Shown one piece after another: positions 1-64,000 of a stretch of 64,000 nucleotides of DNA; the first letter of the stretch is position 1; the number at the start of each line of letters is the position of its first letter. The DNA is taken from the NCBI RefSeq assembly GCF_019160155.1, contig NZ_JAFNIH010000041.1, positions 414,871 to 478,870 of the forward strand. The letters are read 5' to 3'. The DNA comes from Pinisolibacter aquiterrae. Lineage in GTDB: Bacteria; Pseudomonadota; Alphaproteobacteria; Rhizobiales; Ancalomicrobiaceae. A model generated the notes under the pieces. The model was given only the letters and a program-made list of their open reading frames with translations, was not told the origin of the DNA and did no database searches. Position numbers and translations under genes: made by a program.

Positions 1-24
1 CGAAATCCCGTCCCACCCGAGGAG

Positions 25-783
25 TTGACCATGATCAAGCGTGCGTCCCTGATTTCGTGCCTCGCTCTCGTTCTGGGAATGGCGTCGACGCCGTTCGCGG
101 CCGCCGCCACCCTCAAGGTCGGCTCGACCCCGACCGGCGTTCCCTTCACCTTCCTCGACACCAAGACCAACACCATTCAGGGCGTCATGGTCGACGTGAT
201 GGCCGAGGTGGCGAAGGATGCCGGCGACACCGTTCAGATCGAGCCGCTGTCCTTCTCGGCGCTGATCCCCTCGCTGACCTCCTCGAAGATCGACGTGATC
301 TCGGCGGCGATGTTCGCCACGGCGGCCCGCAAGGAGGTCATCGACTTCACCGACACGGTCTACGGCTACGGCGAAGCGCTCGTCGTCGGCTCCTCCGACA
401 CCAAGGACTACAAGAGCTTCGACGATCTGAAGGGCGCGACCATCGGCGTCCAGGTCGGCACCGCCTTCGTGGAGCCGCTGAAGAAGTCGGGCGCCTTCGC
501 CGAGGTGAAGATCTACGACTCGATCCAGGACATCATGCGCGACGTCGGCGCGGGCCGCATCAAGGCCGGTTTCGCCGACTATCCGATCGTCGCCTATCAG
601 ATCGCCCAGGGCAATTTCCCCGGCGTCCGCATCGCCCCCGCCTACACCCCGGTGGTCAAGGGCGAGATCGGCATCGGCCTGCGCAAGGGCGAGGCGGCGA
701 CGCTCGCCAAGTTCAACGCCTCGATCGCCAAGATGAAGGCCGACGGCCGTCTCGCCGCGATCCTGAAGAAGTGGGGCCTCTGA
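25..783 (+). CDS. Polar amino-acid ABC transporter, periplasmic binding protein
   Basis: Captures a polar amino acid or related solute in the periplasm for the importer encoded just downstream. The 252-residue protein starts with a Sec signal peptide (basic MIKRA, hydrophobic core, Ala-rich cleavage region near residues 25-28). The mature part has the SBP_bac_3 layout: a [12 protein letters not shown] strand, a [11 protein letters not shown] helix, then [15 protein letters not shown] opening the second lobe. The ATG follows GAGGAG by a normal spacing. Permease and ATPase genes follow on the same strand, separated by a hairpin at 799-818. The ligand cannot be read from sequence; the nearby amine oxidoreductase suggests an amino acid or amine. 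Family assignment is sure, substrate unknown. Confidence 0.92.
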
Positions 784-798
784 TCGACGCCGCCGTCG

Positions 799-818
799 CG
801 CCGGGCCTCGCCCCGGTG
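799..818 (+). terminator. Intercistronic hairpin after a binding-protein gene
   Basis: CGCCGGG (799-805) pairs with CCCGGTG (812-818) around a 6-nt loop, 16 nt after the binding-protein stop codon and 78 nt before the permease start. There is no T-run, so it is more likely a 3'-end stabiliser or partial terminator that keeps binding-protein mRNA in excess. That role is inferred. Confidence 0.4.
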
Positions 819-896
819 TGACGGCCGGCCCTTCGGGTCGCGGGTCGTTCGAGGTCGGCCGCCTGTCGCGGTCTTCACGGCAACGAGGATCGAGCC

Positions 897-1556
897 TTGC
901 AGAAATTCTTTCAAGACGCGGTGGAGTTCACACCGATCCTGCTCGAGGGCGCCTGGGCGACGATCCTCGTCACGCTCGGATCGCTGGTCCTCTCGACCTT
1001 GCTCGGCCTGATCTGGGCCCTGATGCGGATCTCCGGCAACCGCTGGCTCGATCGCGTCGCGATCGTGTTCATCAACTTCATCCGCGGCGTGCCGATCATC
1101 GTCCAGTTGTTCTACATCTACTTCGTGATGCCCGACTTCGGGGTGTCGCTGACGGCGATGCAGGCGGCGATCATCGGTCTCGGCATCGCCTATTCGGCCT
1201 ATCAGGCGGAGAACTTCCGCGCCGGCATCGAGGCGATCGACCATGGTCAGGTCGAGGCCGCCCAATCGATCGGCATGGGCTGGTTCCTGACCATGCGCCG
1301 GGTGATCCTGCCGCAGGCCTTCCGCATCGTGCTGCCGCCCTACGGCAACACCATGATCATGATGCTGAAGGATTCCTCGCAGGCCTCCACCATCACGGTC
1401 GCGGAGCTGGCGCTGCAGGGCAAGCTCATCGCCGCCTCGACCTTCAAGAACACCACCGTCTTCACGCTGGTCGCCGTCTTCTATCTGGTGATGTGCATCC
1501 CGCTCATCCTGCTGGTGGCGCGCCTCGAGAAGGCCAATTCCGGGGGGCGGCGATGA
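897..1556 (+). CDS. Polar amino-acid ABC transporter permease (HisM/GlnP type)
   Basis: Inner-membrane permease of 219 residues and about five membrane helices, forming the channel for the solute bound by the preceding gene product. The N-terminal [21 protein letters not shown] is the standard PAAT permease opening. The EAA loop that contacts the ATPase is present near residues 121-146 ([20 protein letters not shown]), followed by [20 protein letters not shown] start is chosen because no in-frame ATG precedes the conserved first helix. The stop overlaps the ATPase start (ATGA), so the two are translationally coupled. A single permease implies a homodimeric channel. Confidence 0.9.
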
Positions 1557-2284
1557 TCGAGCTGCGCGACGTCCACAAGAGCTACGGACCGCTCGAGGTC
1601 ATCAAGGGCATCGACGCCACCGTGAACAAGGGCGAGGTGGTCTGCCTGATCGGCCCCTCCGGCTCCGGCAAGTCGACCATCCTGCGCTGCATCAACGGGT
1701 TGGAGTCCTATCAGAAGGGCACGATCGAGTTCGACGGAATCCGGGTCGATCGCGACCATCGCTCGATCGTCGAGGTGCGCACCCACGTCTCGATGGTGTT
1801 CCAGCGCTTCAATCTGTTCCCGCATCGGACCGTTCTCGAGAACGTCATCGAGGGTCCGGTCTGGGTGAAGAAGGAGCCGCGCGCCGAGGCCCGCGATCGC
1901 GGTCTGGCGCTGCTCGAGCGGGTCGGCCTCGCCGAGAAGGCCTCGGCCCATCCCGGCCAGTTGTCCGGCGGCCAGCAGCAGCGCGTCGCCATCGCTCGGG
2001 CGCTCGCCATGCAGCCCAAGGCGATCCTCTTCGACGAGCCGACCTCCGCGCTCGATCCCGAGCTGGTCGGCGAGGTGCTCGCGGTCATGCGCGGCCTCGC
2101 CGAGGAACACATGACCATGATGGTCGTCACCCACGAGATCGCCTTCGCCCGCGACGTCGCCGATCGCGTCCTCTTCCTCGACGGTGGCCGCATCGTCGAG
2201 GAGGGCCGCGCCGACGAGGTGCTGGTCCGCCCCCAGAACGTCCGCACACAGGATTTCCTGCGCCGCGTGATCGATCACGTCTGA
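1553..2284 (+). CDS. Polar amino-acid ABC transporter ATPase (GlnQ/HisP type)
   Basis: Cytoplasmic ATPase of 243 residues that powers the importer encoded by the two preceding genes. Walker A GPSGSGKS is at residues 34-41, the Q-loop at [10 protein letters not shown] (82-91), the ABC signature LSGGQQQR at 137-144, Walker B ILFDE at 158-162, and a switch histidine in VVTHE. The ATG at 1553 overlaps the permease stop. A longer in-frame extension upstream exists but lies inside the permease gene and does not resemble any ATPase. A perfect hairpin begins at the stop codon. Confidence 0.95.
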
Positions 2285-2302
2285 TCGGCGCTCGCGCCGA
2301 TC
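2283..2302 (+). terminator. Hairpin at the end of the amino-acid ABC operon
   Basis: GATCGGCGC (2283-2291) and GCGCCGATC (2294-2302) form a perfect 9-bp stem with a 2-nt nominal loop. It overlaps the ATPase stop codon and is followed by a short TTCCTTT stretch. It sits only 27 nt before the next ATG, so it may attenuate rather than end transcription into the oxidoreductase gene. Confidence 0.5.
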
Positions 2303-2329
2303 GTTCCTTTGTCCGCGAGGTCCCTGCGC

Positions 2330-3625
2330 ATGTCCGCTCCCCTGTTTCCGCTCGATCCGTCGCTCTGGCACGCCACCGCCCGTCCGGCGCCCGTCTACGC
2401 CCCGCTCGACGGTGACGCCGTCGCCGACGTGGCGATCGTCGGCGCCGGTTTCGCCGGCTCCACGGCCGCGCTCGAACTGGCGACCGCCGGTGTCCGCGTG
2501 ATCCTGCTCGAGGCGCGCGAACCGGGCTGGGGCGGGTCGGGCCGCAACGGCGGTCAGGTCATCCCCGGGCTCAAATACGATCCCGACGAGATGGAGGCGA
2601 AATACGGCGCCGAGGCCGGTCGCGCGCTCGTCGCCTTCGCCGGGTCCACCGCCGACGCCGTCTTCGATCGCATCGCCCGGCTCGACCTCGCGGTGCCGCA
2701 TGCCCGCAAGGGCTGGATCCAGGGCGCCCACGACGCCGCCTCGGTCGCCACCGTCGAACGCCGCTGCGCGCAGTGGCAGAAGCGCGGCGTCGTCGGCGCG
2801 CGCGTGCTCGATCGGGCCGCCGCCGCCGCCGAGATCGGCAGCGACACCTATTTCGGCGGCTGGTTCGATCCGCGCGGCGGCGCCGTGCAGCCCCTCGACT
2901 ACGTCCGCGAACTGGCCCGCGCGGCGGCCGCCGCCGGCGCGACCGTGCACGGCTCGACCCCGGTCACCGACGTCGTCCGCCAGGGCGACGCCTGGCGCGT
3001 CGTCACCGCGAGCGGCGCCACGGTCCGCGCGAACAAGGTGCTGATCTGCACCAACGCCTATACCGGCTCGCTGTTGCCGCCGGCCGGGCGCACCGTGGTG
3101 ACGCCGAACTCCTATCAGGTGGCGACCGAGCCGCTGCCGGCCGACGTCGCCGCGACGATCCTGAAGGGCGGCCGCGTCTCCTCCGACACCCGCCGCCTCC
3201 TCGCCTATTTCCGTCTCGATCACACCGGCCGTCTCTTGATGGGCGGGCGCGGCCCCTCGCGTCAGCCGACCTCGGCGGCCGATTGGGCCCATCTCGAGCG
3301 CGCCGCGCGGCGGATGTTCCCGCAGATCGGCGACGCGCGGATCGACTACCGTTGGTGCGGTCACGTCTCGGTGACGACGGATCATCTGCCGCACATCCAC
3401 GAGCCCGAGCCGGGCTTGGTGGTCAACATCGGCTGTCAGGGGCGCGGCGTCGGCCTGGAGACGGCGATGGGCGCGGCGCTGGCGCGCTACGTGACGACCG
3501 GCGACGCGCGCGTCCTGCCGTTCCCGATCCTGCCGATGCGGCCGATCCCCTTCCACTTCCTGCAGGAGTTCTACGTCGCCGCCGCCGTGCAGTGGTATCG
3601 CTTCCTCGACCGCGTCGCCGCCTGA
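2330..3625 (+). CDS. FAD-dependent amine/amino-acid oxidoreductase (DAO/PuuB-like)
   Basis: Predicted flavoprotein oxidase or dehydrogenase of 431 residues that removes hydrogen from an amine or N-substituted amino acid. The dinucleotide-binding motif VAIVGAGFAGSTAALEL lies near residues 33-49, then LLEAREPGWGGSGRNGGQ. This GSGRNGGQ segment is typical of PuuB (gamma-glutamylputrescine oxidase) and related DAO-family enzymes. The C-terminal FAD loop NIGCQGRGVGLETAMG is intact. The ATG at 2330 is preferred over a TTG 21 nt upstream because the conserved DPSLWHATA start follows closely. It probably oxidises the solute imported by the preceding ABC system. No glutamate-putrescine ligase is present, so PuuB function is not claimed. 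Confidence 0.85.
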   Translation: MSAPLFPLDPSLWHATARPAPVYAPLDGDAVADVAIVGAGFAGSTAALELATAGVRVILLEAREPGWGGSGRNGGQVIPGLKYDPDEMEAKYGAEAGRALVAFAGSTADAVFDRIARLDLAVPHARKGWIQGAHDAASVATVERRCAQWQKRGVVGARVLDRAAAAAEIGSDTYFGGWFDPRGGAVQPLDYVRELARAAAAAGATVHGSTPVTDVVRQGDAWRVVTASGATVRANKVLICTNAYTGSLLPPAGRTVVTPNSYQVATEPLPADVAATILKGGRVSSDTRRLLAYFRLDHTGRLLMGGRGPSRQPTSAADWAHLERAARRMFPQIGDARIDYRWCGHVSVTTDHLPHIHEPEPGLVVNIGCQGRGVGLETAMGAALARYVTTGDARVLPFPILPMRPIPFHFLQEFYVAAAVQWYRFLDRVAA

Positions 3626-3653
3626 CGCCGACACTTCCGCCGCATCCGACGAT

Positions 3654-3696
3654 CGATCGCGCCGCTCTCCGCCCGGGGAGCGGCGCGATCGCTTTT
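3654..3696 (+). terminator. Strong rho-independent-like terminator
   Basis: A 17-bp stem (3654-3670 with 3675-3691, one T-G wobble) closes a GCCC loop and is followed by CTTTTG. It lies 28 nt after the oxidoreductase stop, ends the first operon and insulates the GntR gene that follows. Confidence 0.85.
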
Positions 3697-3873
3697 GCGC
3701 GCCGCCGCACTGGGCCGGCCCCCGTCGTGATGCCGAGGTTCGCCGGAGCGGGCACCTCCGAGGCGCGTCCGGCCGTGCCCGCTTCGCCCTCTGATCGTGC
3801 CCGACACTGCGAAACTTCGGCCATGACGCGAAAAGAGGCTGGCCGCACAAACTTGCACCTTGATTGGTGTGCT

Positions 3874-3887
3874 CTTGGTATACCAAG
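3874..3887 (+). promoter_or_regulatory. Perfect palindromic GntR-FCD operator
   Basis: CTTGGTATACCAAG is a perfect 14-bp palindrome 8 nt before the ATG of the GntR gene. TGGTATACCA-type palindromes are the usual sites of FCD-domain GntR regulators. A possible promoter overlaps it: TTGCAC at 3853-3858, 17 nt, then TGGTAT at 3876-3881. Binding would block the -10 region, which fits autorepression. No Shine-Dalgarno is visible between it and the ATG, so the transcript may be nearly leaderless. Confidence 0.8.
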
Positions 3888-3895
3888 ATTATGCC

Positions 3896-4606
3896 ATGAA
3901 CGAACCGACCGCTCTCGCCCCCGCCTCGTCCCCGTCCGCCGCTCCCGTGGATGCCGACGCCGCGCTCAATCTCGCTCGCGGCGCCTTCGACGCGCTGCGC
4001 CGGATGATCCTGAAGGGTGAGCTCGCCGGCGGCGTCTCGCTCAACGAACGCAATCTCGCCGACCGGCTCGGCCTGTCGCGGACCCCGGTGCGCGAGGCGC
4101 TCGGCCGCCTGATCGGCGAGGGCTACGTGGCGCGCGAGGGGCGGCGGCTGATCGTCGCCTCGGTCCGGGTCGAGGACATCATGGAGATCCTGACGGTGCG
4201 CCGCGCCGTCGAGGGCGAGGCCGCCGAGATCGCCGCCGGGCGTTGCGATCCCGTCCTCGTCGAGCGGGTGCGGGAGGCCGTCCTCGGCATGATCTCGCCC
4301 GCCGAGGTGACGCCCGAGCGTCATTGGTCGGTCGACGATCTCGTCCATCTGACCATCGCCGAGACGACCGGCAATCGCCTGTTGGTCCGTCTCGTCACCG
4401 ATCTGCGCGAACGGACCCGCATGTTCGGCCTCGCCCGCATTCCGCGTCGCTTCGATCCCGGCAAGGCCGAGCACTTGGCGATCCTCGACGCGATCCGCGA
4501 CGGCGACGGCCCGGCCGCGCGCGCCGCCATGTGTCTCCACATCGACAACGCCCGCAAGGGCATTCTCGACACGCTCGCGGGCGTCTCGCCCGACCGTCTC
4601 GCCTGA
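3896..4606 (+). CDS. GntR-family transcriptional regulator, FCD subfamily
   Basis: DNA-binding regulator of 236 residues. An N-terminal winged helix (about residues 25-85) contains the family signature ERNLADRLGLSRTPVREALGRL. An all-helical FCD effector domain follows (about 95-220) with the metal/ligand-binding segments expected in this subfamily, for example HWSVDDLVHLTIAETTGN and the late HLAILDAI and CLHIDNA histidines. It probably senses a metabolite of the surrounding pathway. A perfect palindrome at 3874-3887 directly precedes the start and suggests autoregulation. The ATG at 3896 is chosen over one 5 nt upstream in another frame and over a TTG at 3860 that would place the operator inside the gene. 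Confidence 0.9.
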   Translation: MNEPTALAPASSPSAAPVDADAALNLARGAFDALRRMILKGELAGGVSLNERNLADRLGLSRTPVREALGRLIGEGYVAREGRRLIVASVRVEDIMEILTVRRAVEGEAAEIAAGRCDPVLVERVREAVLGMISPAEVTPERHWSVDDLVHLTIAETTGNRLLVRLVTDLRERTRMFGLARIPRRFDPGKAEHLAILDAIRDGDGPAARAAMCLHIDNARKGILDTLAGVSPDRLA

Positions 4607-4618
4607 GAGGACCCCCCG

Positions 4619-5329
4619 ATGCCGCGTCTGCTCTATCTCGTCAACGGATCCCGCCGGGAGACGGCCTCGCGCCTGCCCGACATGTTCCGCGAGGCCGGCC
4701 TCGAGGTCGATCTCCTGTGGGCCTTTGCCGGCGAGTTCCCCGAGGACCTCGGCGTCTACGACGGCATCTTCCTCTCCGGCAGCGCCCACGGCGCCTATGA
4801 GGACGTGCCCTTCATCCATCGCGAGCACGATCTCATCCGCGAGGCGGCGGACCGCGACATTCCGATGCTCGGCATCTGTTTCGGCCATCAGATCCTCGCT
4901 TCGGCGCTGTGCGATCGCGATCAGGTGTTCCGCCGGTCCTTCTGCGAGGTCGGCTACAAATGGCTGCCGACGACGGACGCCGCCCGCCTCGACCCGCTCG
5001 CCTGCGAGCTCGGCGACGCCGTCCGCATGTTCGTCTGGCACAACGACGAGGTCCGCGCCGACCATCCCGACATGGTGGTGCTGGCCGCGTCCGACCTCTG
5101 CCCCAACCACGTCTGGCGTCACCGCCGCCATCGCGCCTGGGGCATCCAGGGCCATCCGGAGGTGACCCGCGACGAGGCCGTCGTCTGGTTCGAACAGAGC
5201 CGGGCCCGCCTCGAGCTGGATGGCGCGGTGATCGCCGACCTCCAGGCCACGGCCGACGATGCCCTGCCGGCCAAGACCATGCTCGCCCGTTTCGCCCGGC
5301 TGGTCGCCGGCGCGACGGTCGCGCCCTGA
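4619..5329 (+). CDS. Class-I glutamine amidotransferase-like protein (GMP-synthase-type domain)
   Basis: Cytoplasmic stand-alone GATase-1 domain of 236 residues, expected to hydrolyse a gamma-glutamyl amide or related bond. The catalytic triad is visible: Cys87 in GICFGHQ, His179 and Glu181 in GHPE. It starts 12 nt after the GntR stop and was probably transcribed with it. Resemblance is to the YfeJ/GuaA-N type rather than to PuuD, whose N-terminus differs. A partner synthase domain is absent, so the substrate is not known; hydrolysis of a gamma-glutamylated intermediate would fit the amine-oxidase neighbourhood. Confidence 0.85.
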   Translation: MPRLLYLVNGSRRETASRLPDMFREAGLEVDLLWAFAGEFPEDLGVYDGIFLSGSAHGAYEDVPFIHREHDLIREAADRDIPMLGICFGHQILASALCDRDQVFRRSFCEVGYKWLPTTDAARLDPLACELGDAVRMFVWHNDEVRADHPDMVVLAASDLCPNHVWRHRRHRAWGIQGHPEVTRDEAVVWFEQSRARLELDGAVIADLQATADDALPAKTMLARFARLVAGATVAP

Positions 5330-5380
5330 GCCGCCGCCGGCCTCGGACCCGTCCGATCGCCGCCGGCCGACGACGATGCT

Positions 5381-5400
5381 CACCGGCGTCAGCGCCGGTG
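5381..5400 (+). terminator. Hairpin between amidotransferase and polyamine-type importer genes
   Basis: CACCGGCG (5381-5388) and CGCCGGTG (5393-5400) form a perfect 8-bp stem with a TCAG loop, 52 nt after the amidotransferase stop. No T-run follows. The remaining 5401-5531 stretch shows no gene; it ends with GAAGGAAAGG, the likely ribosome site for the next ATG. Confidence 0.45.
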
Positions 5401-5531
5401 GAGCGAGGGTGCCTCTCGGCGGACGCGCCGGCGGCGACCGACAGAAACGACCGACCAGACGACGCCGACCGGCCTGCCGCCGGCCGAGCCATCCCCTGTT
5501 TCATTCCGATCTGAAGGAAAGGGTCGATCCC

Positions 5532-6578
5532 ATGAAGTCGAGAGCGTTCCTCGCCGCGGTCCTCGCCGCGGCACTCGCCGTGCCGACCGTCGCCCGTGCC
5601 GCCGACGAGATGGTCTTCGCCAGCTGGGGCGGCGCCTATCAGGACGCCATCCGCAAGGCCTGGCTCGAGCCCTTCGCCAAGGCGACCGGCGCCAAGGTCG
5701 ACGAGGACACCGGCCCCGAGACCGCCAAGATCAAGGCCATGGTCGAGACCAAGTCGGTTTCCTGGGACATCGTCACCGCCGGCGGCGGCGGCCTGATGCG
5801 CGGCGTCGCCCAGGGCCTCTTCGAGCCGATCACCGCCGACATGGTGAAGCAGGACGACGTGATCGAGGGCGCCCGCAACCCCTATGGCGTGCCCTCGGAG
5901 ATCTTCTCCACCCTGATCGGCTTCTCCACCAAGGCCTTCCCGGCCGGCGGCCCGCAGCCCAAGACCTTCGCCGACTTCTTCGACGTGAAGGCCTTCCCCG
6001 GCAAGCGCACGCTCCCCGACAAGCCCGAGACGGTGCTCGAGGCGGCGCTGCTCGCCGACGGCGTCCCCGCCGTCGAGGTCTATGCGACGCTCTCCACCGA
6101 GGCCGGCATGAAGCGGGCGCTCGACAAGATCGCCGCCCTGAAGCCCTCCGTCGCGGTGTGGTGGTCGAGCGGCGCCCAGCCGGTCCAGGCGCTCGGCGCC
6201 GGCGACGTGGTGATGGCGCTCGGCTGGAACGGTCGCTTTCAGGCGGGCATGGATTCCAACCTGCCGATCGCCATGTCCTGGGCTCAGCAGATCCCGCAGG
6301 TCGGCTATTTCATGATCCCCAAGGGCGCGCCCAACAAGGCGACCGCCGTGAAGTTCCTGAACTTCATCCTGAAGCCCGAGATCAACGCCGAACTGTCGCG
6401 TCACGTCGCCTACGGCCCCGCCACCAAGGGCGCCTGGGCCCACATCGACGCCGCCCGCGCCGAGCGTCTGCCCTCCACCCCGGAGCGTCTGAAGAACGCC
6501 CTCTTCCTCGACATCGAATGGTGGGCGAAGAACGGCGCCAAGGCGACCGAGGCCTATACCGCCATGATCAAGGGCTGA
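5532..6578 (+). CDS. Pot/Fbp-type ABC transporter, periplasmic binding protein
   Basis: Solute-binding protein of 348 residues in the SBP family 1/PotD group that feeds the importer at 7795-10493. A Sec signal peptide (residues 1-24, ending in VARA-AD) precedes MVFASWGGAYQDAIRKAW, the usual opening of putrescine/spermidine or opine binding proteins. VWWSSGAQPVQALGAGDVVMALGWNGR matches the hinge and second-lobe region. The ATG at 5532 is supported by the signal peptide and by GAAGGAAAGG upstream. The next gene begins 5 nt after the stop. The ligand is not predictable; a polyamine, opine or similar cationic compound is plausible. Confidence 0.9.
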   Translation: MKSRAFLAAVLAAALAVPTVARAADEMVFASWGGAYQDAIRKAWLEPFAKATGAKVDEDTGPETAKIKAMVETKSVSWDIVTAGGGGLMRGVAQGLFEPITADMVKQDDVIEGARNPYGVPSEIFSTLIGFSTKAFPAGGPQPKTFADFFDVKAFPGKRTLPDKPETVLEAALLADGVPAVEVYATLSTEAGMKRALDKIAALKPSVAVWWSSGAQPVQALGAGDVVMALGWNGRFQAGMDSNLPIAMSWAQQIPQVGYFMIPKGAPNKATAVKFLNFILKPEINAELSRHVAYGPATKGAWAHIDAARAERLPSTPERLKNALFLDIEWWAKNGAKATEAYTAMIKG

Positions 6579-6583
6579 GACGC

Positions 6584-7714
6584 ATGACCATCTTCGAACC
6601 CTGGTTCGCGCGCGAGGAGTACCTCGCGCGCGTCGAGAAGATCCGGGCGCGGCTCGCCGAGGAGAAGCTCGACGCGCTCCTCGCCTTCCTGCCCGAGACC
6701 GTCACCTGGTCGACCGGCTTCTTCACGCGCGGCTATTCCTCGTTCCAGTTCGCGATCATCCCGCTCGCGGGCGATCCGGTCGTGATCTGCCGCGACGTCG
6801 AGGAGTATTATCTCGACGCCACCTGCGTCTTTCCCGGCCGCGTCCTCTGGACCGACAGCGACGATCGCGATGCGGTCGGCGCGAAGGCGATCCGCGCCGC
6901 CCTCGGCCCGAAGGCCCGGGTCGGCATCGAACTCAGGGCCTGGCCGCTCAGCGCCGGCCGCTTCGCCGCTCTGCGCGAGGCGCTGCCGGAGACGACCTTC
7001 GTCGACGTGTCGGCGACGACGTCGCGGCTTCGCTTCGTCAAGTCGCCGGCCGAGATCGCTTGGCAGAGGCTCGCCGCGAAGGCGGCCGAGGCCGGTATGG
7101 CGGCGGGCATCGCCGCCGCGATCGAGGGCGCGAGCGAACGCGACATGGCGGCCGACGTCTGCGCCGCGATGATCCGCGCCGGCTCCGATCTGCCCGGCCC
7201 CGGCGTCCTCTCCTCCGGCGAGCGCGCCTACCATCTCCACGGCGGCTACGCCGACCGGATCCTGGAGCGCGGCGACGTCGTCCAGCTCGAGGTCACCCCC
7301 AACGTCCGCCACTATCACGCCCGCTTCATGCGGCCGATGAAGGTGGGGGTCGCCACCGACGAGGACCTGAAGGCGGTCGAGACGCTGATCGCCGTCCAGG
7401 ATCGGGCGATCGCCGCCGTCGGTCCGGGTGTGGCCGCGACGGTGCCCGACGCGATCTATCGCGACGGCGTGCTCGGTGCGGGTCTGCGCGAGACTTACAC
7501 CAACAAGACCTTCTATTCGGTCGGGCTGCTGCTCCAACCCAACGGCGGCGAGCCGCTGGAGGCGGAGCCGACCGCGACCTGGGTCTTCGAGCCGGGCATG
7601 ACCTTCCACACCTACGTGCTCGCTCGTGGCTTCGGCATGTCCGAGACCATCGCGATCACCGAGACCGGCATCGAGCGGCTGACGAACTTCCCGCGTCGGC
7701 TGTTCGTGACCTGA
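6584..7714 (+). CDS. M24-family (creatinase/Xaa-Pro peptidase fold) protein lacking the metal site
   Basis: Pita-bread-fold protein of 376 residues with a creatinase N-terminal domain (about 1-140) and an M24 catalytic domain (about 155-376). The two aspartates, histidine and glutamates that bind metals in aminopeptidase P are largely replaced. The first-Asp strand reads VVQLEVTP, the second-Asp position reads HARFMRP, the His segment reads FYSVGLLL and the usual EPG turn reads TYVL. Only the last Glu (GMSETIAI) remains recognisable. Creatinase also lacks metals, so a metal-free amidinohydrolase or other C-N hydrolase is possible. It lies between the binding protein and permease genes of one importer and probably acts on the imported compound. 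Confidence 0.75.
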   Translation: MTIFEPWFAREEYLARVEKIRARLAEEKLDALLAFLPETVTWSTGFFTRGYSSFQFAIIPLAGDPVVICRDVEEYYLDATCVFPGRVLWTDSDDRDAVGAKAIRAALGPKARVGIELRAWPLSAGRFAALREALPETTFVDVSATTSRLRFVKSPAEIAWQRLAAKAAEAGMAAGIAAAIEGASERDMAADVCAAMIRAGSDLPGPGVLSSGERAYHLHGGYADRILERGDVVQLEVTPNVRHYHARFMRPMKVGVATDEDLKAVETLIAVQDRAIAAVGPGVAATVPDAIYRDGVLGAGLRETYTNKTFYSVGLLLQPNGGEPLEAEPTATWVFEPGMTFHTYVLARGFGMSETIAITETGIERLTNFPRRLFVT

Positions 7715-7723
7715 CGCGGTCGG

Positions 7724-7744
7724 CCGGAGGCCTCCCGCCTCCGG
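7724..7744 (+). other. Intra-operonic hairpin before the fused permease gene
   Basis: CCGGAGGC (7724-7731) and GCCTCCGG (7737-7744) form a perfect 8-bp stem with a CTCCC loop, 9 nt after the M24 stop. No T-run follows. It may tune expression between the binding-protein part and the membrane part of the operon. Confidence 0.45.
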
Positions 7745-7794
7745 TCGCCCCGCCCCTTCCGGTGATGCCGGATCCCGTAGACGAGGAAACGAGA

Positions 7795-9483
7795 TTGACG
7801 ATCCCCGACGGCTTCCCCCTCTCGGCCGCGCGCCTCCTGCGCCGCCATGCCGGCTGGCTCGGCATCGCGCCGCTGGCGGCGTTGCTGGTGATCGCCTTCG
7901 CCGTGCCGGTCGTCTCGCTCCTGCGCCTCTCCTTCGGTGAGGCCGGCTTCACGCTCGAGCATTTCGTCCGCATCGCCACGGTCCCGCTCTATCGCTCGGT
8001 GCTCCTCACCACCTTGACCATCTCGGTCCTGACGACGCTCCTCTGCGTGGTGATGAGCTATCCGGTCGCCTATCTCATGGCGACCGTCGGCCCGCGCATG
8101 CGCGCCGCGCTGATCGTCGTGGTGTTGCTGCCGTTCTGGACCAGCTCCCTCGTCCGCACGACCGCCTGGATCGTCATCCTTCAGGGCAACGGCATCCTCA
8201 ACCGCCTATTGATGGGCATCGGCCTGACCAGCGAGCCGGTCGCCTTCGTCTACAATCTCTCCGGCGTGCTGATCGGCATGACCCATGTGCTCATGCCCTT
8301 CGTCGTGCTGCCGCTCTATGCGGCGCTGCGCGGGCTCGATCTCTCCACCGTCCAGGCGGCGGAGGGGCTCGGCGCCCGGCCGGCGACGGTGTTCTTCCGC
8401 ATCGTCGTGCCGCTGACCGCGCCCGGCGCCGTCGCCGGCGCCACCATCGTCTTCATGAACGCCCTCGGCTTCTACATCACCCCGGCGCTGATGGGCGGCC
8501 CGGCCCAGACGATGATCTCGCAGATGATCGCCGACAACGTCGGCCGCCAACTCGACTGGGGCTTCGCCGCCGCCCTCTCCACGGTGCTGCTCGGGGCGAC
8601 GCTGGTCCTCTTCGTGCTGTTCCAGCGGGTCTTCGGGCTCGACCGACTCTTCGCCGGCGGGGGTGGCACCAAGTCGGGCGAGCCCTTCCGGCTGACCTCG
8701 CGCGGCCGCACCGCCGGCGGTCTCTTCGGCGCCGTCATGGGGTTCGCCGTCGCCGTCTTCCTGATCGCGCCGATCCTGGTGGTCTTCCCGATGAGCCTCG
8801 GCTCCTCGCCCTTCCTCGCCTTCCCGCCGACCGATCTCTCGTTCAAATGGTACGTGAGCTTCTTCGAGAATTCGAAATGGGTCGGCGCGCTCGTCCGCTC
8901 GCTCGAGGTGGCGGCGGTGACGGTGGCCGGCGCGGTGGTGCTCGGCACGGCGGCGGCGATCGGCCTCGACCGGATCGGACCGCGCTGGCGGCGGGTGCTC
9001 GAGACCGTCTTCGTCCTGCCGATGATCGCTCCGGTGATCATCCTCGCCGTCGGCCTCTATTATCTCTTCGCCCCCGTCGGCCTCGTCGCCTCGATCTGGG
9101 GGCTCGCGATCGGCCACACGGTCCTCGCCGCGCCCTATGTCTTCATCACCGTGCGGGCGGCGCTGAAGACCTTCGACCCGAACCTCGAACTCGCCGCCAT
9201 CGGCCTCGGCGCGCCCTGGGGCACCATGGCCCGGCGCATCCTGGTGCCGGTGATCCTGCCCGGCATTCTCGCCGGCGCGGTCTTCGCCTTCATCACCTCC
9301 TTCGACGATGTGATCCTGGCGCTGTTCCTCACCAACATCCGCACCCGCACCCTCCCGAAGCTGATGTACGAGGGCGTCGCCCACGAGATCGACCCGACGA
9401 TCATCGCCGCCGCCGGTCTCATCATCCTGGTCACCGTCCTCGTCCTCGCCCTCGATCTCGTCCTCACGAGGAAACGCTCATGA
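7795..9483 (+). CDS. ABC transporter permease, PotB-PotC tandem fusion
   Basis: One 562-residue chain that contains both inner-membrane permease halves of a Pot/Fbp-type importer. Each half has its own EAA loop: AAEGLGARPATVFFRIVVPL near 188-207 and AAIGLGAPWGTMARRILVPV near 467-486. A linker around 285-305 joins them, and about twelve membrane helices are expected. PotB and PotC are usually separate proteins of about 280 residues. A TTG start at 7795 is preferred because GAGGAAA lies 6 nt upstream, the same ACGAGGAAACG block found before the next gene; ATG 7765 is the alternative. The last codons overlap the ATPase start (ATGA). Confidence 0.88.
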   Translation: MTIPDGFPLSAARLLRRHAGWLGIAPLAALLVIAFAVPVVSLLRLSFGEAGFTLEHFVRIATVPLYRSVLLTTLTISVLTTLLCVVMSYPVAYLMATVGPRMRAALIVVVLLPFWTSSLVRTTAWIVILQGNGILNRLLMGIGLTSEPVAFVYNLSGVLIGMTHVLMPFVVLPLYAALRGLDLSTVQAAEGLGARPATVFFRIVVPLTAPGAVAGATIVFMNALGFYITPALMGGPAQTMISQMIADNVGRQLDWGFAAALSTVLLGATLVLFVLFQRVFGLDRLFAGGGGTKSGEPFRLTSRGRTAGGLFGAVMGFAVAVFLIAPILVVFPMSLGSSPFLAFPPTDLSFKWYVSFFENSKWVGALVRSLEVAAVTVAGAVVLGTAAAIGLDRIGPRWRRVLETVFVLPMIAPVIILAVGLYYLFAPVGLVASIWGLAIGHTVLAAPYVFITVRAALKTFDPNLELAAIGLGAPWGTMARRILVPVILPGILAGAVFAFITSFDDVILALFLTNIRTRTLPKLMYEGVAHEIDPTIIAAAGLIILVTVLVLALDLVLTRKRS

Positions 9484-10493
9484 GCCCGCTGCCCCTCGGC
9501 AAGCCGGTCGCGGTCCGCGGCCTGCGCAAGATCTACGGCGGGGTCGTCGCCGCCCTCGACGGGATCGATCTCGACATCGCCCCCGGCTCCTTCTGCACGC
9601 TGCTCGGCGCCTCCGGCTCCGGCAAGACGACGCTGCTCAAGGCGCTCGCCGGTTTCGAGACCGCCGACGCCGGCGAGATCCGCGTCGACGGTCGCGACAT
9701 CGGCCCGGTGCCGGTCGCCAAGCGCAACATCGGCATGGTCTTCCAGAACTACGCCCTGTTCCCGCATCTGACGGTCCACCGCAACGTCGCCTTCGGCCTC
9801 GAGATGCGCCGCGTCGGCCGCGCCGAAATCGCCGCGCGGGTCGAGGCGGCGCTCGCCCTCGTCGGCCTCGACGCCCACGGCGGCCGCCTGCCGCGCGAAC
9901 TCTCCGGCGGCCAGCAGCAGCGCGTCGCCCTCGCCCGCGCGCTGGTGATCGAGCCGGACATCCTGCTGATGGACGAACCCCTCGGCGCCCTCGACAAGAA
10001 CCTGCGCCAGTCGATCCAGATTCAACTCCGCGCGCTCCATCGCCGCATCGGCGCCACCACCGTCTACGTCACCCACGATCAGGAGGAGGCGCTGTTCCTC
10101 TCCGACACGATCGCGCTGATGGACCGGGGACGCATCGTCCAGGTCGGCGCGCCGGAGGATCTCTGGTTTCGCCCGGCGAACCGTTTCGTCGCGAGCTTCC
10201 TCGGCGAGTGCAACTTCCTGCCGGCGCCGTCGGGCCCGGGCGAGATCGGGCTGAGGCCGGAGAAGACCCTCGTCGGCGTCCGCGCCGAGGCGGCGGAAAT
10301 TCGCCTCGACGGGGTGCTCGGCGCGGCGGTCTTCACCGGGACCGGCTATCGTGTCACCGCGACCGTCGCCGGTCGCGAACTGACCGCGCTCACCGGAAAC
10401 GACGACCCGGTCGCGCGTCTCGCGCCGGGCAGTGCCGTCACCGTCGGCTATCATCCGACCAATGCCATGAGTTTCGCCGACACCGATCGGTGA
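9480..10493 (+). CDS. Pot/Fbp-type ABC transporter ATPase
   Basis: Cytoplasmic ATPase of 337 residues energising the fused permease encoded upstream. Walker A GASGSGKT is at residues 43-50, then [13 protein letters not shown] (Q-loop), signature [15 protein letters not shown], Walker [13 protein letters not shown], and a C-terminal TOBE-like regulatory domain from about residue 250. The four-base overlap with the permease gene indicates coupled translation. The SPL-rich N-terminus before [10 protein letters not shown] is short and typical. Substrate is set by the binding protein at 5532-6578. Confidence 0.93.
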
Positions 10494-10514
10494 ACACCGC
10501 TGGAGGAAATTCGA

Positions 10515-11444
10515 ATGACCCTGGATGCGAGCGCCCGCGGCGTCTTCGTCATCGCCGTGACGCCGTTTCACGACGACGGCCGTCTCGATCTCGACGGCAT
10601 CGACCGTCTGACCGACTTCTATCTCGAGCGCGGCGTGACCGGCCTCACCGTGCTCGGCATGATGGGCGAGGCGCCGAAGCTGACCGCCGCCGAGAGCGCC
10701 GCCGTCACCGAGCGCTTCCTGAAGCGCGTCGCCGGCCGCGTGCCCGTCGTCGTCGGCGTCTCCGCGCCCGGTTTCGCGGCGATGGGCGAGCTCTCCGCCC
10801 GCGTGATGGACATGGGCGCCGCCGGCGTGATGATCGCGCCGGTCGCCTCGCTGCGCTCCGACGATCAGATCGCCGGCTGGTACGCCGGCGCCGCCGCGAC
10901 CGTCGGCGCGGCGACGCCCTTCGTCCTCCAGGACTACCCGCTGTCGACCGGCGTGCAGATCCCGCCCTCGGTGATCCGCCGCGTCGTCGAGGCGAACCCC
11001 AACTGCGTCATGCTCAAGCACGAGGATTGGCCGGGTCTCGCCAAGATCTCGGCGCTGCGCGCCTACGAGGCCGAGGGCACCATGCGCCACATCTCGATCC
11101 TCACCGGCAACGGTGGGCTCTTCCTCGATTTCGAGATGGCGCGCGGCGCCGACGGCGCCATGACCGGCTTCGCCTTCCCGGAGATGATGGTCGAGGTGGT
11201 CGCCGCCCATGCGCGTGGCGACGTCGAGCGCGCCCACGACGTCTTCGACGCCTATCTGCCGCTCGCCCGTTACGAGCAACAGCCCGGCCTCGGCCTCGCC
11301 GTCCGCAAATACGTACTGGCGAAGCGCGGCGCCATCGCCTCCGCCGCCCTGCGCGCGCCGGGCACCAAACTCACCCCCGCCGACGTCGCCGAGGTGGAAC
11401 GCCTCCTCGCCCGTCAGACCACCCGCCTCGAGGAGATCGCCTGA
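10515..11444 (+). CDS. DHDPS/N-acetylneuraminate-lyase family aldolase
   Basis: TIM-barrel class-I aldolase of 309 residues that forms or cleaves a C-C bond next to a keto acid through a Schiff base. The Schiff-base lysine is Lys168 (CVMLKHEDWPG) and the catalytic tyrosine is Tyr141 (QDYPLSTG), spaced 27 residues as in DapA. The phosphate/carboxylate loop reads GMMGEAPKL instead of the GTTGE of true DapA, which argues against lysine biosynthesis and for a catabolic lyase. The gene follows the ATPase by 21 nt with GGAGGAAA ahead of its ATG, and its stop overlaps the next start by one base, so it belongs to the same operon. Confidence 0.85.
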   Translation: MTLDASARGVFVIAVTPFHDDGRLDLDGIDRLTDFYLERGVTGLTVLGMMGEAPKLTAAESAAVTERFLKRVAGRVPVVVGVSAPGFAAMGELSARVMDMGAAGVMIAPVASLRSDDQIAGWYAGAAATVGAATPFVLQDYPLSTGVQIPPSVIRRVVEANPNCVMLKHEDWPGLAKISALRAYEAEGTMRHISILTGNGGLFLDFEMARGADGAMTGFAFPEMMVEVVAAHARGDVERAHDVFDAYLPLARYEQQPGLGLAVRKYVLAKRGAIASAALRAPGTKLTPADVAEVERLLARQTTRLEEIA

Positions 11445-12229
11445 TGGATCTCGGACTGTCCTCCCGCCGCGCCCTGGTGATGGGCGCCAGCCGCGGCCTC
11501 GGCGCCGCCATCGCCGCCTCGCTCGCCCGCGAGGGCGCGACCGTCTTCGCCGCCGCCCGCTCGCTCGAGACGACGGCGGCCCATGTCGCCGAGCTTCCGC
11601 CGGAGATCGCCGCGCGCATCCGCCCGGTCGTGCTCGATCTCGCGGACCGCGCCTCGGTCGACGCCCTCGCCGACATGCTGCTCGCCGACGGCGGCGTCGA
11701 CGTCGTCGTCGCCAATTCCGGCGGCCCCCCGGCCGGACCGATCGCCGCCGTCGCGCCCGAGGTCTGGGCGGCGCAGTTCCAGACCATGGCCGCGCACGTC
11801 TTCCATCTGACCGGACGCCTGCTGCCGCCGATGCGGTCGCGCGGCTTCGGCCGGGTGATCGCCGTCGTCTCCTCGGGTGTCGATCAGCCGATCCCCAATC
11901 TCGGCCTGTCGAACGCCATCCGCGCCTCCGTGGTCGGCTGGGCCAAGACGCTCGCCGGCGAGATCGCCGCCGACGGGGTCACCGTCAACTGCGTGCTGCC
12001 CGGCCGCATCCACACCGACCGCGTCGACCAGCTCGACGATCTCGCGGCGAGCCGCCAGGGCAAGAGCCGCGACGAGATCGCCGCCGCCTCGCGCGCCACG
12101 ATCCCGATGGGTCGCTACGGCCGGCCGCAGGAATTCGCCGACGTGGTGACCTTCCTCGCCGGCGAGCCCGCCGCCTATGTCACCGGCGCGAAGATCCGCT
12201 GCGACGGCGGCATGATCCGCTCCGTCTGA
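11444..12229 (+). CDS. Atypical short-chain dehydrogenase/reductase (SNxxR active site)
   Basis: Rossmann-fold SDR of 261 residues, last gene of the importer/lyase operon. The cofactor motif GASRGLGAAIA is intact (residues 14-24) and ANSGGPPAG replaces the usual NNAG. Where most SDRs have Tyr-x3-Lys this protein reads GLSNAIRASVVG, so both the tyrosine and the lysine are changed (Lys to Arg). A known SDR subgroup annotated as 3-oxoacyl-ACP reductase-like shares SNAxR, so this is a clade feature, not a random mutation. Its start overlaps the aldolase stop (TGATG). It might reduce or oxidise the lyase product; activity is unproven. Confidence 0.8.
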   Translation: MDLGLSSRRALVMGASRGLGAAIAASLAREGATVFAAARSLETTAAHVAELPPEIAARIRPVVLDLADRASVDALADMLLADGGVDVVVANSGGPPAGPIAAVAPEVWAAQFQTMAAHVFHLTGRLLPPMRSRGFGRVIAVVSSGVDQPIPNLGLSNAIRASVVGWAKTLAGEIAADGVTVNCVLPGRIHTDRVDQLDDLAASRQGKSRDEIAAASRATIPMGRYGRPQEFADVVTFLAGEPAAYVTGAKIRCDGGMIRSV

Positions 12230-12239
12230 CGCCGTGCCG

Positions 12240-12278
12240 CGCCCACGAGGTTTCGATCTCTTCGAAACGTCGTGGGCG
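12240..12278. terminator. Bidirectional hairpin between convergent genes
   Basis: CGCCCACGA (12240-12248) pairs with TCGTGGGCG (12270-12278), one mismatch, then GTTTCGA (12250-12256) with TCGAAAC (12262-12268) around a 5-nt loop. It lies between the converging SDR and universal-stress-protein genes, so it can stop transcription from both sides. There is no T-run. Confidence 0.7.
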
Positions 12279-12319
12279 AAGGTGGGCCCGGACCGGGTCG
12301 GACCTTTCCGCGCCCGGCA

Positions 12320-13129
12320 TCAGTGCGACAGGAGCAGCGGCAGGGTCGCGTGCTGCAACAGGTAGCGCGTTCCGGCGCCCGCGCCGGAGAAGGACGAGCC
12401 GATGTGATCGAAGGCGCCGACCACCAGGAGGTCGGCGGCATGATCGGCGGCCTCGTTGAGGAGCGTGTCCATCAGCCGGACCTCCTCGACCATCACCGTC
12501 CGCGACCGCCCGGCGATGCCGTGGGCGGCGAGACGCTCGAGCACCAGCGGCTCGAAGCCGGAGGTCTCCTCGCGCGGGCGCGCGACGTGCACCACCGAGG
12601 CCTCGGCGTCGGAAGCGATCAGGGGCAGCGCGTCGGAGAGCGCCCGTGCCGCGCTCGGCGCCGGATGCCAGGCGAAGAGCGGACGCCGTCCGACCTCGCG
12701 CGGCGCCCCGACCGGCGGCACCAGCAACACCGGCCGGCCGCTCTCGCGCAGGATTCGCTCGCAGAGATCGGCCGGCACGCGACCGCCCTTCTCCGGCCCG
12801 CCCAGCACGACGAGATCGAAATGCCGGGCGAGATCGGTCGCCCGCGCCAGGATCTCGTGCTCGCTCCCGCGATCGAGATCGACGAAACGGGCGGCATCGC
12901 CGAGGGGCGCGGCGCGCCGGGCGAAGTCGGTCGCCGCCGCCTCGACCGCGTCGAGATGCTCGCGGCTCGGCCAAGTGGCGACGACGCCGACGCGATGGGC
13001 CGGCGCGGTCTCGGCGAAGACGCCGGTGAGACGGGCGCCGAACCGGGTGGCGAGGGCGACCGCGAGATCGATGCGGTTCGCACGACGCGGGCCGGAGTCG
13101 AGATGGACGAGGAGGGTTGCGAACGACAT
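12320..13129 (-). CDS. Tandem universal stress protein (UspA family)
   Basis: Cytoplasmic stress protein of 269 residues with two Usp domains in tandem. The first (about 1-140) begins SFATLLVHLDSG and contains LVVLGGPEKGGR. The second (about 145-269) ends with LLVVGAFDHIGSS and GAGTRYLLQHATLPLLLSH, a degenerate form of the G-x2-G-x9-G-S/T nucleotide-binding signature. It is the last gene of the long minus-strand operon, 22 nt after tcuB, with GGAAGGA before the ATG. A hairpin at 12240-12278 follows. The role in this catabolic operon is unknown. Confidence 0.85.
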   Translation of the reverse strand: MSFATLLVHLDSGPRRANRIDLAVALATRFGARLTGVFAETAPAHRVGVVATWPSREHLDAVEAAATDFARRAAPLGDAARFVDLDRGSEHEILARATDLARHFDLVVLGGPEKGGRVPADLCERILRESGRPVLLVPPVGAPREVGRRPLFAWHPAPSAARALSDALPLIASDAEASVVHVARPREETSGFEPLVLERLAAHGIAGRSRTVMVEEVRLMDTLLNEAADHAADLLVVGAFDHIGSSFSGAGAGTRYLLQHATLPLLLSH

Positions 13130-13151
13130 GGGCTGATCCTTCCGTGGAGCT

Positions 13152-14363
13152 TCAATCGCCGCCGAGGTCGAGCCGGTTCGGCAGACGCTTTTCGATCGTG
13201 TGTTTGAGAAGCGCGGCGGCCCGGAAGAACCCGTGCGCGAACTTGCCGTAGGGCATCGTCAGGAACAGCGCCGTCACCGCGCCGAGGTGAAGCGCGAGCC
13301 ACACCGGCATCGCCCGTGTCTCGCGCAGGACGAGCAGCGCCAGCCCGGTCAGGCTCACCGCCAGGAGCAGCGCGATGAAGCCGCGATCCATCGGCCGTTG
13401 CGCGGGATCGCCCTGCGCCGGATCGCGCCGCAGGTTGAGCCACAGGAGCCCCGCTGGCCCGATGACGAGACCGATTCCCCCGAGCGTGCCGAGGATCACC
13501 GGCAGGCTGGTCCAGGCATAGGGCGCCTCGAGACCGAGGAGGTAGTGATAGAGCGTGGCGACCGACGTCGACGCCAGACACAGAAGGAAGCCGTAGGCGG
13601 TCAGGTGGTGGAAATAGCGCCGCGCCGGGGTGAAGCGGTCGTCCTCCTCGTTGCAGCCCTCGCCGTGGCCGCCGCCGAGATGGCGCAGCGTCGCGACGTC
13701 GGTGACGGCCTCCACGACGGCGGGTCCGCGCGCGCGGGCGATCGCCGAGCGATCGTCGGCTTCCGCCCCGACGCTCGGCGAGACCCGCCGCCAGAACCGG
13801 CCGACGCCCATCGCCAGCGCGAACACCGCGGCGAGGAAGACCACGCCGAAGAAGCTCGCGAGAAAATCGTGTGGGAAGACCGCGTAGAAGTTCCCGTCGC
13901 CGCCTTCGTGGGTGAAGCCGCCGCCGATCGCCAGGACGAGCAGCAGGAAGAGCGCGAGCCCACCCGCCAAGGCCAGCGCGACGGTGAGGCCGGCGCGCGC
14001 GTAGAGCCGGCCGAAGGCGGGCGGCCAGGCATAGTCGCGATAGGTCGCGACCCGCACCTCGGCCATGGCGCGCGGCACGTTGACGCCGAAATCGTGCGGC
14101 GGCGCATATTGGCACGCGTGCAGACAGGCGCCGCAGTTGTGGCAGAGATTGGCGAGGTGATGGATCTCCGCCTTGTCGAAGGCGAGATGGCGGGTCATCG
14201 CCGGAAAGACGGCGCAATAGCCCTCGCAGTAGCGGCAGGCGTTGCAGATCTGCAGGACGCGGGCGACCTCGCTCTCGCTCGCCGTCAGGAACGGGGCGGC
14301 GGCGGCCTCGGCGATCGGATCAGTGGGCGACGGCAAGGGCGAGCTCCTCTTCGAATTCCGCAT
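13152..14363 (-). CDS. tcuB: Tricarballylate-utilisation iron-sulfur membrane protein TcuB
   Basis: Membrane electron carrier of 403 residues that reoxidises the FAD of TcuA and passes electrons to the quinone pool. Two 4Fe-4S ligand clusters lie near the N-terminus: [11 protein letters not shown] (about 42-52) and [11 protein letters not shown] (about 74-84). Several hydrophobic helices follow from about residue 120 to the end, in line with the CitB/TcuB family. The start at 14363 overlaps the 3' end of tcuA by 44 nt; no better start lies between it and the first cysteine motif. The citrate/tricarballylate MFS carrier TcuC is not adjacent, and the Liv-type importer of the same operon may replace it. 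Confidence 0.9.
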
Positions 14364-15765
14364 GACGACGCCCGACCGCCCGCGCCGCCGAGGCCCCGGC
14401 GATGCGCCCGAAGGCGGTACCGATGCTCATGCCGATGCCGGCGGTGTAGCCCTGGCCGAGCACGTTGCCGGCCATCATCTCGCCGGCGACGAACAGGTTG
14501 TCGCTCGGCCGATCGGCGAAGCGCACGGCGGCGGTCTCGTCGGTCTTCAGGCCGAGATAGGTGAAGGTGATGCCGGGCCGGAGCGGGTAGGCGAAGAAGG
14601 GCGGCTGATCGATCGGCAGCGCCCAATGGGTCTTGGCCGGCGCGAGCCCCTCGGTGCGGCAGTCGTCGAGCGTGGTGTGGTCGAAGGTGCCGGGCCGGCA
14701 GGCGGCGTTGTAGGCGCCGATCGTCGCGGTGAAGGCGCTAGCGTCGAGGCCGAGCGCGACGGCGAGCCCCTCGAGCGTGTCGGCACGGGTGCCCGGAAAG
14801 ACCGGCGGCATGAAGCGGCCGACCGCCTTGCGGTCGATGATCGACCACGCGATCTGGCCGGGCTGGCCGGCGACCAGCCGCCCCCAGATGGCATAGCGCT
14901 TCGGCCAGAAGTCCTCGCCCTCGTCGTAGAAGCGCGCACCCTCGCGATTGACCACGACGCCCAGCGAGACGCAGTCGATGCGGGTGCAGATGCCGCCGTC
15001 GTAGAGGGGCGCGCGCGCGTCGATCGCGACACAATGGGCTTGGGTCGGATCGCCGACGGCGTCGACGCCGGCGTCGATCATGAACTTCAGCAGCGTTCCC
15101 TGATTGAAGCGGGTGCCGCGGATCAGGAAGTTCTCCGCCGGCCATTCGCCGCGCGCGTTGCGGCCCCAGGCCTCGCGCTGCCATTCGAGATTGGATTCGA
15201 ACCCGCCGCAGGCGAGGACGCAGGTCTTCGCCGCGATCCGCTCGCCCGAGGCGGTGATCGCCGCCCGGAACCGGCCGCCGTCGAGTTCCAGCCGCTCCAC
15301 CGGCGTCTCGTAGCGGATCTCGACGCCGAGCGCGGCGGCGCTGCGGTAATAGGCGTTCACCAGCGCCTTGCCGCCGCCCATGATGAAGGCGTTGGTGCGG
15401 GCGACGTGGAGCGCCCCGGAGAGCGGCGGTTGGAACCGGACGCCGTGCGCACGCATCCAGGTGCGGCAGCGCGAGGAATGGCGGATGACGAGGCGCGCCA
15501 GCGCCTCGTCGGTACGGCCGGCGGTGACCTTCTCCAGGTCGCGCCAATATTCCTCCTCGCCATAGGCTTCGATCAGAACGTCTTGAGGTGCATCGTGCAT
15601 GCATCTCAAATTGCGCACGTGCATCGAATTGCCGCCGCGCCAGGCGCGCGGCGCCGCCTCGAGCAGCAGCACCGATGCGCCGGCCTCGCGCGCCGTCAGC
15701 GCGGCGCAGAGCGCGGCGTTGCCGCCGCCGATGACCAGAACGTCGGGTTCTCCGGTCGAAGTCAT
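14320..15765 (-). CDS. tcuA: Tricarballylate dehydrogenase TcuA (FAD)
   Basis: Flavoprotein of 481 residues in the fumarate-reductase/succinate-dehydrogenase family. TcuA converts tricarballylate to cis-aconitate. The FAD-binding opening [21 protein letters not shown] is at residues 9-29, followed by [17 protein letters not shown], a TcuA-like segment. The C-terminal FAD contact reads [26 protein letters not shown]. The ATG at 15765 is chosen because it directly precedes the FAD motif and has GAGGGAT upstream. tcuB follows with overlap, as expected for the pair. The enzyme could act on another polycarboxylate, since the operon also holds many enzymes foreign to known tcu loci. Confidence 0.85.
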
Positions 15766-15826
15766 GAACGATCCCTCGTGGTGGGTCGCCGGCGCGCGAG
15801 CGGACGGCTCTGGAAATCGGCCCGCA

Positions 15827-17533
15827 TCACGCCGCGCCCGCCGCCGCGCCGCGTCCGGCGAACCAGCCGAACACCAGCGCCGGTCCGAGCGTGATCCCGG
15901 GGCCGGGATAGGAGCCCTCCATGATCGAGGCCATGTCGTTGCCGCAGGCGAAGAGGCCGGGGATCGGCGCGCCGTCGGTTGACAGCACCCGGGCGCTCTC
16001 GTCGGTCGCGAGCCCCGAGGACATGCCGAGATCGGCCGGCCGCACCGCGACCGCGTAGAAGGGCGGCGTGGCGATCGGCGCCACGCAGGGGTTGGGGCGG
16101 TGGTCGGCGTCGCCGAGCGAGCGCTGATAGGCGTCGCCGCCGCGCCCGAAGGCGGGATCCTCGCCGTGGGCGGCATGATGGCCGAAGGTGGCGATCGTCT
16201 CGGCGAGTGCCGGACCGGGCACGCCGAGCTCGCGCGCCAGGGCCTCGACGCTGTCCGCGCGCTTCAGATAGCCGCTCGCGACCTCCGCCTCGAGCCGCCG
16301 GGTGAAGGGGCGGATCTTGCCGAGCCCGTAGGTCCACAGGAAGGCCGCGTCGCAGATCAGCCACGCCGGCACCGCCCGATCGGCCCGGGCGAGCTGGGCG
16401 CGGACGAAGGCGTGGTAGGAGACCGCCTCGTTGACGAAGCGCCGGCCGTCGGCGTCGATCGCGATCAGGCCCGGCTTGGCGCGGTCGGTGACCGTGTGCG
16501 GGAAGACCCCGGCGCTGCCGTCGGCGCGCGTGAAGGTCGAGGCCGGCACCCAGAAGGCCCCCGCCTCGGTCGGCGCCGACAGGGCCGCGCCGACCTCGGT
16601 CGCCAGACGCGCCCCGCGCGGCGCCGTGCCCGGCGCGACGGTCGCGGTCAGGTCGCCGGCGGCGGCGGGCACGTAGCGGCGGCGGAGGTCGCGGTCGTGC
16701 GAGATCCCGCCGGTCGCGAGGACGACCCCGCCGCGCGCGCCGATCACCCGCGTCCCCGTGGCCGACCGCGTCTCGACCCGGTCGACCCGCCCGTTCGCGT
16801 CGCGGCCGAGCCCGGCGACGGTGACCCCGGTGCGGATCGTCACGCCGAGATCGAGCGCCGACTTCAGGAGCCGCGCCACCAGCGCGTTGCCGAGATGGAG
16901 CGTGGTGCCGCGTCGCGCCGACAGACGCTCGTGGGCGTGGCGCAGCAGGAGCCGCGCGGTGTGGAACGCCGAGCGCAGCGAGCGCTTGGCGCGGCGCAGA
17001 TGGGGAATGTCCTGCCGACAGATCATCATGCCGCCGAACAGGGTGAATTCGGGCAGGGGATCGCGCACCAGGGCGAAATTCGCGCCGAGGACGCGCGCGT
17101 CGAAGGCGACCGGCTCCAGCACCCGGCCGCCGAGCGTCGCGCCGGGGAGATCGGGCTGGTAGTCGGGATAGGTGAGCACCGGCTTCAGACGCAGCGAGGT
17201 CCGCGCCTCGAGCCAGCGCAGCGCCTCGTCGGCGTGAGCGAGGAAGGTCTCGAGCCGGCGGCGATCGGTGCCGGGAACGGTCGCGGCGAGATAGGTCCGC
17301 GCCGCCTCGATCGTGTCGGGCCGGCCCGCTTCCGCCGTCTTGTGGTTGGCGGGCAGCCAGACCATGCCGCCGGAGATCGCGGTGGTGCCCCCGACGACCT
17401 CGCCCTGTTCGAGGAGCAGCACGGAACGGCCCTCGGCGGCGGCGGCGCAGGCGGCGGTGAGCCCACCCGCGCCGGCCCCGACGACGACGACGTCCCAGAT
17501 CTCCTCGGCCGCTGCCGGCGCCGTCGCGTTCAT
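15827..17533 (-). CDS. FAD-binding dehydrogenase (3-ketosteroid/fumarate-reductase-like)
   Basis: Flavoprotein of 568 residues, related to 3-ketosteroid dehydrogenases and flavocytochrome-type fumarate reductases. The N-terminal VVVVGAGAGGLTAACAAAAEG (about 14-34) and VGGTTAISGGMVWLPANH bind FAD. The C-terminal ACGNDMASIMEGSYPGPGITLGPA is the classic 3-ketosteroid dehydrogenase-like loop. It probably introduces a C=C bond next to a carbonyl or carboxyl. The ATG overlaps the stop of the preceding SDR gene by four bases. With TcuA it makes two related dehydrogenases in a row, separated by only 61 nt. Substrate unknown. Confidence 0.82.
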   Translation of the reverse strand: MNATAPAAAEEIWDVVVVGAGAGGLTAACAAAAEGRSVLLLEQGEVVGGTTAISGGMVWLPANHKTAEAGRPDTIEAARTYLAATVPGTDRRRLETFLAHADEALRWLEARTSLRLKPVLTYPDYQPDLPGATLGGRVLEPVAFDARVLGANFALVRDPLPEFTLFGGMMICRQDIPHLRRAKRSLRSAFHTARLLLRHAHERLSARRGTTLHLGNALVARLLKSALDLGVTIRTGVTVAGLGRDANGRVDRVETRSATGTRVIGARGGVVLATGGISHDRDLRRRYVPAAAGDLTATVAPGTAPRGARLATEVGAALSAPTEAGAFWVPASTFTRADGSAGVFPHTVTDRAKPGLIAIDADGRRFVNEAVSYHAFVRAQLARADRAVPAWLICDAAFLWTYGLGKIRPFTRRLEAEVASGYLKRADSVEALARELGVPGPALAETIATFGHHAAHGEDPAFGRGGDAYQRSLGDADHRPNPCVAPIATPPFYAVAVRPADLGMSSGLATDESARVLSTDGAPIPGLFACGNDMASIMEGSYPGPGITLGPALVFGWFAGRGAAAGAA

Positions 17534-18240
17534 GCCAGCCCGCCGTTCGGTTGCACGATCTGACCGTCGATCCAGGAGGCGGCGTCGGAGGCGAGGAAGC
17601 GGACCACCTCGGCGATCTCCTCCGGCCGTCCGATCCGCCCGAGCGGGCTCATCGCGGCGCTGCGCTGCTTGGCCTCCTCGGTCTTGCCGGCGTTGAAGAG
17701 GTCGGTCTCGACCGGCCCCGGCGCGACCGCGTTGACGCGGACGCCACGGCCGGCGAGCTCCTTCGACATCGACCGCACGAGGCACTCGACCGCGCCCTTG
17801 GTCGCGGCATAGGGGCCGGTGCCGGGCACGGCATGGCGCACCAGCGAGGTCGTCACCGCGACGATCGCGCCGCCGTCGCGGACCCGCCGCGCGGCCTCGG
17901 CGAGAACGTTGAAGGCGCCGAACACGTTGACCTCCATCAGGAGGCGGAAATCCTCCGGATCGAAGGCGCCGACCGGCTTCGCCGGCACGTTGATGCCGGC
18001 GTTGGCGATCACCGCCTGCGGCGCCGTGCCGAAATCGGCCTCGGCCTTCGCGAAGACGCCCGCCACGGCGGCGGCGTCGCGGATGTCGACCTGATAGGCG
18101 CGGGCCTCGGCCCTGGGGCTCGGCGTTCCCGTGGTGGTGAAGCCGACCTGCCAGCCGGCGGCGGCGAAGGCGTCGACGCAGGCCGCGCCGATGCCGCGCG
18201 AGCCGCCGAAGACGAGGACGAGAGGGGAGGGGGGCGTCAT
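17530..18240 (-). CDS. Short-chain dehydrogenase/reductase (classical)
   Basis: NAD(P)-dependent SDR of 236 residues. The cofactor motif GGSRGIGAACV is at residues 12-22, NAGIN near 80-84, the catalytic Ser in TTSLVRH, and the Tyr-x3-Lys reads PYAATKGAVE. The C-terminus EVVRFLASDAASWIDGQIVQPNGG is standard for the family. Unlike the two other SDRs of this window its active site is complete. It lies between an epimerase gene and the FAD dehydrogenase, with a four-base overlap to the latter. It probably oxidises a hydroxyl of the pathway intermediate. Confidence 0.87.
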   Translation of the reverse strand: MTPPSPLVLVFGGSRGIGAACVDAFAAAGWQVGFTTTGTPSPRAEARAYQVDIRDAAAVAGVFAKAEADFGTAPQAVIANAGINVPAKPVGAFDPEDFRLLMEVNVFGAFNVLAEAARRVRDGGAIVAVTTSLVRHAVPGTGPYAATKGAVECLVRSMSKELAGRGVRVNAVAPGPVETDLFNAGKTEEAKQRSAAMSPLGRIGRPEEIAEVVRFLASDAASWIDGQIVQPNGGLA

Positions 18241-18290
18241 GTGGGGATCCTCGACGATGTGTCGGATGTACGGGGGCGTTCGTTCGCAGT

Positions 18291-18316
18291 GGGGCGAGTG
18301 GGGGGAGCCTCGCCCC
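18291..18316 (-). other. Intra-operonic hairpin between epimerase and SDR genes
   Basis: GGGGCGAG (18291-18298) and CTCGCCCC (18309-18316) form a perfect 8-bp stem with a 10-nt loop inside the 99-nt gap 18241-18339. It is the only sizeable gap in this half of the operon and may lower downstream expression. No T-run. Confidence 0.4.
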
Positions 18317-18339
18317 GTCTCGTCGGGGGACGGCGGGGA

Positions 18340-19293
18340 TCACGACGGACCGGCGCGGGTCGCCGCGATCGTCGCCTCGATGCCGGCCTGCAGGTCGTAA
18401 CGGGGGCGATAGCCGAGTTCGGTCTCGGCGCGGCGGATGTCGAGCGCGCCCTTGACGGCGCTGAGGATCGCCCCGCCGAGACGGTGCGGACCCTCGGTGC
18501 CGACGGTGATCCGCGCGCCGGGGATGGCGCGAACGACCGCCTCGGCGGTGTCGCGCAGCGTCGGGGCGACGCCGGTCGCGACGTTGTAGGTGTCGAAACG
18601 GTGCTCGGCCTTGTCGAGCGCCAGCAGCACGCCGGCGACGGTGTCGGCGATGTAGACCTGATCGACCGCGAAATCGCCGCCGGTCGGCTCATGCAGTGCC
18701 GCCCCGGCGAGCGCCGCCTCGATGAAGGTGCGCGGCATGCGCAGGCGCGGCAGATGGGGTCCGTAGACCCAGCAGGTGCGCACGTTGATGCATTCGAGCC
18801 CGTGGTTGCGGGAATAGACCCGCCCGTAGTGCTCGGCCGCGAGCTTGGTCAGGCCGTAGACGCTGAGCGGCTTCTGCGGGTGATCCTCGTCGATGACCGG
18901 AGCGAGGAAGTCGCCGTAGGTCTCCTCCGTGGAGACGTGGATCACGCGCTTCACGCCGGTCGACCGCATCGCCTCGAAGAGGTTGATCGACCCCTCGACG
19001 TTGACCCGCAGCGCCGCCAGCGGAACGTCCGCCGCCTGCACCACGCCGACGATCGCGGCGGCATGGATCACCGCGTCGGGCGCATGGGTCTCGAAGAGCC
19101 GCAGCACGCGCGGCCATTCGCCGAGATCGGCGATTTCGGGGATCAGTCGCGGCTCGCCCGCCGCCCGCGCGGCCACGGCCGGCGGCACGACGAGATCGAC
19201 CGCCACGACCGTGTCGCCGCGCGCCAGCAGCGCCTCGACGATGGCGCGGCCGAGCCAGCCGCAGGCGCCGGTGACCAGGATCTTCTTGGGCAT
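18340..19293 (-). CDS. NAD-dependent epimerase/dehydratase (extended SDR)
   Basis: Extended SDR of 317 residues. The motif TGACGWLGRAIVEALLARGD binds NAD at the N-terminus (about 8-27). The catalytic segment reads STEETYGDF followed by PLSVYGLTKLAAEHY, so Tyr-x3-Lys is intact. This is the nucleotide-sugar epimerase fold but many members act on simple polyols or sugar lactones. It lies three genes away from a second extended SDR and next to a cupin, which suggests sequential oxidation or epimerisation of a carbohydrate-like compound. The ATG at 19293 directly precedes the NAD motif. Confidence 0.85.
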   Translation of the reverse strand: MPKKILVTGACGWLGRAIVEALLARGDTVVAVDLVVPPAVAARAAGEPRLIPEIADLGEWPRVLRLFETHAPDAVIHAAAIVGVVQAADVPLAALRVNVEGSINLFEAMRSTGVKRVIHVSTEETYGDFLAPVIDEDHPQKPLSVYGLTKLAAEHYGRVYSRNHGLECINVRTCWVYGPHLPRLRMPRTFIEAALAGAALHEPTGGDFAVDQVYIADTVAGVLLALDKAEHRFDTYNVATGVAPTLRDTAEAVVRAIPGARITVGTEGPHRLGGAILSAVKGALDIRRAETELGYRPRYDLQAGIEATIAATRAGPS

Positions 19294-19301
19294 GTCGAGC
19301 C

Positions 19302-19724
19302 TCACCGGGGTTGCGGTTCTTCGTCGGTCGGCGGGCTGGTGATCACCAGGAACACCAGCGGATCGTTGCCGGTGCAGTGGAACTCGTGCGCCACGCCGGG
19401 CGGGATGAAGGTGACGTCGTCGGCGCGCACCAGCCGGCGCTCGCCGTCGACGATCAGGAGGCCCTGGCCGGAGAGCACGTGATAGATCTGCTCCTGGACC
19501 GCGTGCACGTGCGCCTCGACATGGGCGCCCGGCTCGTAGGAGGAGATGCGGTGGTCGAAGAAGCGGCTGCCGACGGTCGCCGGCGTCACGATCGCCTTCG
19601 ACAGGGCCTGATTGAAATGGCCCGGATACTGGATCCACATCAGCTCGCCGAGATTGCGGGTCGCGGCGTATTTCTTCTCCGCCGCGTCGGCGAAGGCGTC
19701 GATCGGAGGGGATATGAGGGTCAT
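19302..19724 (-). CDS. Cupin-domain protein
   Basis: Small single-domain cupin of 140 residues. Metal-binding cupin motif 1 is seen as PGAHVEAHVHAVQEQIYHVLSG (about 71-92) and motif 2 as FIPPGVAHEFHCTGND (about 108-123), together giving His, His, Glu and His ligands. Such proteins are isomerases, dioxygenases or lyases of small organic acids and sugars. AGGAG precedes the ATG. It sits between two extended SDR genes with 2-nt and 8-nt gaps, firmly inside the operon. The reaction is not predictable. Confidence 0.85.
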   Translation of the reverse strand: MTLISPPIDAFADAAEKKYAATRNLGELMWIQYPGHFNQALSKAIVTPATVGSRFFDHRISSYEPGAHVEAHVHAVQEQIYHVLSGQGLLIVDGERRLVRADDVTFIPPGVAHEFHCTGNDPLVFLVITSPPTDEEPQPR

Positions 19725-19726
19725 CG

Positions 19727-20650
19727 TCAGTCTCCTGAGGGAAAGCCGGGCAGACCTGCGAGCAGGTGCCGTTGATCGTATTCGGCGACGAAACCAAGGC
19801 GCGTCGCGGCCGGGGTGAGGTCGTAGAGGGGGGCGAACGGGTTCTCCGCCCAGATCTCCGGCGCGCGGATCTCGACCGCGTCGCCATGCAGACGCCGCAG
19901 CCGGTCGAGCGTCGGTTCGGGCGAGAGCGTCACCCGGGCCGAGAGGTAGAAGCGCTCGAAGTCGCCCGGCGCCATGTCGAGTTCGAGGGCGAGGCGGAAG
20001 GCGCGGGCGAGATCGCGCGGATCGATGTGGTGGTGGAGCGGGCCGCCGCCGGCGACCGAGGGGCCGCCGACCATCGGACCGCGATAGCCCTCGGGGTCCT
20101 TCGCCCGGGCGACGATCTCGCCGGCCATCTCCGGATAGGCGACGAAGACCGTCCGGAGCGCCACCACCGACTGACCGCGCAGCGCCCAGGCCTGCGCCAG
20201 ATCCTCGCCCATCACCTTGGAGACCGCATAGGGGTCGGTCGCCATCAGCGGGTGGTCGAGATCGACCGGCGCGTAGCGCGGCGGCAGCATCCGCCCCTCG
20301 CGCACGGTGTAGCCGGCGACGGAATCGCTCGAGCAGAACACCATCCGCCCGACGCCCGCCGCCTCCGCCGCCTCGAACACGATGTGGGTGCCGAGCAGGT
20401 TGACGCGCATGATCGCACGTCCGTCGCCGGACCAGATGTTCGGCACGGCGGCGATGTGGAACACCGCGTCGACGCCGGCGACGGCGGTCGCGACGAGATC
20501 GGGGTCGGTGACGTCGCCGACGTACCAGTCGATCGCCTCCTCGGCGGAGCGCCGGTCGAGGCCGCGCACGGCATGGCCGTGGGCGAGGAGATCGCGGACG
20601 ACGTGACGCCCGAGGAGGCCGGCGGCGCCGGTGACGAGGATCGTGCTCAT
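19727..20650 (-). CDS. NAD-dependent epimerase/dehydratase (extended SDR)
   Basis: Extended SDR of 307 residues with TGAAGLLGRHVVRDLLAHGH at the N-terminus and a catalytic segment CSSDSVAGY followed by DPYAVSKVMGEDLA, so Tyr and Lys are kept. The HIAAVPN loop is typical of the family. It overlaps the preceding TIM-barrel isomerase gene by four bases (ATGA). A substrate such as an aldonate, polyol or cyclic sugar acid is likely given the isomerase and cupin neighbours. It is about 30% shorter than UDP-sugar 4,6-dehydratases. Confidence 0.85.
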   Translation of the reverse strand: MSTILVTGAAGLLGRHVVRDLLAHGHAVRGLDRRSAEEAIDWYVGDVTDPDLVATAVAGVDAVFHIAAVPNIWSGDGRAIMRVNLLGTHIVFEAAEAAGVGRMVFCSSDSVAGYTVREGRMLPPRYAPVDLDHPLMATDPYAVSKVMGEDLAQAWALRGQSVVALRTVFVAYPEMAGEIVARAKDPEGYRGPMVGGPSVAGGGPLHHHIDPRDLARAFRLALELDMAPGDFERFYLSARVTLSPEPTLDRLRRLHGDAVEIRAPEIWAENPFAPLYDLTPAATRLGFVAEYDQRHLLAGLPGFPSGD

Positions 20651-21480
20651 GCGGCCGTCTCCGCCGTCGAGGGGGCAAATCCGAGCGATCGCAGGGCGCG
20701 GAGGCTGTCGGCGATCGCGGTTTCGGGATCGGGGTCGATGATCTCGAGCGTCAACGGGCCGTCGAAGCCGGCCGCCGCGACCGCGCCGACGAAATCGGCG
20801 ACCGGCACGTCGCCGAGCCCGAGCCGGTCGTGCCGCCACACCCGCCGCGTCGTGTCGGAGAGATGGACGACCCGCAGGAGATCGGCGAGACGCGCCGTCT
20901 CGGCGACGAGATCCTCGCCGATGAAATGGGCGTTGGCCGCATCCCAGCAGACGCCGACCCGCGGCGAGGCGAAGCCGCGCACGAAGGCCTCGAGCGAGGC
21001 CGCGTCGGGAAAGGCCGCGAAGGGCACGTTCTCGATCGCGAGCCCGACGCCGCGCGCCTCGGCGAGCGGCAGCAGCGCCTCGAGGCTCGCCGTCATCCAG
21101 CCGGTACGGAGGTCGACCGGCGGCGGGAACAGCGGGTTCATCCGCCCGGGCACGACGACGACCCAGGGCGCGCCGAGGTCGGCGGCGAGGCCGATCGCCC
21201 GGTCGAACATGGCGACCGAGGCGGCGCGCACCCCGTCGAGCGGGCTCGCCAGATTGTGGTCGAGGCTCGGCATGTTGACCGAGGTGATCGTCGCGCCCGC
21301 CGCCTCGACCACCGACCGCAGCTCGCGCCGGGCCGCAGGCGAAAGCCCGTCGAGCGGCAGGTGGGGCGGATGGATCATCGCCTCGAAACGGCGGTGTCCG
21401 AGTTCGGTCAGACGCCGCAGACAGTCGAGGATCGGCGTCGACCAGATCCAGCCGTAGGTGTTGACGGCGATCTCGCGCAT
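20647..21480 (-). CDS. Sugar-phosphate-isomerase-like TIM-barrel protein (AP endonuclease 2 family)
   Basis: Xylose-isomerase-like TIM barrel of 277 residues. Typical strand ends with metal ligands are visible: VNTYGW, GVGLAIENVP, GVCWDAANAHFIGED, VVHLSDTTR and LTLEIIDPD. Members include hydroxypyruvate isomerase, IolE/IolI and tagatose epimerases. It starts 2 nt after the LivMGF fusion gene and overlaps the epimerase gene that follows, so it is co-expressed with the importer. It probably isomerises the imported polyol or sugar acid. Confidence 0.85.
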   Translation of the reverse strand: MREIAVNTYGWIWSTPILDCLRRLTELGHRRFEAMIHPPHLPLDGLSPAARRELRSVVEAAGATITSVNMPSLDHNLASPLDGVRAASVAMFDRAIGLAADLGAPWVVVVPGRMNPLFPPPVDLRTGWMTASLEALLPLAEARGVGLAIENVPFAAFPDAASLEAFVRGFASPRVGVCWDAANAHFIGEDLVAETARLADLLRVVHLSDTTRRVWRHDRLGLGDVPVADFVGAVAAAGFDGPLTLEIIDPDPETAIADSLRALRSLGFAPSTAETAA

Positions 21481-21482
21481 GA

Positions 21483-24053
21483 TCAGGCGCTCCTCGTGCG
21501 GGCCGGCTCGTCGGCGGCATGGACGATGCCGAGAAGACGTTCCTGCAGGGCCTGATCGGCGGCGAGTTCGCAGGCGCCGCCGCCGTAGGCGACGCGGCCG
21601 TTGACCAGCACATAGGCGCGGTCGGCCATGGCCAGCACGCTCTCGGCGTGATGCTCGACGATCACCAGACTGGCGCGCGTGGTGAGCTTGGCGACCGCCG
21701 TCCGCACCTCCTGCACGACGGCCGGGGCGAGACCCTCGAAGGGTTCGTCGAGCAGGATCAGCCGGCTCGGCACCACCAACGCGCGGGCGATCGCCACCAT
21801 CTGCCGCTCGCCGCCCGAGAGATGCTCGCCGAGCGAACGCAGGCGCTGGGAGACGCGCGGGAAGAGATCGTAGATCTCCTCGAGCGTCGCCCCGCCGGGA
21901 CGCGACGCGAGCTTCAGGTTCTCCATCACCGTGAGGTTCGGGAAGAGCCGCCGTCCTTCCGGCACCAGCGAGATGCCGAGCCGGTTGATCGCGTCGGGAC
22001 GCAGGCGGGTGATGTCGACGCCGTCGAAGGTGATCCGCCCGGTCGCCGCCGGCAGCACGCCGGTGATGGTGCGCAGCGCCGTCGTCTTGCCGACGCCGTT
22101 GCGCCCGAGGAGCGCGACCACTTCGCCGGAGTGGACGACGAGGTCGAGCCCGTCCAGCACCGTACCGCCGCCGTAGCCGGCGCCGACACCGGAGATCTCG
22201 AGCAACGGTGCGCCGACCGGCCGCTCGCGCGGCGTGGCGAGACGAATGCGTTCGGCCGGCGCGACCGGCGCCGCGCCGTGGGCGGTGCCGAGATAGGCCG
22301 AGACGACCTCCGGGTTGCGGGCGACCTCGGCGGGTTTGCCGTCGGCGATCAGCCGTCCCTGATGCAGCACGGTGATGCGGTCCGACATGGCGAGCACCCG
22401 GTCGATGTCGTGTTCGATCAGGAACACCGAATGGGTCCGCGCCAGCCGCGAGATGAGGTCGCCGACGATCTTGCGATCGCTCTCGGCGAGACCCGCCAGC
22501 GGCTCGTCGAGCAACAGGAGCTTCGCCCGCGTCGCCAGCGACACCGCGATCTCGAGCAGACGCTTCTCGCCGTGGGAGAGCGCCGAGCAGATCTCGCCGG
22601 CGCGATCGGCGAGGCCGACGGCGTCGAGCAGCGACCACACCCGCAGGTTCGCCGCCTCGTCGGCATGGGCGTCGTGCCACAGGCCGAACCACCGGCGATC
22701 CGCCGCCTGAACCGCGATGCGGGCGTTCTCGAAGGCGGTGAGATTGGGGAAGACGCTGAGGATCTGGAACGAGCGGGCCATGCCGAGACGGGCGCGGCGG
22801 TGGGGCGGGAGATCGACGATCGAGCGTCCCTCGAACTCGATCGTGCCGGCATCCGGGCGCAGCACGCCCGTCAGCAGATTGAAGAAGGTCGTCTTGCCGG
22901 CGCCGTTCGGGCCGATCAGGCTGTGCAGCCCGGTCCGTCCGACCTCGAGCGAAATGTCGCTCTGGGTGACGATCGAACCGAAGCTCTTGGAGAGATTGCG
23001 GATCGAGAGGATCGGCCGGCTCGGATCGCCGGCCTCGTCCTGCGCCGCCGTCACGTGGGCCGGGATCGCGGCGGGACGCGCGGGAATGCCCCAGCGGGTC
23101 AGGGTCCGCCGGTCGCGGCCGATCAGGCGCTGGAAGAGGCCTTGGACGCCTTCGTGGGAGAGCAGCGCGAAGGCGATGATGATCGGCGCGAAGAACAGCC
23201 ACCAGTTCTCGGTCACCGCGCTCAGCCGGTCCTCGAGCACGATGAAGATCATCGCGCCCCAGAGCGGGCCGAGGAAATGATGGACGCCGCCGAGCGCGGC
23301 CATCAAGACGGGGTCGCCGGCATGTTCCCAATTGAGATTGTTGGCATAGACGCCCTGGAGGAGCAGGCTCATCAGCCCGCCCGCCACGCCGATCGCGCCA
23401 CCGGCGATCATCACCGCGACCAGCTTGGTGCGATAGGTGTCGTAACCGAGGCTCGCCACGCGCTGTTCGTTGTCGCGCAGCGCCTGCATGACCCGCCCGA
23501 GCGGCGCATGAGCGACCCGCCACAGACCCCACAGAACCGCGAAGACGACGACCAGCGTGAAGACGTGGAACGCCGCCGCCGACGGAAACAGCGGCCGCTC
23601 GACGTTCTGCAGACCGTTCTCGCCGCCGGTCACCGCCGTCCATTTGAAGGCGATCTCGAAGGCGATCTGCGAGCAGGCGAGCGTCAGCAGCGAGAAATAG
23701 AGGCCACGTCGGCGCAGGATCACCGCGCCGACGACGAGCGCCAGGAACACCGAGAAGACGGTGGCGATCACCACCGAGACGATCTCGTTGCCGCCGGAGA
23801 CCATGCCGCCGAGGATCGCGACCGCATAGCTGGCGCAGCCGAAGAAGAAGGACGCGCCGAAGGGCACGAGGCCGAGATAGCCGATCAGGAAGTTCACCCC
23901 GGCGCCGTAGAGCGCGTAGATCGCGATCTGCGTGACCCGTTGGATCGGCATGCCGATGGCGAGCGCCACGCTCGAGGCGGCGACGAGCACCACCGTGGCG
24001 ACCACGATCGGGTGGGACCACAGGCGTTTGATCTTCGTAGAGAGGGTCGTCAT
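21483..24053 (-). CDS. Branched-chain-type ABC transporter, LivM-LivG-LivF triple fusion
   Basis: A single 856-residue chain with three complete modules. The LivM permease (about 1-330) has membrane helices and the GGAIGVAGGLMSL and ALGGVHHFLGPLWGA segments. A LivG-type ATPase (about 348-590) has Walker A GPNGAGKT 381-388, signature LSHGEKR 492-498 and Walker B LLLLDE 512-517. A LivF-type ATPase (about 616-846) has Walker A GRNGVGKT 650-657, signature LSGGERQ 745-751 and Walker B LILLDE 765-770. No stop or frameshift interrupts it. ATG 24053 overlaps the LivH stop. LivM-LivG fusions are known; adding LivF is less usual. All catalytic motifs are intact. Confidence 0.93.
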   Translation of the reverse strand: MTTLSTKIKRLWSHPIVVATVVLVAASSVALAIGMPIQRVTQIAIYALYGAGVNFLIGYLGLVPFGASFFFGCASYAVAILGGMVSGGNEIVSVVIATVFSVFLALVVGAVILRRRGLYFSLLTLACSQIAFEIAFKWTAVTGGENGLQNVERPLFPSAAAFHVFTLVVVFAVLWGLWRVAHAPLGRVMQALRDNEQRVASLGYDTYRTKLVAVMIAGGAIGVAGGLMSLLLQGVYANNLNWEHAGDPVLMAALGGVHHFLGPLWGAMIFIVLEDRLSAVTENWWLFFAPIIIAFALLSHEGVQGLFQRLIGRDRRTLTRWGIPARPAAIPAHVTAAQDEAGDPSRPILSIRNLSKSFGSIVTQSDISLEVGRTGLHSLIGPNGAGKTTFFNLLTGVLRPDAGTIEFEGRSIVDLPPHRRARLGMARSFQILSVFPNLTAFENARIAVQAADRRWFGLWHDAHADEAANLRVWSLLDAVGLADRAGEICSALSHGEKRLLEIAVSLATRAKLLLLDEPLAGLAESDRKIVGDLISRLARTHSVFLIEHDIDRVLAMSDRITVLHQGRLIADGKPAEVARNPEVVSAYLGTAHGAAPVAPAERIRLATPRERPVGAPLLEISGVGAGYGGGTVLDGLDLVVHSGEVVALLGRNGVGKTTALRTITGVLPAATGRITFDGVDITRLRPDAINRLGISLVPEGRRLFPNLTVMENLKLASRPGGATLEEIYDLFPRVSQRLRSLGEHLSGGERQMVAIARALVVPSRLILLDEPFEGLAPAVVQEVRTAVAKLTTRASLVIVEHHAESVLAMADRAYVLVNGRVAYGGGACELAADQALQERLLGIVHAADEPARTRSA

Positions 24054-24919
24054 TCGAAACGCTCCCAGCGCTCGCCGAACAGGCCGCGCGGACGCAGCAA
24101 CATGATTGCGAACATCAGCACGTACATGGAGGCGGCGGCCGCCTCGGGTTTGAACTGGATGGTCAACGAGATCACCACGCCGACCGCGAGACCGGCGACG
24201 ACCGCGCCGCGGAACGAGCCGAGACCGCCGATCGCCACCACCACGAAGGCGGGCATCACGGCGTTGGCCGACATCGACGGCGACACCGCCCACAAGGGCG
24301 CCGCCAGCACGCCCGCCGTCGCCGCCAGCGCGCAACCGAGACCGAAGGCGGCGGTCAGCACGCGCGGCAGGTTGATGCCGAGCAACTCGACCATCTCCGG
24401 ATCGCGGCTGCCCGCCCGCAGGATGCGGCCGTAGGGCGTCCAGGCGAGGAAGGCCCACAGACCCAGGAGCGTCGCGATCGTCGCCCCGAGCACGGCCACC
24501 CGGTACTTGGTGATGAGCAGCGGTCCGAATTCGACGATGCCGGAGAAGATCGCCGGCGCGTTGAACGGTTTGCCGTCGGCGCCCCAGGTGAAACGGATGA
24601 TCGCCTCGATCAGCAGCGCCAGCGCGAAGGTGACGATCAGGCTGAGCAGCGGCTCCTTGCCGTAGAGGCGGCGGACGATCGTCGCCTCCACCGCCATCCC
24701 CACCAGTCCGACCAGCGGCGGCGCGAAGATCACCGCCGCCCAGCCGAACCAGTGGAACAACTGCCAGGCGAAATAGGCGCCGAGGGCGAAGAATGCCCCG
24801 TGCGCGAAGTTGATGACGCCGAGCAGGCCGAAGGTGATCGACAAGCCGACGGCGATCAGGACATAGACGAACCCCAGGACGAGTCCGTTCGCGATTTGCG
24901 ATACGATCATGTCGATCAT
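24050..24919 (-). CDS. livH: Branched-chain-type ABC transporter permease LivH
   Basis: Inner-membrane permease of 289 residues, partner of the LivM module in the following fused gene. Hydrophobic segments throughout; GLVLGFVYVLIAVGLSITFGLLGVINFAHG is the standard LivH start and GGLGSFRGAVVAGLAVG the conserved EAA-equivalent region. ATG 24919 is chosen over the one at 24910 because GGTGGAA lies upstream at a good distance; a longer frame from 24988 runs through the intergenic region. Four bases overlap the fusion gene. Confidence 0.92.
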   Translation of the reverse strand: MIDMIVSQIANGLVLGFVYVLIAVGLSITFGLLGVINFAHGAFFALGAYFAWQLFHWFGWAAVIFAPPLVGLVGMAVEATIVRRLYGKEPLLSLIVTFALALLIEAIIRFTWGADGKPFNAPAIFSGIVEFGPLLITKYRVAVLGATIATLLGLWAFLAWTPYGRILRAGSRDPEMVELLGINLPRVLTAAFGLGCALAATAGVLAAPLWAVSPSMSANAVMPAFVVVAIGGLGSFRGAVVAGLAVGVVISLTIQFKPEAAAASMYVLMFAIMLLRPRGLFGERWERFE

Positions 24920-24954
24920 GGTCGAGTTCCACCGACAGGAGGGATGTCGAGCGC

Positions 24955-24986
24955 GGGCGGGAGCGATCCGGTCGCGGACCCCGCCC
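24955..24986 (-). other. Intercistronic hairpin after a binding-protein gene
   Basis: GGGCGGG (24955-24961) pairs with CCCGCCC (24980-24986), with an inner GCGA/TCGC stem. It lies between the stop of the binding-protein gene (25017) and the LivH start (24919), the same position as the hairpins after the other two binding-protein genes of this window. Probably a 3'-end stabiliser. Confidence 0.4.
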
Positions 24987-25016
24987 ACACTCGATCTGGA
25001 CGTCGCGGACGACGGC

Positions 25017-26255
25017 TCAGAGCGCCGGCATCGAGCAGCCGATCTCGTCCTTGGTGCCGAACGCCTTCTCGGTGTCGGCGGCGGTGTCGGAGGTGTTCTT
25101 CAGGAAGTCGAAGAAGTCCCACTTGTCGGTGATGGTCCTCTTGACCTGAACGATCACCGCCGGGCGGACCATCTGATGGTCCCAGGAGCGGAAGTAGAAC
25201 GGGAAGCTGCCTTCCGTGTTCTTCCAGGTCTCGAGCGCCGTCACGATGTCCGCCGACTTGGTCGACTTGGCCGCCTCGATCGATTCCAGCAGCGCCCGCA
25301 TGCCGATCCAGCCCGACCACGCCTTGTCCGACGGCGGCGCGCCGTATTTGGCGACGAAGTCCGCGGTCATCTTCTTTTCGGCGGGGGTGTTGTTCGGGTT
25401 GTTGTAGTACCAGGGCTTGATGAAGATGCCGGTCGAGGCCTGCGGGCCGACGTCCCAGAAGTCGGTGTCGGTCACCGCGACGGCGGCATAGGGGATCTTG
25501 CCCTTCATGCCCATCTCGTTCCACTGCTTCAGGAAGTTCGAGAAGTCGCCGCCGACGAGACCGCCGATCACCGCGTCGGGCTTGGCCTGCCGGATCTTGA
25601 GGATGTAGGAGGAATAGTCGGCGGTGTTGACCGGCACCTCGTCGACGCCGGCCTCGGTGCCGCCGATCGCCGGCAGCATCCCGCGCGCCGAGCGTAGGAT
25701 GTCCTGGCCGAAGGCGTAGGACGGGGTGATGAAGTAGATCTTCTTGCCGAGTTCGGCGACGTAGGGCATCAGGCCGGCGATCTGCACCGGCACCGTCGCC
25801 TGGGTGCGGAACGTGTAGCGGCTGCACTCCTTGCCGGTGATCTCGCGGGCCGCCGCGCCGGTCAGGATCAGCGGGATCTTCTCGCGATTGGCGACGCTCA
25901 TCATGGCGAGCGCCGAGGAGGAGTAGTTGCCGCCGACCACCGCGACGACCTTGTTCTCGTCGATCAGGCGCTGCATGTTCTGCTGCGAGACCTGGGGATT
26001 GGGTTCGTCGAGCCACACCAGTTCGATCGGCCGACCGAGCACCTTGCCGCCGGCCTGTTCGACCGCGAGGGCGCTGCCGCGCTGGAGAAACTCGCCGATC
26101 GCCGCGCCGGGGCCCTGCTTGGAATAGATCAGGCCGATGCGGATCGGGCCGGTCTCCTCGGCCGCCACGGCGGAGGCCCAACCGATCGTCGCCATCGTGG
26201 CGGCGCCGGTCACGAGGCGCAGGAAGGAACGTTTGTCACGCTGGATTCCGATCAT
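25017..26255 (-). CDS. Branched-chain-type ABC transporter, periplasmic binding protein
   Basis: Peripla_BP_6 (Leu/Ile/Val-type) binding protein of 412 residues. The mature part starts near residue 33 with PIRIGLIYSKQGPGAAIGEFLQRG. The export signal has RDKRSFLRL before the hydrophobic core, which resembles a Tat signal with one arginine replaced by lysine; Sec export is also possible. The adenosine/serine-rich pocket VVGGNYSSSALAMMSVA and YAFGQDILRS match the family. It precedes livH in the operon. In such clusters ligands range from amino acids to aromatic and carboxylic acids; here a polycarboxylate or sugar acid would fit the operon, by inference. Confidence 0.9.
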   Translation of the reverse strand: MIGIQRDKRSFLRLVTGAATMATIGWASAVAAEETGPIRIGLIYSKQGPGAAIGEFLQRGSALAVEQAGGKVLGRPIELVWLDEPNPQVSQQNMQRLIDENKVVAVVGGNYSSSALAMMSVANREKIPLILTGAAAREITGKECSRYTFRTQATVPVQIAGLMPYVAELGKKIYFITPSYAFGQDILRSARGMLPAIGGTEAGVDEVPVNTADYSSYILKIRQAKPDAVIGGLVGGDFSNFLKQWNEMGMKGKIPYAAVAVTDTDFWDVGPQASTGIFIKPWYYNNPNNTPAEKKMTADFVAKYGAPPSDKAWSGWIGMRALLESIEAAKSTKSADIVTALETWKNTEGSFPFYFRSWDHQMVRPAVIVQVKRTITDKWDFFDFLKNTSDTAADTEKAFGTKDEIGCSMPAL

Positions 26256-26289
26256 GGCGTAGTCCTCCGTCGGGTTCTTGTCGTTGTTT

Positions 26290-28080
26290 TCAGTCGATGC
26301 GATGCGGCTTGCCGAAGGTCGGCTCGTTGAAGGGGATCGGCGGCAGCGACCAGGTTCCGGTCGATGGCGGGCGCACGTCGGCGTCGACGTGCAGATCGAT
26401 CACGCAGGGACGGCGGTTGCGCAGCGCGGCCTCGACCGCGCCGGCGAGGTCCTCGCTGCGGGTGACGGTGACGCCGTCGGCGCCGCAGGCCCGCGCCCAG
26501 GCGGCGAAGTCGGGGTTGTAGCGTTCGCCGCCCGGACCCTGATTGCCCTTGTAGAAGGCGGTGCCGATCTCACGGCCCTCGAAGAGCCCGTATTGGAGAT
26601 CGCGGATCGCGCCCCAGGCGAAGTTGTTCCAGACGATCCAGATGCAGGGCAGGTCGTATTCGACCGCGGTCGCGACGACATGAGGAGCCATCATGAAGCC
26701 GCCGTCGCCGACGACCGCCACGCAGGGGCGATTCGGGGCGGCGAGCTGCGCGCCGAGAACGCCGCAGACGCCGAAGCCCATCGACGAATAGCCCCAGCTG
26801 TTGAGCATGCTCTGCGCCCGCTTCGGCTTCCAGAACTGCATGAACCAGTTGTGGTGGACGCCGGAATCGAGCGACAGGATCACGTCGTCGGGCAGCACCT
26901 CCTGGAGCACGCCGACCACCCATTCCGGCCGGATCGGCGTGGTGATCGCCGAGAAGTTCGGGCGAATGTAGGCCTCCCACTCCGCCCGCCAGCCGGCGAC
27001 CTCCGCCCGCCATTCGGCGAAGCGCTCGGCGGTGACGTCGGCGCGCTTCGAGAGCGCCTCGGCGAGTTGGCCGGCGAAGGTCTTGGCGTCGGCGACGATG
27101 CCGAGCGTCGGGGGATAGTTGCGGCCGAGCTCGGCCGGGTCGATGTCGACCTGGAGCAGCGCGGTCGCGGGGAAGTTCCACGAATAGCCGGGATGCCAGC
27201 TCGACGACGAACGGTCGTCGAAACGGGTGCCGATACAGATCACCAGATCGGCGAAACGGCCGGCCTGATTGGCGGGATAGGCGCCGTTGCGGCCGATGAA
27301 GCCGAGCGTCAGCGGGTCGTCGGCGGGAACCAGCCCCATGCCGTTCGGCGAGGTGATGACCGGAATGCCCCAGCGGCTCTGGAGCGCGGTGATCTCGGGG
27401 CCCGCCTCCGACAGGGTGGTGCCGTGGCCGACGAAGAAGACCGGCCGCTTCGCCTTGGCGATCAGGGCGACCGCGGCGGCGAGATCGTCGGCGTTGGCAC
27501 TCGGTCGATGGGTGCCGTGACGGTGCGAAGGGGCGGGCGTCGAGACCTCGGCCTCTTCCTGGAAGACGTTGTAGGGGATGTCGAGATTGACCGGCCCCGG
27601 CCGCCCGGTCACCATCGTGTCGAAGGCCTGACGCAGGGCGAGCGGCAACATCTCGACCCGGCTCGGCTGGAACGACCGCTTGACCACCGGCCGCAGCACC
27701 TGGGCGAAATCGGCCTGATTGTGGGCGTAGAGTTCCTGGAACGGCCCACGATTGGCCTGGGAGGTCGGCACGTTGGCGGTGATCGCCAGGAAGGCCGAGG
27801 AATCCGACAGCGCGGTGACGAGCGGCATCACGATGTTGGCCGAGCCGGGCCCGGTCGAGGTGAGCGTCGCGACCGGGCTGTGCTTCACGCGGAAATAGGC
27901 GTCCGCCATGTGGCCGGCGCATTGTTCGTGGCGCGGCGAGATCAGCCGCACGCGGTCGCGGACGGCATGGAGCGCATCGAGGATGCCCACGTTGCCGTGC
28001 CCGCACACGCCGAAGACGAACGGCACCTTCTGTTCGACCAGGTACTCGGCGATGACCTCGCCACCCTTCATTCTGCTCAT
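26290..28080 (-). CDS. Thiamine-diphosphate-dependent enzyme (acetolactate-synthase family)
   Basis: Three-domain ThDP enzyme of 596 residues. The PYR domain carries the catalytic Glu in SPRHEQCAGHMADAY (about residue 51), the central domain lies near 200-330, and the PP domain has the ThDP/Mg motif GDGGFMMAPH ending in WNN. It acts as a decarboxylase, carboligase or hydrolase on an alpha-keto acid. The ATG at 28080 has GGAG upstream; a longer frame from 28110 would overlap the preceding stop. The gene follows an aldehyde dehydrogenase, so decarboxylation to an aldehyde followed by oxidation is a reasonable model. No regulatory subunit is present, which argues against acetolactate synthase in amino-acid synthesis. 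Confidence 0.85.
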   Translation of the reverse strand: MSRMKGGEVIAEYLVEQKVPFVFGVCGHGNVGILDALHAVRDRVRLISPRHEQCAGHMADAYFRVKHSPVATLTSTGPGSANIVMPLVTALSDSSAFLAITANVPTSQANRGPFQELYAHNQADFAQVLRPVVKRSFQPSRVEMLPLALRQAFDTMVTGRPGPVNLDIPYNVFQEEAEVSTPAPSHRHGTHRPSANADDLAAAVALIAKAKRPVFFVGHGTTLSEAGPEITALQSRWGIPVITSPNGMGLVPADDPLTLGFIGRNGAYPANQAGRFADLVICIGTRFDDRSSSSWHPGYSWNFPATALLQVDIDPAELGRNYPPTLGIVADAKTFAGQLAEALSKRADVTAERFAEWRAEVAGWRAEWEAYIRPNFSAITTPIRPEWVVGVLQEVLPDDVILSLDSGVHHNWFMQFWKPKRAQSMLNSWGYSSMGFGVCGVLGAQLAAPNRPCVAVVGDGGFMMAPHVVATAVEYDLPCIWIVWNNFAWGAIRDLQYGLFEGREIGTAFYKGNQGPGGERYNPDFAAWARACGADGVTVTRSEDLAGAVEAALRNRRPCVIDLHVDADVRPPSTGTWSLPPIPFNEPTFGKPHRID

Positions 28081-28106
28081 GACGTCCGTCTCCAACTCAT
28101 CCCGCC

Positions 28107-29561
28107 TCACGCGATGATGGTGATCATGCGTTCCTCACTCATTTCGCGAACGGCGTAGCGCGGACCCTCGCGGCCGAAGCCGCTGTCCTTGGAGCCACCG
28201 TAGGGCATGAGATCGACGCGCGAACTCGGGGTGTCGTTGATGTGCACGCCGCCGACCTCGAGCCGGCGGGCCGCGCGGAAGGCGGCGTCGAGGCGCATGG
28301 TGAAGAGCCCGGTCGCGAGCCCGTAGGGGGTCGCGTTGACCCGGTCGATCGCCTCCTCGAGCCGGTCGAAGGGCGCGATGCACAGAACCGGGCCGAACAC
28401 CTCGCGGCAGCCGAGCGGCGTGCCCGGCGCCACGTCGGCGAGCAGGGTCGGAGCGACGACCGAGCCGTCGCGGCCTCCCCCGGCCAGCAGGCGCGCGCCC
28501 GCGCGGACCGCCTCGTCGATCCAGCTCTCGATCCGTCGTGCCGCCTCTTCGCTGATCACCGGGCCAACCACCGTCTCCTCGGCCCCCGGATCTCCGTGAG
28601 GCAGTGCCGCGACCAACGTCGCGAGACGCCGCTCGACATCTTCGACCAGAGAACGATGCACGAGAAGCACCTGGATGGAGGTGCAGACCTGTCCTGCCTT
28701 GCGATAGCTGGCGTTGACGACCTTCGGCAGGGCGACGTCGAGGTCGGCGTCGTCGGCGAGGATGCAATGGGCGATCGAGCCCAGTTCCATCTGGGTGCGG
28801 CGCAGCCCGGCGGCATTCTGAATGAGACGGCCGACCTCGGTGCTCCCCGTGAAGGCGAAGAAGCGCACGCTCGGCTCGTCGAGCAGCCAGCGCGCCACCT
28901 CGCCGTCACCGTGCAGCACCGAGATCATCGCCGGCGGCAGGCCCGCCTCGAGCAGGCATTCGGCCATGACGCAGGCGCTCATCGGCGTGTGCAGCGACGG
29001 CTTGACGATCACCGCGTTGCCGGCGGCGAGCGCCGGCCCGACCTTGTGCGCCACCGTGTTGAGCGGCGCGTTGAAGGGCGTGATCGCGCAGATCGTGCCG
29101 AGCGGCACCCGGAGCGTGAAGCCGAGCCGGCCGTTCTGCCCGGCCGCCCCCTCGAGCGGCACGAGTTCTCCGGCGAAGCGGCGCGCCTCCTCGGCGGAGA
29201 GGCGGAAGGTCACGACGCAGCGCTGGATCTCGCCGGCGGCGTCGCGGCGGGTGAAGCCCGCCTCCCGGGTCAGAAGCTCCACGAGTTCGCCGGTGCGCGC
29301 CTCGAGGAGATCGGCGGTCCGGTCGAGGATGACGCCGCGCTCGTAGGGGCCGAGCCGGTCGTCCCGGAAGGCGGCATCGCTCGCCGCGACCGCTTGCGCC
29401 ACCTGTTCGCGCGAGGGCAGATGCGTCCGCATGAAGGGGTGGAGGCGGTACTTGTCGGGAACCTCGACGGTGCTCGCCCCGTCGGTCCACACGCCGCCGA
29501 TCAGGAGTCGGCAGACGAGACCTTCCTCGAGCGGCGAGCTCTGCGCGACCATCTGCGCCAT
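28107..29561 (-). CDS. NAD(P)-dependent aldehyde dehydrogenase
   Basis: Aldehyde dehydrogenase of 484 residues, first gene of the 17-kb minus-strand operon. The catalytic cysteine is Cys293 (KAGQVCTSIQ), the general base Glu259 (QMELGS), the cofactor loop FTGSTEVG is near 238-245 and the TPFNAPLN segment holds the oxyanion Asn. The C-terminal PYGGSKDSGFGREG is typical. GGGAGG sits 8 nt before ATG 29561. It probably oxidises the aldehyde made by the following ThDP enzyme. The upstream 130-nt region is shared with a divergent LysR gene. Confidence 0.92.
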   Translation of the reverse strand: MAQMVAQSSPLEEGLVCRLLIGGVWTDGASTVEVPDKYRLHPFMRTHLPSREQVAQAVAASDAAFRDDRLGPYERGVILDRTADLLEARTGELVELLTREAGFTRRDAAGEIQRCVVTFRLSAEEARRFAGELVPLEGAAGQNGRLGFTLRVPLGTICAITPFNAPLNTVAHKVGPALAAGNAVIVKPSLHTPMSACVMAECLLEAGLPPAMISVLHGDGEVARWLLDEPSVRFFAFTGSTEVGRLIQNAAGLRRTQMELGSIAHCILADDADLDVALPKVVNASYRKAGQVCTSIQVLLVHRSLVEDVERRLATLVAALPHGDPGAEETVVGPVISEEAARRIESWIDEAVRAGARLLAGGGRDGSVVAPTLLADVAPGTPLGCREVFGPVLCIAPFDRLEEAIDRVNATPYGLATGLFTMRLDAAFRAARRLEVGGVHINDTPSSRVDLMPYGGSKDSGFGREGPRYAVREMSEERMITIIA

Positions 29562-29617
29562 TCCGATCGCCTCCCTGGCGGCTGTTTGTCTCTGCCTCCT
29601 CTTTAGGGGGGATTTGA

Positions 29618-29656
29618 CATAAGGAAAAATATCGAATGAGACTGATCGTCATAAGG
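29618..29656. promoter_or_regulatory. Candidate LysR-regulated divergent promoter with two CATAAGG repeats
   Basis: The 130-nt gap 29562-29691 between the aldehyde dehydrogenase and LysR genes contains CATAAGG at 29618-29624 and again at 29650-29656, 32 bp apart (about three helical turns, same face). A consensus -35 TTGACA lies at 29614-29619, but I could not pair it with a convincing -10. The repeat pair is the likely LysR binding region; a clear T-N11-A dyad was not found. Confidence 0.4.
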
Positions 29657-29691
29657 CTGGCATATGGCCCGCCACGAGCGAGGGTCTCGTC

Positions 29692-30627
29692 ATGGATCTG
29701 CGCCAACTGCGCTACTTCGCCCAGATCGTCGAGAGCGGCAGCCTGTCGAAGGCCTCGCGCTGCCTCTTCGTCGCGCAGCCGGCACTCAGCCAGCAGATCG
29801 CCAAGCTCGAGGACGAGGTCGGCAAACCCTTGCTGAACCGCTCCTCGAAGGGCGTGACGCCGACCGAGAACGGTCTCGCGCTCTATCATCACGCCCGCTT
29901 CATGCTGCGCCAGCTCGATCAGGCCCTGTCGATCGCCCGCCAGGAGGAGGGCGAGATCCAGGGCATGGTCTCGGTCGGCCTGCCCGCCACCACGGTCCTG
30001 GCGATCGGCCTTCCGCTGATGAAGCGGATCCGCGAGAAATATCCGGGCATCCTTCTCAACGTCGTCGAGGGGATGAGTGGGCACATCGCCCACATGATGC
30101 GTCTCGGGCAGCTCGATCTGGCGATCCTCTTCACCAACGACGTGTCGTCGCAACTCGATTCGATCCCCCTTCTCGAGGAGGAGTTGTTCGTCCTCTTCCC
30201 GACCGGCAGCGCCTATCTGCCGCCCGACCGGACCGAGATCACCATCGCCGAAGTCGCCGAGATCCCGTTGATCCTGCCGACCAATTCGCACGGTCTGCGC
30301 CGGCGAGTCGTCGCCGAGTTCGATCGGCGCATGCTGAGCCCGCTCATCGTCGCGGAGATCGATTCCCTGTCGCTCCTCATGAGCTGCGTCTTCGACGGCA
30401 TGGGCGCGACCATCAAGCCGATGTCGGCGCTTCAACTGGAGAGCGAGCGCGGCCGGGACTGGCGGGCCCTCAGGATCGCCGACGCCACCATCACGCGGCG
30501 GAACTACCTCTATTCGATCGCCCCGAGCCTGATGTCGCCGGCCGCCCTCTCGGTCGCCCGCGAGATCCGCGAGACCGCCGCCGCCCTCGTCGCCGACGGG
30601 CGCTGGCAGGGCGTCTGGCCGATCTGA
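29692..30627 (+). CDS. LysR-family transcriptional regulator
   Basis: Regulator of 311 residues. The N-terminal winged helix-turn-helix reads MDLRQLRYFAQIVESGSLSK then FVAQPALSQQIAKLEDEVG. A periplasmic-binding-protein-like effector domain follows from about residue 90. The QLRYFAQIVE start resembles the Nac/CbbR-like group. It is divergent from the 17-kb operon that begins with the aldehyde dehydrogenase, and LysR regulators typically activate such divergent operons in response to a pathway intermediate, so that is its likely target. The spacing between genes (130 nt) allows shared control. Confidence 0.9.
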   Translation: MDLRQLRYFAQIVESGSLSKASRCLFVAQPALSQQIAKLEDEVGKPLLNRSSKGVTPTENGLALYHHARFMLRQLDQALSIARQEEGEIQGMVSVGLPATTVLAIGLPLMKRIREKYPGILLNVVEGMSGHIAHMMRLGQLDLAILFTNDVSSQLDSIPLLEEELFVLFPTGSAYLPPDRTEITIAEVAEIPLILPTNSHGLRRRVVAEFDRRMLSPLIVAEIDSLSLLMSCVFDGMGATIKPMSALQLESERGRDWRALRIADATITRRNYLYSIAPSLMSPAALSVAREIRETAAALVADGRWQGVWPI

Positions 30628-30986
30628 TCCGGCGCGCGCGCTCGCGGCGGTATCCCGGCACCGCTGAAAAAAGCGGGCTCCGTCGATCGCCCCGGACGCG
30701 GCGCGCCGAGTGATCGCCTCGACGATCTCCGTCGATCGCCTCGTTCGAGCGAAGAGGGCGCGCCGGAAGACACGGGCCCATTCCGACGATCTCTCTCGTT
30801 CCCCGGGTTCGTCTTCGCCGCCGTCGACATGACGCAAGGGAAGTATTGGCCGAATTCAAGGAAAGCCATTTCAGTGTAACTAATATTTCTATGGAATCGA
30901 TTTTTTCTTGGCTATCCCGAATTCCGACCTACCGGAGGTCGCGACTTCTTGTAGAATGGCCGCAGAGCCACCTCTTTTGGGTTGGG
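30628..30986 (+). promoter_or_regulatory. Upstream region of rpfF with AT-rich stretch and inverted repeat
   Basis: A 359-nt gene-free stretch. The part from about 30840 to 30960 is clearly more AT-rich than its surroundings, with TAATAT at 30881-30886 and TAGAAT at 30952-30957 as -10 candidates, though no good -35 partner is evident. CGACCT-N5-AGGTCG at 30925-30941 is a perfect 6-bp inverted repeat that could be an operator or hairpin. An in-frame extension of rpfF runs through this region from 30846 but its composition argues against translation. Confidence 0.45.
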
Positions 30987-32036
30987 ATGACGCGCGTGAC
31001 CGATCTGCCGACTCTCGAACCGACCGACGTCGAGGTCTCGACGAAACCCTCCGAAACGGACGTCCGCGCGCCTGCGCGGGCGCGGATCCTCGCCGCCGTC
31101 TCCCGGTCGCCCGGGGGGCAGCCGATCACCGAAGCCCTGCCGCTCGAGCTCACCTTCCCGGTCGCCAGCTACCGCGAGCTCGAGGTGCGGATGGACGTGG
31201 AGGAGCGGATCCTCTGGTATTTCATGAAGCCGCGCGGCGCCCCGAGCTACACGCCCGCGCTTCTGGCCGAACTGAGCGAGCTGCGCGGCAACATCCAGAA
31301 GCTGTGCCGGCGCAATCTCGAGGCTCCGCCGATCCGCTGGCTCGTCAACGGATCGCGGATGCCGCACATCTTCAATCTCGGCGGCGATCTCGGCCTCTTC
31401 GCCGACCACATCCGTCGTGGCGATCGCGAGGGCCTCAGGCGCTACGCCTACGACTGCATCGACCTCGTCTACACCTCGTCGATCAGTTTCGGCATGCCGA
31501 TCCTGTTGATCTCGCTGGTCCAGGGCGACGCGCTCGGCGGCGGCTTCGAGGCGGCGATGGCCTCCGACGTGATCATCGCCGAGAAGAGCGCCAAGTTCGG
31601 CCTGCCCGAGATCCTGTTCAATCTCTTCCCGGGCATGGGCGCCTACAGCTTCCTGTCGCGGCGCCTCGACCCGGTGCGCGCCGAGCGGATGATCATGAGC
31701 GGCCGCATCTACACCGCCGCCGAACTGCACGAGATGGGCCTCGTCGATCTCGTCGTCGAGGACGGCACCGGCGAGGCGGCGGTGCGCGACTACATCGCCC
31801 GCAACGCCCGGCGTCACGCGATCCACCGCACGCTGCGCGAGGTCGGCCGCCGAGTCCATCCCGTGCCCTACGAGGAGCTGCGCGAGATCACCGACCTCTG
31901 GGTCGACGCGGCGATGAAGCTCGAGGACGCCGATCTCCGGCGCATCGACCGCCTGTGCGGCGCTCAGGCGCGGCGCTTCGCTGCCGGCTCGTCCGACGAC
32001 CGTTCCTCCGATCCGCTCGCCGGCCCGTCGCGCTGA
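30987..32036 (+). CDS. rpfF: DSF synthase RpfF (crotonase-fold cis-2-unsaturated fatty-acid signal synthase)
   Basis: Makes diffusible signal factor, a cis-2-unsaturated fatty acid, by dehydrating a 3-hydroxyacyl-ACP and releasing the acid. The 349-residue protein is an enoyl-CoA-hydratase relative with RpfF-specific blocks: FNLGGDLGLFADHIR, ISLVQGDALGGGFEAAMAS, LPEILFNLFPGMGAYSF and ITDLWVDAAMKL. The two catalytic glutamates are Glu188 (GGGFEAA) and Glu208 (LPEILF), 20 residues apart as Glu141/Glu161 in Xanthomonas RpfF. It is about 60 residues longer at the N-terminus than that protein. ATG 30987 is chosen as the first start after the AT-rich promoter-like region; ribosome site weak. It converges on rpfC and overlaps its end. 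Confidence 0.88.
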   Translation: MTRVTDLPTLEPTDVEVSTKPSETDVRAPARARILAAVSRSPGGQPITEALPLELTFPVASYRELEVRMDVEERILWYFMKPRGAPSYTPALLAELSELRGNIQKLCRRNLEAPPIRWLVNGSRMPHIFNLGGDLGLFADHIRRGDREGLRRYAYDCIDLVYTSSISFGMPILLISLVQGDALGGGFEAAMASDVIIAEKSAKFGLPEILFNLFPGMGAYSFLSRRLDPVRAERMIMSGRIYTAAELHEMGLVDLVVEDGTGEAAVRDYIARNARRHAIHRTLREVGRRVHPVPYEELREITDLWVDAAMKLEDADLRRIDRLCGAQARRFAAGSSDDRSSDPLAGPSR

Positions 32037-34516
32037 GCGATGGCGGCGCGCACCTCGGAGAATTCCCGCTCGAGGTCGCGCAGATGGCGCTCGCCCTCGA
32101 CCGCCAGTTCGCGCGCGTCGATCTCGCGCCAGTCGAGGCACATGCGATAGACCCGCAGCGCGCCGACGTTGGCCGCGCCGCTGCGCAAGGCATGCGCATG
32201 GTTGCGGAAGGCGGTGACGTCCTCGTTCGCCACCGCCGCGCCGAGCGCGCGGAGCGCGCGAGCCGCCTCGTCGGTGAAGGTCGCGATCAACTCGTCGACG
32301 AAGGCGCTGCCGCCGAGCGCCTCGAGGTCGGCGAGCTTGCCGTCGTCCATCGCCGGCGTCGTCGTCTCGGCTTCGGCCCCGGCCGGCCCGGTCGCGGCCT
32401 CCGTCGCGTCGTCGTCCGGCAGGCTTCGCGGCGCGGCATCGCCGACCAGGGTCTCGATCGCCGCGATCAGTTCGGCCGGCTCGATCGGCTTGGTCAGGCA
32501 GGCGGCCATGCCCGCCTCCTTGCAGCGGCTCTCGGCTTCCGCCGTCGCGTCCGCGGTGAGCGCGACGATCGGCACCGCGCGGGTGCCGAGGGCGGCGAAG
32601 CGATAGAACTTGGTCGCCTCGATGCCGTTCATCACGGGCATGTTGACGTCCATCAGAACGAGATCGTAGGCGACGGCGAGCATGCGCTCGACCGCGGCCT
32701 CGCCGTCGCCGACCGTCTCGACGCGATGCCCGGCCCGTTCCAGGATCTTGCCGATCACCATCTGGTTCGACTTGTTGTCGTCGGCGACCAGGATCGACAG
32801 GCGGCGCTTGACGACGATCGGGGCGCGTTCCGCGCCGTCGCGGTCACAGCCGAGCGAGGCGACGAGGGCGACCGTCTCGATCGCCGGCCGGCGCGCCGGA
32901 TCCATCTCGGTGGTGTAGAGCCGCCGCAGCGGCGCCGCCAGCGACGCGTCGACCGCCTCGCGGCACACGAGGACGAGGCAGGGCTCGTCCGGCGTCGCGT
33001 CGGCGAGCAACGCCTCGGCGATCGCGTCGAGTTCGCCCGGCGCGTCGTCCGCGTCGACCAGCACGATCGGCCGGCGGGATCCGCCCCGCACGAGATCGGC
33101 GACGTGAGCGCGCGCTTCGGCGACGTCGCGGCCGTGGAGGAGGGGGGCGTCGAGCCCGTCGACGCGCTCGCCCAGGCGCGACAAGAGGACCATCGGCGGC
33201 ATCGGCACCGCCTCGGCGGCGGTGGTCGCCGCGCCGACCGGGAAACGGAACGAGAAGGTGCTGCCGGCGCCGGGCGTGCTGACCACGCCGATCTCGCCGC
33301 CGTGCAGATCGACCAGTTGCTTGACGATCGCCAGCCCCAGCCCGGTGCCGCCGAAACGGTCGATGATCGTGCCGTCGGCCTGGGTGAAGCTCTCGAAGAT
33401 CCGCGCCTGCGATTCCGGCGCGATGCCGATGCCGGTGTCGGTGACGGCGACGGCGAGGCGCGGCCCGTCCTCGCCCGGTTCGACGTCGACCTGGATGAGG
33501 ACCAGCCCGGACGAGGTGAACTTCACCGCGTTGCCGGCGAGATTGATCAGGATCTCCTCGAGATGGCGGCGGTCGGTGACGATCCGGCGCGGTGCGCGGG
33601 CGTCGATGTGGAGCGCCACCCGGAGCCCCTTGCTGCGCGCCATGACGCCGACGATGTCGCGCACCTGCCGCAACACGAGCGCCAGATCGACCTCTTCGGC
33701 CTTCGCCTCGACCTTGCCGGCCTCGATCCGCGAGAAGTCGAGCAGCGCGTTGATCAGCGTCAGCAGCGACCGCCCGGAACGGCCGATCGTGTCGATCATC
33801 TCGCGGTCTTCGCCGGTCCGATGGGATCCGGCGAGGAGGTCGCTCAGCCCGATGATGGCGTTGAGCGGGGTCCGCAGTTCGTGGCTGATGCTGGCCAGGA
33901 ACAGGCTCTTGGCGCGGCTCGCCTCCTCCGCCTGACGCTTGGCCTCCGACAGTTTGCGGATCAGCACGGCGGTATAGGCCGGGATCACCACCAGCGCGCC
34001 GAGGAGGCCGGCGGCGAGCGGGATCTGCGACTGCCAGAACGGCGTCGTCACCACCACGATCGAGAACCCGACCACCGCCGCCGCCGCCGCGAGCGCCAGA
34101 TATCGCACGCCGAAGCGGAAGCCGTTGCCGAGCACCGCCCAGAAATAGATCAGGAACAGCGCCGATCCCGCCTGACCGCTGAGGTGGAGGCCGTAGGAGA
34201 AGATGCCGATGTCCGAGACGATGCCGACGATCCGGCGCGGATGCGAGATCCCCGGCACGCACAGGATGTGGATGAAGAGGCCGGCCGCCATCAGCTCGAA
34301 GGTGAGGAAGGGCAGCGCCGCCGCGTCCAACGCCGCCGCCGCCGCGACCGAACCGCCTTCGCGCGCGATCAGGAGATAGATCAGGATCGCCGAGGAGAGC
34401 AGAAGCCGGTTGAAGGTCAGCTCGTGCTCGCTGTCCGGCCGACGCCGGAGCTTGGCCGCGACCCGACCGAGCCCGAGGCGACGCAGCAGCGTCGGCATGC
34501 GCGCGCTCGAGATCAT
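31964..34516 (-). CDS. rpfC: RpfC-like hybrid sensor histidine kinase (DSF receptor)
   Basis: Membrane sensor kinase of 850 residues that should perceive the DSF fatty acid. Order: cytoplasmic tip with the RpfC hallmark DSEH at 28-31, five to six membrane helices (about 37-190) with SHPRRIVGIVSDIG and GNGFRFGVRYL as in RpfC, HisKA with His212 (ISHELRTPLN), HATPase with GTGLGLAIVKQL, a degenerate spacer, a receiver with Asp623 (VLMDVNMP), and an HPt domain with His775 (HALRSGAANVGA). This domain order is exactly that of Xanthomonas RpfC. ATG 34516 overlaps the stop of the upstream REC-PAS-GGDEF-EAL gene. The last 73 nt are antisense to the end of rpfF. Confidence 0.88.
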   Translation of the reverse strand: MISSARMPTLLRRLGLGRVAAKLRRRPDSEHELTFNRLLLSSAILIYLLIAREGGSVAAAAALDAAALPFLTFELMAAGLFIHILCVPGISHPRRIVGIVSDIGIFSYGLHLSGQAGSALFLIYFWAVLGNGFRFGVRYLALAAAAAVVGFSIVVVTTPFWQSQIPLAAGLLGALVVIPAYTAVLIRKLSEAKRQAEEASRAKSLFLASISHELRTPLNAIIGLSDLLAGSHRTGEDREMIDTIGRSGRSLLTLINALLDFSRIEAGKVEAKAEEVDLALVLRQVRDIVGVMARSKGLRVALHIDARAPRRIVTDRRHLEEILINLAGNAVKFTSSGLVLIQVDVEPGEDGPRLAVAVTDTGIGIAPESQARIFESFTQADGTIIDRFGGTGLGLAIVKQLVDLHGGEIGVVSTPGAGSTFSFRFPVGAATTAAEAVPMPPMVLLSRLGERVDGLDAPLLHGRDVAEARAHVADLVRGGSRRPIVLVDADDAPGELDAIAEALLADATPDEPCLVLVCREAVDASLAAPLRRLYTTEMDPARRPAIETVALVASLGCDRDGAERAPIVVKRRLSILVADDNKSNQMVIGKILERAGHRVETVGDGEAAVERMLAVAYDLVLMDVNMPVMNGIEATKFYRFAALGTRAVPIVALTADATAEAESRCKEAGMAACLTKPIEPAELIAAIETLVGDAAPRSLPDDDATEAATGPAGAEAETTTPAMDDGKLADLEALGGSAFVDELIATFTDEAARALRALGAAVANEDVTAFRNHAHALRSGAANVGALRVYRMCLDWREIDARELAVEGERHLRDLEREFSEVRAAIAQRDGPASGSEERSSDEPAAKRRA

Positions 34517-36675
34517 AGGCTCTCTCTCACCGGAGGAAGCCGATGGCTCTGCGCGAGGGCGAAGCCGACGAACCGTTCGGCCGGCATCGCCCGGCCGTAG
34601 AGATGTCCTTGAACCTCGTCGCAGCCGGCCGCGCGCAGGAACTCCGCCTGCCGTTCCGTCTCCACGCCCTCGGCCGTGACCGTGAGCTCGAGGGAGTGCC
34701 CGAGATTGATGATCGCCCGCACGATCGCCGCGTCGCTCGGATCGTCCGACATGTTGCGCACGAAGCACTGATCGATCTTCAGCCGGTCGACCGGGAACTT
34801 CTTGACGTAGTTCAGCGACGAATAGCCCGTGCCGAAATCGTCGATCGAGATGCTGACGCCGAGCCGGTGGATCTGCTTGAGATGGTCGATCACCGCCTCG
34901 GTGTCGCTCATCACGATGTTCTCGGTGATCTCGAGATCGAGGCAGTGCGGGTCGAGGCCGGTGTCGGCGAGCGCCTTGACCACCAGCAGTGGCACGTTCA
35001 GGCGGCGGAACTGGATCGGCGACAGATTGACCGCGATGCGCATCCCCTCGAGCCCGCGCCGATGCCAGGACTTCGCCTCCCGGCAGGCCTCGCGCAGGAC
35101 CCATTCGTTGATCGGCACGATCAGCCCGTTCTCCTCGGCGCGCGCCAGAAACTCGCCGGGCGAGAGGAGCCCGCGTTCAGGGTGGTTCCAGCGCAGCAGC
35201 GCCTCCGCGCCGACCACGCGGCCGGTGCCGAACTCGAGCTGCGGCTGATAGTGGAGAACGAACTGCTCGTGGGCGATCGCGTCGCGCAATTCGCCGTCGA
35301 GAAGCAGCGCGTGACGATGGCGCCGGTCCATGTCGGAGACATAGAGGCAGAACTGGTTACCGCCCTCGGATTTCGCGCGATACATCGCCAGATCGGCGTT
35401 CTTGAGGAGCTCGGTCGCGTCCTCGCCGTCGCCGGGATGGAAGGTGATGCCGACGCTGGCCCCCGAGGCGAGACGGCGTCCGGCGACGACATAGGGTTCG
35501 CCGATCGTCTCGACCATGCGCGTCGCCAGATCGGTCGCGTCCGCCTCGCGCGTCACGCCGGTCTGCAGCACCGCGAATTCGTCGCCGCCGACGCGCGCCA
35601 CCGTGTCTTCCGGGCCGACCACCCCGCGCAGCCGCCGCGCCACCTCGATCAGGAAGCGATCGCCGGCGGCATGGCCGAGCAGGTCGTTGACGCTCTTGAA
35701 CTCGTCGAGATCGACCAGATGGAGCGCGAAGGGACGATCGCCGCGGCGGGCCCGGGCGACCTCGCGCCGCAGCCGGTCCGACAGCAGCACCCGATTGGGC
35801 AGATCCGTCAGCGGGTCGTGATGGGCGAGATGGGTGAGATGCGCCTCGGCCTGTTTGCGCTCGGTGATGTCGAGCGAACTGGTGAGGACCGCCACCACCA
35901 CGTCGTTGCCGTCGCGCAGCGGCGACTTGGTGGTCAGGAAGACGTGCCGCTTCCCCGAAACGGCGACGAGTTCCTCCTCGAAACTCGCGAGCGCCTGGCC
36001 GGTCTCGAACACTTTGCGATCGAGGCCACGGTTGCGGGTCGGGCTGCCGCGACCGTTGAGGAGGTCGAGCGACAGGCCGACCACCGCCGTCGGATCCTTG
36101 CCGACGAACCGGCCGAGAAAGGCGTTGGCGAAGAGGATGCGTCCCTCGGCATCCGACGCGCTGACCATCGCCGGAATGGTGTCGATGACCTGCGCGAGCC
36201 GCTCGGTCGAATCCCGCAGCACCGCCTCGCGCGACTGTTCGCTGGAGGCGAGTTCCTTCGCCAGCGTCCGCGCCCGGCATTCGAGCAGCAACTGCTGCTT
36301 GCGCAGCTTGAGGAGGTTGCGCGCGCGGGTGACGAATTCCTGATGGTTGACCGGGCTCTGGAGAAAATCGGTGGCGCCCGCCTCGAGCGCCTGCATGCGG
36401 AAGTCGCGTTCCTCGTAGACGGTGATGACGATGATCGGGATCTCGACGAACTCGGGCCGCTCGCGGAAGGCGCGAATGAATTCGGCGCCGTTCATGTAGG
36501 GCATCTTGTAGTCGGTGACGATCAGGTCGGGGGTTTCTCCGTCCTTCAGCCATTCGAACGCCGCCCGGGGATCGGCGAACGAGCGCACGGTCACGCCGGC
36601 CTCGATCGAAGCGGCGAGCTTCTCGAAGATCCGGCGGTTCGTCACTTGATCGTCCAGAATCACGATCAGCGGCAT
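34513..36675 (-). CDS. Response regulator REC-PAS-GGDEF-EAL (c-di-GMP output in the RpfG position)
   Basis: Cytoplasmic c-di-GMP enzyme of 720 residues, likely output of the RpfC-like kinase. The receiver (1-120) has acidic DDQ and phospho-acceptor Asp55 (LIVTDYKMP). A coiled linker (120-160) and PAS domain (about 160-275) follow. The GGDEF domain (about 285-440) has an intact GGDEF at 363-367 but its inhibitory RxxD site reads GPED (354-357). The EAL domain (about 455-705) has EAL at 491-493 and DDFGTGYSS at 612-620. Both activities look possible. ATG 36675 has CGGAG upstream; the stop overlaps the rpfC start, so the pair is co-translated. Xanthomonas RpfG instead has REC-HD-GYP. Confidence 0.87.
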   Translation of the reverse strand: MPLIVILDDQVTNRRIFEKLAASIEAGVTVRSFADPRAAFEWLKDGETPDLIVTDYKMPYMNGAEFIRAFRERPEFVEIPIIVITVYEERDFRMQALEAGATDFLQSPVNHQEFVTRARNLLKLRKQQLLLECRARTLAKELASSEQSREAVLRDSTERLAQVIDTIPAMVSASDAEGRILFANAFLGRFVGKDPTAVVGLSLDLLNGRGSPTRNRGLDRKVFETGQALASFEEELVAVSGKRHVFLTTKSPLRDGNDVVVAVLTSSLDITERKQAEAHLTHLAHHDPLTDLPNRVLLSDRLRREVARARRGDRPFALHLVDLDEFKSVNDLLGHAAGDRFLIEVARRLRGVVGPEDTVARVGGDEFAVLQTGVTREADATDLATRMVETIGEPYVVAGRRLASGASVGITFHPGDGEDATELLKNADLAMYRAKSEGGNQFCLYVSDMDRRHRHALLLDGELRDAIAHEQFVLHYQPQLEFGTGRVVGAEALLRWNHPERGLLSPGEFLARAEENGLIVPINEWVLREACREAKSWHRRGLEGMRIAVNLSPIQFRRLNVPLLVVKALADTGLDPHCLDLEITENIVMSDTEAVIDHLKQIHRLGVSISIDDFGTGYSSLNYVKKFPVDRLKIDQCFVRNMSDDPSDAAIVRAIINLGHSLELTVTAEGVETERQAEFLRAAGCDEVQGHLYGRAMPAERFVGFALAQSHRLPPVRESL

Positions 36676-36773
36676 GGTCCACTCCGATGACGAGCGGCGA
36701 TCGGATCCGCTCCACGTGCACACGGTGGACTTTCGGGCCCCGAGACGAGCGTCGAGGGATCGCATACGCCGAT

Positions 36774-36787
36774 TTCCACATGTGGAA
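36774..36787. promoter_or_regulatory. Palindromic candidate operator upstream of the REC-PAS-GGDEF-EAL gene
   Basis: TTCCACATGTGGAA is a perfect 14-bp palindrome 99 nt before the ATG at 36675. A related imperfect element, TCCAC-N9-GTGGA, lies at about 36713-36731. The gene-free stretch 36676-37015 holds nothing else I could identify apart from AT-rich patches around 36790-36930. The regulator is unknown. Confidence 0.45.
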
Positions 36788-37015
36788 CTCTATGTCGCTC
36801 GTCTTAACAACCGGCAAAGAACGACGATGTCCGGCGAATTCGAAAGACGAATCTCCGGAAGGGGCGCAAGTCTTCGTTCCCGAGTTTCACGATGTCGGAA
36901 ACTCTCGCAATAAGTGTGAAATATAAGAAAGGCATCCGAGCGGCGACGTCTTCGCGGCGGGCGTGTCCCGCGAGGTCGACGGCTCGCGCCGGTCGTCGCG
37001 GTCGTCGACGTCCCG

Positions 37016-37081
37016 TCAGGCCGGCGTCCGCTCGGCGATCGCCTCGATCTCCACCAGCGCCTCCGGCGCGACGAGCGCGGA
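37016..37081 (-). pseudogene. 3'-terminal remnant of a RidA/YjgF-family gene
   Basis: Reading the minus strand, the last 22 codons encode [21 protein letters not shown] and a stop. The motif ALVEIEAIA is the hallmark C-terminus of RidA-family enamine/imine deaminases. Upstream (towards higher coordinates) the similarity ends abruptly at about 37081, where an oligopeptide-ABC ATPase fragment begins on the other strand. The remnant is too short to function. The assignment rests on a short motif, so confidence is moderate. Confidence 0.5.
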
Positions 37082-37592
37082 ATTCTCCGGCGGTCAACGC
37101 CAACGGCTCGGCATCGCGCGCGCCCTGGCGCTCTCGCCGAAACTGATCGTCTGTGACGAACCCGTCTCCGCCCTCGACGTCTCGGTCCAGGCGCAGGTGG
37201 TCAACCTTCTGACCGATCTCCAGGCCGAGTTCGGCATCTCCTATCTCTTCGTCGCCCACGACCTCGCGGTGGTGCGCCACATCAGCCACCGGGTGGCGGT
37301 GATGTATCTCGGCCGGATCGTCGAGATCGCCGATCGCGACACGCTCTTCGCCGATCCGCGACGCCCCTATACGCGGATGTTGCTGGCGGCGGCGCCGATC
37401 CCGAACCCGCGCGCGCGGCGGGTCCGGCAATTGCCGATCGGCGATCCGCCGAGCCCGATCGACCCGCCCGCCGGTTGCCGTTTCCACCCGCGCTGCCCGT
37501 CGGCGACGGACCTCTGCCGGGTGAGCGCGCCGTCGCTCGACCCCGCCCCGGGCGATCGGGACCACCGCGTCGCTTGCCACGTGGCGGCGTGA
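37080..37592 (+). pseudogene. 3' half of an oligopeptide ABC transporter ATPase (DppF/OppF), 5'-truncated
   Basis: About 170 codons of the C-terminal half of a DppF/OppF ATPase. Similarity begins exactly at the signature motif [16 protein letters not shown] and continues through Walker [13 protein letters not shown], the [12 protein letters not shown] switch and the C-terminal cysteine-rich [16 protein letters not shown] oligopeptide-family tail. The whole N-terminal half with Walker A is missing, and no plausible start codon with ribosome site precedes it; an in-frame GTG at 36963 only adds unrelated low-complexity sequence. It cannot bind ATP. It abuts a RidA remnant on the opposite strand, marking a deletion or rearrangement junction near 37080. 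Confidence 0.85.
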
Positions 37593-37626
37593 TGCCGAGC
37601 GCCGGGAATCCCCTCCGACCGGCCGC

Positions 37627-38493
37627 TCACGCCCCCACCACGGGGCGGCGCAAGGGCGCGGTGACCTCGATCAGGTGATCCATCACCGCCCGGACCCGAG
37701 CCGAGCGCCGCAGGTCCGGGTGCACCACCAGCCAGATCGGACGCGTCGCCGCCTCCGCCTCCTCGAGACACACGAGGCCGTCGTCGGCGGCGGCGAGGAC
37801 ATGGGGCAGCGCCGCGAGACCCATCCCGGCCCGGACCGCCGTCAGCAGCGTGACGAGGTCGTTGGTCACGAGCGCGATGCGGCGGTCTCGCGCGCGCGCT
37901 CTCAGCCAGAGTTGTTGCGGCACCCCGTCGAGCCGCTCGTCGTAGCCGAGAAAATCGAGATCCTCGCCCGCCGTCGCCTCGACGAGGCCGCGAGCGCCGT
38001 AGAGCCCGTATCGAAGATCGCCGATCCGGCGCCCGATCAGACCGGAATCGCTCGGTTGGCGCAGGCGCAGCGCGACGTCCGCCTCGCGCCGGACCAGACT
38101 GGCGTCGGCGACGTCGCCGATCAGATCGAGCGTCAGCCCGGGGTGAGCCCGCGTCAGCGGCGCCAACCGGGGCGCGAGCCAGAGGCTGGCGAGGGCGGGC
38201 GGCGCGCTGATCGAGACGCGGCCGTCGATCGTCTCGCTGCGCCCGTCGGCGAACCGCGCGACCGCGTGGATCGCCGCCTCGACGTCGGCGGCGCGTTCGG
38301 CGAGCGCCGCTCCCTCGGCGGTCGGGACCCAACCGCGCGGCATGCGATCGAAGAGTTTCAACCCGAGCGCCTGCTCGAGCTCGCCCACCCGCCGGGCGAC
38401 GGTGGTGTGATCGGCCGCGAGCCGGCGCGCCGCCTCCGACAGACTGCCCGCGCGCGCCAGCGCGACGAAGAAGCGCAGATCGTCCCAGTTCAT
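37627..38493 (-). CDS. LysR-family transcriptional regulator
   Basis: Regulator of 288 residues. The N-terminal helix-turn-helix reads MNWDDLRFFVALARAGSLSEAARRL then HTTVARRVGELEQALG, the GcvA/VttR-like group whose members act on one divergent gene. An effector domain follows from about residue 90. It is divergent from the quinone oxidoreductase gene at 38616, with a perfect inverted repeat in the 122-nt gap. It therefore most likely controls that gene and itself. It ends 34 nt from the truncated ATPase gene. Confidence 0.9.
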   Translation of the reverse strand: MNWDDLRFFVALARAGSLSEAARRLAADHTTVARRVGELEQALGLKLFDRMPRGWVPTAEGAALAERAADVEAAIHAVARFADGRSETIDGRVSISAPPALASLWLAPRLAPLTRAHPGLTLDLIGDVADASLVRREADVALRLRQPSDSGLIGRRIGDLRYGLYGARGLVEATAGEDLDFLGYDERLDGVPQQLWLRARARDRRIALVTNDLVTLLTAVRAGMGLAALPHVLAAADDGLVCLEEAEAATRPIWLVVHPDLRRSARVRAVMDHLIEVTAPLRRPVVGA

Positions 38494-38531
38494 CGCCGTC
38501 CACCCGGTTCGCGCCGTCGCGATATGTGGAA

Positions 38532-38554
38532 ATTCGCGCAGATGATGCGCGAAT
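38532..38554. promoter_or_regulatory. Perfect inverted repeat in the LysR/quinone-oxidoreductase divergent promoter
   Basis: ATTCGCGCA (38532-38540), GATGA, TGCGCGAAT (38546-38554): 9-bp arms, 5-bp spacer. It sits between the LysR start (38493) and the oxidoreductase start (38616) and is the best candidate operator for the LysR protein. A hairpin in RNA is an alternative reading, but the position in a divergent promoter favours a DNA site. Confidence 0.65.
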
Positions 38555-38615
38555 CTGGGGAATTCTACCAGAGACTCTGCCGCGCCAGTCTGGGGCTCCG
38601 AAGAAGGAGTGAACC

Positions 38616-39590
38616 ATGACCTCGGCCATATGCATGACCACCACGGGTGGCCCCGATGTTCTCGAACCGGCGATCCTCGATCTGCCCGCGCCCGGGCCCG
38701 GCGAGGTGCGCCTCCGCCACGGCGCGGTCGGCGTCAACTTCGTCGACGTCTATCACCGCACCGGCCTCTATCCCCTGCCCCGGCTTCCCGCCGTCCTCGG
38801 CGTCGAGGGGGCCGGCACGGTGACGGCGGTCGGCGACGGCGTCGCGGATTTCGCGCCCGGCGATCGCGTCGCCTGGGCGGGCCTACCGGCCGGCGGCTAC
38901 ACCGAGGAGCGCAACATCGACGCAGAGCGCCTGATCCGGTTGCCCGAGACCATCGACGATCGCACCGCCGCCGCGATCATGTTGCGCGGCATCACCGCCC
39001 ACATGTTGCTGGAGCGCGTGGTCCGGGTCGGACCGGACACGACCGTGCTCGTCCATGCCGCCGCCGGCGGCCTCGGCCTGATCCTGACCCGTTGGGCCAA
39101 GGCGCTCGGGGCGCGCGTCGTCGGCACCGTCGGGTCCGAGGAGAAGGCGGAAACCGCGCTCGCCGCCGGTCTCGATCACGCGATCCTCCATCGCCGCGCC
39201 GATTTCGTCGCCGAAGTGCGGCGGCTGACCGACGGGCGCGGCGTCGACGTCGCCTATGACGGGATCGGCGGCGACACGCTTCCGCGGACCTTCGATGCCG
39301 TCCGCCCCTTCGGTACGGTGGCGAGCATCGGTCAGGTGAGTGGCCCGATCGCCCCCGTCGCGGTCACGGAGATCGGCCCGGGGCGGTCCCTCTCGTTCGC
39401 CCGGCCGAGCGTCTTCGCCCACGCCCGCGATCTCGTGAGCTATCGCGCCGCCGCCGCCGCGCTCTTCGCGCGGATCGCCGATGGATTGACCGTCGCCGTC
39501 GGGCTCGAGTTGCCGCTCGCCGAGGCGGCGGAGGCCCATCGCCGGCTCGAGGCCGGGACGACCTCGGGCTCGATCGTCCTCGTGCCTTGA
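38616..39590 (+). CDS. Zinc-free quinone oxidoreductase (Qor-like medium-chain reductase)
   Basis: NADPH-dependent medium-chain reductase of 324 residues. The N-terminal GroES-like part contains GVNFVDVYHRTGLYPLP and LGVEGAGTVTAVGDGV, the quinone-reductase consensus; the zinc-binding cysteines of alcohol dehydrogenases are absent. The NADPH motif is HAAAGGLGLILTRWAKALGARV (about 147-168). It reduces quinones or activated alkenes in the cytoplasm. GAAGGAG precedes the ATG. It is expressed divergently from a LysR gene and ends in a hairpin shared with the converging MaoC-type gene. Confidence 0.92.
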   Translation: MTSAICMTTTGGPDVLEPAILDLPAPGPGEVRLRHGAVGVNFVDVYHRTGLYPLPRLPAVLGVEGAGTVTAVGDGVADFAPGDRVAWAGLPAGGYTEERNIDAERLIRLPETIDDRTAAAIMLRGITAHMLLERVVRVGPDTTVLVHAAAGGLGLILTRWAKALGARVVGTVGSEEKAETALAAGLDHAILHRRADFVAEVRRLTDGRGVDVAYDGIGGDTLPRTFDAVRPFGTVASIGQVSGPIAPVAVTEIGPGRSLSFARPSVFAHARDLVSYRAAAAALFARIADGLTVAVGLELPLAEAAEAHRRLEAGTTSGSIVLVP

Positions 39591-39596
39591 CCGCGC

Positions 39597-39622
39597 GCCG
39601 TCGGGTCCTGGCGCCCGGCGGC
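39597..39622. terminator. Bidirectional hairpin between convergent genes
   Basis: GCCGTCGGG (39597-39605) pairs with CCCGGCGGC (39614-39622) with one T-G wobble and an 8-nt loop. It fills the 35-nt gap between the quinone oxidoreductase and the hot-dog hydratase genes, which converge. No T-run. Confidence 0.55.
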
Positions 39623-39625
39623 GGC

Positions 39626-40456
39626 TCAGGACGCGACGGCGCCCGTCGTCGCCGACAGGATCCGGCGGCCGTCCGAGGCGCGCGCCTCGAGCCGGCCGTC
39701 GCGATCGCCGTCGAGCGCCGCGAGGGTCAGCACGTCGCCGCAAGCGGCGGGGGCATGCGCGTGAAACGAGATCGTCCCCGCCGCCCCGTCCCGTCGGCGC
39801 GCCCAGGCGAGGCCGAGCAGGGTCGCGGTCAGGGTGCCCTGTATCAAGGGCGCCGGGAACCCTTCGGTGTCGCGGGCATAGGCGACGTCCCAATGGATGC
39901 GATGGGCATTGAAGGTCAGGGCGGAGAAGCGGAAGACCGCGAGCGGGTCGATCGCGAACGTGCCCAGCACATCGCCGGGGGCGGGCGCGGCCGCCTCGGG
40001 GCGCGGGGCGGTGGCGATCGGCCGCGCCGTTCGGAAGACGTAGCGTTGCACGTCGACGATCCGATCCTCGCCCTCGACCGAGAAGATCTGTTCGACGCGG
40101 CCGAAGGCGAGCCGGCCCGATCGCCCGACCTTCTCGGTGACGTCGAGGATGCGGGTGCGCCGCCGCACCGTGTCCCCGATCCGGAGCGGGGCATGGACCG
40201 TGACGTCGGCTCCGGCCCACATCGTGAAGGAGAAGCCGTCCGGCGGCGGCAGGATCGCCCCGGCCGTCGTCGCCAGCCCGTCGCCGGAGAGATCGCCGAG
40301 GGGGGCCGCGTCCGGCGCGAGACACCAGTGGAGCCCGAACGGCACGGCGGCGCCGGGCCTCGGGTCTACGTCCGTGAGACCCAGGGTGACGGCGAAGCGG
40401 CGGAGAAGCGCCGGCGAGACGGCGTCGACGTCGAAGGCGGTGGTGTCGTGGTCCAT
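39626..40456 (-). CDS. MaoC-like/FAS1-type dehydratase (itaconyl/mesaconyl-CoA hydratase-like)
   Basis: Double hot-dog-fold protein of 276 residues. The first half (about 1-140) has WAGADVTVHAPLRIGDTVRRRTRILDVTEKVGRSG, the N-terminal dehydratase-like unit. The second (about 165-276) has the hydratase loop FSALTFNAHRIHWDVAYA with the catalytic His and neighbouring Asp. This arrangement matches mesaconyl-C4-CoA or itaconyl-CoA hydratases and HTD2-like proteins. It is last of the operon 48875 to 39626, 23 nt after a crotonase gene. It probably hydrates a branched enoyl-CoA. Confidence 0.8.
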   Translation of the reverse strand: MDHDTTAFDVDAVSPALLRRFAVTLGLTDVDPRPGAAVPFGLHWCLAPDAAPLGDLSGDGLATTAGAILPPPDGFSFTMWAGADVTVHAPLRIGDTVRRRTRILDVTEKVGRSGRLAFGRVEQIFSVEGEDRIVDVQRYVFRTARPIATAPRPEAAAPAPGDVLGTFAIDPLAVFRFSALTFNAHRIHWDVAYARDTEGFPAPLIQGTLTATLLGLAWARRRDGAAGTISFHAHAPAACGDVLTLAALDGDRDGRLEARASDGRRILSATTGAVAS

Positions 40457-40479
40457 CGTCGTCGTCTCCCTTGCCCCTC

Positions 40480-41253
40480 TCAGCCCCGACGCGCGCGAAA
40501 GAAGCGTTCGATCCTGTCGAGGACCTCCGGACCGCGCCCGGCGATCGCCTGGGCGTCACGCTCTGCGGCGAGGCGATCGGCGAGATCGGCCTCGGCGGCC
40601 TCGCCGATCAGCCGTTTGGTCGCGGCGATCGCGGCCGGCGGGAGGACCGCGAGCCGTTCGGCGATCCCCGCGACCGTCGCCTCGAGGTCGGCCGGCGCGC
40701 AAGTTCGCCAGACGAGCCCCCAGTCACGCGCCGCCGCCGCGGAGATCCGCTCGCCGAGCAACATCATCGCCGCCGCGCGCCCGCGCCCGAGGAGACGGGT
40801 GAGGAACACCGTGTTGCCGGCGTCGGGGACGAGCGCGAGCCCGACGAAGGGTTCGTAGAAATAGGCGTCCTCGGCCGCGATCACGATGTCCGAGGCGAGC
40901 GCGAGCCCGACCGAGGCACCGGCGCAGGGCCCGTTCACCGCCGCCACGATCGGCAGCCGCGAGGACCGCATCGCCGCGATCAGCGGATTGAAATGGCGCT
41001 CGAGCACGTCGCCGAGCTCCGGCGGCATCGTCGGCGGCGGCACCGACAGGTCGTAGCCCGCCCCGAAGGCCCGGCCCCGGCCGGTGATCACCAGAGACCG
41101 CACCTCCGCGCGCGCCTCGGCGACGCGCAGCGCCGCGAGGATCTCGCCCGCCGTCTCGTCGCGCAGCGCGTTGAGCTTGTCCGGCCGGGCGATCTCGAGG
41201 CGCGCCACCGGACGGGAGACGTCGAGCGCGACGTCGTGGAAGGGCGGGATCAT
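40480..41253 (-). CDS. Enoyl-CoA hydratase/isomerase family protein
   Basis: Crotonase of 257 residues acting on acyl-CoA thioesters. ARPDKLNALRDETAGE (about 22-37) and the oxyanion-hole segments GRGRAFGAGYDLS and NGPCAGASVGLALASD are present. The usual first catalytic Glu position, within the GASVGLALASD helix, carries no Glu; the second region reads EDAYFYEPFVGLALVPDAGN. It may therefore be an isomerase or hydrolase rather than a classical hydratase. ATG 41253 overlaps the nitronate monooxygenase gene stop by four bases. Part of the Liv/acyl-CoA operon. Confidence 0.85.
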   Translation of the reverse strand: MIPPFHDVALDVSRPVARLEIARPDKLNALRDETAGEILAALRVAEARAEVRSLVITGRGRAFGAGYDLSVPPPTMPPELGDVLERHFNPLIAAMRSSRLPIVAAVNGPCAGASVGLALASDIVIAAEDAYFYEPFVGLALVPDAGNTVFLTRLLGRGRAAAMMLLGERISAAAARDWGLVWRTCAPADLEATVAGIAERLAVLPPAAIAATKRLIGEAAEADLADRLAAERDAQAIAGRGPEVLDRIERFFRARRG

Positions 41254-42227
41254 GCGACCGCCGCCCGTGTCGGTTCGTCGAGGAGGGCGCCGGCCTGGTC
41301 GAGGGCCGCGCGATAGTCGCGCGTGAACCGGGCGCAGAGGTCGCCGGCGCTCGGGATGTCGTCGATGCCGCCGACCCCCTGGCCCGCCGCCCAGATGTCC
41401 TTCCAGGCCTTGGCCTCTCCGGTGGCGAGGTCGAGCCGGGCCGGCGCGGAGAGATCGTCGGGATCGCGCCCCGCCGCGACGATGCTCGGCCTCAGGAAAT
41501 TGCCGGGCACGCCGCTGATCGCCGGGGTGTAGACGATGTCGTCCGGTCCGCTGGCGACGAGCATCGCCTCGAGGCCGGTCGCGGCGAGGCTCTCGCGCGT
41601 CGCCATGAAGCCGGTGCCGACATAGGCCATGTCGGCGCCGAGGAGCCGGGCGGCGGCGACCTCGGCCCCGTTCGTCACGGTCCCCGCGAGGAGCAGGGTG
41701 CCGGCGAAGAACCGGCGGATCTCGGCGATCGCCACCAACGGATTGAGCCGCCCGGCATGACCGCCGGCGCCGTGGCAGACGGCGATCAGCCCGTCGACGC
41801 CGGCCTCCGCCGCCTTGCGGGCGTGGGCGATCGTGGTCACGTCGTGGAAGACGAGCCCGCCGGCCTCGTGGACGGCGCGGATGAGATCGCGGTCGAGGCC
41901 GAGCGAGGTGACGACGAGCGGCACCCGCGCGGCGAGCGTCGCCGCGAGATCGGCCTCGAGCCGGCGGTTCGACTTGTTGACCACGAGATTGACGCCGAAG
42001 GGCGCGGGCGCGACCCCTGTGCGGCTCTCGATCGCCGCGAGCCGTTCGGCGATCTCCGCGAGCCACTCGGCATGGCCCTCGGTGGTGCGCCGGTTGAGCG
42101 CCGGGAAGGTGCCGACCACCCCGGCCCGGCAGCATTCCACGACGAGGTCGGGTCCGGAGATCAGGAACATCGGTGCGGCGACGATCGGCACGGTGAGGCG
42201 GCCGACGAAACTCTGCGGAAGGGCCAT
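41250..42227 (-). CDS. Nitronate monooxygenase (2-nitropropane dioxygenase family)
   Basis: FMN-dependent TIM-barrel enzyme of 325 residues. PIVAAPMFLISGPDLV near the N-terminus and the catalytic-His segment CHGAGGHAGRLNPL (about 169-182) match class-I nitronate monooxygenases, with phosphate-binding AGTVTNGAEV and GADMAYVGTGFMATRES following. The family oxidises nitronates, but many genomic copies sit in acyl-CoA clusters and act as flavin-dependent enoyl reductases or have unknown roles. It is flanked by a binding-protein gene and a crotonase in one operon, which supports a role in acyl-CoA breakdown. Confidence 0.87.
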   Translation of the reverse strand: MALPQSFVGRLTVPIVAAPMFLISGPDLVVECCRAGVVGTFPALNRRTTEGHAEWLAEIAERLAAIESRTGVAPAPFGVNLVVNKSNRRLEADLAATLAARVPLVVTSLGLDRDLIRAVHEAGGLVFHDVTTIAHARKAAEAGVDGLIAVCHGAGGHAGRLNPLVAIAEIRRFFAGTLLLAGTVTNGAEVAAARLLGADMAYVGTGFMATRESLAATGLEAMLVASGPDDIVYTPAISGVPGNFLRPSIVAAGRDPDDLSAPARLDLATGEAKAWKDIWAAGQGVGGIDDIPSAGDLCARFTRDYRAALDQAGALLDEPTRAAVA

Positions 42228-42252
42228 GGCGTCCTCGCTGCGCGCGGGTCGT

Positions 42253-42280
42253 CCCGGCCGCGCCGTGGGGCGCGACCGGG
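42253..42280 (-). other. Intercistronic hairpin after a binding-protein gene
   Basis: CCCGG-C-CGCGCC (42253-42264) pairs with GGCGCG-A-CCGGG (42269-42280) around a GTGG loop: 11 bp with one mismatch. It starts 17 nt beyond the binding-protein stop at 42297 and precedes the nitronate monooxygenase start. Likely protects the upstream message from 3' decay. Confidence 0.5.
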
Positions 42281-42296
42281 CGGGTCGTGAGCGGGC

Positions 42297-43463
42297 TCAG
42301 TAGTCGACGAAGTCGGTCAGCGGGGTGAAGGTCTTGGACTTGGCGTCGAGCCGATAGACCGCGACCGCGGTTCCCGCGAGCTGCTTGGCGTTGTCGAAGG
42401 AGATCGGGGCGGTGAGGCCGTCGGTGTCGTAGCCCTTGAGCGCCTTCAGCTTGGCGATCGTGCAGGCCCGGGTCAGATCCTTGCCGCAGTCGCCCATCGC
42501 CTTGGCGAGCACCTTGACGCCGACATAGGTGATGTAAGTGTAGCGGTTGATCGCGCCGATCTCCTCGGCCGAGGCGTATTTCTTCGCCTTCTCCATGAAC
42601 CGATCGATCGCCCGGCCCTGGAGGGCGACGTAGTCGCCGACGAGATAGTCGTATCCCGCCGGGGCCGAGAGGTTGACGGAGGGGGGCATGTCCTCGCTCC
42701 ACACCGAGGCGATCTGCAGATCCATGCCGTTCTTGCGGGCCTCCGCGAGGATGTTGGCGGCGCCGGCGATGATGCCGCCGTTGGCGAGCACGCCGACGCC
42801 GGCCTGCTTCATCTGCGCGACCTCCGCCGCGAAGTTGGAGGTGCCCTTCTTGAAGCGCAGACGGATCGCGTCCTTGACGCCGAATTCCTTGACGGCGCGA
42901 TCGTAGCCGTGCTCGACGGCGACGCCGAAGTCGTCGTCCTGGCGGATCAAGCCGTAGACCGCGTTGGCGGGCTTGGCCTTGTCGTGGATGTATTTGAGCT
43001 GGGCGTAGAAGGCGTTCGCGTAGCTCGCGCCGATGGTGAAGACCGAGGGGCGGACCGGCTCGTAGACGAGTTCGTTGGGCGCGGTCGTCACCACGGTCGG
43101 AAGATTGGCCTCGGTGATGAGCGGCATCATCGCCAGGACGTTCGCCGTCCCCGACGTGCCGTTGAGGGCGAAGATGCCGTCGACCTGGAGGAGCTTGGTC
43201 AGCGCCTGGAAGGACCGCGCCGGCACGTAGCCGTCGTCCTCGGTGACGATGGTGATCTTGCGGCCGTTGACGCCGCCGGTGGCGTTGATCTCCGCCGCCG
43301 CGATCTTGGAGCCGACCGAGACCGCGCGTCCGATGAAGGAGGCGGGACCCGTCATGATGTTCACGTCGCCGATCTTGATCTCGGTGTCGGTGACCCCGGG
43401 ATCGGCGGCGAGCGCGGACGTCGCCGTCATCAATGCGAATCCGATCACGATCAGAGACTTCAT
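42297..43463 (-). CDS. Branched-chain-type ABC transporter, periplasmic binding protein
   Basis: Peripla_BP_6 binding protein of 388 residues that gives the second Liv-type importer its specificity. A Sec signal peptide covers residues 1-20 (MKSLIVIGFALMTATSALA). The mature start DPGVTDTEIKIGDVNIMTGPASFIGRAV is typical. ATG 43463 is preceded by AAGGGAGGAA. In contrast to the usual order the gene lies after the permeases. The embedded acyl-CoA ligase gene in the same operon suggests that an organic acid, for example an aromatic, terpenoid or branched fatty acid, is imported and at once activated to its CoA ester. Confidence 0.9.
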   Translation of the reverse strand: MKSLIVIGFALMTATSALAADPGVTDTEIKIGDVNIMTGPASFIGRAVSVGSKIAAAEINATGGVNGRKITIVTEDDGYVPARSFQALTKLLQVDGIFALNGTSGTANVLAMMPLITEANLPTVVTTAPNELVYEPVRPSVFTIGASYANAFYAQLKYIHDKAKPANAVYGLIRQDDDFGVAVEHGYDRAVKEFGVKDAIRLRFKKGTSNFAAEVAQMKQAGVGVLANGGIIAGAANILAEARKNGMDLQIASVWSEDMPPSVNLSAPAGYDYLVGDYVALQGRAIDRFMEKAKKYASAEEIGAINRYTYITYVGVKVLAKAMGDCGKDLTRACTIAKLKALKGYDTDGLTAPISFDNAKQLAGTAVAVYRLDAKSKTFTPLTDFVDY

Positions 43464-43553
43464 GACTTCCTCCCTTGTCGATTGTCTTGTCGTTGGGATT
43501 CCTTGCGTCCCATCGCGGGGCCGCCTCGAGGGCATGGCTCCGGCGACGTCGTC

Positions 43554-44600
43554 TCAGTAGGCGAGGGGCCAGTTGCTCCAATAGGTTCGGATGTCCCGCC
43601 ACAGTCCGATCAGTCCGTCCGGCACCCAGCGCAGGAACACGACGATCACCACGCCGTAGGCCATGCCGCGGATCTCGAAGAGGTAGTTGCCGAGGAGCGA
43701 GGCGGTCGATCCCCCGAGCATCGCGAAGGCGAGCCGGATCATCTCCGGCAGGAACGAGAGAAAGATCGCCCCGAGGATCGCCCCGCCGATCGACCCGAGA
43801 CCGCCGAGGATCAGGAAGGCGATCGCCTCGATCGACAGGATGAGCGCGAAGACGTCGATGTTGATGAAGCGGATCTGCAGCGAGATCAGCGCCCCGGCCA
43901 CCCCGACGATGAAGGACGAGACCATGAAGGCGAGGAGCTTGTAGCGGACGAGATCGATGCCCATGACGCGCGCCGCGACGTCGTGATCGCGGATCGCCAT
44001 CCAGGCCCGCCCGATCCGCGTCCGCGCCAGATTGAGCGCCGTCAGGACCGAGAGCACGGCGACGCCGAGCACCAGGTAATAGAGCGGGGCGCCGCGCTGG
44101 ACGTCGAAACCGAGGATCTTCGCGCCGTTCACGAAGATGCCGTTCGGACCGTGGGTCACGCTCTCGGTATAGAGGATCACGTGATTGATGATGAAGGAGA
44201 AGGCGAGCGTGGTGATCGCCAGATAGAGCCCCTTGAGGCGGAGCGAGGGGATCCCGACCACGAGCGAGACAGCCGCCGCGACCACGCCGGAGGCGGGAAG
44301 CGTCGCCCAGACCGGCCAATGGTGATCGACCAGCAGCACCCCGTTGGTATAGGCGCCGACCGCGAGGAACCCGGCCTGACCGAGCGAAATGAGGCCGGTG
44401 GTTCCGGTGAGCACGTTGAGCCCGACCGCGCCGACGACCGCGATGAGCGCGGAGACGAGCAAGGTCGTCGAGTAGCCGTCGAGCACGACGGGGGCGATCA
44501 GAAGCGCCGCGAGCAGGGCCGCGACCCAGGCCCAGACCGTCGGGTTGTCGGACAGCGCGACATACTGGCTCCAGCGTTCCTTGTAGTGACCCGTCCGCAT
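43554..44600 (-). CDS. livM: Branched-chain-type ABC transporter permease LivM
   Basis: Inner-membrane permease of 348 residues with about ten hydrophobic helices. GLNVLTGTTGLISLGQAGFLAVGAYTNGVL and ILGGLGSIGGAILGAIFLSFLPE are the conserved LivM segments, and IRDHDVAARVMGIDLVRYKLLAF is the ATPase-contact loop. It begins 3 nt after the livH stop. A 90-nt gap (43464-43553) with nothing recognisable separates it from the binding-protein gene. Confidence 0.92.
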   Translation of the reverse strand: MRTGHYKERWSQYVALSDNPTVWAWVAALLAALLIAPVVLDGYSTTLLVSALIAVVGAVGLNVLTGTTGLISLGQAGFLAVGAYTNGVLLVDHHWPVWATLPASGVVAAAVSLVVGIPSLRLKGLYLAITTLAFSFIINHVILYTESVTHGPNGIFVNGAKILGFDVQRGAPLYYLVLGVAVLSVLTALNLARTRIGRAWMAIRDHDVAARVMGIDLVRYKLLAFMVSSFIVGVAGALISLQIRFINIDVFALILSIEAIAFLILGGLGSIGGAILGAIFLSFLPEMIRLAFAMLGGSTASLLGNYLFEIRGMAYGVVIVVFLRWVPDGLIGLWRDIRTYWSNWPLAY

Positions 44601-44603
44601 GGC

Positions 44604-45476
44604 TCAGACCCTCTCGATCTCACGGCTGCCGAAGAGGCCGTAGGGACGGACCATCAGCACGACGACGATGACGATGAAGCCGGAGATCTCGCGCATCCCC
44701 TGGCCGACGTATCCTTGGAAGAGGTTTTCGACGACGCCGATCACGAGGCCGGCGACCGAGGCGCCGATCACCGAGTCGAGCCCGCCGAGGATCACCGCCG
44801 GAAACGACTTCATCCCCTGGAACCACATGTCCGGCGCGAGCTTGAAGTTGGCGGCGAAGAGCACCCCGGCGATCGAGGCGATGGCGGAGGAGAACATCCA
44901 GGCGAAGGCGTGGATGCGGCTGACCGAGATCCCCGAGAGCCGCGCCGCCGTCTCGTTGGCCGCGACCGCGCGCATGGCGATGCCGATGCGGCTGAAGCGC
45001 AGGAAGATCCAGGCGATCGTCGTCACGCCCGCCATCGCCGCGACCAGCACCAGCTGCGCCGGATAGAAGGGCACCGGCCCGAGCCGGATCACCGTGTCGG
45101 GCAGGCCGACGTCGAAGACCGCCGGATCCGGCCCCCAGACCAGGATGACGAGGCCGCGCAGGATGACCGCGAGGCCGATCGTCACCATGACGATGGAGAA
45201 GACGGGTTCGCCGAGCATCGGCCGGATGAAGATCCGCTCGAGCAGGAGCCCGATCGCCATCGAGATCGGGATCGTCAGCGCCATCAGCATCAGGAACGAC
45301 AGCCCGGTGCGGTCGGCGACGGAGAAGGAGACGTAGGCGGTGAGCATCATCAACTCGCCCTGAGCGAAGTTGACGACGCCGGTCGCCTTGTAGACGAGGG
45401 CGAACCCCATGGCGATCAGCCCATAGGCGGCACCCGTCACCAGACCCGTCGAGACGAGGAGGAGCAGAAAGTCCAT
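44604..45476 (-). CDS. livH: Branched-chain-type ABC transporter permease LivH
   Basis: Inner-membrane permease of 290 residues. VTGAAYGLIAMGFALVYKATGVVNFAQGELMML is the LivH signature opening; AVAANETAARLSGISVSRIHAFAW is the coupling loop and AVILGGLDSVIGASVAGLVIG the conserved late helix region. Its ATG directly abuts the stop of the acyl-CoA ligase gene (shared base at 45476), so the two are coupled. Confidence 0.92.
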   Translation of the reverse strand: MDFLLLLVSTGLVTGAAYGLIAMGFALVYKATGVVNFAQGELMMLTAYVSFSVADRTGLSFLMLMALTIPISMAIGLLLERIFIRPMLGEPVFSIVMVTIGLAVILRGLVILVWGPDPAVFDVGLPDTVIRLGPVPFYPAQLVLVAAMAGVTTIAWIFLRFSRIGIAMRAVAANETAARLSGISVSRIHAFAWMFSSAIASIAGVLFAANFKLAPDMWFQGMKSFPAVILGGLDSVIGASVAGLVIGVVENLFQGYVGQGMREISGFIVIVVVLMVRPYGLFGSREIERV

Positions 45477-47317
45477 CAGGCGGTCCTCCCGTAGATCTCG
45501 GTGATCTCGTCCTTGAACTTGGTTTCGATGATGCGCCGGCGAACCTTCATGGTCGCCGTGAGTTCGCCGTCGTCATGATCGAGTTCCTTGGCGAGGATCA
45601 GGAACTTGCGGATGTTCTCCACCCGGGCGAAACGGTCGTTGACCCGGTTGACCTCGCCGGCGACCAGCTCGCGGACGGAGGCGTTTTCCGCCAGCGTGCG
45701 ATAGGTCGTGTAGGCGATCCGGCGTTCCTGAGCCCATTTGCCGGTCGCCTCGAAATCGACCTGGATCAGCGCCGACAGGAAGTTGCGGCCGTCGCCGAGA
45801 AGGATCGCCTCGCGGATGTAGGGACTGTCCTTGAGCGCGTTCTCGATCAGCGACGGCGTGATGTTCTTGCCGCCGGAGGTGATCAGGATGTCCTTCTTGC
45901 GGTCGAGAACCCGGATTTCGCCGTCGCCCTCGACCTCGACGATGTCGCCGGTGTGGAGCCAGCCGCCGGCGAGCGCCCGCGCCGAGGCCTCCTCGTCGAA
46001 GAGGTAGCCGACGAAGATGCTCGCCCCCCGGATGAGCAACTCGCCGTCCGCGGCGATCTTCTGGTCGAGGCCGGCGATCGGCAGGCCGGAACAACCGTAG
46101 GTGACGGCGCCCGGCTGCTGCATGTGCGAGACGCCGGCGCATTCGGTCATGCCGTAGATCTGGTAGAGCGGAACCCCGAGGATCCAGAAGAACAGCAGCA
46201 CTTCCGGCGAGACCGGCGCCCCGCCGCAGAAGCCGTTCCGCACCCGGTCGAGCCCGAGGAAACGGCGCAGTGCCCGGAAACAGGCGACCCGGAGGAGGAA
46301 GAACATCGCTCGATCGGCGAACGAGGCGAAGGCCCCGCCGTTCGCCAGCCGCCGCTCGGCGATGGGACGGCCGAGGCGCAGGCAGCGGGCGAGGACCCAT
46401 TGTTGGAAGCGGGTCGCGTCCTTCGAGCGATTGACGACCGACTGCTGCATCTTCTCCCAGATGCGCGGCACGCCGAGGAAGCCCGCCGGGGCGATCTCCC
46501 TGAGGTTCACGACGACCGTGTCGACGGATTCGGCGAAGTTCACCGTGCAGCCGGTGAGGAGCTGCATCACCATGGAGAAGCTGCGCTCGGCGACGTGGCA
46601 GAGCGGCAGATAACAGAGGACCGAATAGGTCTCCGCGTCGAGCCCGAGGGTGCGCACCACCTCGGCGGCGGAGGAGAGCATGTTGCGATGGCTGAGCATC
46701 GCCCCCTTCGGCATGCCGGTGGTGCCGGAGGTATAGACGATGATCGCGACGTCGCCCGGCTTGCCGGCCGCGAGCAACTCGTCGACGCGGCCGCCGAGCC
46801 GCGCCTCCTCGCGCCGCCCCAGCGCCTCGACGTCGGCGAAGGAATGGAGACCGTCCTCGGCATATTGCCGCATCCCCTTCATGTCGACGCAGACGAGGGT
46901 CAGCAGATCCGGCAGGCCGCCGGCGTTGCGCCGCGCGTCGAGGACCTTGTCGGTCTGTTCCTGGTCGCCGCAGACCACGAAACGCGTCTTGGAATGGCGG
47001 AGGATGTACTGCATCTCCGGCCAGGGGTTGGTCGGATAGATGCCGAGACAGGCGCCGCCGATCATCTGCGAGGCGAGATCGGCAATGAACCATTCGGGAC
47101 TGTCGTCACCGGCGACGGCGAGCCGCTCGCCCGGTTCGAATCCGAGCGCCATCAGGCCGATGGCGAAATGGCGCACCCGGTCGAAATATTGCCGCCAGGT
47201 GGTGCGACGCCAGAGGCCGCGATCCTTGTCGCGCAGAGCGAGCGCCGAGCCGCGCGTCCGCGCGTGATGCGCGAGGATCTGCGGCATGGTGAGCGTATGG
47301 GGGTCGAAGCCGATCAT
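45476..47317 (-). CDS. AMP-dependent acyl-CoA synthetase (long-chain type) inside the Liv operon
   Basis: Adenylate-forming ligase of 613 residues that turns a carboxylic acid into its CoA thioester via an acyl-AMP. P-loop-like motif IIVYTSGTTGMPKGAMLSH (about 195-213), A5-type YGMTECAG, GWLHTGDIVEVEG and the hinge/lysine region DRKKDILITSGGKNITP are all present. It overlaps livG by four bases and livH by one, so uptake and activation are produced together. This vectorial arrangement is known in Liv clusters for aromatic and other organic acids. Chain-length preference cannot be read. Confidence 0.92.
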   Translation of the reverse strand: MIGFDPHTLTMPQILAHHARTRGSALALRDKDRGLWRRTTWRQYFDRVRHFAIGLMALGFEPGERLAVAGDDSPEWFIADLASQMIGGACLGIYPTNPWPEMQYILRHSKTRFVVCGDQEQTDKVLDARRNAGGLPDLLTLVCVDMKGMRQYAEDGLHSFADVEALGRREEARLGGRVDELLAAGKPGDVAIIVYTSGTTGMPKGAMLSHRNMLSSAAEVVRTLGLDAETYSVLCYLPLCHVAERSFSMVMQLLTGCTVNFAESVDTVVVNLREIAPAGFLGVPRIWEKMQQSVVNRSKDATRFQQWVLARCLRLGRPIAERRLANGGAFASFADRAMFFLLRVACFRALRRFLGLDRVRNGFCGGAPVSPEVLLFFWILGVPLYQIYGMTECAGVSHMQQPGAVTYGCSGLPIAGLDQKIAADGELLIRGASIFVGYLFDEEASARALAGGWLHTGDIVEVEGDGEIRVLDRKKDILITSGGKNITPSLIENALKDSPYIREAILLGDGRNFLSALIQVDFEATGKWAQERRIAYTTYRTLAENASVRELVAGEVNRVNDRFARVENIRKFLILAKELDHDDGELTATMKVRRRIIETKFKDEITEIYGRTA

Positions 47318-48090
47318 GCCGCGCCTCGCTTGGAACCGAGATAGGCCTCGATGACGGCGGGATCGACCGACACCTCGTCGGGGGTGCCCTCGGCGATCCT
47401 GCGGCCGTGGTTGACGACGCAGACCCGGTCGGAGATGTCCATGACGATGCCCATGTCGTGCTCGACCATGAGGACGGTCATCCCGAGCTCGTCCTTGAGG
47501 TCGAGGATGAAGCGGGCGATGTCCTCCCGTTCCTCCTGGTTCATGCCCGAGACCATCTCGTCGAGGAGCAGGAGCCGCGGCTGGACGGCGAGGGCGCGCC
47601 CGAGTTCGACCTTCTTCTGCTGGCCGTAGGAGAGCGTGCCGACGACATGGTCGCGGATGTCCGCGATCTCGAGGAAGTCGATGATCTCCTCGACCCGTTC
47701 GCGCGCGCGGATCTCCTCGCGCCGTGCCCGGCCGAAGAACAGCGCCGCGGAGATCGGATCGGTCCGCAGATGGGCGTGCATGCCGACCAGCAGATTGTTC
47801 ACGACCGTCTCGTGCTTGAAGACCGCGAGGTTCTGAAAGGTGCGGGCGATGCCGAGATGGGCGAGCGTATGGGTCGGCACCTTGGTGAGGTCGCGACCGT
47901 CGAAGAGGATGCGCCCGTTGGTCGGACGCAGCACCGCGCTGATCAGGTTGAAGATCGTCGTCTTGCCGGCGCCGTTGGGGCCGATGAGACTGTAGATCTG
48001 GCCTTCCTGGACCGCGAATTCGACACCGTTCACGGCGGTGAGGCCACCGAAGCGCATGGTGACGTCGTGGAGGGAGAGGAGCGCGCTCAC
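47314..48090 (-). CDS. livG: Branched-chain-type ABC transporter ATPase LivG
   Basis: Cytoplasmic ATPase of 258 residues, one of two for the importer. Walker A GPNGAGKTTI (about 38-47), RTFQNLAVFKHETVVNNL, signature LSYGQQKKVELGRAL and Walker B LLLLDEMVSGMN are seen. The GTG at 48090 forms a GTGA overlap with the livF stop and starts immediately before the conserved LSLHDVTMRFGG; a GTG 9 nt upstream is the alternative. It ends in a four-base overlap with the acyl-CoA ligase gene. Confidence 0.92.
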   Translation of the reverse strand: MSALLSLHDVTMRFGGLTAVNGVEFAVQEGQIYSLIGPNGAGKTTIFNLISAVLRPTNGRILFDGRDLTKVPTHTLAHLGIARTFQNLAVFKHETVVNNLLVGMHAHLRTDPISAALFFGRARREEIRARERVEEIIDFLEIADIRDHVVGTLSYGQQKKVELGRALAVQPRLLLLDEMVSGMNQEEREDIARFILDLKDELGMTVLMVEHDMGIVMDISDRVCVVNHGRRIAEGTPDEVSVDPAVIEAYLGSKRGAA

Positions 48091-48875
48091 GACAGCCACC
48101 TCTTGCGACGCTTGTAGTGCTTCACGTCGCGCATGCTCTTGCGCGCGCCGCCGGACATGCCGAGGTAGAACTCCTGAACGTCGTCGTTGGCGCGGAGCTT
48201 CTCGGCGGCGCCGTCGAGGACGATGCGGCCGTTCTCGATGATGTAGCCGAACGAGGCCACCTCGAGCGCCAGCTGGGCGTTCTGCTCGATGAGCAGGACC
48301 GTCAGCTTCTCCTCGCGATTGAGGGTGACGATGGTCTCGAAGATGCCGTCGATGATCTGCGGCGCGAGCCCGAGCGAGGGCTCGTCGAGCATGACGAGGC
48401 GCGGCCGCCCCATCAGGGCGCGGCCGATCGCCACCATCTGCTGCTCGCCGCCGGAGAGATAGCCCGAGATCTCGTGGCGCCGCTCGTGGACGCGAGGAAA
48501 GAGCGCGTAGACACGGTCGAGCCCCTCGGCGACCTCCGAACGGCGGCGAGTGAAGCCGCCCATGAGCAGGTTCTCCTCGACGGTCAGCGTGGCGAACAGC
48601 GCCCGCCCCTCGGGAACCTGGATGAGGCCGCGCCGGACGATGTCGTCCGGCGTCGCCCTGCCGATCTCCTCGCCGAGGAAGGTGACCGTGCCGCCGACGA
48701 TCTCGCCGCCCTCCGGATGGAGGACGCCGGAAATCGCCTTCAGCAGGGTCGACTTGCCCGCGCCGTTCGAGCCCAGCAGGGCGACGATCGCGCCCGCCTC
48801 GACCTCGAGCGACACGTCGCGGACCGCCTCGATGGCGCGTCCGTAGACCACCTGGACGTTGGCGAGGCTCAGCAC
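48087..48875 (-). CDS. livF: Branched-chain-type ABC transporter ATPase LivF
   Basis: Cytoplasmic ATPase of 262 residues. It starts (GTG) VLSLANVQVVYGRAIEAVRDVSL, has Walker A GSNGAGKST, the LivF-type QVPEGRALFATLTVEENLLMG, signature LSGGEQQMVAIGRAL and Walker B LVMLDEPSLGLAP. The C-terminal tail is unusually basic (KSMRDVKHYKRRKRWLS). No good ribosome site lies before GTG 48875; instead a short upstream frame with a strong ribosome site ends across this start, implying coupling. A longer frame from GTG 49043 gives an Arg-rich extension unlike LivF proteins and is not favoured. Confidence 0.9.
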   Translation of the reverse strand: MLSLANVQVVYGRAIEAVRDVSLEVEAGAIVALLGSNGAGKSTLLKAISGVLHPEGGEIVGGTVTFLGEEIGRATPDDIVRRGLIQVPEGRALFATLTVEENLLMGGFTRRRSEVAEGLDRVYALFPRVHERRHEISGYLSGGEQQMVAIGRALMGRPRLVMLDEPSLGLAPQIIDGIFETIVTLNREEKLTVLLIEQNAQLALEVASFGYIIENGRIVLDGAAEKLRANDDVQEFYLGMSGGARKSMRDVKHYKRRKRWLS

Positions 48876-49012
48876 GGCGACACCCGCCGTTCGAGACGCT
48901 CCGCGAAGCGGCCTTCGACGAAATGAGCCGCGTTCGCAACGCACCCGGGCGAACGCCTCTCTCGGAGGACCGCGCGAGCCGCTCGACGTCGGGCGCGAAT
49001 GGTGCAGTGCAT
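48869..49012 (-). CDS. Possible 47-residue leader peptide coupled to livF
   Basis: ATG 49012 follows a near-ideal ribosome site, GGGAGGAA at 49025-49018, with 7 nt between the GGAGG core and the start. The frame encodes 47 Arg-rich residues (MHCTIRARRRAARAV...) and ends with TGA at 48871-48869, inside the first codons of livF (GTG 48875). The product resembles nothing known to me and may have no function beyond carrying ribosomes to livF. It is the best ribosome site in the 330-nt region 48876-49205. Confidence 0.45.
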   Translation of the reverse strand: MHCTIRARRRAARAVLRERRSPGCVANAAHFVEGRFAERLERRVSPC

Positions 49013-49102
49013 CAGAATTCCTCCCGTTCTTCTTGTCGTTCACCGATCGAGCGGCGACGTCTCATCATGCCGAATTTCGCTCTTGCATTGGCCGTCGCAT
49101 TG

Positions 49103-49117
49103 ATGAATTGTCTTCAT
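49103..49117. promoter_or_regulatory. TetR-type operator copy 1 (livF / crotonase divergent promoter)
   Basis: ATGAA-TTGTC-TTCAT, embedded in TTGATGAATTGTCTTCATT (49100-49118). The same 19-bp sequence with one change recurs at 54767-54785 and a shorter relative at 54613-54627. It overlaps the -10 of the predicted livF promoter (49116-49144). Likely bound by the TetR protein encoded at 51670. Confidence 0.7.
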
Positions 49118-49144
49118 TAGGGAGGCTTCGAAAGGGTTTGTCAA
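49116..49144 (-). promoter_or_regulatory. Predicted promoter of the livF-to-MaoC operon
   Basis: On the minus strand TTGACA (49144-49139), 17 nt, CCTAAT (49121-49116). The -35 is a perfect consensus and the -10 matches four of six bases. The operator at 49103-49117 overlaps its -10 and start region. It would give a leader of about 95 nt to the short upstream frame at 49012. Confidence 0.6.
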
Positions 49145-49205
49145 TCCCCTCGGACGCCGACCCGAAGCCGCCGCGAGAGGCCGGGGCGAGGAGGGGAGGA
49201 GAGCC

Positions 49206-50006
49206 ATGTCGGAATTGGAAACGGTGGCCGTCGATCGGCCGATGCCGGGCATCCTGCGCATCGCGCTGGCGCGGGGAACGGCGTTCAACACCTTGACCTT
49301 CGATCTCCTCGCCGATCTCGCCGCCGCGCTCGAGACGGCGCGTCGCGAAGGCGCGCGGGTGGTCGTGGTGACCGGCTCCGACGGCGTCTTCTGCGGCGGC
49401 GCGCATGTGAAGTACTTCACCCCCGCCGACGGCCGGCTCCGCTCGTCGCGCGCGGTGACCGAGGATTACGTCCGCCCGATTCTCGAGGTTTTCGGTCGGC
49501 TTCAGACCATGCCCTTCGCGACCATCGCGGCGATCGAGGGGCCCGCGCTCGGCGGCGGGCTCGAGCTGGCGCTCGCCTGCGATTTCCGCGTCGTCGCGGA
49601 GGACGCGACGATCGGTCTGCCCGAGGCGCGTCTCGGCGCCATCCCCGCCGGCGGGGGTCTGCAACTGCTCGCCAAGATCGTCGGCCGCGCCAAGGCGTTG
49701 GAGATGATCCTTCTCGGCGACCGGATGACCGGGCGGGCGGCGGCCGAGATCGGGCTCGCGATCGCCGCGGTCCCGGCCACCGATCTCGCGGACGCGGCGC
49801 TGAAACTCGCGGCGCGGCTGCTGAAGTGCAGCCCGATCGCCGTCGCGGCGGCGAAGAGAGCGATCTTCATTTGCGAGACCGCCGGCCATCGCGACGCCGA
49901 CGAGGCGGCTCTGAACGAACTCGCCGAGGTGGCGAGCGGCCCGGAGTGGGCGGAAGGCATGACCGCCTTCGTCGAGAAGCGGCGCGCCGCCTTCGTCCCG
50001 GCCTGA
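49206..50006 (+). CDS. Enoyl-CoA hydratase/isomerase family protein
   Basis: Crotonase of 266 residues. ARGTAFNTLTFDLLADLAAALE, the oxyanion segment GSDGVFCGGAHVKYF and IEGPALGGGLELALACDFRVVAEDATIGLPEARLGAIPAGGG are present; both catalytic Glu positions (GGGLELALA and LPEARLG) are occupied, so it is probably a genuine hydratase. GGGGAGGAGAG lies before the ATG. It is the first gene of a three-gene unit with an acyl-CoA ligase and the TetR regulator, divergent from livF with a shared operator. Confidence 0.9.
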   Translation: MSELETVAVDRPMPGILRIALARGTAFNTLTFDLLADLAAALETARREGARVVVVTGSDGVFCGGAHVKYFTPADGRLRSSRAVTEDYVRPILEVFGRLQTMPFATIAAIEGPALGGGLELALACDFRVVAEDATIGLPEARLGAIPAGGGLQLLAKIVGRAKALEMILLGDRMTGRAAAEIGLAIAAVPATDLADAALKLAARLLKCSPIAVAAAKRAIFICETAGHRDADEAALNELAEVASGPEWAEGMTAFVEKRRAAFVPA

Positions 50007-50075
50007 TGCCGGATTGACGCCGACCCGGAAATGGGATCGCCTCGGCGAAAAAGGACAAGGGAGGAAGCGCCGTCG

Positions 50076-51620
50076 ATGACGACCACCACCACCGCAGCCG
50101 ACATCGCCCGCGCCGGCAAGACCGACGTCTATCGTCAGTTCGCCGGCATCGTCGAACGCCGACCCGACGCGCTCGCGCTCACCGAGGGCGCGCGCACCCG
50201 GACCTACGGCGAGCTCCACGACCGGGTCCTTCGCCTCGCCGAGGGGCTCGCCCGCTCCGGCATCGGTCGCGGCGACCGCATCGCCCTCCTGTCGGAGAAC
50301 CGGGGCGAATATGTCGAGACCGAACTCGCCGCCGCTTGGCTCGGCGCCATCGTCGCCTGCCAGAACTGGCGGCAGGCACCGGCCGAGATGCAGCACTGCA
50401 TCGATCTCGTCGCGCCGAAACTGATCATCGTCTCCGCGCGCCACGCCGCCCTCGTCGAGGCCGTCGACCTGCGCGGCGTGCCGGTGATCACCATCGAGGC
50501 GGCGTGGGAGGGGCTTCTCGCCAGCGGACGCGCCGACCCGGCCCACCGGCCCGACGTCGATCCGGAGGACGGCCTCGTCATTCTCTACACCAGCGGCACC
50601 ACCGGCATGCCGAAGGGCGCCCTGATCAGCCATCGCGCCGAGATCGCCCGCAACGCGGCGCTCCGGATGGACCTCCGCGTCACCGAGGCGGACGGCTTTC
50701 TCGCCTGGGCGCCGATGTTCCACATGGGCTCGACCGATCAGGTGCTCGGATCTCTCATGTCGGGCTCGACCGTCCACCTCTGCGACGGGTTCGACGCCGA
50801 GCGCATCGTCTCGATCATGGAGGAGAACCTGCTCGGCTGGATGCTGCTGATGCCCGGATCGATCGAGCCGGTGGTCGAGCTGCTCGAGACCGGACGGCGG
50901 GTCAAGGGTATCCGCGCCGTCGGCGCCATGGCCGATCTCGTCCCGCTGGAACTGATCGCTCGGCTCTCCGGCCTCACCGGCGCGCCCTATCTCAACAGTT
51001 TCGGCTCGACCGAGACCGGGCTGCCGCCGGGCTCGGCGGTGCTCATACCGCCGGGCGAGCGGCCGACCTCGCTCTCCAAGCGCAAGAGCACGCTCTGCGA
51101 GTTCCGTCTGGTCGATCCGGACGACCGGGAGGTCGCGGTCGGCGAGCCGGGCGAGGCCGCCGTGCGCGGTCCGACCGTCTTCTCCGGCTATTGGAACGCG
51201 CCGGAGACCAACGCCTGGGACTTTCGCGGCGGCTGGTTCCACATGGGCGACCTCTTCCGCGCCAATCCCGACGGCTCCTTCGATTTCGTCGATCGCTCGA
51301 AGTACATGATCAAATCGGGCGGCGAGAACATCTATCCGGCCGAGATCGAACGCGTCCTTCTCGCCGATCCACGCGTCAGCGACGCGGTGGTGGTGAAGAA
51401 GATCGATCCGAGATGGGGCGAAGTGCCTGTCGCCTTCGTGTCGCGCAAGGACGAGACGCTCGATTCCGCCACCATCGACGCGATGTGCAGATCCGCGCTC
51501 GCGGGGTATAAGCGGCCGCGCGAAGTCCATTTCATCGCGTTCGACGCCTTCCCCCGCTCGACCACCGGCAAGATCCAGCGCCACGAGATGGAGCGCTGGT
51601 TGAAGGCCGGAACGTCGTGA
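50076..51620 (+). CDS. AMP-dependent acyl-CoA synthetase/ligase
   Basis: Adenylate-forming acid-CoA ligase of 514 residues. GLVILYTSGTTGMPKGALISH carries the phosphate loop; NSFGSTETGLPP, GGWFHMGDLFRANPDGSF, VDRSKYMIKSGGENIYPAEIE and the C-terminal lysine in RSTTGKIQRHEM are intact. ATG 50076 has AGGGAGGAA upstream and is preferred over the ATG at 50031. It differs from the ligase in the Liv operon (short-chain/CaiC-like rather than long-chain-like), so the island encodes two acid-activating enzymes. Confidence 0.92.
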   Translation: MTTTTTAADIARAGKTDVYRQFAGIVERRPDALALTEGARTRTYGELHDRVLRLAEGLARSGIGRGDRIALLSENRGEYVETELAAAWLGAIVACQNWRQAPAEMQHCIDLVAPKLIIVSARHAALVEAVDLRGVPVITIEAAWEGLLASGRADPAHRPDVDPEDGLVILYTSGTTGMPKGALISHRAEIARNAALRMDLRVTEADGFLAWAPMFHMGSTDQVLGSLMSGSTVHLCDGFDAERIVSIMEENLLGWMLLMPGSIEPVVELLETGRRVKGIRAVGAMADLVPLELIARLSGLTGAPYLNSFGSTETGLPPGSAVLIPPGERPTSLSKRKSTLCEFRLVDPDDREVAVGEPGEAAVRGPTVFSGYWNAPETNAWDFRGGWFHMGDLFRANPDGSFDFVDRSKYMIKSGGENIYPAEIERVLLADPRVSDAVVVKKIDPRWGEVPVAFVSRKDETLDSATIDAMCRSALAGYKRPREVHFIAFDAFPRSTTGKIQRHEMERWLKAGTS

Positions 51621-51669
51621 GCCGACGGGACGGGAAAGCGGACGCGCGGGACAGGTTCAGGGACGATCA

Positions 51670-52446
51670 ATGGCCAAGTCGACGAACGGAGCGACGACGA
51701 GACCCCGGCGACAGGTGAACCGGCTGCCGCCGGAACAGCGCATCGCCGACATCATGCGAGCCGCCCGCGAGGTCTTCACCGAGCGCGGCTATTCCGAGGC
51801 GTTGATTTCGGAGATCGCCGAGCGCGCCGGCGTCGTCGAGGGCAGCATCTATCGCTTCTTCACCAACAAGCACGATCTCTTGGTACGTGTCGTGGAGAAT
51901 TGGTACGAGAGCATGCTCCAGCGCGACGCCGAGCAGTTCGCGGCGATCCGCGGGACCTGGAACCGGATCCGCTACATCGTCCACCACCATCTCGCCTCGA
52001 TCCGCGAGGAGCCGGCCCTGTCGCGCCTCGTCTTCCAGGAACTGAGGCCCGACCCCGGCTATCGCCAGACCCGGCTGTTCCAGCTCAATCAGGCCTATAC
52101 GCATCGGATCATCGACGTCGTGCGCGAGGCGATGGCCTCCGGCGAGTTCCGCTCCGACACCTCGCCGACCCTGGTGCGCGCCGTCCTCTACGGCTCGATC
52201 GAGCACGTGACCTGGGCCTATCTGCGCAAAGAGGGCGAATTCGACCTCGCCGCGACCACCGACGGGATCGCCGACATCATCTACCGCTCGCTCGCCGCCG
52301 TCCCTCAGGCGCGCGGCGACGCGCTCACCGAGGCGATCGATCGCCTGGAGCGGGTCGCCACGCGCCTCGAGGGGGTGGAGACGACCGGGGCCGCCCCGCG
52401 CGCCCCCCGATCGACCCGTGCTCGCGCGCCTCAGACGTCGAAATAA
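51670..52446 (+). CDS. TetR-family transcriptional regulator
   Basis: Regulator of 258 residues. The N-terminal helix-turn-helix (about 20-65) reads RIADIMRAAREVFTERGYSEALISEIAERAGVVEGSIYRFFTNKHDLL, followed by a helical ligand-binding domain; the C-terminal 30 residues are low-complexity. TetR repressors in such clusters release DNA on binding an acyl-CoA; AtuR of Pseudomonas terpene catabolism is a precedent. Candidate operators are the repeats at 49100, 54613 and 54767. Its last 16 nt overlap the convergent SDR gene. Confidence 0.9.
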   Translation: MAKSTNGATTRPRRQVNRLPPEQRIADIMRAAREVFTERGYSEALISEIAERAGVVEGSIYRFFTNKHDLLVRVVENWYESMLQRDAEQFAAIRGTWNRIRYIVHHHLASIREEPALSRLVFQELRPDPGYRQTRLFQLNQAYTHRIIDVVREAMASGEFRSDTSPTLVRAVLYGSIEHVTWAYLRKEGEFDLAATTDGIADIIYRSLAAVPQARGDALTEAIDRLERVATRLEGVETTGAAPRAPRSTRARAPQTSK

Positions 52447-53294
52447 TCGGGCTTGCCGATCGTCCAGGTCTCGCCCCAGAGCTGGCTCCCGCCGGCGACG
52501 TTCAGAACCTCGCCGGTGACGAAGCGCCCGGCGGGCCCGCCGAGATAGGCGCAGGCCTCGGCGACGTCCCAGGTCGTGCCGACCCGCATCATCGGGTTGG
52601 TCTTCGGATAGGTGGCGACCGCCTCGGGCGAATAGACGTTCCACCCCTCGGTCTCGATGACGCCGGGCGCGACGCAGTTGATGCGGATGCCGAGCGGCGC
52701 CCATTCGACCGCCTGCGTCCGCGTCAAGCCGACGACGCCGGAGCGCGCCGCGATCGTGTGGGCGACGCCGTAGAGCCCGTGCTCGACCACCACCACGATG
52801 TTGACGATCGCCCCGCCGCGCCCGGCCTCGCGCCAGCGCCGCGCCGCTGCCTGCATCATGAACCAGGTGCCGTCGAGATTGGTGGAAACCACCGAGTGCC
52901 AGCCCTTGACCGAGAAGTCGATCGCCGCCTGGGGGAACTGGCCGCCGGCCGAGTTGATCAGAAGATCGAACCCGCCGGTCTCCGCGACGACCGTGGTCAT
53001 CGTCTCGTCGACCGCCTCCGGCCGGCGGATGTCGACGGCATGGCCCGAGGCCTCGATCCCGGCCTCGCGCATCGCCGCGACGGCGGCGGCGAGCTTCTCC
53101 TCGCTGCGGCCGGCGAGGACGACCCGCGCCCCGAGCCGGCCGAAGAGCCACCCGCAAGCCCGTCCGATGCCGCCGGCTCCGCCGGAGATCAGCACCGTCC
53201 GTCCGGCGAAGGCGCCCGGCCCGAAGACCGTCGGCAGGGTGGCGAGATCGCGATCGGCGAGGCCGAACGCCCGTTTCTCCACGATGTCCGTCAT
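52431..53294 (-). CDS. PECR-like short-chain dehydrogenase (trans-2-enoyl-CoA reductase type)
   Basis: SDR of 287 residues. The cofactor motif reads LISGGAGGIGRACG (about 36-49) and NSAGGQFPQ replaces NNAG. Where Tyr-x3-Lys is expected it reads AHTIAARSGVVGLTRTQAVEW, so the catalytic Tyr and Lys are absent. Mammalian peroxisomal trans-2-enoyl-CoA reductase has the same kind of AVHSGAARAGV segment, and GIRINCVAPGVIET also fits. It may thus reduce or isomerise an enoyl-CoA. It follows the acyl-CoA dehydrogenase gene by 1 nt and converges on tetR. Confidence 0.83.
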   Translation of the reverse strand: MTDIVEKRAFGLADRDLATLPTVFGPGAFAGRTVLISGGAGGIGRACGWLFGRLGARVVLAGRSEEKLAAAVAAMREAGIEASGHAVDIRRPEAVDETMTTVVAETGGFDLLINSAGGQFPQAAIDFSVKGWHSVVSTNLDGTWFMMQAAARRWREAGRGGAIVNIVVVVEHGLYGVAHTIAARSGVVGLTRTQAVEWAPLGIRINCVAPGVIETEGWNVYSPEAVATYPKTNPMMRVGTTWDVAEACAYLGGPAGRFVTGEVLNVAGGSQLWGETWTIGKPDYFDV

Positions 53295-53295
53295 C

Positions 53296-54513
53296 TCACT
53301 TCAGATCCCCGAGGAGTTCGCGGGCGATGATCATCTTCCGGACCTCGGTGGTGCCGGCGCCGATCTCGAGCAGTTTGATCGAGCGATAGAGCCGGTTGAT
53401 CTCCGATTCCCAGATGTAGCCCGAGCCGCCGTGGATCTGCAGCGCCTTGTCGAGCACCGTGTGGCACGCCTCGGCCGCGTACATCACCGAGGCGGCGGTC
53501 AGCTTGTGGATGTCGCCCCGCCCACCGCCGCCGATCTCGAGCGGAGCGGCCGCGGTCAGCGTCCGATAGGTGAAGGTGCGCATCGTCTCGACCGCCACAT
53601 ACATGTCGGCGAGCATCGACTGCACCATCTGGAAACTGCCGATCGCCCGGCCGAACTGCCGGCGCGTCTTGGCGTAGTCGACCGAGAGATCGAGCGCGCG
53701 CTCGGCGATGCCGAGGCAGATCGGCGAGATCATCGCCCGCTCGAGATCGAGGCCGCTCATGACGATCGAGACGCCGGCGTTCTCGCGGCCGACGAGGTTT
53801 TCCGCGGGAATGCGGCATTCGTCGAAGACCAGCTCGCCGGTCTGGCTGCCGCGATAGCCCATCTTCTCGAGCTTCTGGGCGACCGCGAAGCCGGGGGTGC
53901 CCTTCTCCACCACGAAGGCGGAAATGCCGTGCGCGCCCTTGTCCCGATCGGTCTTGGCATAGACCAGGATCACGTCGGCGACGGGCCCGTTGGTGATGTA
54001 GATCTTGGAGCCGTTGAGCACCCACTCGTCGCCCTCGCGCCGCGCGGTGGTGCGCATCGAGCCGAGCGCGTCGGAGCCGGCGCCGGGCTCGGTGAGGCCG
54101 AGGCAGCCGATCTTGCGCCCCGAACAGAGGTCGGGCAGCCACTTGCGCCGCTGCGCCTCCGAGCCGTTCCGGTAGAGGTTGTTGGCGCAGAGATTGTCGT
54201 GCGCCACCCAGCTCAGCGCCAGGGCATGGTTCCAACGCGAGAAGCCCTGGAGGACGAGGCCGGCGGCGGTCAGATCCAGACCGGCGCCGCCGTAGGCCTC
54301 GGGGATGGTGATGCCGAAGAGGCCGACGTCGCCGATCTTCGGGAAGACGTCCTCGGGCCACCATTCCTCCCGGTCCATCCGCTCCGAGAGGGCGTGGAGC
54401 TCCTGGCGCCCGAAACGATCCGCCTGATGGAGAATGGCCCGTTGTTCTTCGGTCAGGTCGAAGGCGGCTTCGACGGGTTCGTTCTCCAGGCGGTGGTCTT
54501 CCGCTGCCGACAT
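53296..54513 (-). CDS. Acyl-CoA dehydrogenase, isovaleryl-CoA dehydrogenase-like
   Basis: FAD enzyme of 405 residues that makes a 2-enoyl-CoA from a branched acyl-CoA and gives electrons to ETF. LTEPGAGSD (about 140-148) and YITNG (172-176) contact FAD. The catalytic base is at the isovaleryl/long-chain position, Glu258 in GLDLERA, while the later site reads LLEIGAGTTEV with Gly where medium-chain enzymes have Glu. This is the isovaleryl-CoA dehydrogenase pattern. ATG 54513 follows a predicted promoter at 54628-54657 with an adjacent operator. Substrate could be isovaleryl- or citronellyl-CoA. Confidence 0.9.
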   Translation of the reverse strand: MSAAEDHRLENEPVEAAFDLTEEQRAILHQADRFGRQELHALSERMDREEWWPEDVFPKIGDVGLFGITIPEAYGGAGLDLTAAGLVLQGFSRWNHALALSWVAHDNLCANNLYRNGSEAQRRKWLPDLCSGRKIGCLGLTEPGAGSDALGSMRTTARREGDEWVLNGSKIYITNGPVADVILVYAKTDRDKGAHGISAFVVEKGTPGFAVAQKLEKMGYRGSQTGELVFDECRIPAENLVGRENAGVSIVMSGLDLERAMISPICLGIAERALDLSVDYAKTRRQFGRAIGSFQMVQSMLADMYVAVETMRTFTYRTLTAAAPLEIGGGGRGDIHKLTAASVMYAAEACHTVLDKALQIHGGSGYIWESEINRLYRSIKLLEIGAGTTEVRKMIIARELLGDLK

Positions 54514-54612
54514 GCTCTTCCTCCCGCGTTTCTTCTTGCGCTCGATCCTACACGTCCGGGCCCGCTCGTCATGCGACGCAAATGAGCCAGATTGCCCTGT
54601 GGAACGGCGTTA

Positions 54613-54627
54613 CTGAATTATCTTCAT
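54613..54627. promoter_or_regulatory. TetR-type operator copy 2 (acyl-CoA dehydrogenase side)
   Basis: CTGAATTATCTTCAT, with TGAA-N5-TTCA symmetry, shares most positions with the copies at 49103 and 54768. It lies directly downstream of the predicted -10 of the dehydrogenase promoter (54628-54633), a classic repressor position over the start site. Confidence 0.6.
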
Positions 54628-54657
54628 ATTATTTGCAGAGATCCCCGGGAGCGTCAA
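54628..54657 (-). promoter_or_regulatory. Predicted promoter of the acyl-CoA dehydrogenase/SDR operon
   Basis: Minus strand TTGACG (54657-54652), 18 nt, AATAAT (54633-54628); each hexamer matches consensus at five of six bases. About 110 nt of leader to ATG 54513. The operator copy 2 abuts it. Confidence 0.6.
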
Positions 54658-54757
54658 GCGTCGCGCCGATCTGTACGAGAAGCATCTGAATATGGGGAAT
54701 TTCCAGGGGTGTCACGGGGCTGCTCAGGGCGATCGAAACATTCGTCGGGGAGGCCTG

Positions 54758-54785
54758 TTGACAGAATTGATGAATTGTCATCATT
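54758..54785 (+). promoter_or_regulatory. Promoter -35 with TetR-type operator copy 3 (crotonase/atuA side)
   Basis: TTGACA at 54758-54763 is a perfect -35. TGATGA-ATTG-TCATCA (54768-54783) is a 6-bp-arm palindrome within TTGATGAATTGTCATCATT (54767-54785), identical to copy 1 at 18 of 19 positions. It occupies the spacer and -10 zone, 52 nt before GTG 54836. A -10 is not clear (TTTAAAT follows). The rest of the 322-nt gap 54514-54835 shows nothing further. Confidence 0.68.
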
Positions 54786-54835
54786 TAAATGGAGGCGCGG
54801 CGGAGTTCGCGTGTGGAGAGGTTCGGGAGGCGGAA

Positions 54836-55618
54836 GTGACGGACGTGGTGCGAACCGAGCGGGCGGGTGGGGTCCTGACGATCACCATCGACCGCGAAGA
54901 GCGGCGGAATGCGCTGAACGAGGCCGTGGCCATCGGGATCGGCACCGCCCTCGACGCGGCGGAGGCGGATCGCGAGATGCGCGCGGTCGTGCTGACCGGC
55001 GCGGGTGACAAGGCCTTCTGCGCCGGTGGCGATCTGAAGCCGGGGGCCGACGGCACGCCCTTCGTCCTCGACGCCGCCGATCCCCGCCACTACGTCGCGA
55101 CGCTCCTGCGGCGCATGGAGGCCTGTCGGTTGCCGATCGTCGGGCGGGTCAACGGTCACGCCCTCGGCGGCGGCTTCGGCCTCGCCGCCGCCTGCGATCT
55201 GGTGGTGGCGCGGGAGGACGCGCTGCTCGGCACCACCGAGGTGCGGGTCGGTCTCTTCCCGATGATGATCCTGCCGGTGCTCCTGCGCACCGTGCCGATC
55301 CGACCGCTGATGGAATTCTGCCTCACCGGCGAGCCGATCACGGCGGCGGAGGCGCTCGCCTCCGGCATCGTCAACTATGCCGTGCCTGCCGCCGACCTCG
55401 ACGCCAAGACGGCGTGGCTCCTCGACCGCGTCACCTCCAAGTCGCCGACCGGCATCCGCCTCGGCAAGCAGGCGCTGTCCAAGATCCGTGAGATGTCGGT
55501 GGATCAGGCGCTCGAATACGCCCAGTTCATGCTCGCCAACATGGCCCGCACGGCGGACGCCCGCGAGGGCTTCGCGGCCTTCGCCGCGAAGCGGCCGCCG
55601 ATCTGGACGGCGGAGTGA
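54836..55618 (+). CDS. Enoyl-CoA hydratase/isomerase family protein
   Basis: Crotonase of 260 residues, first gene of the carboxylase operon. ITIDREERRNALNEAVA, GAGDKAFCAGGDLKPG and VNGHALGGGFGLAAACDLVVA are typical. The first Glu position reads GGGFGLAAA (Gly), while the second (TTEVRVGLFP) keeps Glu, a pattern seen in isohexenylglutaconyl-CoA/methylglutaconyl-type hydratases. GTG 54836 is chosen because GGGAGGCGG lies 5-6 nt upstream and the conserved part starts at once; a longer frame from 54692 runs through the promoter and operator. Confidence 0.87.
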   Translation: MTDVVRTERAGGVLTITIDREERRNALNEAVAIGIGTALDAAEADREMRAVVLTGAGDKAFCAGGDLKPGADGTPFVLDAADPRHYVATLLRRMEACRLPIVGRVNGHALGGGFGLAAACDLVVAREDALLGTTEVRVGLFPMMILPVLLRTVPIRPLMEFCLTGEPITAAEALASGIVNYAVPAADLDAKTAWLLDRVTSKSPTGIRLGKQALSKIREMSVDQALEYAQFMLANMARTADAREGFAAFAAKRPPIWTAE

Positions 55619-55621
55619 GCG

Positions 55622-57445
55622 ATGGAAAAGATCGTTCGCATAGGCTGTGGCGCCGGCTTCTGGGGAGATACGCCGGAAGGTCCGCGCCAACTCGTCCGGA
55701 GCGGCGGCATCGACTATCTGGTGCTCGACTATCTCGCCGAGATCACCATGTCGATCCTCGCGCGCATGAAGGCGAAGAAACCGGATCTCGGTTACGCCTC
55801 CGATTTCGTGTCGCTGGTGATGAAGCCGCTCGCCACCGAGATCGCGGCCAAGAAGATCCGCGTCGTCACCAATGCCGGCGGCGTCAATCTCGCCGCCGCG
55901 CGCGAGGCGCTGGAGGCGGTGTTCCGCGAGGCCGGCGTCTCGCTGAAGGTCGCGACCGTGGTCGGCGACGACCTCGCCGGCCGGGCCGACACGTTCCGCG
56001 CGGGCGGCGTCACCGAGATGTTCTCCGGCGCCGCCTTCCCGGCGACGATCTCGAGCATCAACGCCTATCTCGGGGCCTTCCCGATCGCCGCCGCGCTCGC
56101 CGCCGGCGCCGACGTGGTGCTGACCGGCCGCTGCGTCGACAGCGCGCTGGTGCTCGGCCCCCTCGTCCACGAATTCGGATGGCGGCCGGAGGATCTCGAT
56201 CTCCTGTCCGCCGGCAGCCTCGCCGGGCATCTGCTCGAATGCGGCACCCAGGTGACCGGCGGCGTCTTCACCGATTGGCGCGACGTCGAGGGCTGGGACC
56301 GGATGGGCTTTCCGATCGCCGAATGCGTGGCGGACGGATCCTTCGTCGTGACCAAACCGGCCGGCACCGGCGGGCTGGTGACGCCGATGACCGTCGCCGA
56401 GCAGGTCGTCTACGAGGTCGGCGATCCCGCCGCCTACGTCCTGCCCGACGTCGTCTGCGACTGGTCCGGGGTGCGGCTCGACCGGGCCGGGGCGGACCGC
56501 GTCCGCGTCACCGGCGCCCGAGGCCACCCGTCGACGCCCCACTACAAGGTGAGCGCGACCCATCCGGACGGCTGGCGCGCCACCACCACGATGATGATCG
56601 CGGGGCGCGAGGCGGTCGCCAAGGCGGAGGCCGTCGGCGCCGCGATCCTGGCGCGCAGCCGGCGGCTGATGGCGGAGGCGGGGCACGCCGATTTCACCGA
56701 GGTCTCGGTCGAGGTCCTCGGCGGGGAGGCGAGTTACGGTGCCGCGAGCACCGCGCGGAACGCCCGCGAGGTGGTGCTCAAGATCGGGGTGCGGCATCCC
56801 GCCAAGGAGGCGCTGGCGATCTTCGCGCGCGAGATCTATCCCGCCGCCACGGCCATGGCCCAGGGGATCACGGGCTTCGCCGGCGGGCGCCCCGAACCGC
56901 AGCCGGTGATCCGCCTGTTCTCGTTCCTGGTGCCGAAGACGGAGGTGGCGGTCGCGGTCGAATGCGACGGCGCGCTCCGGCCGCAGGCGATCGCGCCGGG
57001 CGAGCCGCCCGCGCCTCGCGTCTCGACGCCGATCGCGGTCGAGCCCTTCGACGGCCCGTCGGTGTCGGTGCCGCTCGTCGTGCTCGCCCATGGGCGCAGC
57101 GGCGACAAGGGCGACGTCGCCAACATCGGCCTTCTCGCGCGGCGGCCGGACTTCGTTCCGCTCCTGCGCGCCCGGTTGACCCCCGAGGTGGTCGCGAACT
57201 GGTTCCGGCACGTCGTCGCCGGCCCGGTCGAGCGCTTCGAATGGCCGGGGCTGGCCGGGTTCAACTTCGTCCTGCACCGCGCTCTCGGCGGCGGCGGCGT
57301 CGCCTCGCTGCGCCACGACCCGCAGGGCAAGACCTTCGCGCAGATCCTCCTCGACCTGCCCGTCGCCGTGCCGGCCGGATGGCTCGAGGCGGGCGGCCCC
57401 CTGGCGGCCGGGACCACGGCCGCTCGCAACGGAGCTTCGTCATGA
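55622..57445 (+). CDS. atuA: AtuA-like protein (DUF1446, acyclic terpene utilisation)
   Basis: Large protein of 607 residues matching the AtuA family: VRIGCGAGFWGDTPEG at the N-terminus, YLAEITMSILARMKAKKPDLGYASDFV, TNAGGVN, GRCVDSALVLGPL, and a C-terminal AtuA-like ferredoxin-fold unit starting about residue 480 (VVLAHGRSGDKGDVANIGLLAR). AtuA is essential for citronellol/geranylate degradation in Pseudomonas but its exact reaction is not settled. It starts 3 nt after the hydratase stop and overlaps the biotin carboxylase gene by four bases. In Pseudomonas atuA also adjoins acyl-CoA carboxylase genes. Confidence 0.88.
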   Translation: MEKIVRIGCGAGFWGDTPEGPRQLVRSGGIDYLVLDYLAEITMSILARMKAKKPDLGYASDFVSLVMKPLATEIAAKKIRVVTNAGGVNLAAAREALEAVFREAGVSLKVATVVGDDLAGRADTFRAGGVTEMFSGAAFPATISSINAYLGAFPIAAALAAGADVVLTGRCVDSALVLGPLVHEFGWRPEDLDLLSAGSLAGHLLECGTQVTGGVFTDWRDVEGWDRMGFPIAECVADGSFVVTKPAGTGGLVTPMTVAEQVVYEVGDPAAYVLPDVVCDWSGVRLDRAGADRVRVTGARGHPSTPHYKVSATHPDGWRATTTMMIAGREAVAKAEAVGAAILARSRRLMAEAGHADFTEVSVEVLGGEASYGAASTARNAREVVLKIGVRHPAKEALAIFAREIYPAATAMAQGITGFAGGRPEPQPVIRLFSFLVPKTEVAVAVECDGALRPQAIAPGEPPAPRVSTPIAVEPFDGPSVSVPLVVLAHGRSGDKGDVANIGLLARRPDFVPLLRARLTPEVVANWFRHVVAGPVERFEWPGLAGFNFVLHRALGGGGVASLRHDPQGKTFAQILLDLPVAVPAGWLEAGGPLAAGTTAARNGASS

Positions 57446-58965
57446 CCACCGTCAGTTGTCCGTCCGTCCGGTCGGTCGCGGAGGCCGAACCGCCCTTCGC
57501 GAAGGTCCTCGTCGCCAATCGCGGCGAGATCGCGGTGCGCGTGATGCGCACCCTCGCCGAGATGGGGATCGCCTCGGTCGCCGTCCATCACGCGGTCGAG
57601 CGGAGCGCCGCCCACGTCCTCCTCGCCGACGAGGTGGTCGAGCTCGAGGGTGCGACGCCGATCGCCGCCCATCTCGACGGCGCCCAGATCGTGCGCGCCG
57701 CCCGCGCCGTCGGCGCCGACGCGATCCACCCCGGTTACGGCTTCCTCTCCGAGAACGCCGACTTCGCCCGCGCCGTCGGCGAGGCGGGACTGGTCTTCAT
57801 CGGCCCGCGTCCGGAGACCATTCGCCTGATGGGCGACAAGATCTCGGCGATCGAATTCGCCCGAGCGAACGGCGTGCCCGTCGCCCCCTCGGTGATGCCG
57901 ACCGGCGATCTCGACGCCTTTCTCGCCGAAGCCGAGGCGATCGGCTTTCCCCTGTTGATCAAGGCCGCGGCCGGCGGCGGCGGCAAGGGGATGAACATCG
58001 TGCGCTCGGCCGCCGATCTCGCCGAGGCCGCCCGCCTCGCCGCGAGCGAGGCGAGCCGCTATTTCGGCGACGGGCGGATCTATGCCGAACGTTGGGTCGA
58101 GCGGCCTCGCCACATCGAGGTGCAGATCCTCGGCGACGGCCGGGGTGGCGCGATCCATCTCTACGAACGCGAATGCTCGGTGCAGCGCCGCTTCCAGAAG
58201 ATCATCGAGGAGGCCCCGGCAGCCGCCCTGCCGATCGCGCTGCGCGACGAGATCTGCGCCGCCGCGGTGCGTCTCGCCCGCGCCGCCGACTACGCCAATG
58301 CCGGCACCGTCGAATTCATCCTCGACGCCGACGGCCGGTTCCACTTCCTCGAGATGAACACCCGCCTCCAGGTCGAGCATCCCGTCACCGAGATGGTCAC
58401 CGGGATCGACCTCGTCCGCGCCCAGATCGAGATCGCCGCCGGGCGCGACCTCCGCCTCGCCCAGGACGAGATCAGCCTGCGCGGGCACGCCGTCGAATGC
58501 CGCATCTGCGCCGAGGACACCGAGAACGGCTATCTCCCGGCGACCGGGACGATCCGCCTCCTCGAACACCCGCAAGGGCGCAACATCCGCTTCGAGAACG
58601 CCCTGTCGCGCGGCCAGAAGGTGACGACGGACTTCGATCCGATGTTGGCGAAACTCGTCGTCCACGGCCGCGATCGTGGCGAGGCCATCGATCGGGCGAT
58701 CGAGGCGCTCGGCGATCTCGCCATTCTCGGCGTCACAGTGAACGTCGATCACCTCGCCCGCATCCTCGGTCACGAGGCCTTTCGCGCCGGCGCGCTGCAC
58801 ACCGGCTTCCTGGTCGAACACGCCGCGACGCTCGCCCCGCCCGCCACGAGCGAGGCCGAACGCGACCGCGCCCTGATCGCCGCCCTGCTCGGCTTCCACG
58901 AATTCCGCGAACTCATGGCCGGCGTGTCGGAGCCCCACGCTTCGATCGGCTTCTGGAGGAATTGA
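57442..58965 (+). CDS. Biotin carboxylase subunit of an acyl-CoA carboxylase (no carrier domain)
   Basis: ATP-grasp biotin carboxylase of 507 residues that carboxylates biotin using bicarbonate and ATP. FAKVLVANRGEIAVRVMRT, the glycine-rich AAAGGGGKGMNIV, ERECSVQRRFQKIIEEAP and LEMNTRLQVEHPVTE are intact. Methylcrotonyl- and geranyl-CoA carboxylase alpha subunits are about 650-660 residues and end in a biotin carrier; here the chain stops right after the biotin carboxylase part, and the carrier is the next gene. The four-base overlap with atuA and one-base gap to the carrier gene suggest tight co-expression. Confidence 0.92.
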   Translation: MTTVSCPSVRSVAEAEPPFAKVLVANRGEIAVRVMRTLAEMGIASVAVHHAVERSAAHVLLADEVVELEGATPIAAHLDGAQIVRAARAVGADAIHPGYGFLSENADFARAVGEAGLVFIGPRPETIRLMGDKISAIEFARANGVPVAPSVMPTGDLDAFLAEAEAIGFPLLIKAAAGGGGKGMNIVRSAADLAEAARLAASEASRYFGDGRIYAERWVERPRHIEVQILGDGRGGAIHLYERECSVQRRFQKIIEEAPAAALPIALRDEICAAAVRLARAADYANAGTVEFILDADGRFHFLEMNTRLQVEHPVTEMVTGIDLVRAQIEIAAGRDLRLAQDEISLRGHAVECRICAEDTENGYLPATGTIRLLEHPQGRNIRFENALSRGQKVTTDFDPMLAKLVVHGRDRGEAIDRAIEALGDLAILGVTVNVDHLARILGHEAFRAGALHTGFLVEHAATLAPPATSEAERDRALIAALLGFHEFRELMAGVSEPHASIGFWRN

Positions 58966-58966
58966 C

Positions 58967-59470
58967 ATGGGTCCGACCCTGATCCTCGAGGGCAATGCCC
59001 ACACGGTCGAGGTCCTGCGCTGGCGCCCGCGCCTCGTCGTTCTCGTCGACGGTCGGCGCCACGAGGTCACCGACGTCGACGACGGCCGCGACGGTCATCG
59101 CTCGGCGGTGGTCGACGGCGCCGTCGTGGAGTTCATGCGCGCGGCCGATGACGGCCGCTGCCATCTGCGCATCGACGGCCGCACCTTCGAGATCGACCGC
59201 ATCGATCCGCGCGACGCCGCCGGCGGCGACGACCATTCCCACGACGTGGTGCGCGCGCCGATGCCGGGCGTCGTCGTCGACGTCCATCGATCCGCCGGCG
59301 AGGCGGTTCTGCGCGGCGAGAAGATCGTGACCATCGAGAGCATGAAGCTCCAGACGGCGCTGGTGGCCCCGCGCGACGGCGTCGTCGCCGCCCTGAGGCG
59401 CGCCGCCGGCGACACCTTCGACAAGGACGCCGTCATCATCGAACTCGAACCGCTTTCCGGAGAGGCGTGA
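58967..59470 (+). CDS. Separate biotin carboxyl carrier protein for the acyl-CoA carboxylase
   Basis: Carrier protein of 167 residues. The C-terminal biotinyl domain (about 95-165) has VRAPMPGVVVDVHRSAGEAV and the biotinylation site ESMKLQ with Lys127 (Ser instead of the common Ala). The N-terminal 90 residues (beta-rich, LILEGNAHTVEV and VDGRRHEVTDV) look like part of the BT linker domain that in one-piece alpha subunits joins biotin carboxylase to the carrier. So a methylcrotonyl-CoA-carboxylase-type alpha subunit is split at this boundary. Flanked by the two other carboxylase genes. Confidence 0.9.
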   Translation: MGPTLILEGNAHTVEVLRWRPRLVVLVDGRRHEVTDVDDGRDGHRSAVVDGAVVEFMRAADDGRCHLRIDGRTFEIDRIDPRDAAGGDDHSHDVVRAPMPGVVVDVHRSAGEAVLRGEKIVTIESMKLQTALVAPRDGVVAALRRAAGDTFDKDAVIIELEPLSGEA

Positions 59471-59475
59471 TCCCC

Positions 59476-61083
<1,608 letters not shown>

Positions 61084-61086
61084 GCC

Positions 61087-61707
61087 ATGGCCGCGCCGAT
61101 CCGCTTCTATCTCGATTTCGCCTCGCCCTACGCCTATTTCGCGGCGGGCCGCCTGCGCGCCCTCGCCGAGGCGCACGGGCGGGCGCTCGACATCCGCCCG
61201 GTGATCCTCTGGGCGGTCCTGAAGGCGCAAGGGATCGGCGACCCGATGGGCAGCGACGCGCGCAAGGCCTACATGCTCGCGGACATGGAACGATCGGCCG
61301 ACTTCTTCGGCGTGCCCTTCCGTTTTCCCGACGCCTTCCGCATCTCCACCCACCGCGCCGCTCGCCTCTTCCACGCGGTCGCGGCGGATCGGCCGGAGAT
61401 CGCCGAGGCGCTCGCCACGACCCTGCTCGAGAGTTTCTTCGTCCGGGGCGAGAACATCGCCGCCCCCGAGGAGGTCGCCGCCGTCCGCGCGGTCACCGGA
61501 CTGGACGGCGCGGCGATCACCGCCCTGATCGAGGGGCCGGTCGGTCGCGACCGGCTCGAGGCGACCGTGCGCGCGGCAATCGACGATGGTGTCGTCGGAT
61601 CCCCTTTCATCCTGGTCGAAGGTGAGGGATTCTTCGGAGCCGATCGCCTGCCGCAGATCGAATGGCGATTGGGGCGCATCGAGGATCCGAGGGGAAGACG
61701 ATCATGA
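61087..61707 (+). CDS. 2-hydroxychromene-2-carboxylate isomerase-like (DsbA/GST-kappa fold)
   Basis: Thioredoxin-fold protein of 206 residues. RFYLDFASPYAYFAAGRLRAL is the family opening; Ser11-Pro-Tyr at the glutathione site replaces the CxxC of DsbA. GVVGSPFILVEGEGFFGADRLPQIEWRL is the conserved end with cis-Pro. The family isomerises hydroxychromene carboxylate in naphthalene breakdown, with glutathione as cofactor, but many members act on cis/trans double bonds of other CoA pathways. It begins 3 nt after the carboxyltransferase gene and overlaps the next by four bases. Confidence 0.88.
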   Translation: MAAPIRFYLDFASPYAYFAAGRLRALAEAHGRALDIRPVILWAVLKAQGIGDPMGSDARKAYMLADMERSADFFGVPFRFPDAFRISTHRAARLFHAVAADRPEIAEALATTLLESFFVRGENIAAPEEVAAVRAVTGLDGAAITALIEGPVGRDRLEATVRAAIDDGVVGSPFILVEGEGFFGADRLPQIEWRLGRIEDPRGRRS

Positions 61708-62360
61708 CGAAGACCGAGTTCGAGGCGACGCTCAAGCCGACCCGCTTCATCGACAGCGACAGTCCGGTGGCGGCGGCCTTCGTCGAGGAACACGCCGGCA
61801 CCGGCGAGCCGATCGAGCGCGCCGTGCGGCTCTATCTCGCGGTGCGCGACCGGATCCGCTACGACTTCTTCGCCTTCGAACTCACACCCGAGGTCTTCGT
61901 CGGGTCGAACGCCCTCCAGGCGGATGCAGGCGTCTGCATCCCCAAGGCGGTGGCGCTCGCCACGGCGGCGCGCGCGGCCGGCATTCCGGCGCGGATCGGC
62001 TTCGCCGACGTGAAGAACCATCTCGCCTCGCCGCGCATCCTCGCGCTGATGGAGACCGACCTCTTCCGCTGGCATGCCTTCACCGAGATGCACCTCGAGG
62101 GCCGATGGGTGAAGGCGACGCCCGCCTTCGACGCCGAGCTCTGTCGCCGCTTCGGCGTCGTGCCGCTCGCCTTCGACGGCCGGAGCGATTCCGTCTTCCA
62201 CGAGTTCACGTCCGGCGGCGCGCGCCACATGGAATACGTCATGCAACGCGGCAGCTTCGACGACGTGCCCTACGACACCCTCGCCACCGATCTCCAGGCC
62301 TATTATCCGCGCCTGCTCGAGGCGATGGCGGCGGACCGAGCCACGCGCACGAGAGCCTGA
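61704..62360 (+). CDS. Transglutaminase-like cysteine protein
   Basis: Protein of 218 residues with a transglutaminase core. The triad is visible: Cys78 (ADAGVCIPKAVALATAARAAGIPAR), His124 (WHAFTEMHLEGRWVKA) and Asp143 (TPAFD). Such single-domain bacterial proteins are hydrolases or amidases rather than cross-linking enzymes. There is no signal peptide, so it is cytoplasmic. ATG 61704 overlaps the preceding stop; an in-frame start at 61662 would lie inside that gene. Its place between carboxylase and thiolase genes is puzzling; thioester hydrolysis is one untested idea. Confidence 0.85.
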   Translation: MTKTEFEATLKPTRFIDSDSPVAAAFVEEHAGTGEPIERAVRLYLAVRDRIRYDFFAFELTPEVFVGSNALQADAGVCIPKAVALATAARAAGIPARIGFADVKNHLASPRILALMETDLFRWHAFTEMHLEGRWVKATPAFDAELCRRFGVVPLAFDGRSDSVFHEFTSGGARHMEYVMQRGSFDDVPYDTLATDLQAYYPRLLEAMAADRATRTRA

Positions 62361-62389
62361 ACCCGAACGCCCTGGGGGGAGACCATCCG

Positions 62390-63571
62390 ATGACGAGGGA
62401 AGTCTATGTGATCGCCGGCGCCCGGACCGCGATCGGAACCTTCGGCGGCGCGCTCGCCGGCGAGACGCCGGCCGGGCTCGGCGCCGTGGTCGCGCGCGAG
62501 GCGATGCGCCGGGCCGGGGTCGCGGCCGAGCGGATCGAGCACGTCGTCTTCGGCAACGTCATTCCGACGACGCCGAGGGACGCCTATCTCTCCCGCGTCG
62601 CGGCGATGGAGGCGGGCATCCCCAAGGAGACCCCGGCGATGACCCTCAACCGGCTGTGCGGCTCGGGCGTGCAGGCGATCGTCTCGGCGGCGCAGTCGAT
62701 CCTGCTCGGCGACGCCGAGATCGCGCTGGCCGGCGGCGCCGAGGTGATGAGCCGCGCGCCGCATTACCTGACGACGAGCCGCTTCGGCGTGAAGATGGGG
62801 CCGACCACCGCCCTCGACGGACTGACCGGCATCCTCACCGATCCCTTCGGCCACGGCATCATGGGGATCACCGCCGAGAACGTCGCCGAGAAATGGGGCA
62901 TCTCGCGCCGGGACCAGGACGCCTTCGCCGTGGAGAGCCAGCGACGGGTCGCGACGGCGGTCGCCGAGGGCCGTTTCGCCGACCAGATCGTCGGCGTCGA
63001 GGTCGCGCGGGGACGCCAGACGGGCGTGTTCGCCTCGGACGAACATCCCAAACCCGGAACGACGCTCGAGAGCCTCGCCGAGCTTCCGGCGATCTTCAAG
63101 AAGGGCGGAACCGTCACCGCCGGCAACGCCTCCGGGATCAACGACGGCGCGGCGGCGGTCGTGCTCGCCTCGGCCGCCGAGGCGAAGACCTCGGGGCTGA
63201 CGCCGGCGGCGCGCATCGTCGGCTATGCCCACGCCGGCGTCGAGCCGGAACTGATGGGCATCGGCCCGGTCCCGGCGGTGCGCCGGCTCCTCGCCCGCAC
63301 GGGTCTCTCGATCGACGATTTCGACGTGGTCGAATCGAACGAGGCCTTCGCCTCGCAGGCCCTCGCCGTCTCGCGCGAACTCGGCCTCGACCCCGCCAGG
63401 GTCAATCCCGACGGCGGGGCGATCGCCCTCGGCCATCCGGTCGGGGCGACCGGCGTCATCCTGGTGGTGAAGGCGCTCTCCGCGCTGAAACGCACCGGCG
63501 GCCGCCGCGCCCTCGTCACGATGTGCATCGGCGGCGGCCAGGGCATCGCATTGGCGCTCGAGACGCCGTGA
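62390..63571 (+). CDS. Acetyl-CoA C-acyltransferase (thiolase)
   Basis: Thiolase of 393 residues that cleaves a 3-oxoacyl-CoA with CoA (or forms acetoacetyl-CoA). The nucleophile is Cys90 (NRLCGSGVQA); GNASGINDGAAAVVL, ESNEAFASQAL, the base His in GGAIALGHPVGATG and the second Cys in CIGGGQG are all present. It is the last gene of the plus-strand carboxylase operon, with GGGGGAG before ATG 62390 and a hairpin after the stop. A thiolase fits terminal beta-oxidation of terpenoid or branched acyl-CoAs. Confidence 0.94.
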   Translation: MTREVYVIAGARTAIGTFGGALAGETPAGLGAVVAREAMRRAGVAAERIEHVVFGNVIPTTPRDAYLSRVAAMEAGIPKETPAMTLNRLCGSGVQAIVSAAQSILLGDAEIALAGGAEVMSRAPHYLTTSRFGVKMGPTTALDGLTGILTDPFGHGIMGITAENVAEKWGISRRDQDAFAVESQRRVATAVAEGRFADQIVGVEVARGRQTGVFASDEHPKPGTTLESLAELPAIFKKGGTVTAGNASGINDGAAAVVLASAAEAKTSGLTPAARIVGYAHAGVEPELMGIGPVPAVRRLLARTGLSIDDFDVVESNEAFASQALAVSRELGLDPARVNPDGGAIALGHPVGATGVILVVKALSALKRTGGRRALVTMCIGGGQGIALALETP

Positions 63572-63577
63572 CGCATC

Positions 63578-63602
63578 GCCGGGCGGCGTCACCCCGCCCG
63601 GC
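63578..63602. terminator. Bidirectional hairpin between convergent genes
   Basis: GCCGGGCGG (63578-63586) and CCGCCCGGC (63594-63602) form a perfect 9-bp stem with a 7-nt loop in the 37-nt gap between the thiolase and 3-hydroxyacyl-CoA dehydrogenase genes, which converge. No T-run. Confidence 0.65.
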
Positions 63603-63608
63603 GCGGCC

Positions 63609-64000
63609 TCAATCCGCGAGGGTCAGCGACGCCCCCAGCAGCGCGCGCCGTCTGAGCCACGGGCTCGTGCGATAGCGAGGATCGGCGCAGGCCGCGTGGA
63701 TCGCCGCGAGGATCGCGGCGATCCGGGCCGGCCCGAGCCGGTCGCCGAGCGCCAGCGGGCCGGCGGGATAGCCGAGCCCGAGCTCGACGGCGCGATCGAC
63801 GTCCTCGGGCGTGGCGACGCGCTGTTGGGCGATGTCGCAGCCGACGTTGACGATCGCCGCGAGGATGCGTTGGGCGACGAAGCCGGCGCTGTCGCGCACG
63901 ACGGTCACCGGGGTGCCGTCGGCGGCGAGGAGCGCATGCGCGGCGGCGCGGACCTCGGCCCGCGTCACCGGCGTCGGCATCATCGTGCGACGGCGGTCGA
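63609..64000 (-). CDS. 3-hydroxyacyl-CoA dehydrogenase, C-terminal part (cut by window edge)
   Basis: C-terminal helical domain of an NAD-dependent 3-hydroxyacyl-CoA dehydrogenase: VVRDSAGFVAQRILAAIVNVGCDIAQQRVATPEDVDRAVELGLGYPAGPLALGDRLG, then DPRYRTSPWLRRRALLG at the end. The frame stays open past the ATG at 63983 to the window edge (DRRRT before MMPT), so the protein continues beyond the window with its Rossmann domain; about 129 codons are seen here. It would oxidise the 3-hydroxyacyl-CoA before the thiolase step. Confidence 0.82.
   Translation of the reverse strand, partial: DRRRTMMPTPVTRAEVRAAAHALLAADGTPVTVVRDSAGFVAQRILAAIVNVGCDIAQQRVATPEDVDRAVELGLGYPAGPLALGDRLGPARIAAILAAIHAACADPRYRTSPWLRRRALLGASLTLAD

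Follow-up and report, generated by a model that had tools for sequence, protein, structure and literature searches.

What does an operon degrade when it joins the genes of a tricarballylate dehydrogenase, TcuA and TcuB, to SDR dehydrogenases, a xylose-isomerase-like protein, a ThDP-dependent enzyme, an aldehyde dehydrogenase and a Liv-type importer? This question is raised by a locus of Pinisolibacter aquiterrae, which was analysed within a stretch of 64,000 nucleotides (the window).

Organisation and recurrence of the gene set

Fourteen minus-strand genes span positions 12320-29561, as ORF listing, codon-position GC and Pfam/NCBIfam domains show (Table 1). They are transcribed in the order ALDH, ThDP, Liv-type SBP, LivH, LivM-LivG-LivF, TIM, SDRa, cupin, SDRb, SDRc, FAD2, TcuA, TcuB and Usp, with 13 intergenic gaps of 26, 34, 97, -4, 2, -4, 2, 8, 99, -4, 61, -44 and 22 nt (range -44 to +99 nt). 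The gap lengths depend on the start codons, which are chosen assignments: the TcuA start was placed at the ATG at 15765 rather than at 15762, giving a gap to FAD2 of 61 instead of 64 nt, and the ThDP start was set at an inner ATG of an ORF that itself extends to 28110. The preliminary description of this DNA had proposed a single operon of 14 co-directional genes with gaps of mostly 0-60 nt. The operon is borne out by the ORFs and domains and by its recurrence in relatives, and 11 of the 13 gaps are of 61 nt or less, whereas two are of 97-99 nt. The families of the earlier inventory were found, but a third SDR, of the classical type, and the terminal Usp gene had been left out of it.

Table 1. 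Features of the operon and of the divergent promoter region (window coordinates)
Feature	Position	Strand	Evidence or remark
LysR-type regulator (NAC-like), divergent	29692..30627	+	PF03466/PF00126
Putative LysR operator ATA-N9-TAT	29651..29665	.	divergent promoter region
Aldehyde dehydrogenase (ALDH)	28107..29561	-	PF00171 447.6 bits
ThDP-dependent enzyme, predicted C-C cleaving, GHGN motif	26290..28080	-	three TPP domains
Liv/HAAT-type periplasmic binding protein (SBP)	25017..26255	-	PF13458 268.4 bits
LivH-type permease	24050..24919	-	PF02653
LivM-LivG-LivF fused, 856 aa	21483..24053	-	PF02653 + two PF00005 stretches, one frame
Xylose-isomerase-like TIM barrel (TIM; epimerase, isomerase or dehydratase)	20647..21480	-	PF01261
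SDRa, extended SDR, epimerase family	19727..20650	-	PF01370
Small cupin	19302..19724	-	PF07883
SDRb, extended SDR, epimerase family	18340..19293	-	PF01370
SDRc, classical SDR dehydrogenase	17530..18240	-	PF13561
FAD2, 3-ketosteroid-dehydrogenase-like flavoprotein	15827..17533	-	PF00890
TcuA, FAD-dependent tricarballylate dehydrogenase family	14320..15765	-	NF006130 749 bits, cut-off 369
TcuB, 4Fe-4S membrane electron carrier for TcuA	13152..14363	-	NF011607 629 bits, cut-off 524
Universal stress protein-like (Usp), last gene	12320..13129	-	PF00582

The LysR protein scored 217 bits against the NAC model, below its cut-off of 309, and its orthologue is divergent from ALDH in relatives too. Of 16 orthologous LysR-ALDH intergenic regions, including that of the window, 13 contain the motif ATA-N9-TAT, against a mean of 0.53 and a maximum of 3 after letter shuffling of the same regions; the motif occurs twice in the whole window and may represent a conserved LysR operator. 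A scan of positions 11400-30900 detected no sigma-70-like promoter, which says little for a GC-rich genome, and on the minus strand it gave three terminator-like matches, none of them outside the SBP and LivMGF genes.

At least eight of the ten genes from ALDH to SDRc were found in 17 of the best 80 of 267 ThDP loci, in collinear order in 14 of the 17, so that the gene set is no chance assembly. ALDH was found in 65 of these 80 loci, the cupin in 61, SDRc in 55, FAD2 or a second flavoprotein family in 55 and a Liv or TctC importer in 67, the importer, regulator and SDR matches possibly including paralogues; the ThDP gene ranks among the most conserved members of the set. Matches were counted from a coverage of 45% of the query here and of half the query in a second locus comparison, and the 52-locus count covers loci of 20 kb or more. 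TIM or SDRa was not found in several of the operons of the 80 loci. The pMNOD01 cluster of Methylobacterium nodulans (MNOD_RS37685-37610) contains 13 of the 14 genes in identical order together with the divergent LysR gene, and LivMGF is likewise a single annotated CDS there; this cluster differs in that a GntR gene separates FAD2 from tcuA, Usp has no match and TcuB is only 48% identical. Usp is probably a lineage-specific last gene, its only match among 11 tcuB-bearing stretches (loci L156-L164, L167 and L168) being that of Siculibacillus (L159). Among the papers listed by a literature search that had most subscription journals outside its reach, none was seen to describe this gene set.

Association of TcuA and TcuB with the ThDP gene

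Judged by family models, TcuA and TcuB belong to the tricarballylate dehydrogenase system, since they also exceeded TIGR02485 (672 bits, cut-off 372.55) and TIGR02484 (418 bits, cut-off 246.6), respectively. Among the matches listed, no other enzyme apart from the transporter ATPases exceeded a curated NCBIfam cut-off. The tcuRABC genes of Salmonella constitute a tricarballylate utilisation locus. The preliminary description took known tcu loci to hold tcuRABC only, whereas tcuAB recurs here next to a larger unit. The window operon resembles it in TcuA, TcuB and the adjoining LysR regulator, but has about ten more enzyme genes and a Liv importer, and none of its 14 genes had a Pfam/NCBIfam family match to a tcuC-like MFS transporter, as would be expected if tricarballylate arises inside the cell. 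Azospirillum (L156) has an MFS gene, a possible tcuC, two ORFs past tcuB.

TcuA was over the cut-off in all 29 searched genomes that had been picked for the ThDP gene; this search took 30 of the 80 loci, hand-picked and mostly of named isolates, with L071 left out. TcuA was located within 17 kb of the ThDP gene on the same contig in 14 of the 29 genomes and otherwise in 15, some of the assemblies being fragmented. In a sample of 289 genomes of the class, TcuA was present in 8/8 genomes with the ThDP gene, including that of the window, vs 59/281 of the others (Fisher p 6e-6, and 3e-5 when the window's genome is excluded, both uncorrected for genome size), and lay within 9 kb of the ThDP gene in four of the seven other than the window's. 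A family sample of 120 genomes around Polaromonas (G326) gave 4/4 genomes with the ThDP gene, G326 included, vs 27/116 others, likewise uncorrected for genome size, with TcuA within 6 kb in three of the four. The order FAD2-TcuA-TcuB of the window was found in L156-L161, the FAD2 match being partial in L161; L156-L164 were chosen because TcuA is close to the ThDP gene there.

The preliminary description was right to join TcuAB with the remaining enzymes of the operon, because TcuA co-occurs tightly with the ThDP gene; this tight link is the main new finding. Linkage is looser than co-occurrence: tcuAB may be a neighbouring module, because TcuA was not found within that distance in those 15 genomes and tcuAB was not found in the about 11 kb read downstream of genes 1-10 in Neorhizobium (L012). 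CoA ligases, thiolases or CoA transferases are encoded instead at some loci, so that the chemistry may vary. The sole TcuA-family matches of three class-sample genomes (G125, G187 and G229) scored about 520-600 bits, and this lower-scoring type perhaps has another substrate; the TcuA-like proteins adjoining the cluster in L165 (G229) and L166 (G122) are 35-36% identical to the window's TcuA.

The ThDP enzyme, its partners and the importer

Among the best 25 of 52 matched families, the ThDP enzyme was over no NCBIfam cut-off, scoring 258.7 bits against the IolD model TIGR04377 (cut-off 715) and 367 bits against the acetolactate synthase large subunit model TIGR00118 (cut-off 538). In an alignment of 23 ThDP proteins, C26-G27-H28-G29 and N485/N486 were invariant and N30 nearly so. 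The GHGN motif was common to all five aligned IolD proteins (five of eight IolD loci, with L108, L109 and L112 left out) but does not occur in L101, an acetolactate synthase paralogue. The predicted structure is of middling confidence (pLDDT 74.9). In a profile comparison BbmA scored best (327.6 bits), followed by acetolactate synthases at about 299 and glyoxylate carboligase at about 240 bits; the Azoarcus cyclohexane-1,2-dione hydrolase (PDB 2pgn) was matched over nearly its full length but, at 210.8 bits, far from the best. Excerpts of a review name His28 and Asn484 variants of that hydrolase (PMC12247030), which by residue number alone would compare with His28 and Asn485/486 of the window enzyme. 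Decarboxylation, the reaction proposed earlier, is uncertain, because the enzyme has the IolD-type GHGN motif yet reaches no listed family cut-off, and we infer ring opening rather than decarboxylation.

The best NCBIfam models of ALDH, among the best 25 of 45 families, were those of lactaldehyde, phosphonoacetaldehyde and sulfoacetaldehyde dehydrogenases, all below cut-off. The TIM-barrel model (pLDDT 94.4) matched epimerases and isomerases, that is, the general xylose-isomerase/ketose-epimerase fold, which does not separate epimerase from dehydratase. Isomerisation by this protein, as suggested before, is possible but not essential, TIM not being found in otherwise matching operons such as those of Azospirillum sp. 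TSO35-2 and Bradyrhizobium. FAD2 scored 642.7 bits against PRK12843 (cut-off 758). Steroid degradation was rejected for FAD2 on the listed cut-offs of PRK12844 (437.3 vs 789) and PRK07843 (404.2 vs 788).

The dedicated Liv importer of the preliminary description is supported by the SBP, LivH and LivMGF domains. Its ATPase domains exceeded the cut-offs of UrtD (333.6 vs 304.1 bits), UrtE (305.9 vs 285.8) and LptB (291.9 vs 240); urea transport was discarded, as the SBP (93.9 vs 492.75 for UrtA) and LivH (186.1 vs 250.3 for UrtB) fell short. Fumonisins bear tricarballylate side chains, and their breakdown was also discarded, the operon having no esterase or aminotransferase match; among the matches listed, the fumonisin literature contained no ThDP/tcu cluster.

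A candidate route and its alternatives

Taken together, the gene content suggests that the operon encodes a single, complete route by which a carboxylic acid that is oxygenated and probably alicyclic is degraded via TcuAB to aconitate, a reading to which we assign a probability of roughly 0.6. The LysR protein would turn on the operon and the Liv-type importer would take up a polyoxygenated carboxylate, whose hydroxyl and CH-CH positions would be oxidised by the SDR and flavin dehydrogenases until a C-C bond beside a carbonyl became attackable. The ThDP enzyme would cleave this bond to give an aldehyde, ALDH would oxidise the aldehyde to tricarballylate or a close substituted succinate, and TcuA/TcuB would convert tricarballylate, or its relative, into (cis-)aconitate, passing electrons to the quinone pool. 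Aconitate would enter the citric acid cycle, so that no further lower pathway would be needed in the operon. The order of the steps and the identity of substrate and intermediates are what we infer from the enzyme families.

The substrate class put forward before, a cyclic or multiply hydroxylated carboxylic acid, is plausible. A shikimate/quinate-like compound is suggested, because related clusters have neighbours of that kind. Shikimate-dehydrogenase-like genes adjoin the cluster in L092 and L096, L014 and L098 have type II dehydroquinase-like ones, and on a plasmid of Azoarcus KH32C a related ThDP gene set is flanked on one side by a citryl-CoA lyase gene and on the other by genes for shikimate dehydrogenase/type I dehydroquinase. 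It is a tentative proposal, with perhaps one chance in several of being right, that a polyhydroxylated cyclohexanecarboxylic acid of this kind, for example dihydroshikimate, is degraded without aromatisation: once oxidised, the ring would be opened by the ThDP enzyme in an IolD/CDH-like manner and the product shortened to tricarballylate for TcuAB; the sister pathway of KH32C would lead from a 1-hydroxy acid to a citrate-type product for citryl-CoA lyase. Periodate and oxidation turn quinate into citrate and dihydroshikimate into tricarballylate, a chemical precedent that was not found in the literature search.

The ThDP enzyme could instead be a plain 2-oxoacid decarboxylase whose substrate is a tricarboxylic 2-oxoacid with seven carbons, for instance 4-oxalomesaconate from protocatechuate/gallate 4,5-cleavage or its reduced form, with oxidation then giving aconitate or tricarballylate. 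On paper, 4-oxalomesaconate less CO2 plus oxidation does equal aconitate, and the higher scores on acetolactate-synthase-type models than on IolD agree with this, as do a LigB-family gene (4,5-DOPA-dioxygenase-like, below the model cut-off) adjoining the cluster in L092, clustered LigB relatives in L096 and L072, and a 4-carboxy-4-hydroxy-2-oxoadipate aldolase-like gene near the Neorhizobium operon (over NF006731, below TIGR02798). We consider it unlikely, however: LigB was found in just two of the best 80 of 267 loci at the count thresholds, no ring-cleaving dioxygenase gene was seen in the window operon, the acetolactate synthase paralogue does not have the GHGN motif, and an unsaturated acid would not need TcuAB. 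The same motif raises the thought of a pathway for cyclitols or sugar acids that runs parallel to the myo-inositol (iol) route, with TcuAB reached only indirectly. The iol operon (IolD/IolE/IolB) also combines dehydrogenases, a xylose-isomerase-like TIM barrel, a ThDP enzyme, a cupin and an ALDH; it differs from the window operon, in which no kinase or aldolase gene was seen. An iol-like pathway is improbable, given the distance of the ThDP enzyme from the IolD cut-off and the operons in which TIM or SDRa was not found, and it would leave the TcuA link unexplained.

Two readings would separate TcuAB from the other enzymes. Tricarballylate itself could be imported, Liv replacing TcuC and the remaining enzymes being passengers or serving a second substrate, which would suit the position of TcuA/TcuB above curated cut-offs, alone among the listed enzyme matches apart from the transporter ATPases, and the separate LysR-tcuA-tcuB unit beside the core in L162 and L163 (Paraburkholderia/Burkholderia). 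We give this about one chance in ten, since the core retains its own importer in many loci that have no tcuAB nearby, and TcuA occurs in 59/281 and 27/116 genomes without the ThDP gene. That core and tcuAB are unrelated modules, chance neighbours in some lineages, would account for the 15 unlinked genomes, but is the least probable of all against complete co-occurrence in the three sets over a background of about 21-23% and linkage in alpha- and betaproteobacterial records with differing layouts.

Tricarballylate dehydrogenase is commonly regarded as a stand-alone utilisation system. Here TcuA/TcuB appear to complete a broader pathway that recurs in Alpha- and Betaproteobacteria, and the operon looks like an undescribed complete route by which a carboxylic acid, rich in oxygen and probably ring-shaped, reaches the citric acid cycle. 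If so, many genes annotated generically as acetolactate synthase, sugar epimerase, cupin or Liv transporter would acquire a common function. With an alicyclic hydroxy acid as its substrate, the pathway would allow plant-derived acids of the quinate/shikimate type, or alicyclic matter rich in carboxyl groups, to be degraded without aromatisation.

Operon anatomy and regulation

The ORF listing, codon-position GC and matches to Pfam and NCBIfam placed 14 genes on the minus strand at 12320-29561 of the window, which sits in a 4.9-Mb genome (see table). The preliminary description of 14 co-directional, closely spaced genes was confirmed: intergenic gaps ranged from -44 to +99 nt, and 11 of the 13 were of 61 nt or less, the start of TcuA having been shifted by hand before the calculation. 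The LivM-LivG-LivF fusion was also a single annotated CDS, of similar length, in Methylobacterium, Neorhizobium and Rhizobium relatives.

Features of the operon and its surroundings in the window
Feature	Position	Strand	Remark
Operon	12320-29561	-	14 genes
LivM-LivG-LivF fusion	21483-24053	-	one ORF, 856 aa
Putative LysR operator ATA-N9-TAT	29651-29665		divergent LysR-ALDH intergenic region; pattern match
LysR gene	29692-30627	+	regulator; divergent from operon
Crotonase-family gene	30846-32036		directly past LysR
Plus-strand set	7060-12214	+	convergent with operon
Dihydrodipicolinate-synthase-family gene	10515-11444	+	within plus-strand set
Amino-acid-type binding protein gene	42297-43535	-	in 42297-47317
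AMP-ligase gene	45476-47317	-	near the binding protein gene

The NCBIfam model closest to the LysR protein was NAC, at 217 bits against a cut-off of 309. Of the 16 intergenic regions between LysR and ALDH, that of the window included, 13 contained ATA-N9-TAT, a pattern like the NAC-type site; those of three loci (L030, L031 and L032) lacked it. Over 500 letter shuffles, which preserve letter composition and not relatedness, the expectation was a mean of 0.53 per 16 regions with a maximum of 3, several of the 16 regions coming from close relatives. Across the whole 64-kb window the pattern occurred twice.

The crotonase-family gene exceeded the NCBIfam PRK08788 cut-off and showed a relationship to RpfF, which synthesises diffusible signal factor (216 of 550 bits). 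The plus-strand set, which contained an ABC permease domain, ABC-ATPase-like matches and an SDR-like match, is possibly a second catabolic operon.

Conservation of the gene set and its link to TcuA

The gene for the thiamine-diphosphate-type (ThDP) enzyme was among the best conserved of the set (identity of 85% in M. nodulans, 73% in Neorhizobium and 65% in Rhizobium Q54), being exceeded by LivH in M. nodulans and by the cupin in Neorhizobium. M. nodulans pMNOD01 kept genes 1-13 in the window order, with a GntR gene inserted between FAD2, the gene for a 3-ketosteroid-dehydrogenase-like flavoprotein, and tcuA. A scan of 84,980 species (one genome each) yielded 267 ThDP relatives, and the loci of the best 80 were analysed. 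They contained ALDH in 65, the cupin in 61, SDRc in 55, FAD2 or a second flavoprotein family in 55, LivMGF in 42, Liv or TctC in 67, and TcuA or TcuB in 13. Contig ends truncate many of these loci; when only the 52 loci with a length of 20 kb or more were counted, the figures were 47, 46, 37, 42, 34, 48 and 12, respectively. At least eight of the ten genes from ALDH to SDRc were found in 17 of the 80 loci, collinear in 14. The TIM barrel was not found in four of these 17 (L017, L022, L023 and L024), nor SDRa in four (L022, L023, L034 and L071), and therefore both steps seem non-essential. A larger relative of the cluster was observed in Aminobacter sp. MSH1 pUSP3, a plasmid typed as conjugative (L097, 9547-24229), with two different GHGN-type ThDP genes, a cupin, a TIM barrel and several SDR genes.

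In many loci tcuAB was hidden by the 10-kb limit of the flanks around ThDP. In searches of whole genomes the proposed coupling of tcuAB with the other enzymes held, TcuA being present in 29/29, 8/8 and 4/4 ThDP genomes. The 29 genomes, chosen for ThDP, were those of 29 of 30 hand-chosen loci; TcuA was above the cut-off in all, the best match being flawed in three (an in-frame stop in G310 and G321, a contig-end fragment in G308), and lay on the same contig within 17 kb of ThDP in 14. The class sample comprised 289 tool-drawn genomes: eight, including that of the window, had ThDP (called at E <=1e-120), 67 had TcuA, and the eight all fell within the 67 (Fisher p 6e-6, or 3e-5 when the genome of the window is left out); the two genes were at most 9 kb apart in four of the seven other ThDP genomes (G087, G122, G131 and G229). 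A matched control of 120 genomes from the family of a Polaromonas genome (G326) contained TcuA in 31 and ThDP in four (G326, G333, G375 and G379, the ThDP reading frame of G375 having one stop). All four had TcuA, at a distance of at most 6 kb from ThDP in three, against a TcuA background of 27/116 in genomes lacking ThDP. All these co-occurrence counts are raw, with related, non-independent genomes counted singly and genomes of any size included.

Among regions fetched because TcuA lay near ThDP there (L156-L164), the order FAD2-TcuA-TcuB was kept in L156-L161, with a partial FAD2 match and an intervening opposite-strand ORF in L161; a Usp match was found only in L159 (a Siculibacillus genome), and a separate LysR-TcuA-TcuB unit adjoined the core in Paraburkholderia (L162) and Burkholderia (L163). 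Against the link we counted the 15 of 29 chosen genomes in which linkage within 17 kb was not seen, the Neorhizobium locus L012, which had genes 1-10 and no tcuAB in the approximately 11 kb read downstream, and those ThDP genomes whose TcuA was of a lower-scoring type or 35-36% identical to that of the window.

Predicted chemistry and candidate substrates

The window ThDP protein fell below the cut-off of all 25 NCBIfam families listed, the best 25 of 52 matched, including acetolactate synthase (367/538 bits), IolD, the ring-opening enzyme of the myo-inositol route (258.7/715), and sulfoacetaldehyde acetyltransferase (260/676). Its motif C26-G27-H28-G29 was invariant in 23 aligned proteins, and the GHGN run was present in 5/5 aligned IolD; it was absent from L101, an acetolactate synthase paralogue, as well as from L102 and L104, which belong to the genome of L101. 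A ThDP enzyme about 35% identical (Rhizobium, L099) had GHG and one from Azoarcus (L100) had GHT, and therefore the histidine extends beyond the proven ring openers. Cyclohexane-1,2-dione hydrolase, variants of which at H28 and N484 are named in a review (PMC12247030), matched the profile at 210.8 bits; higher scores went to BbmA (327.6), to acetolactate synthases (about 299) and to glyoxylate carboligase (about 240). Taken together, ring opening of a 1,2-dione is tentatively favoured over decarboxylation as the predicted reaction.

The predicted model of the TIM barrel (pLDDT 94.4) matched ketose 3-epimerases and xylose isomerases, the top match being 3wqo (VIA-align Z 30.4, rmsd 2.2 Å over 257 residues). 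Residues D180, H206 and E246 were invariant and E150 nearly so, and these are presumably the usual metal site of the superfamily. Epimerase, isomerase and dehydratase are all candidates for its activity.

Shikimate-dehydrogenase-like (AroE-like) genes, below cut-offs, adjoined the ThDP cluster in L092 and L096. Their identity to the Azoarcus gene was 48% in L092 and 47% in L096, and in L092 no ATG/GTG was found upstream in the frame of the gene. Type II dehydroquinase-like genes were present in L098, below cut-offs, and in L014 (89% identical to L098), and in Neorhizobium a 4-carboxy-4-hydroxy-2-oxoadipate aldolase-like gene, above one of two named cut-offs, adjoined the cluster. An 18-row tree placed the ThDP gene of Azoarcus KH32C, on a long branch, together with the window family (support 85/90), and the neighbours of this gene were citryl-CoA lyase (above the cut-off) and, as annotated, shikimate dehydrogenase and type I dehydroquinase. 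Such neighbours point to a quinate/shikimate-type acid, each of them being infrequent (AroE-like in 2/80 and LigB in 2/80 ThDP loci). The Azoarcus locus (L100, pAZKH, 5940-13454), which also has a CoA transferase gene, is a possible second undescribed cluster.

Other ThDP loci carried CoA transferases, thiolase-like proteins, acyl-CoA dehydrogenase, enoyl-CoA hydratase or ATP-grasp CoA ligases, and therefore the ThDP-ALDH-TcuAB end may be common to several substrates. The parts of the operon and their coupling are solid, and the substrate is a testable guess. No description of the gene set was found in the literature searched, which mostly lay outside subscription journals. The operon is a conserved, apparently undescribed catabolic unit, probably ending in aconitate via TcuAB.
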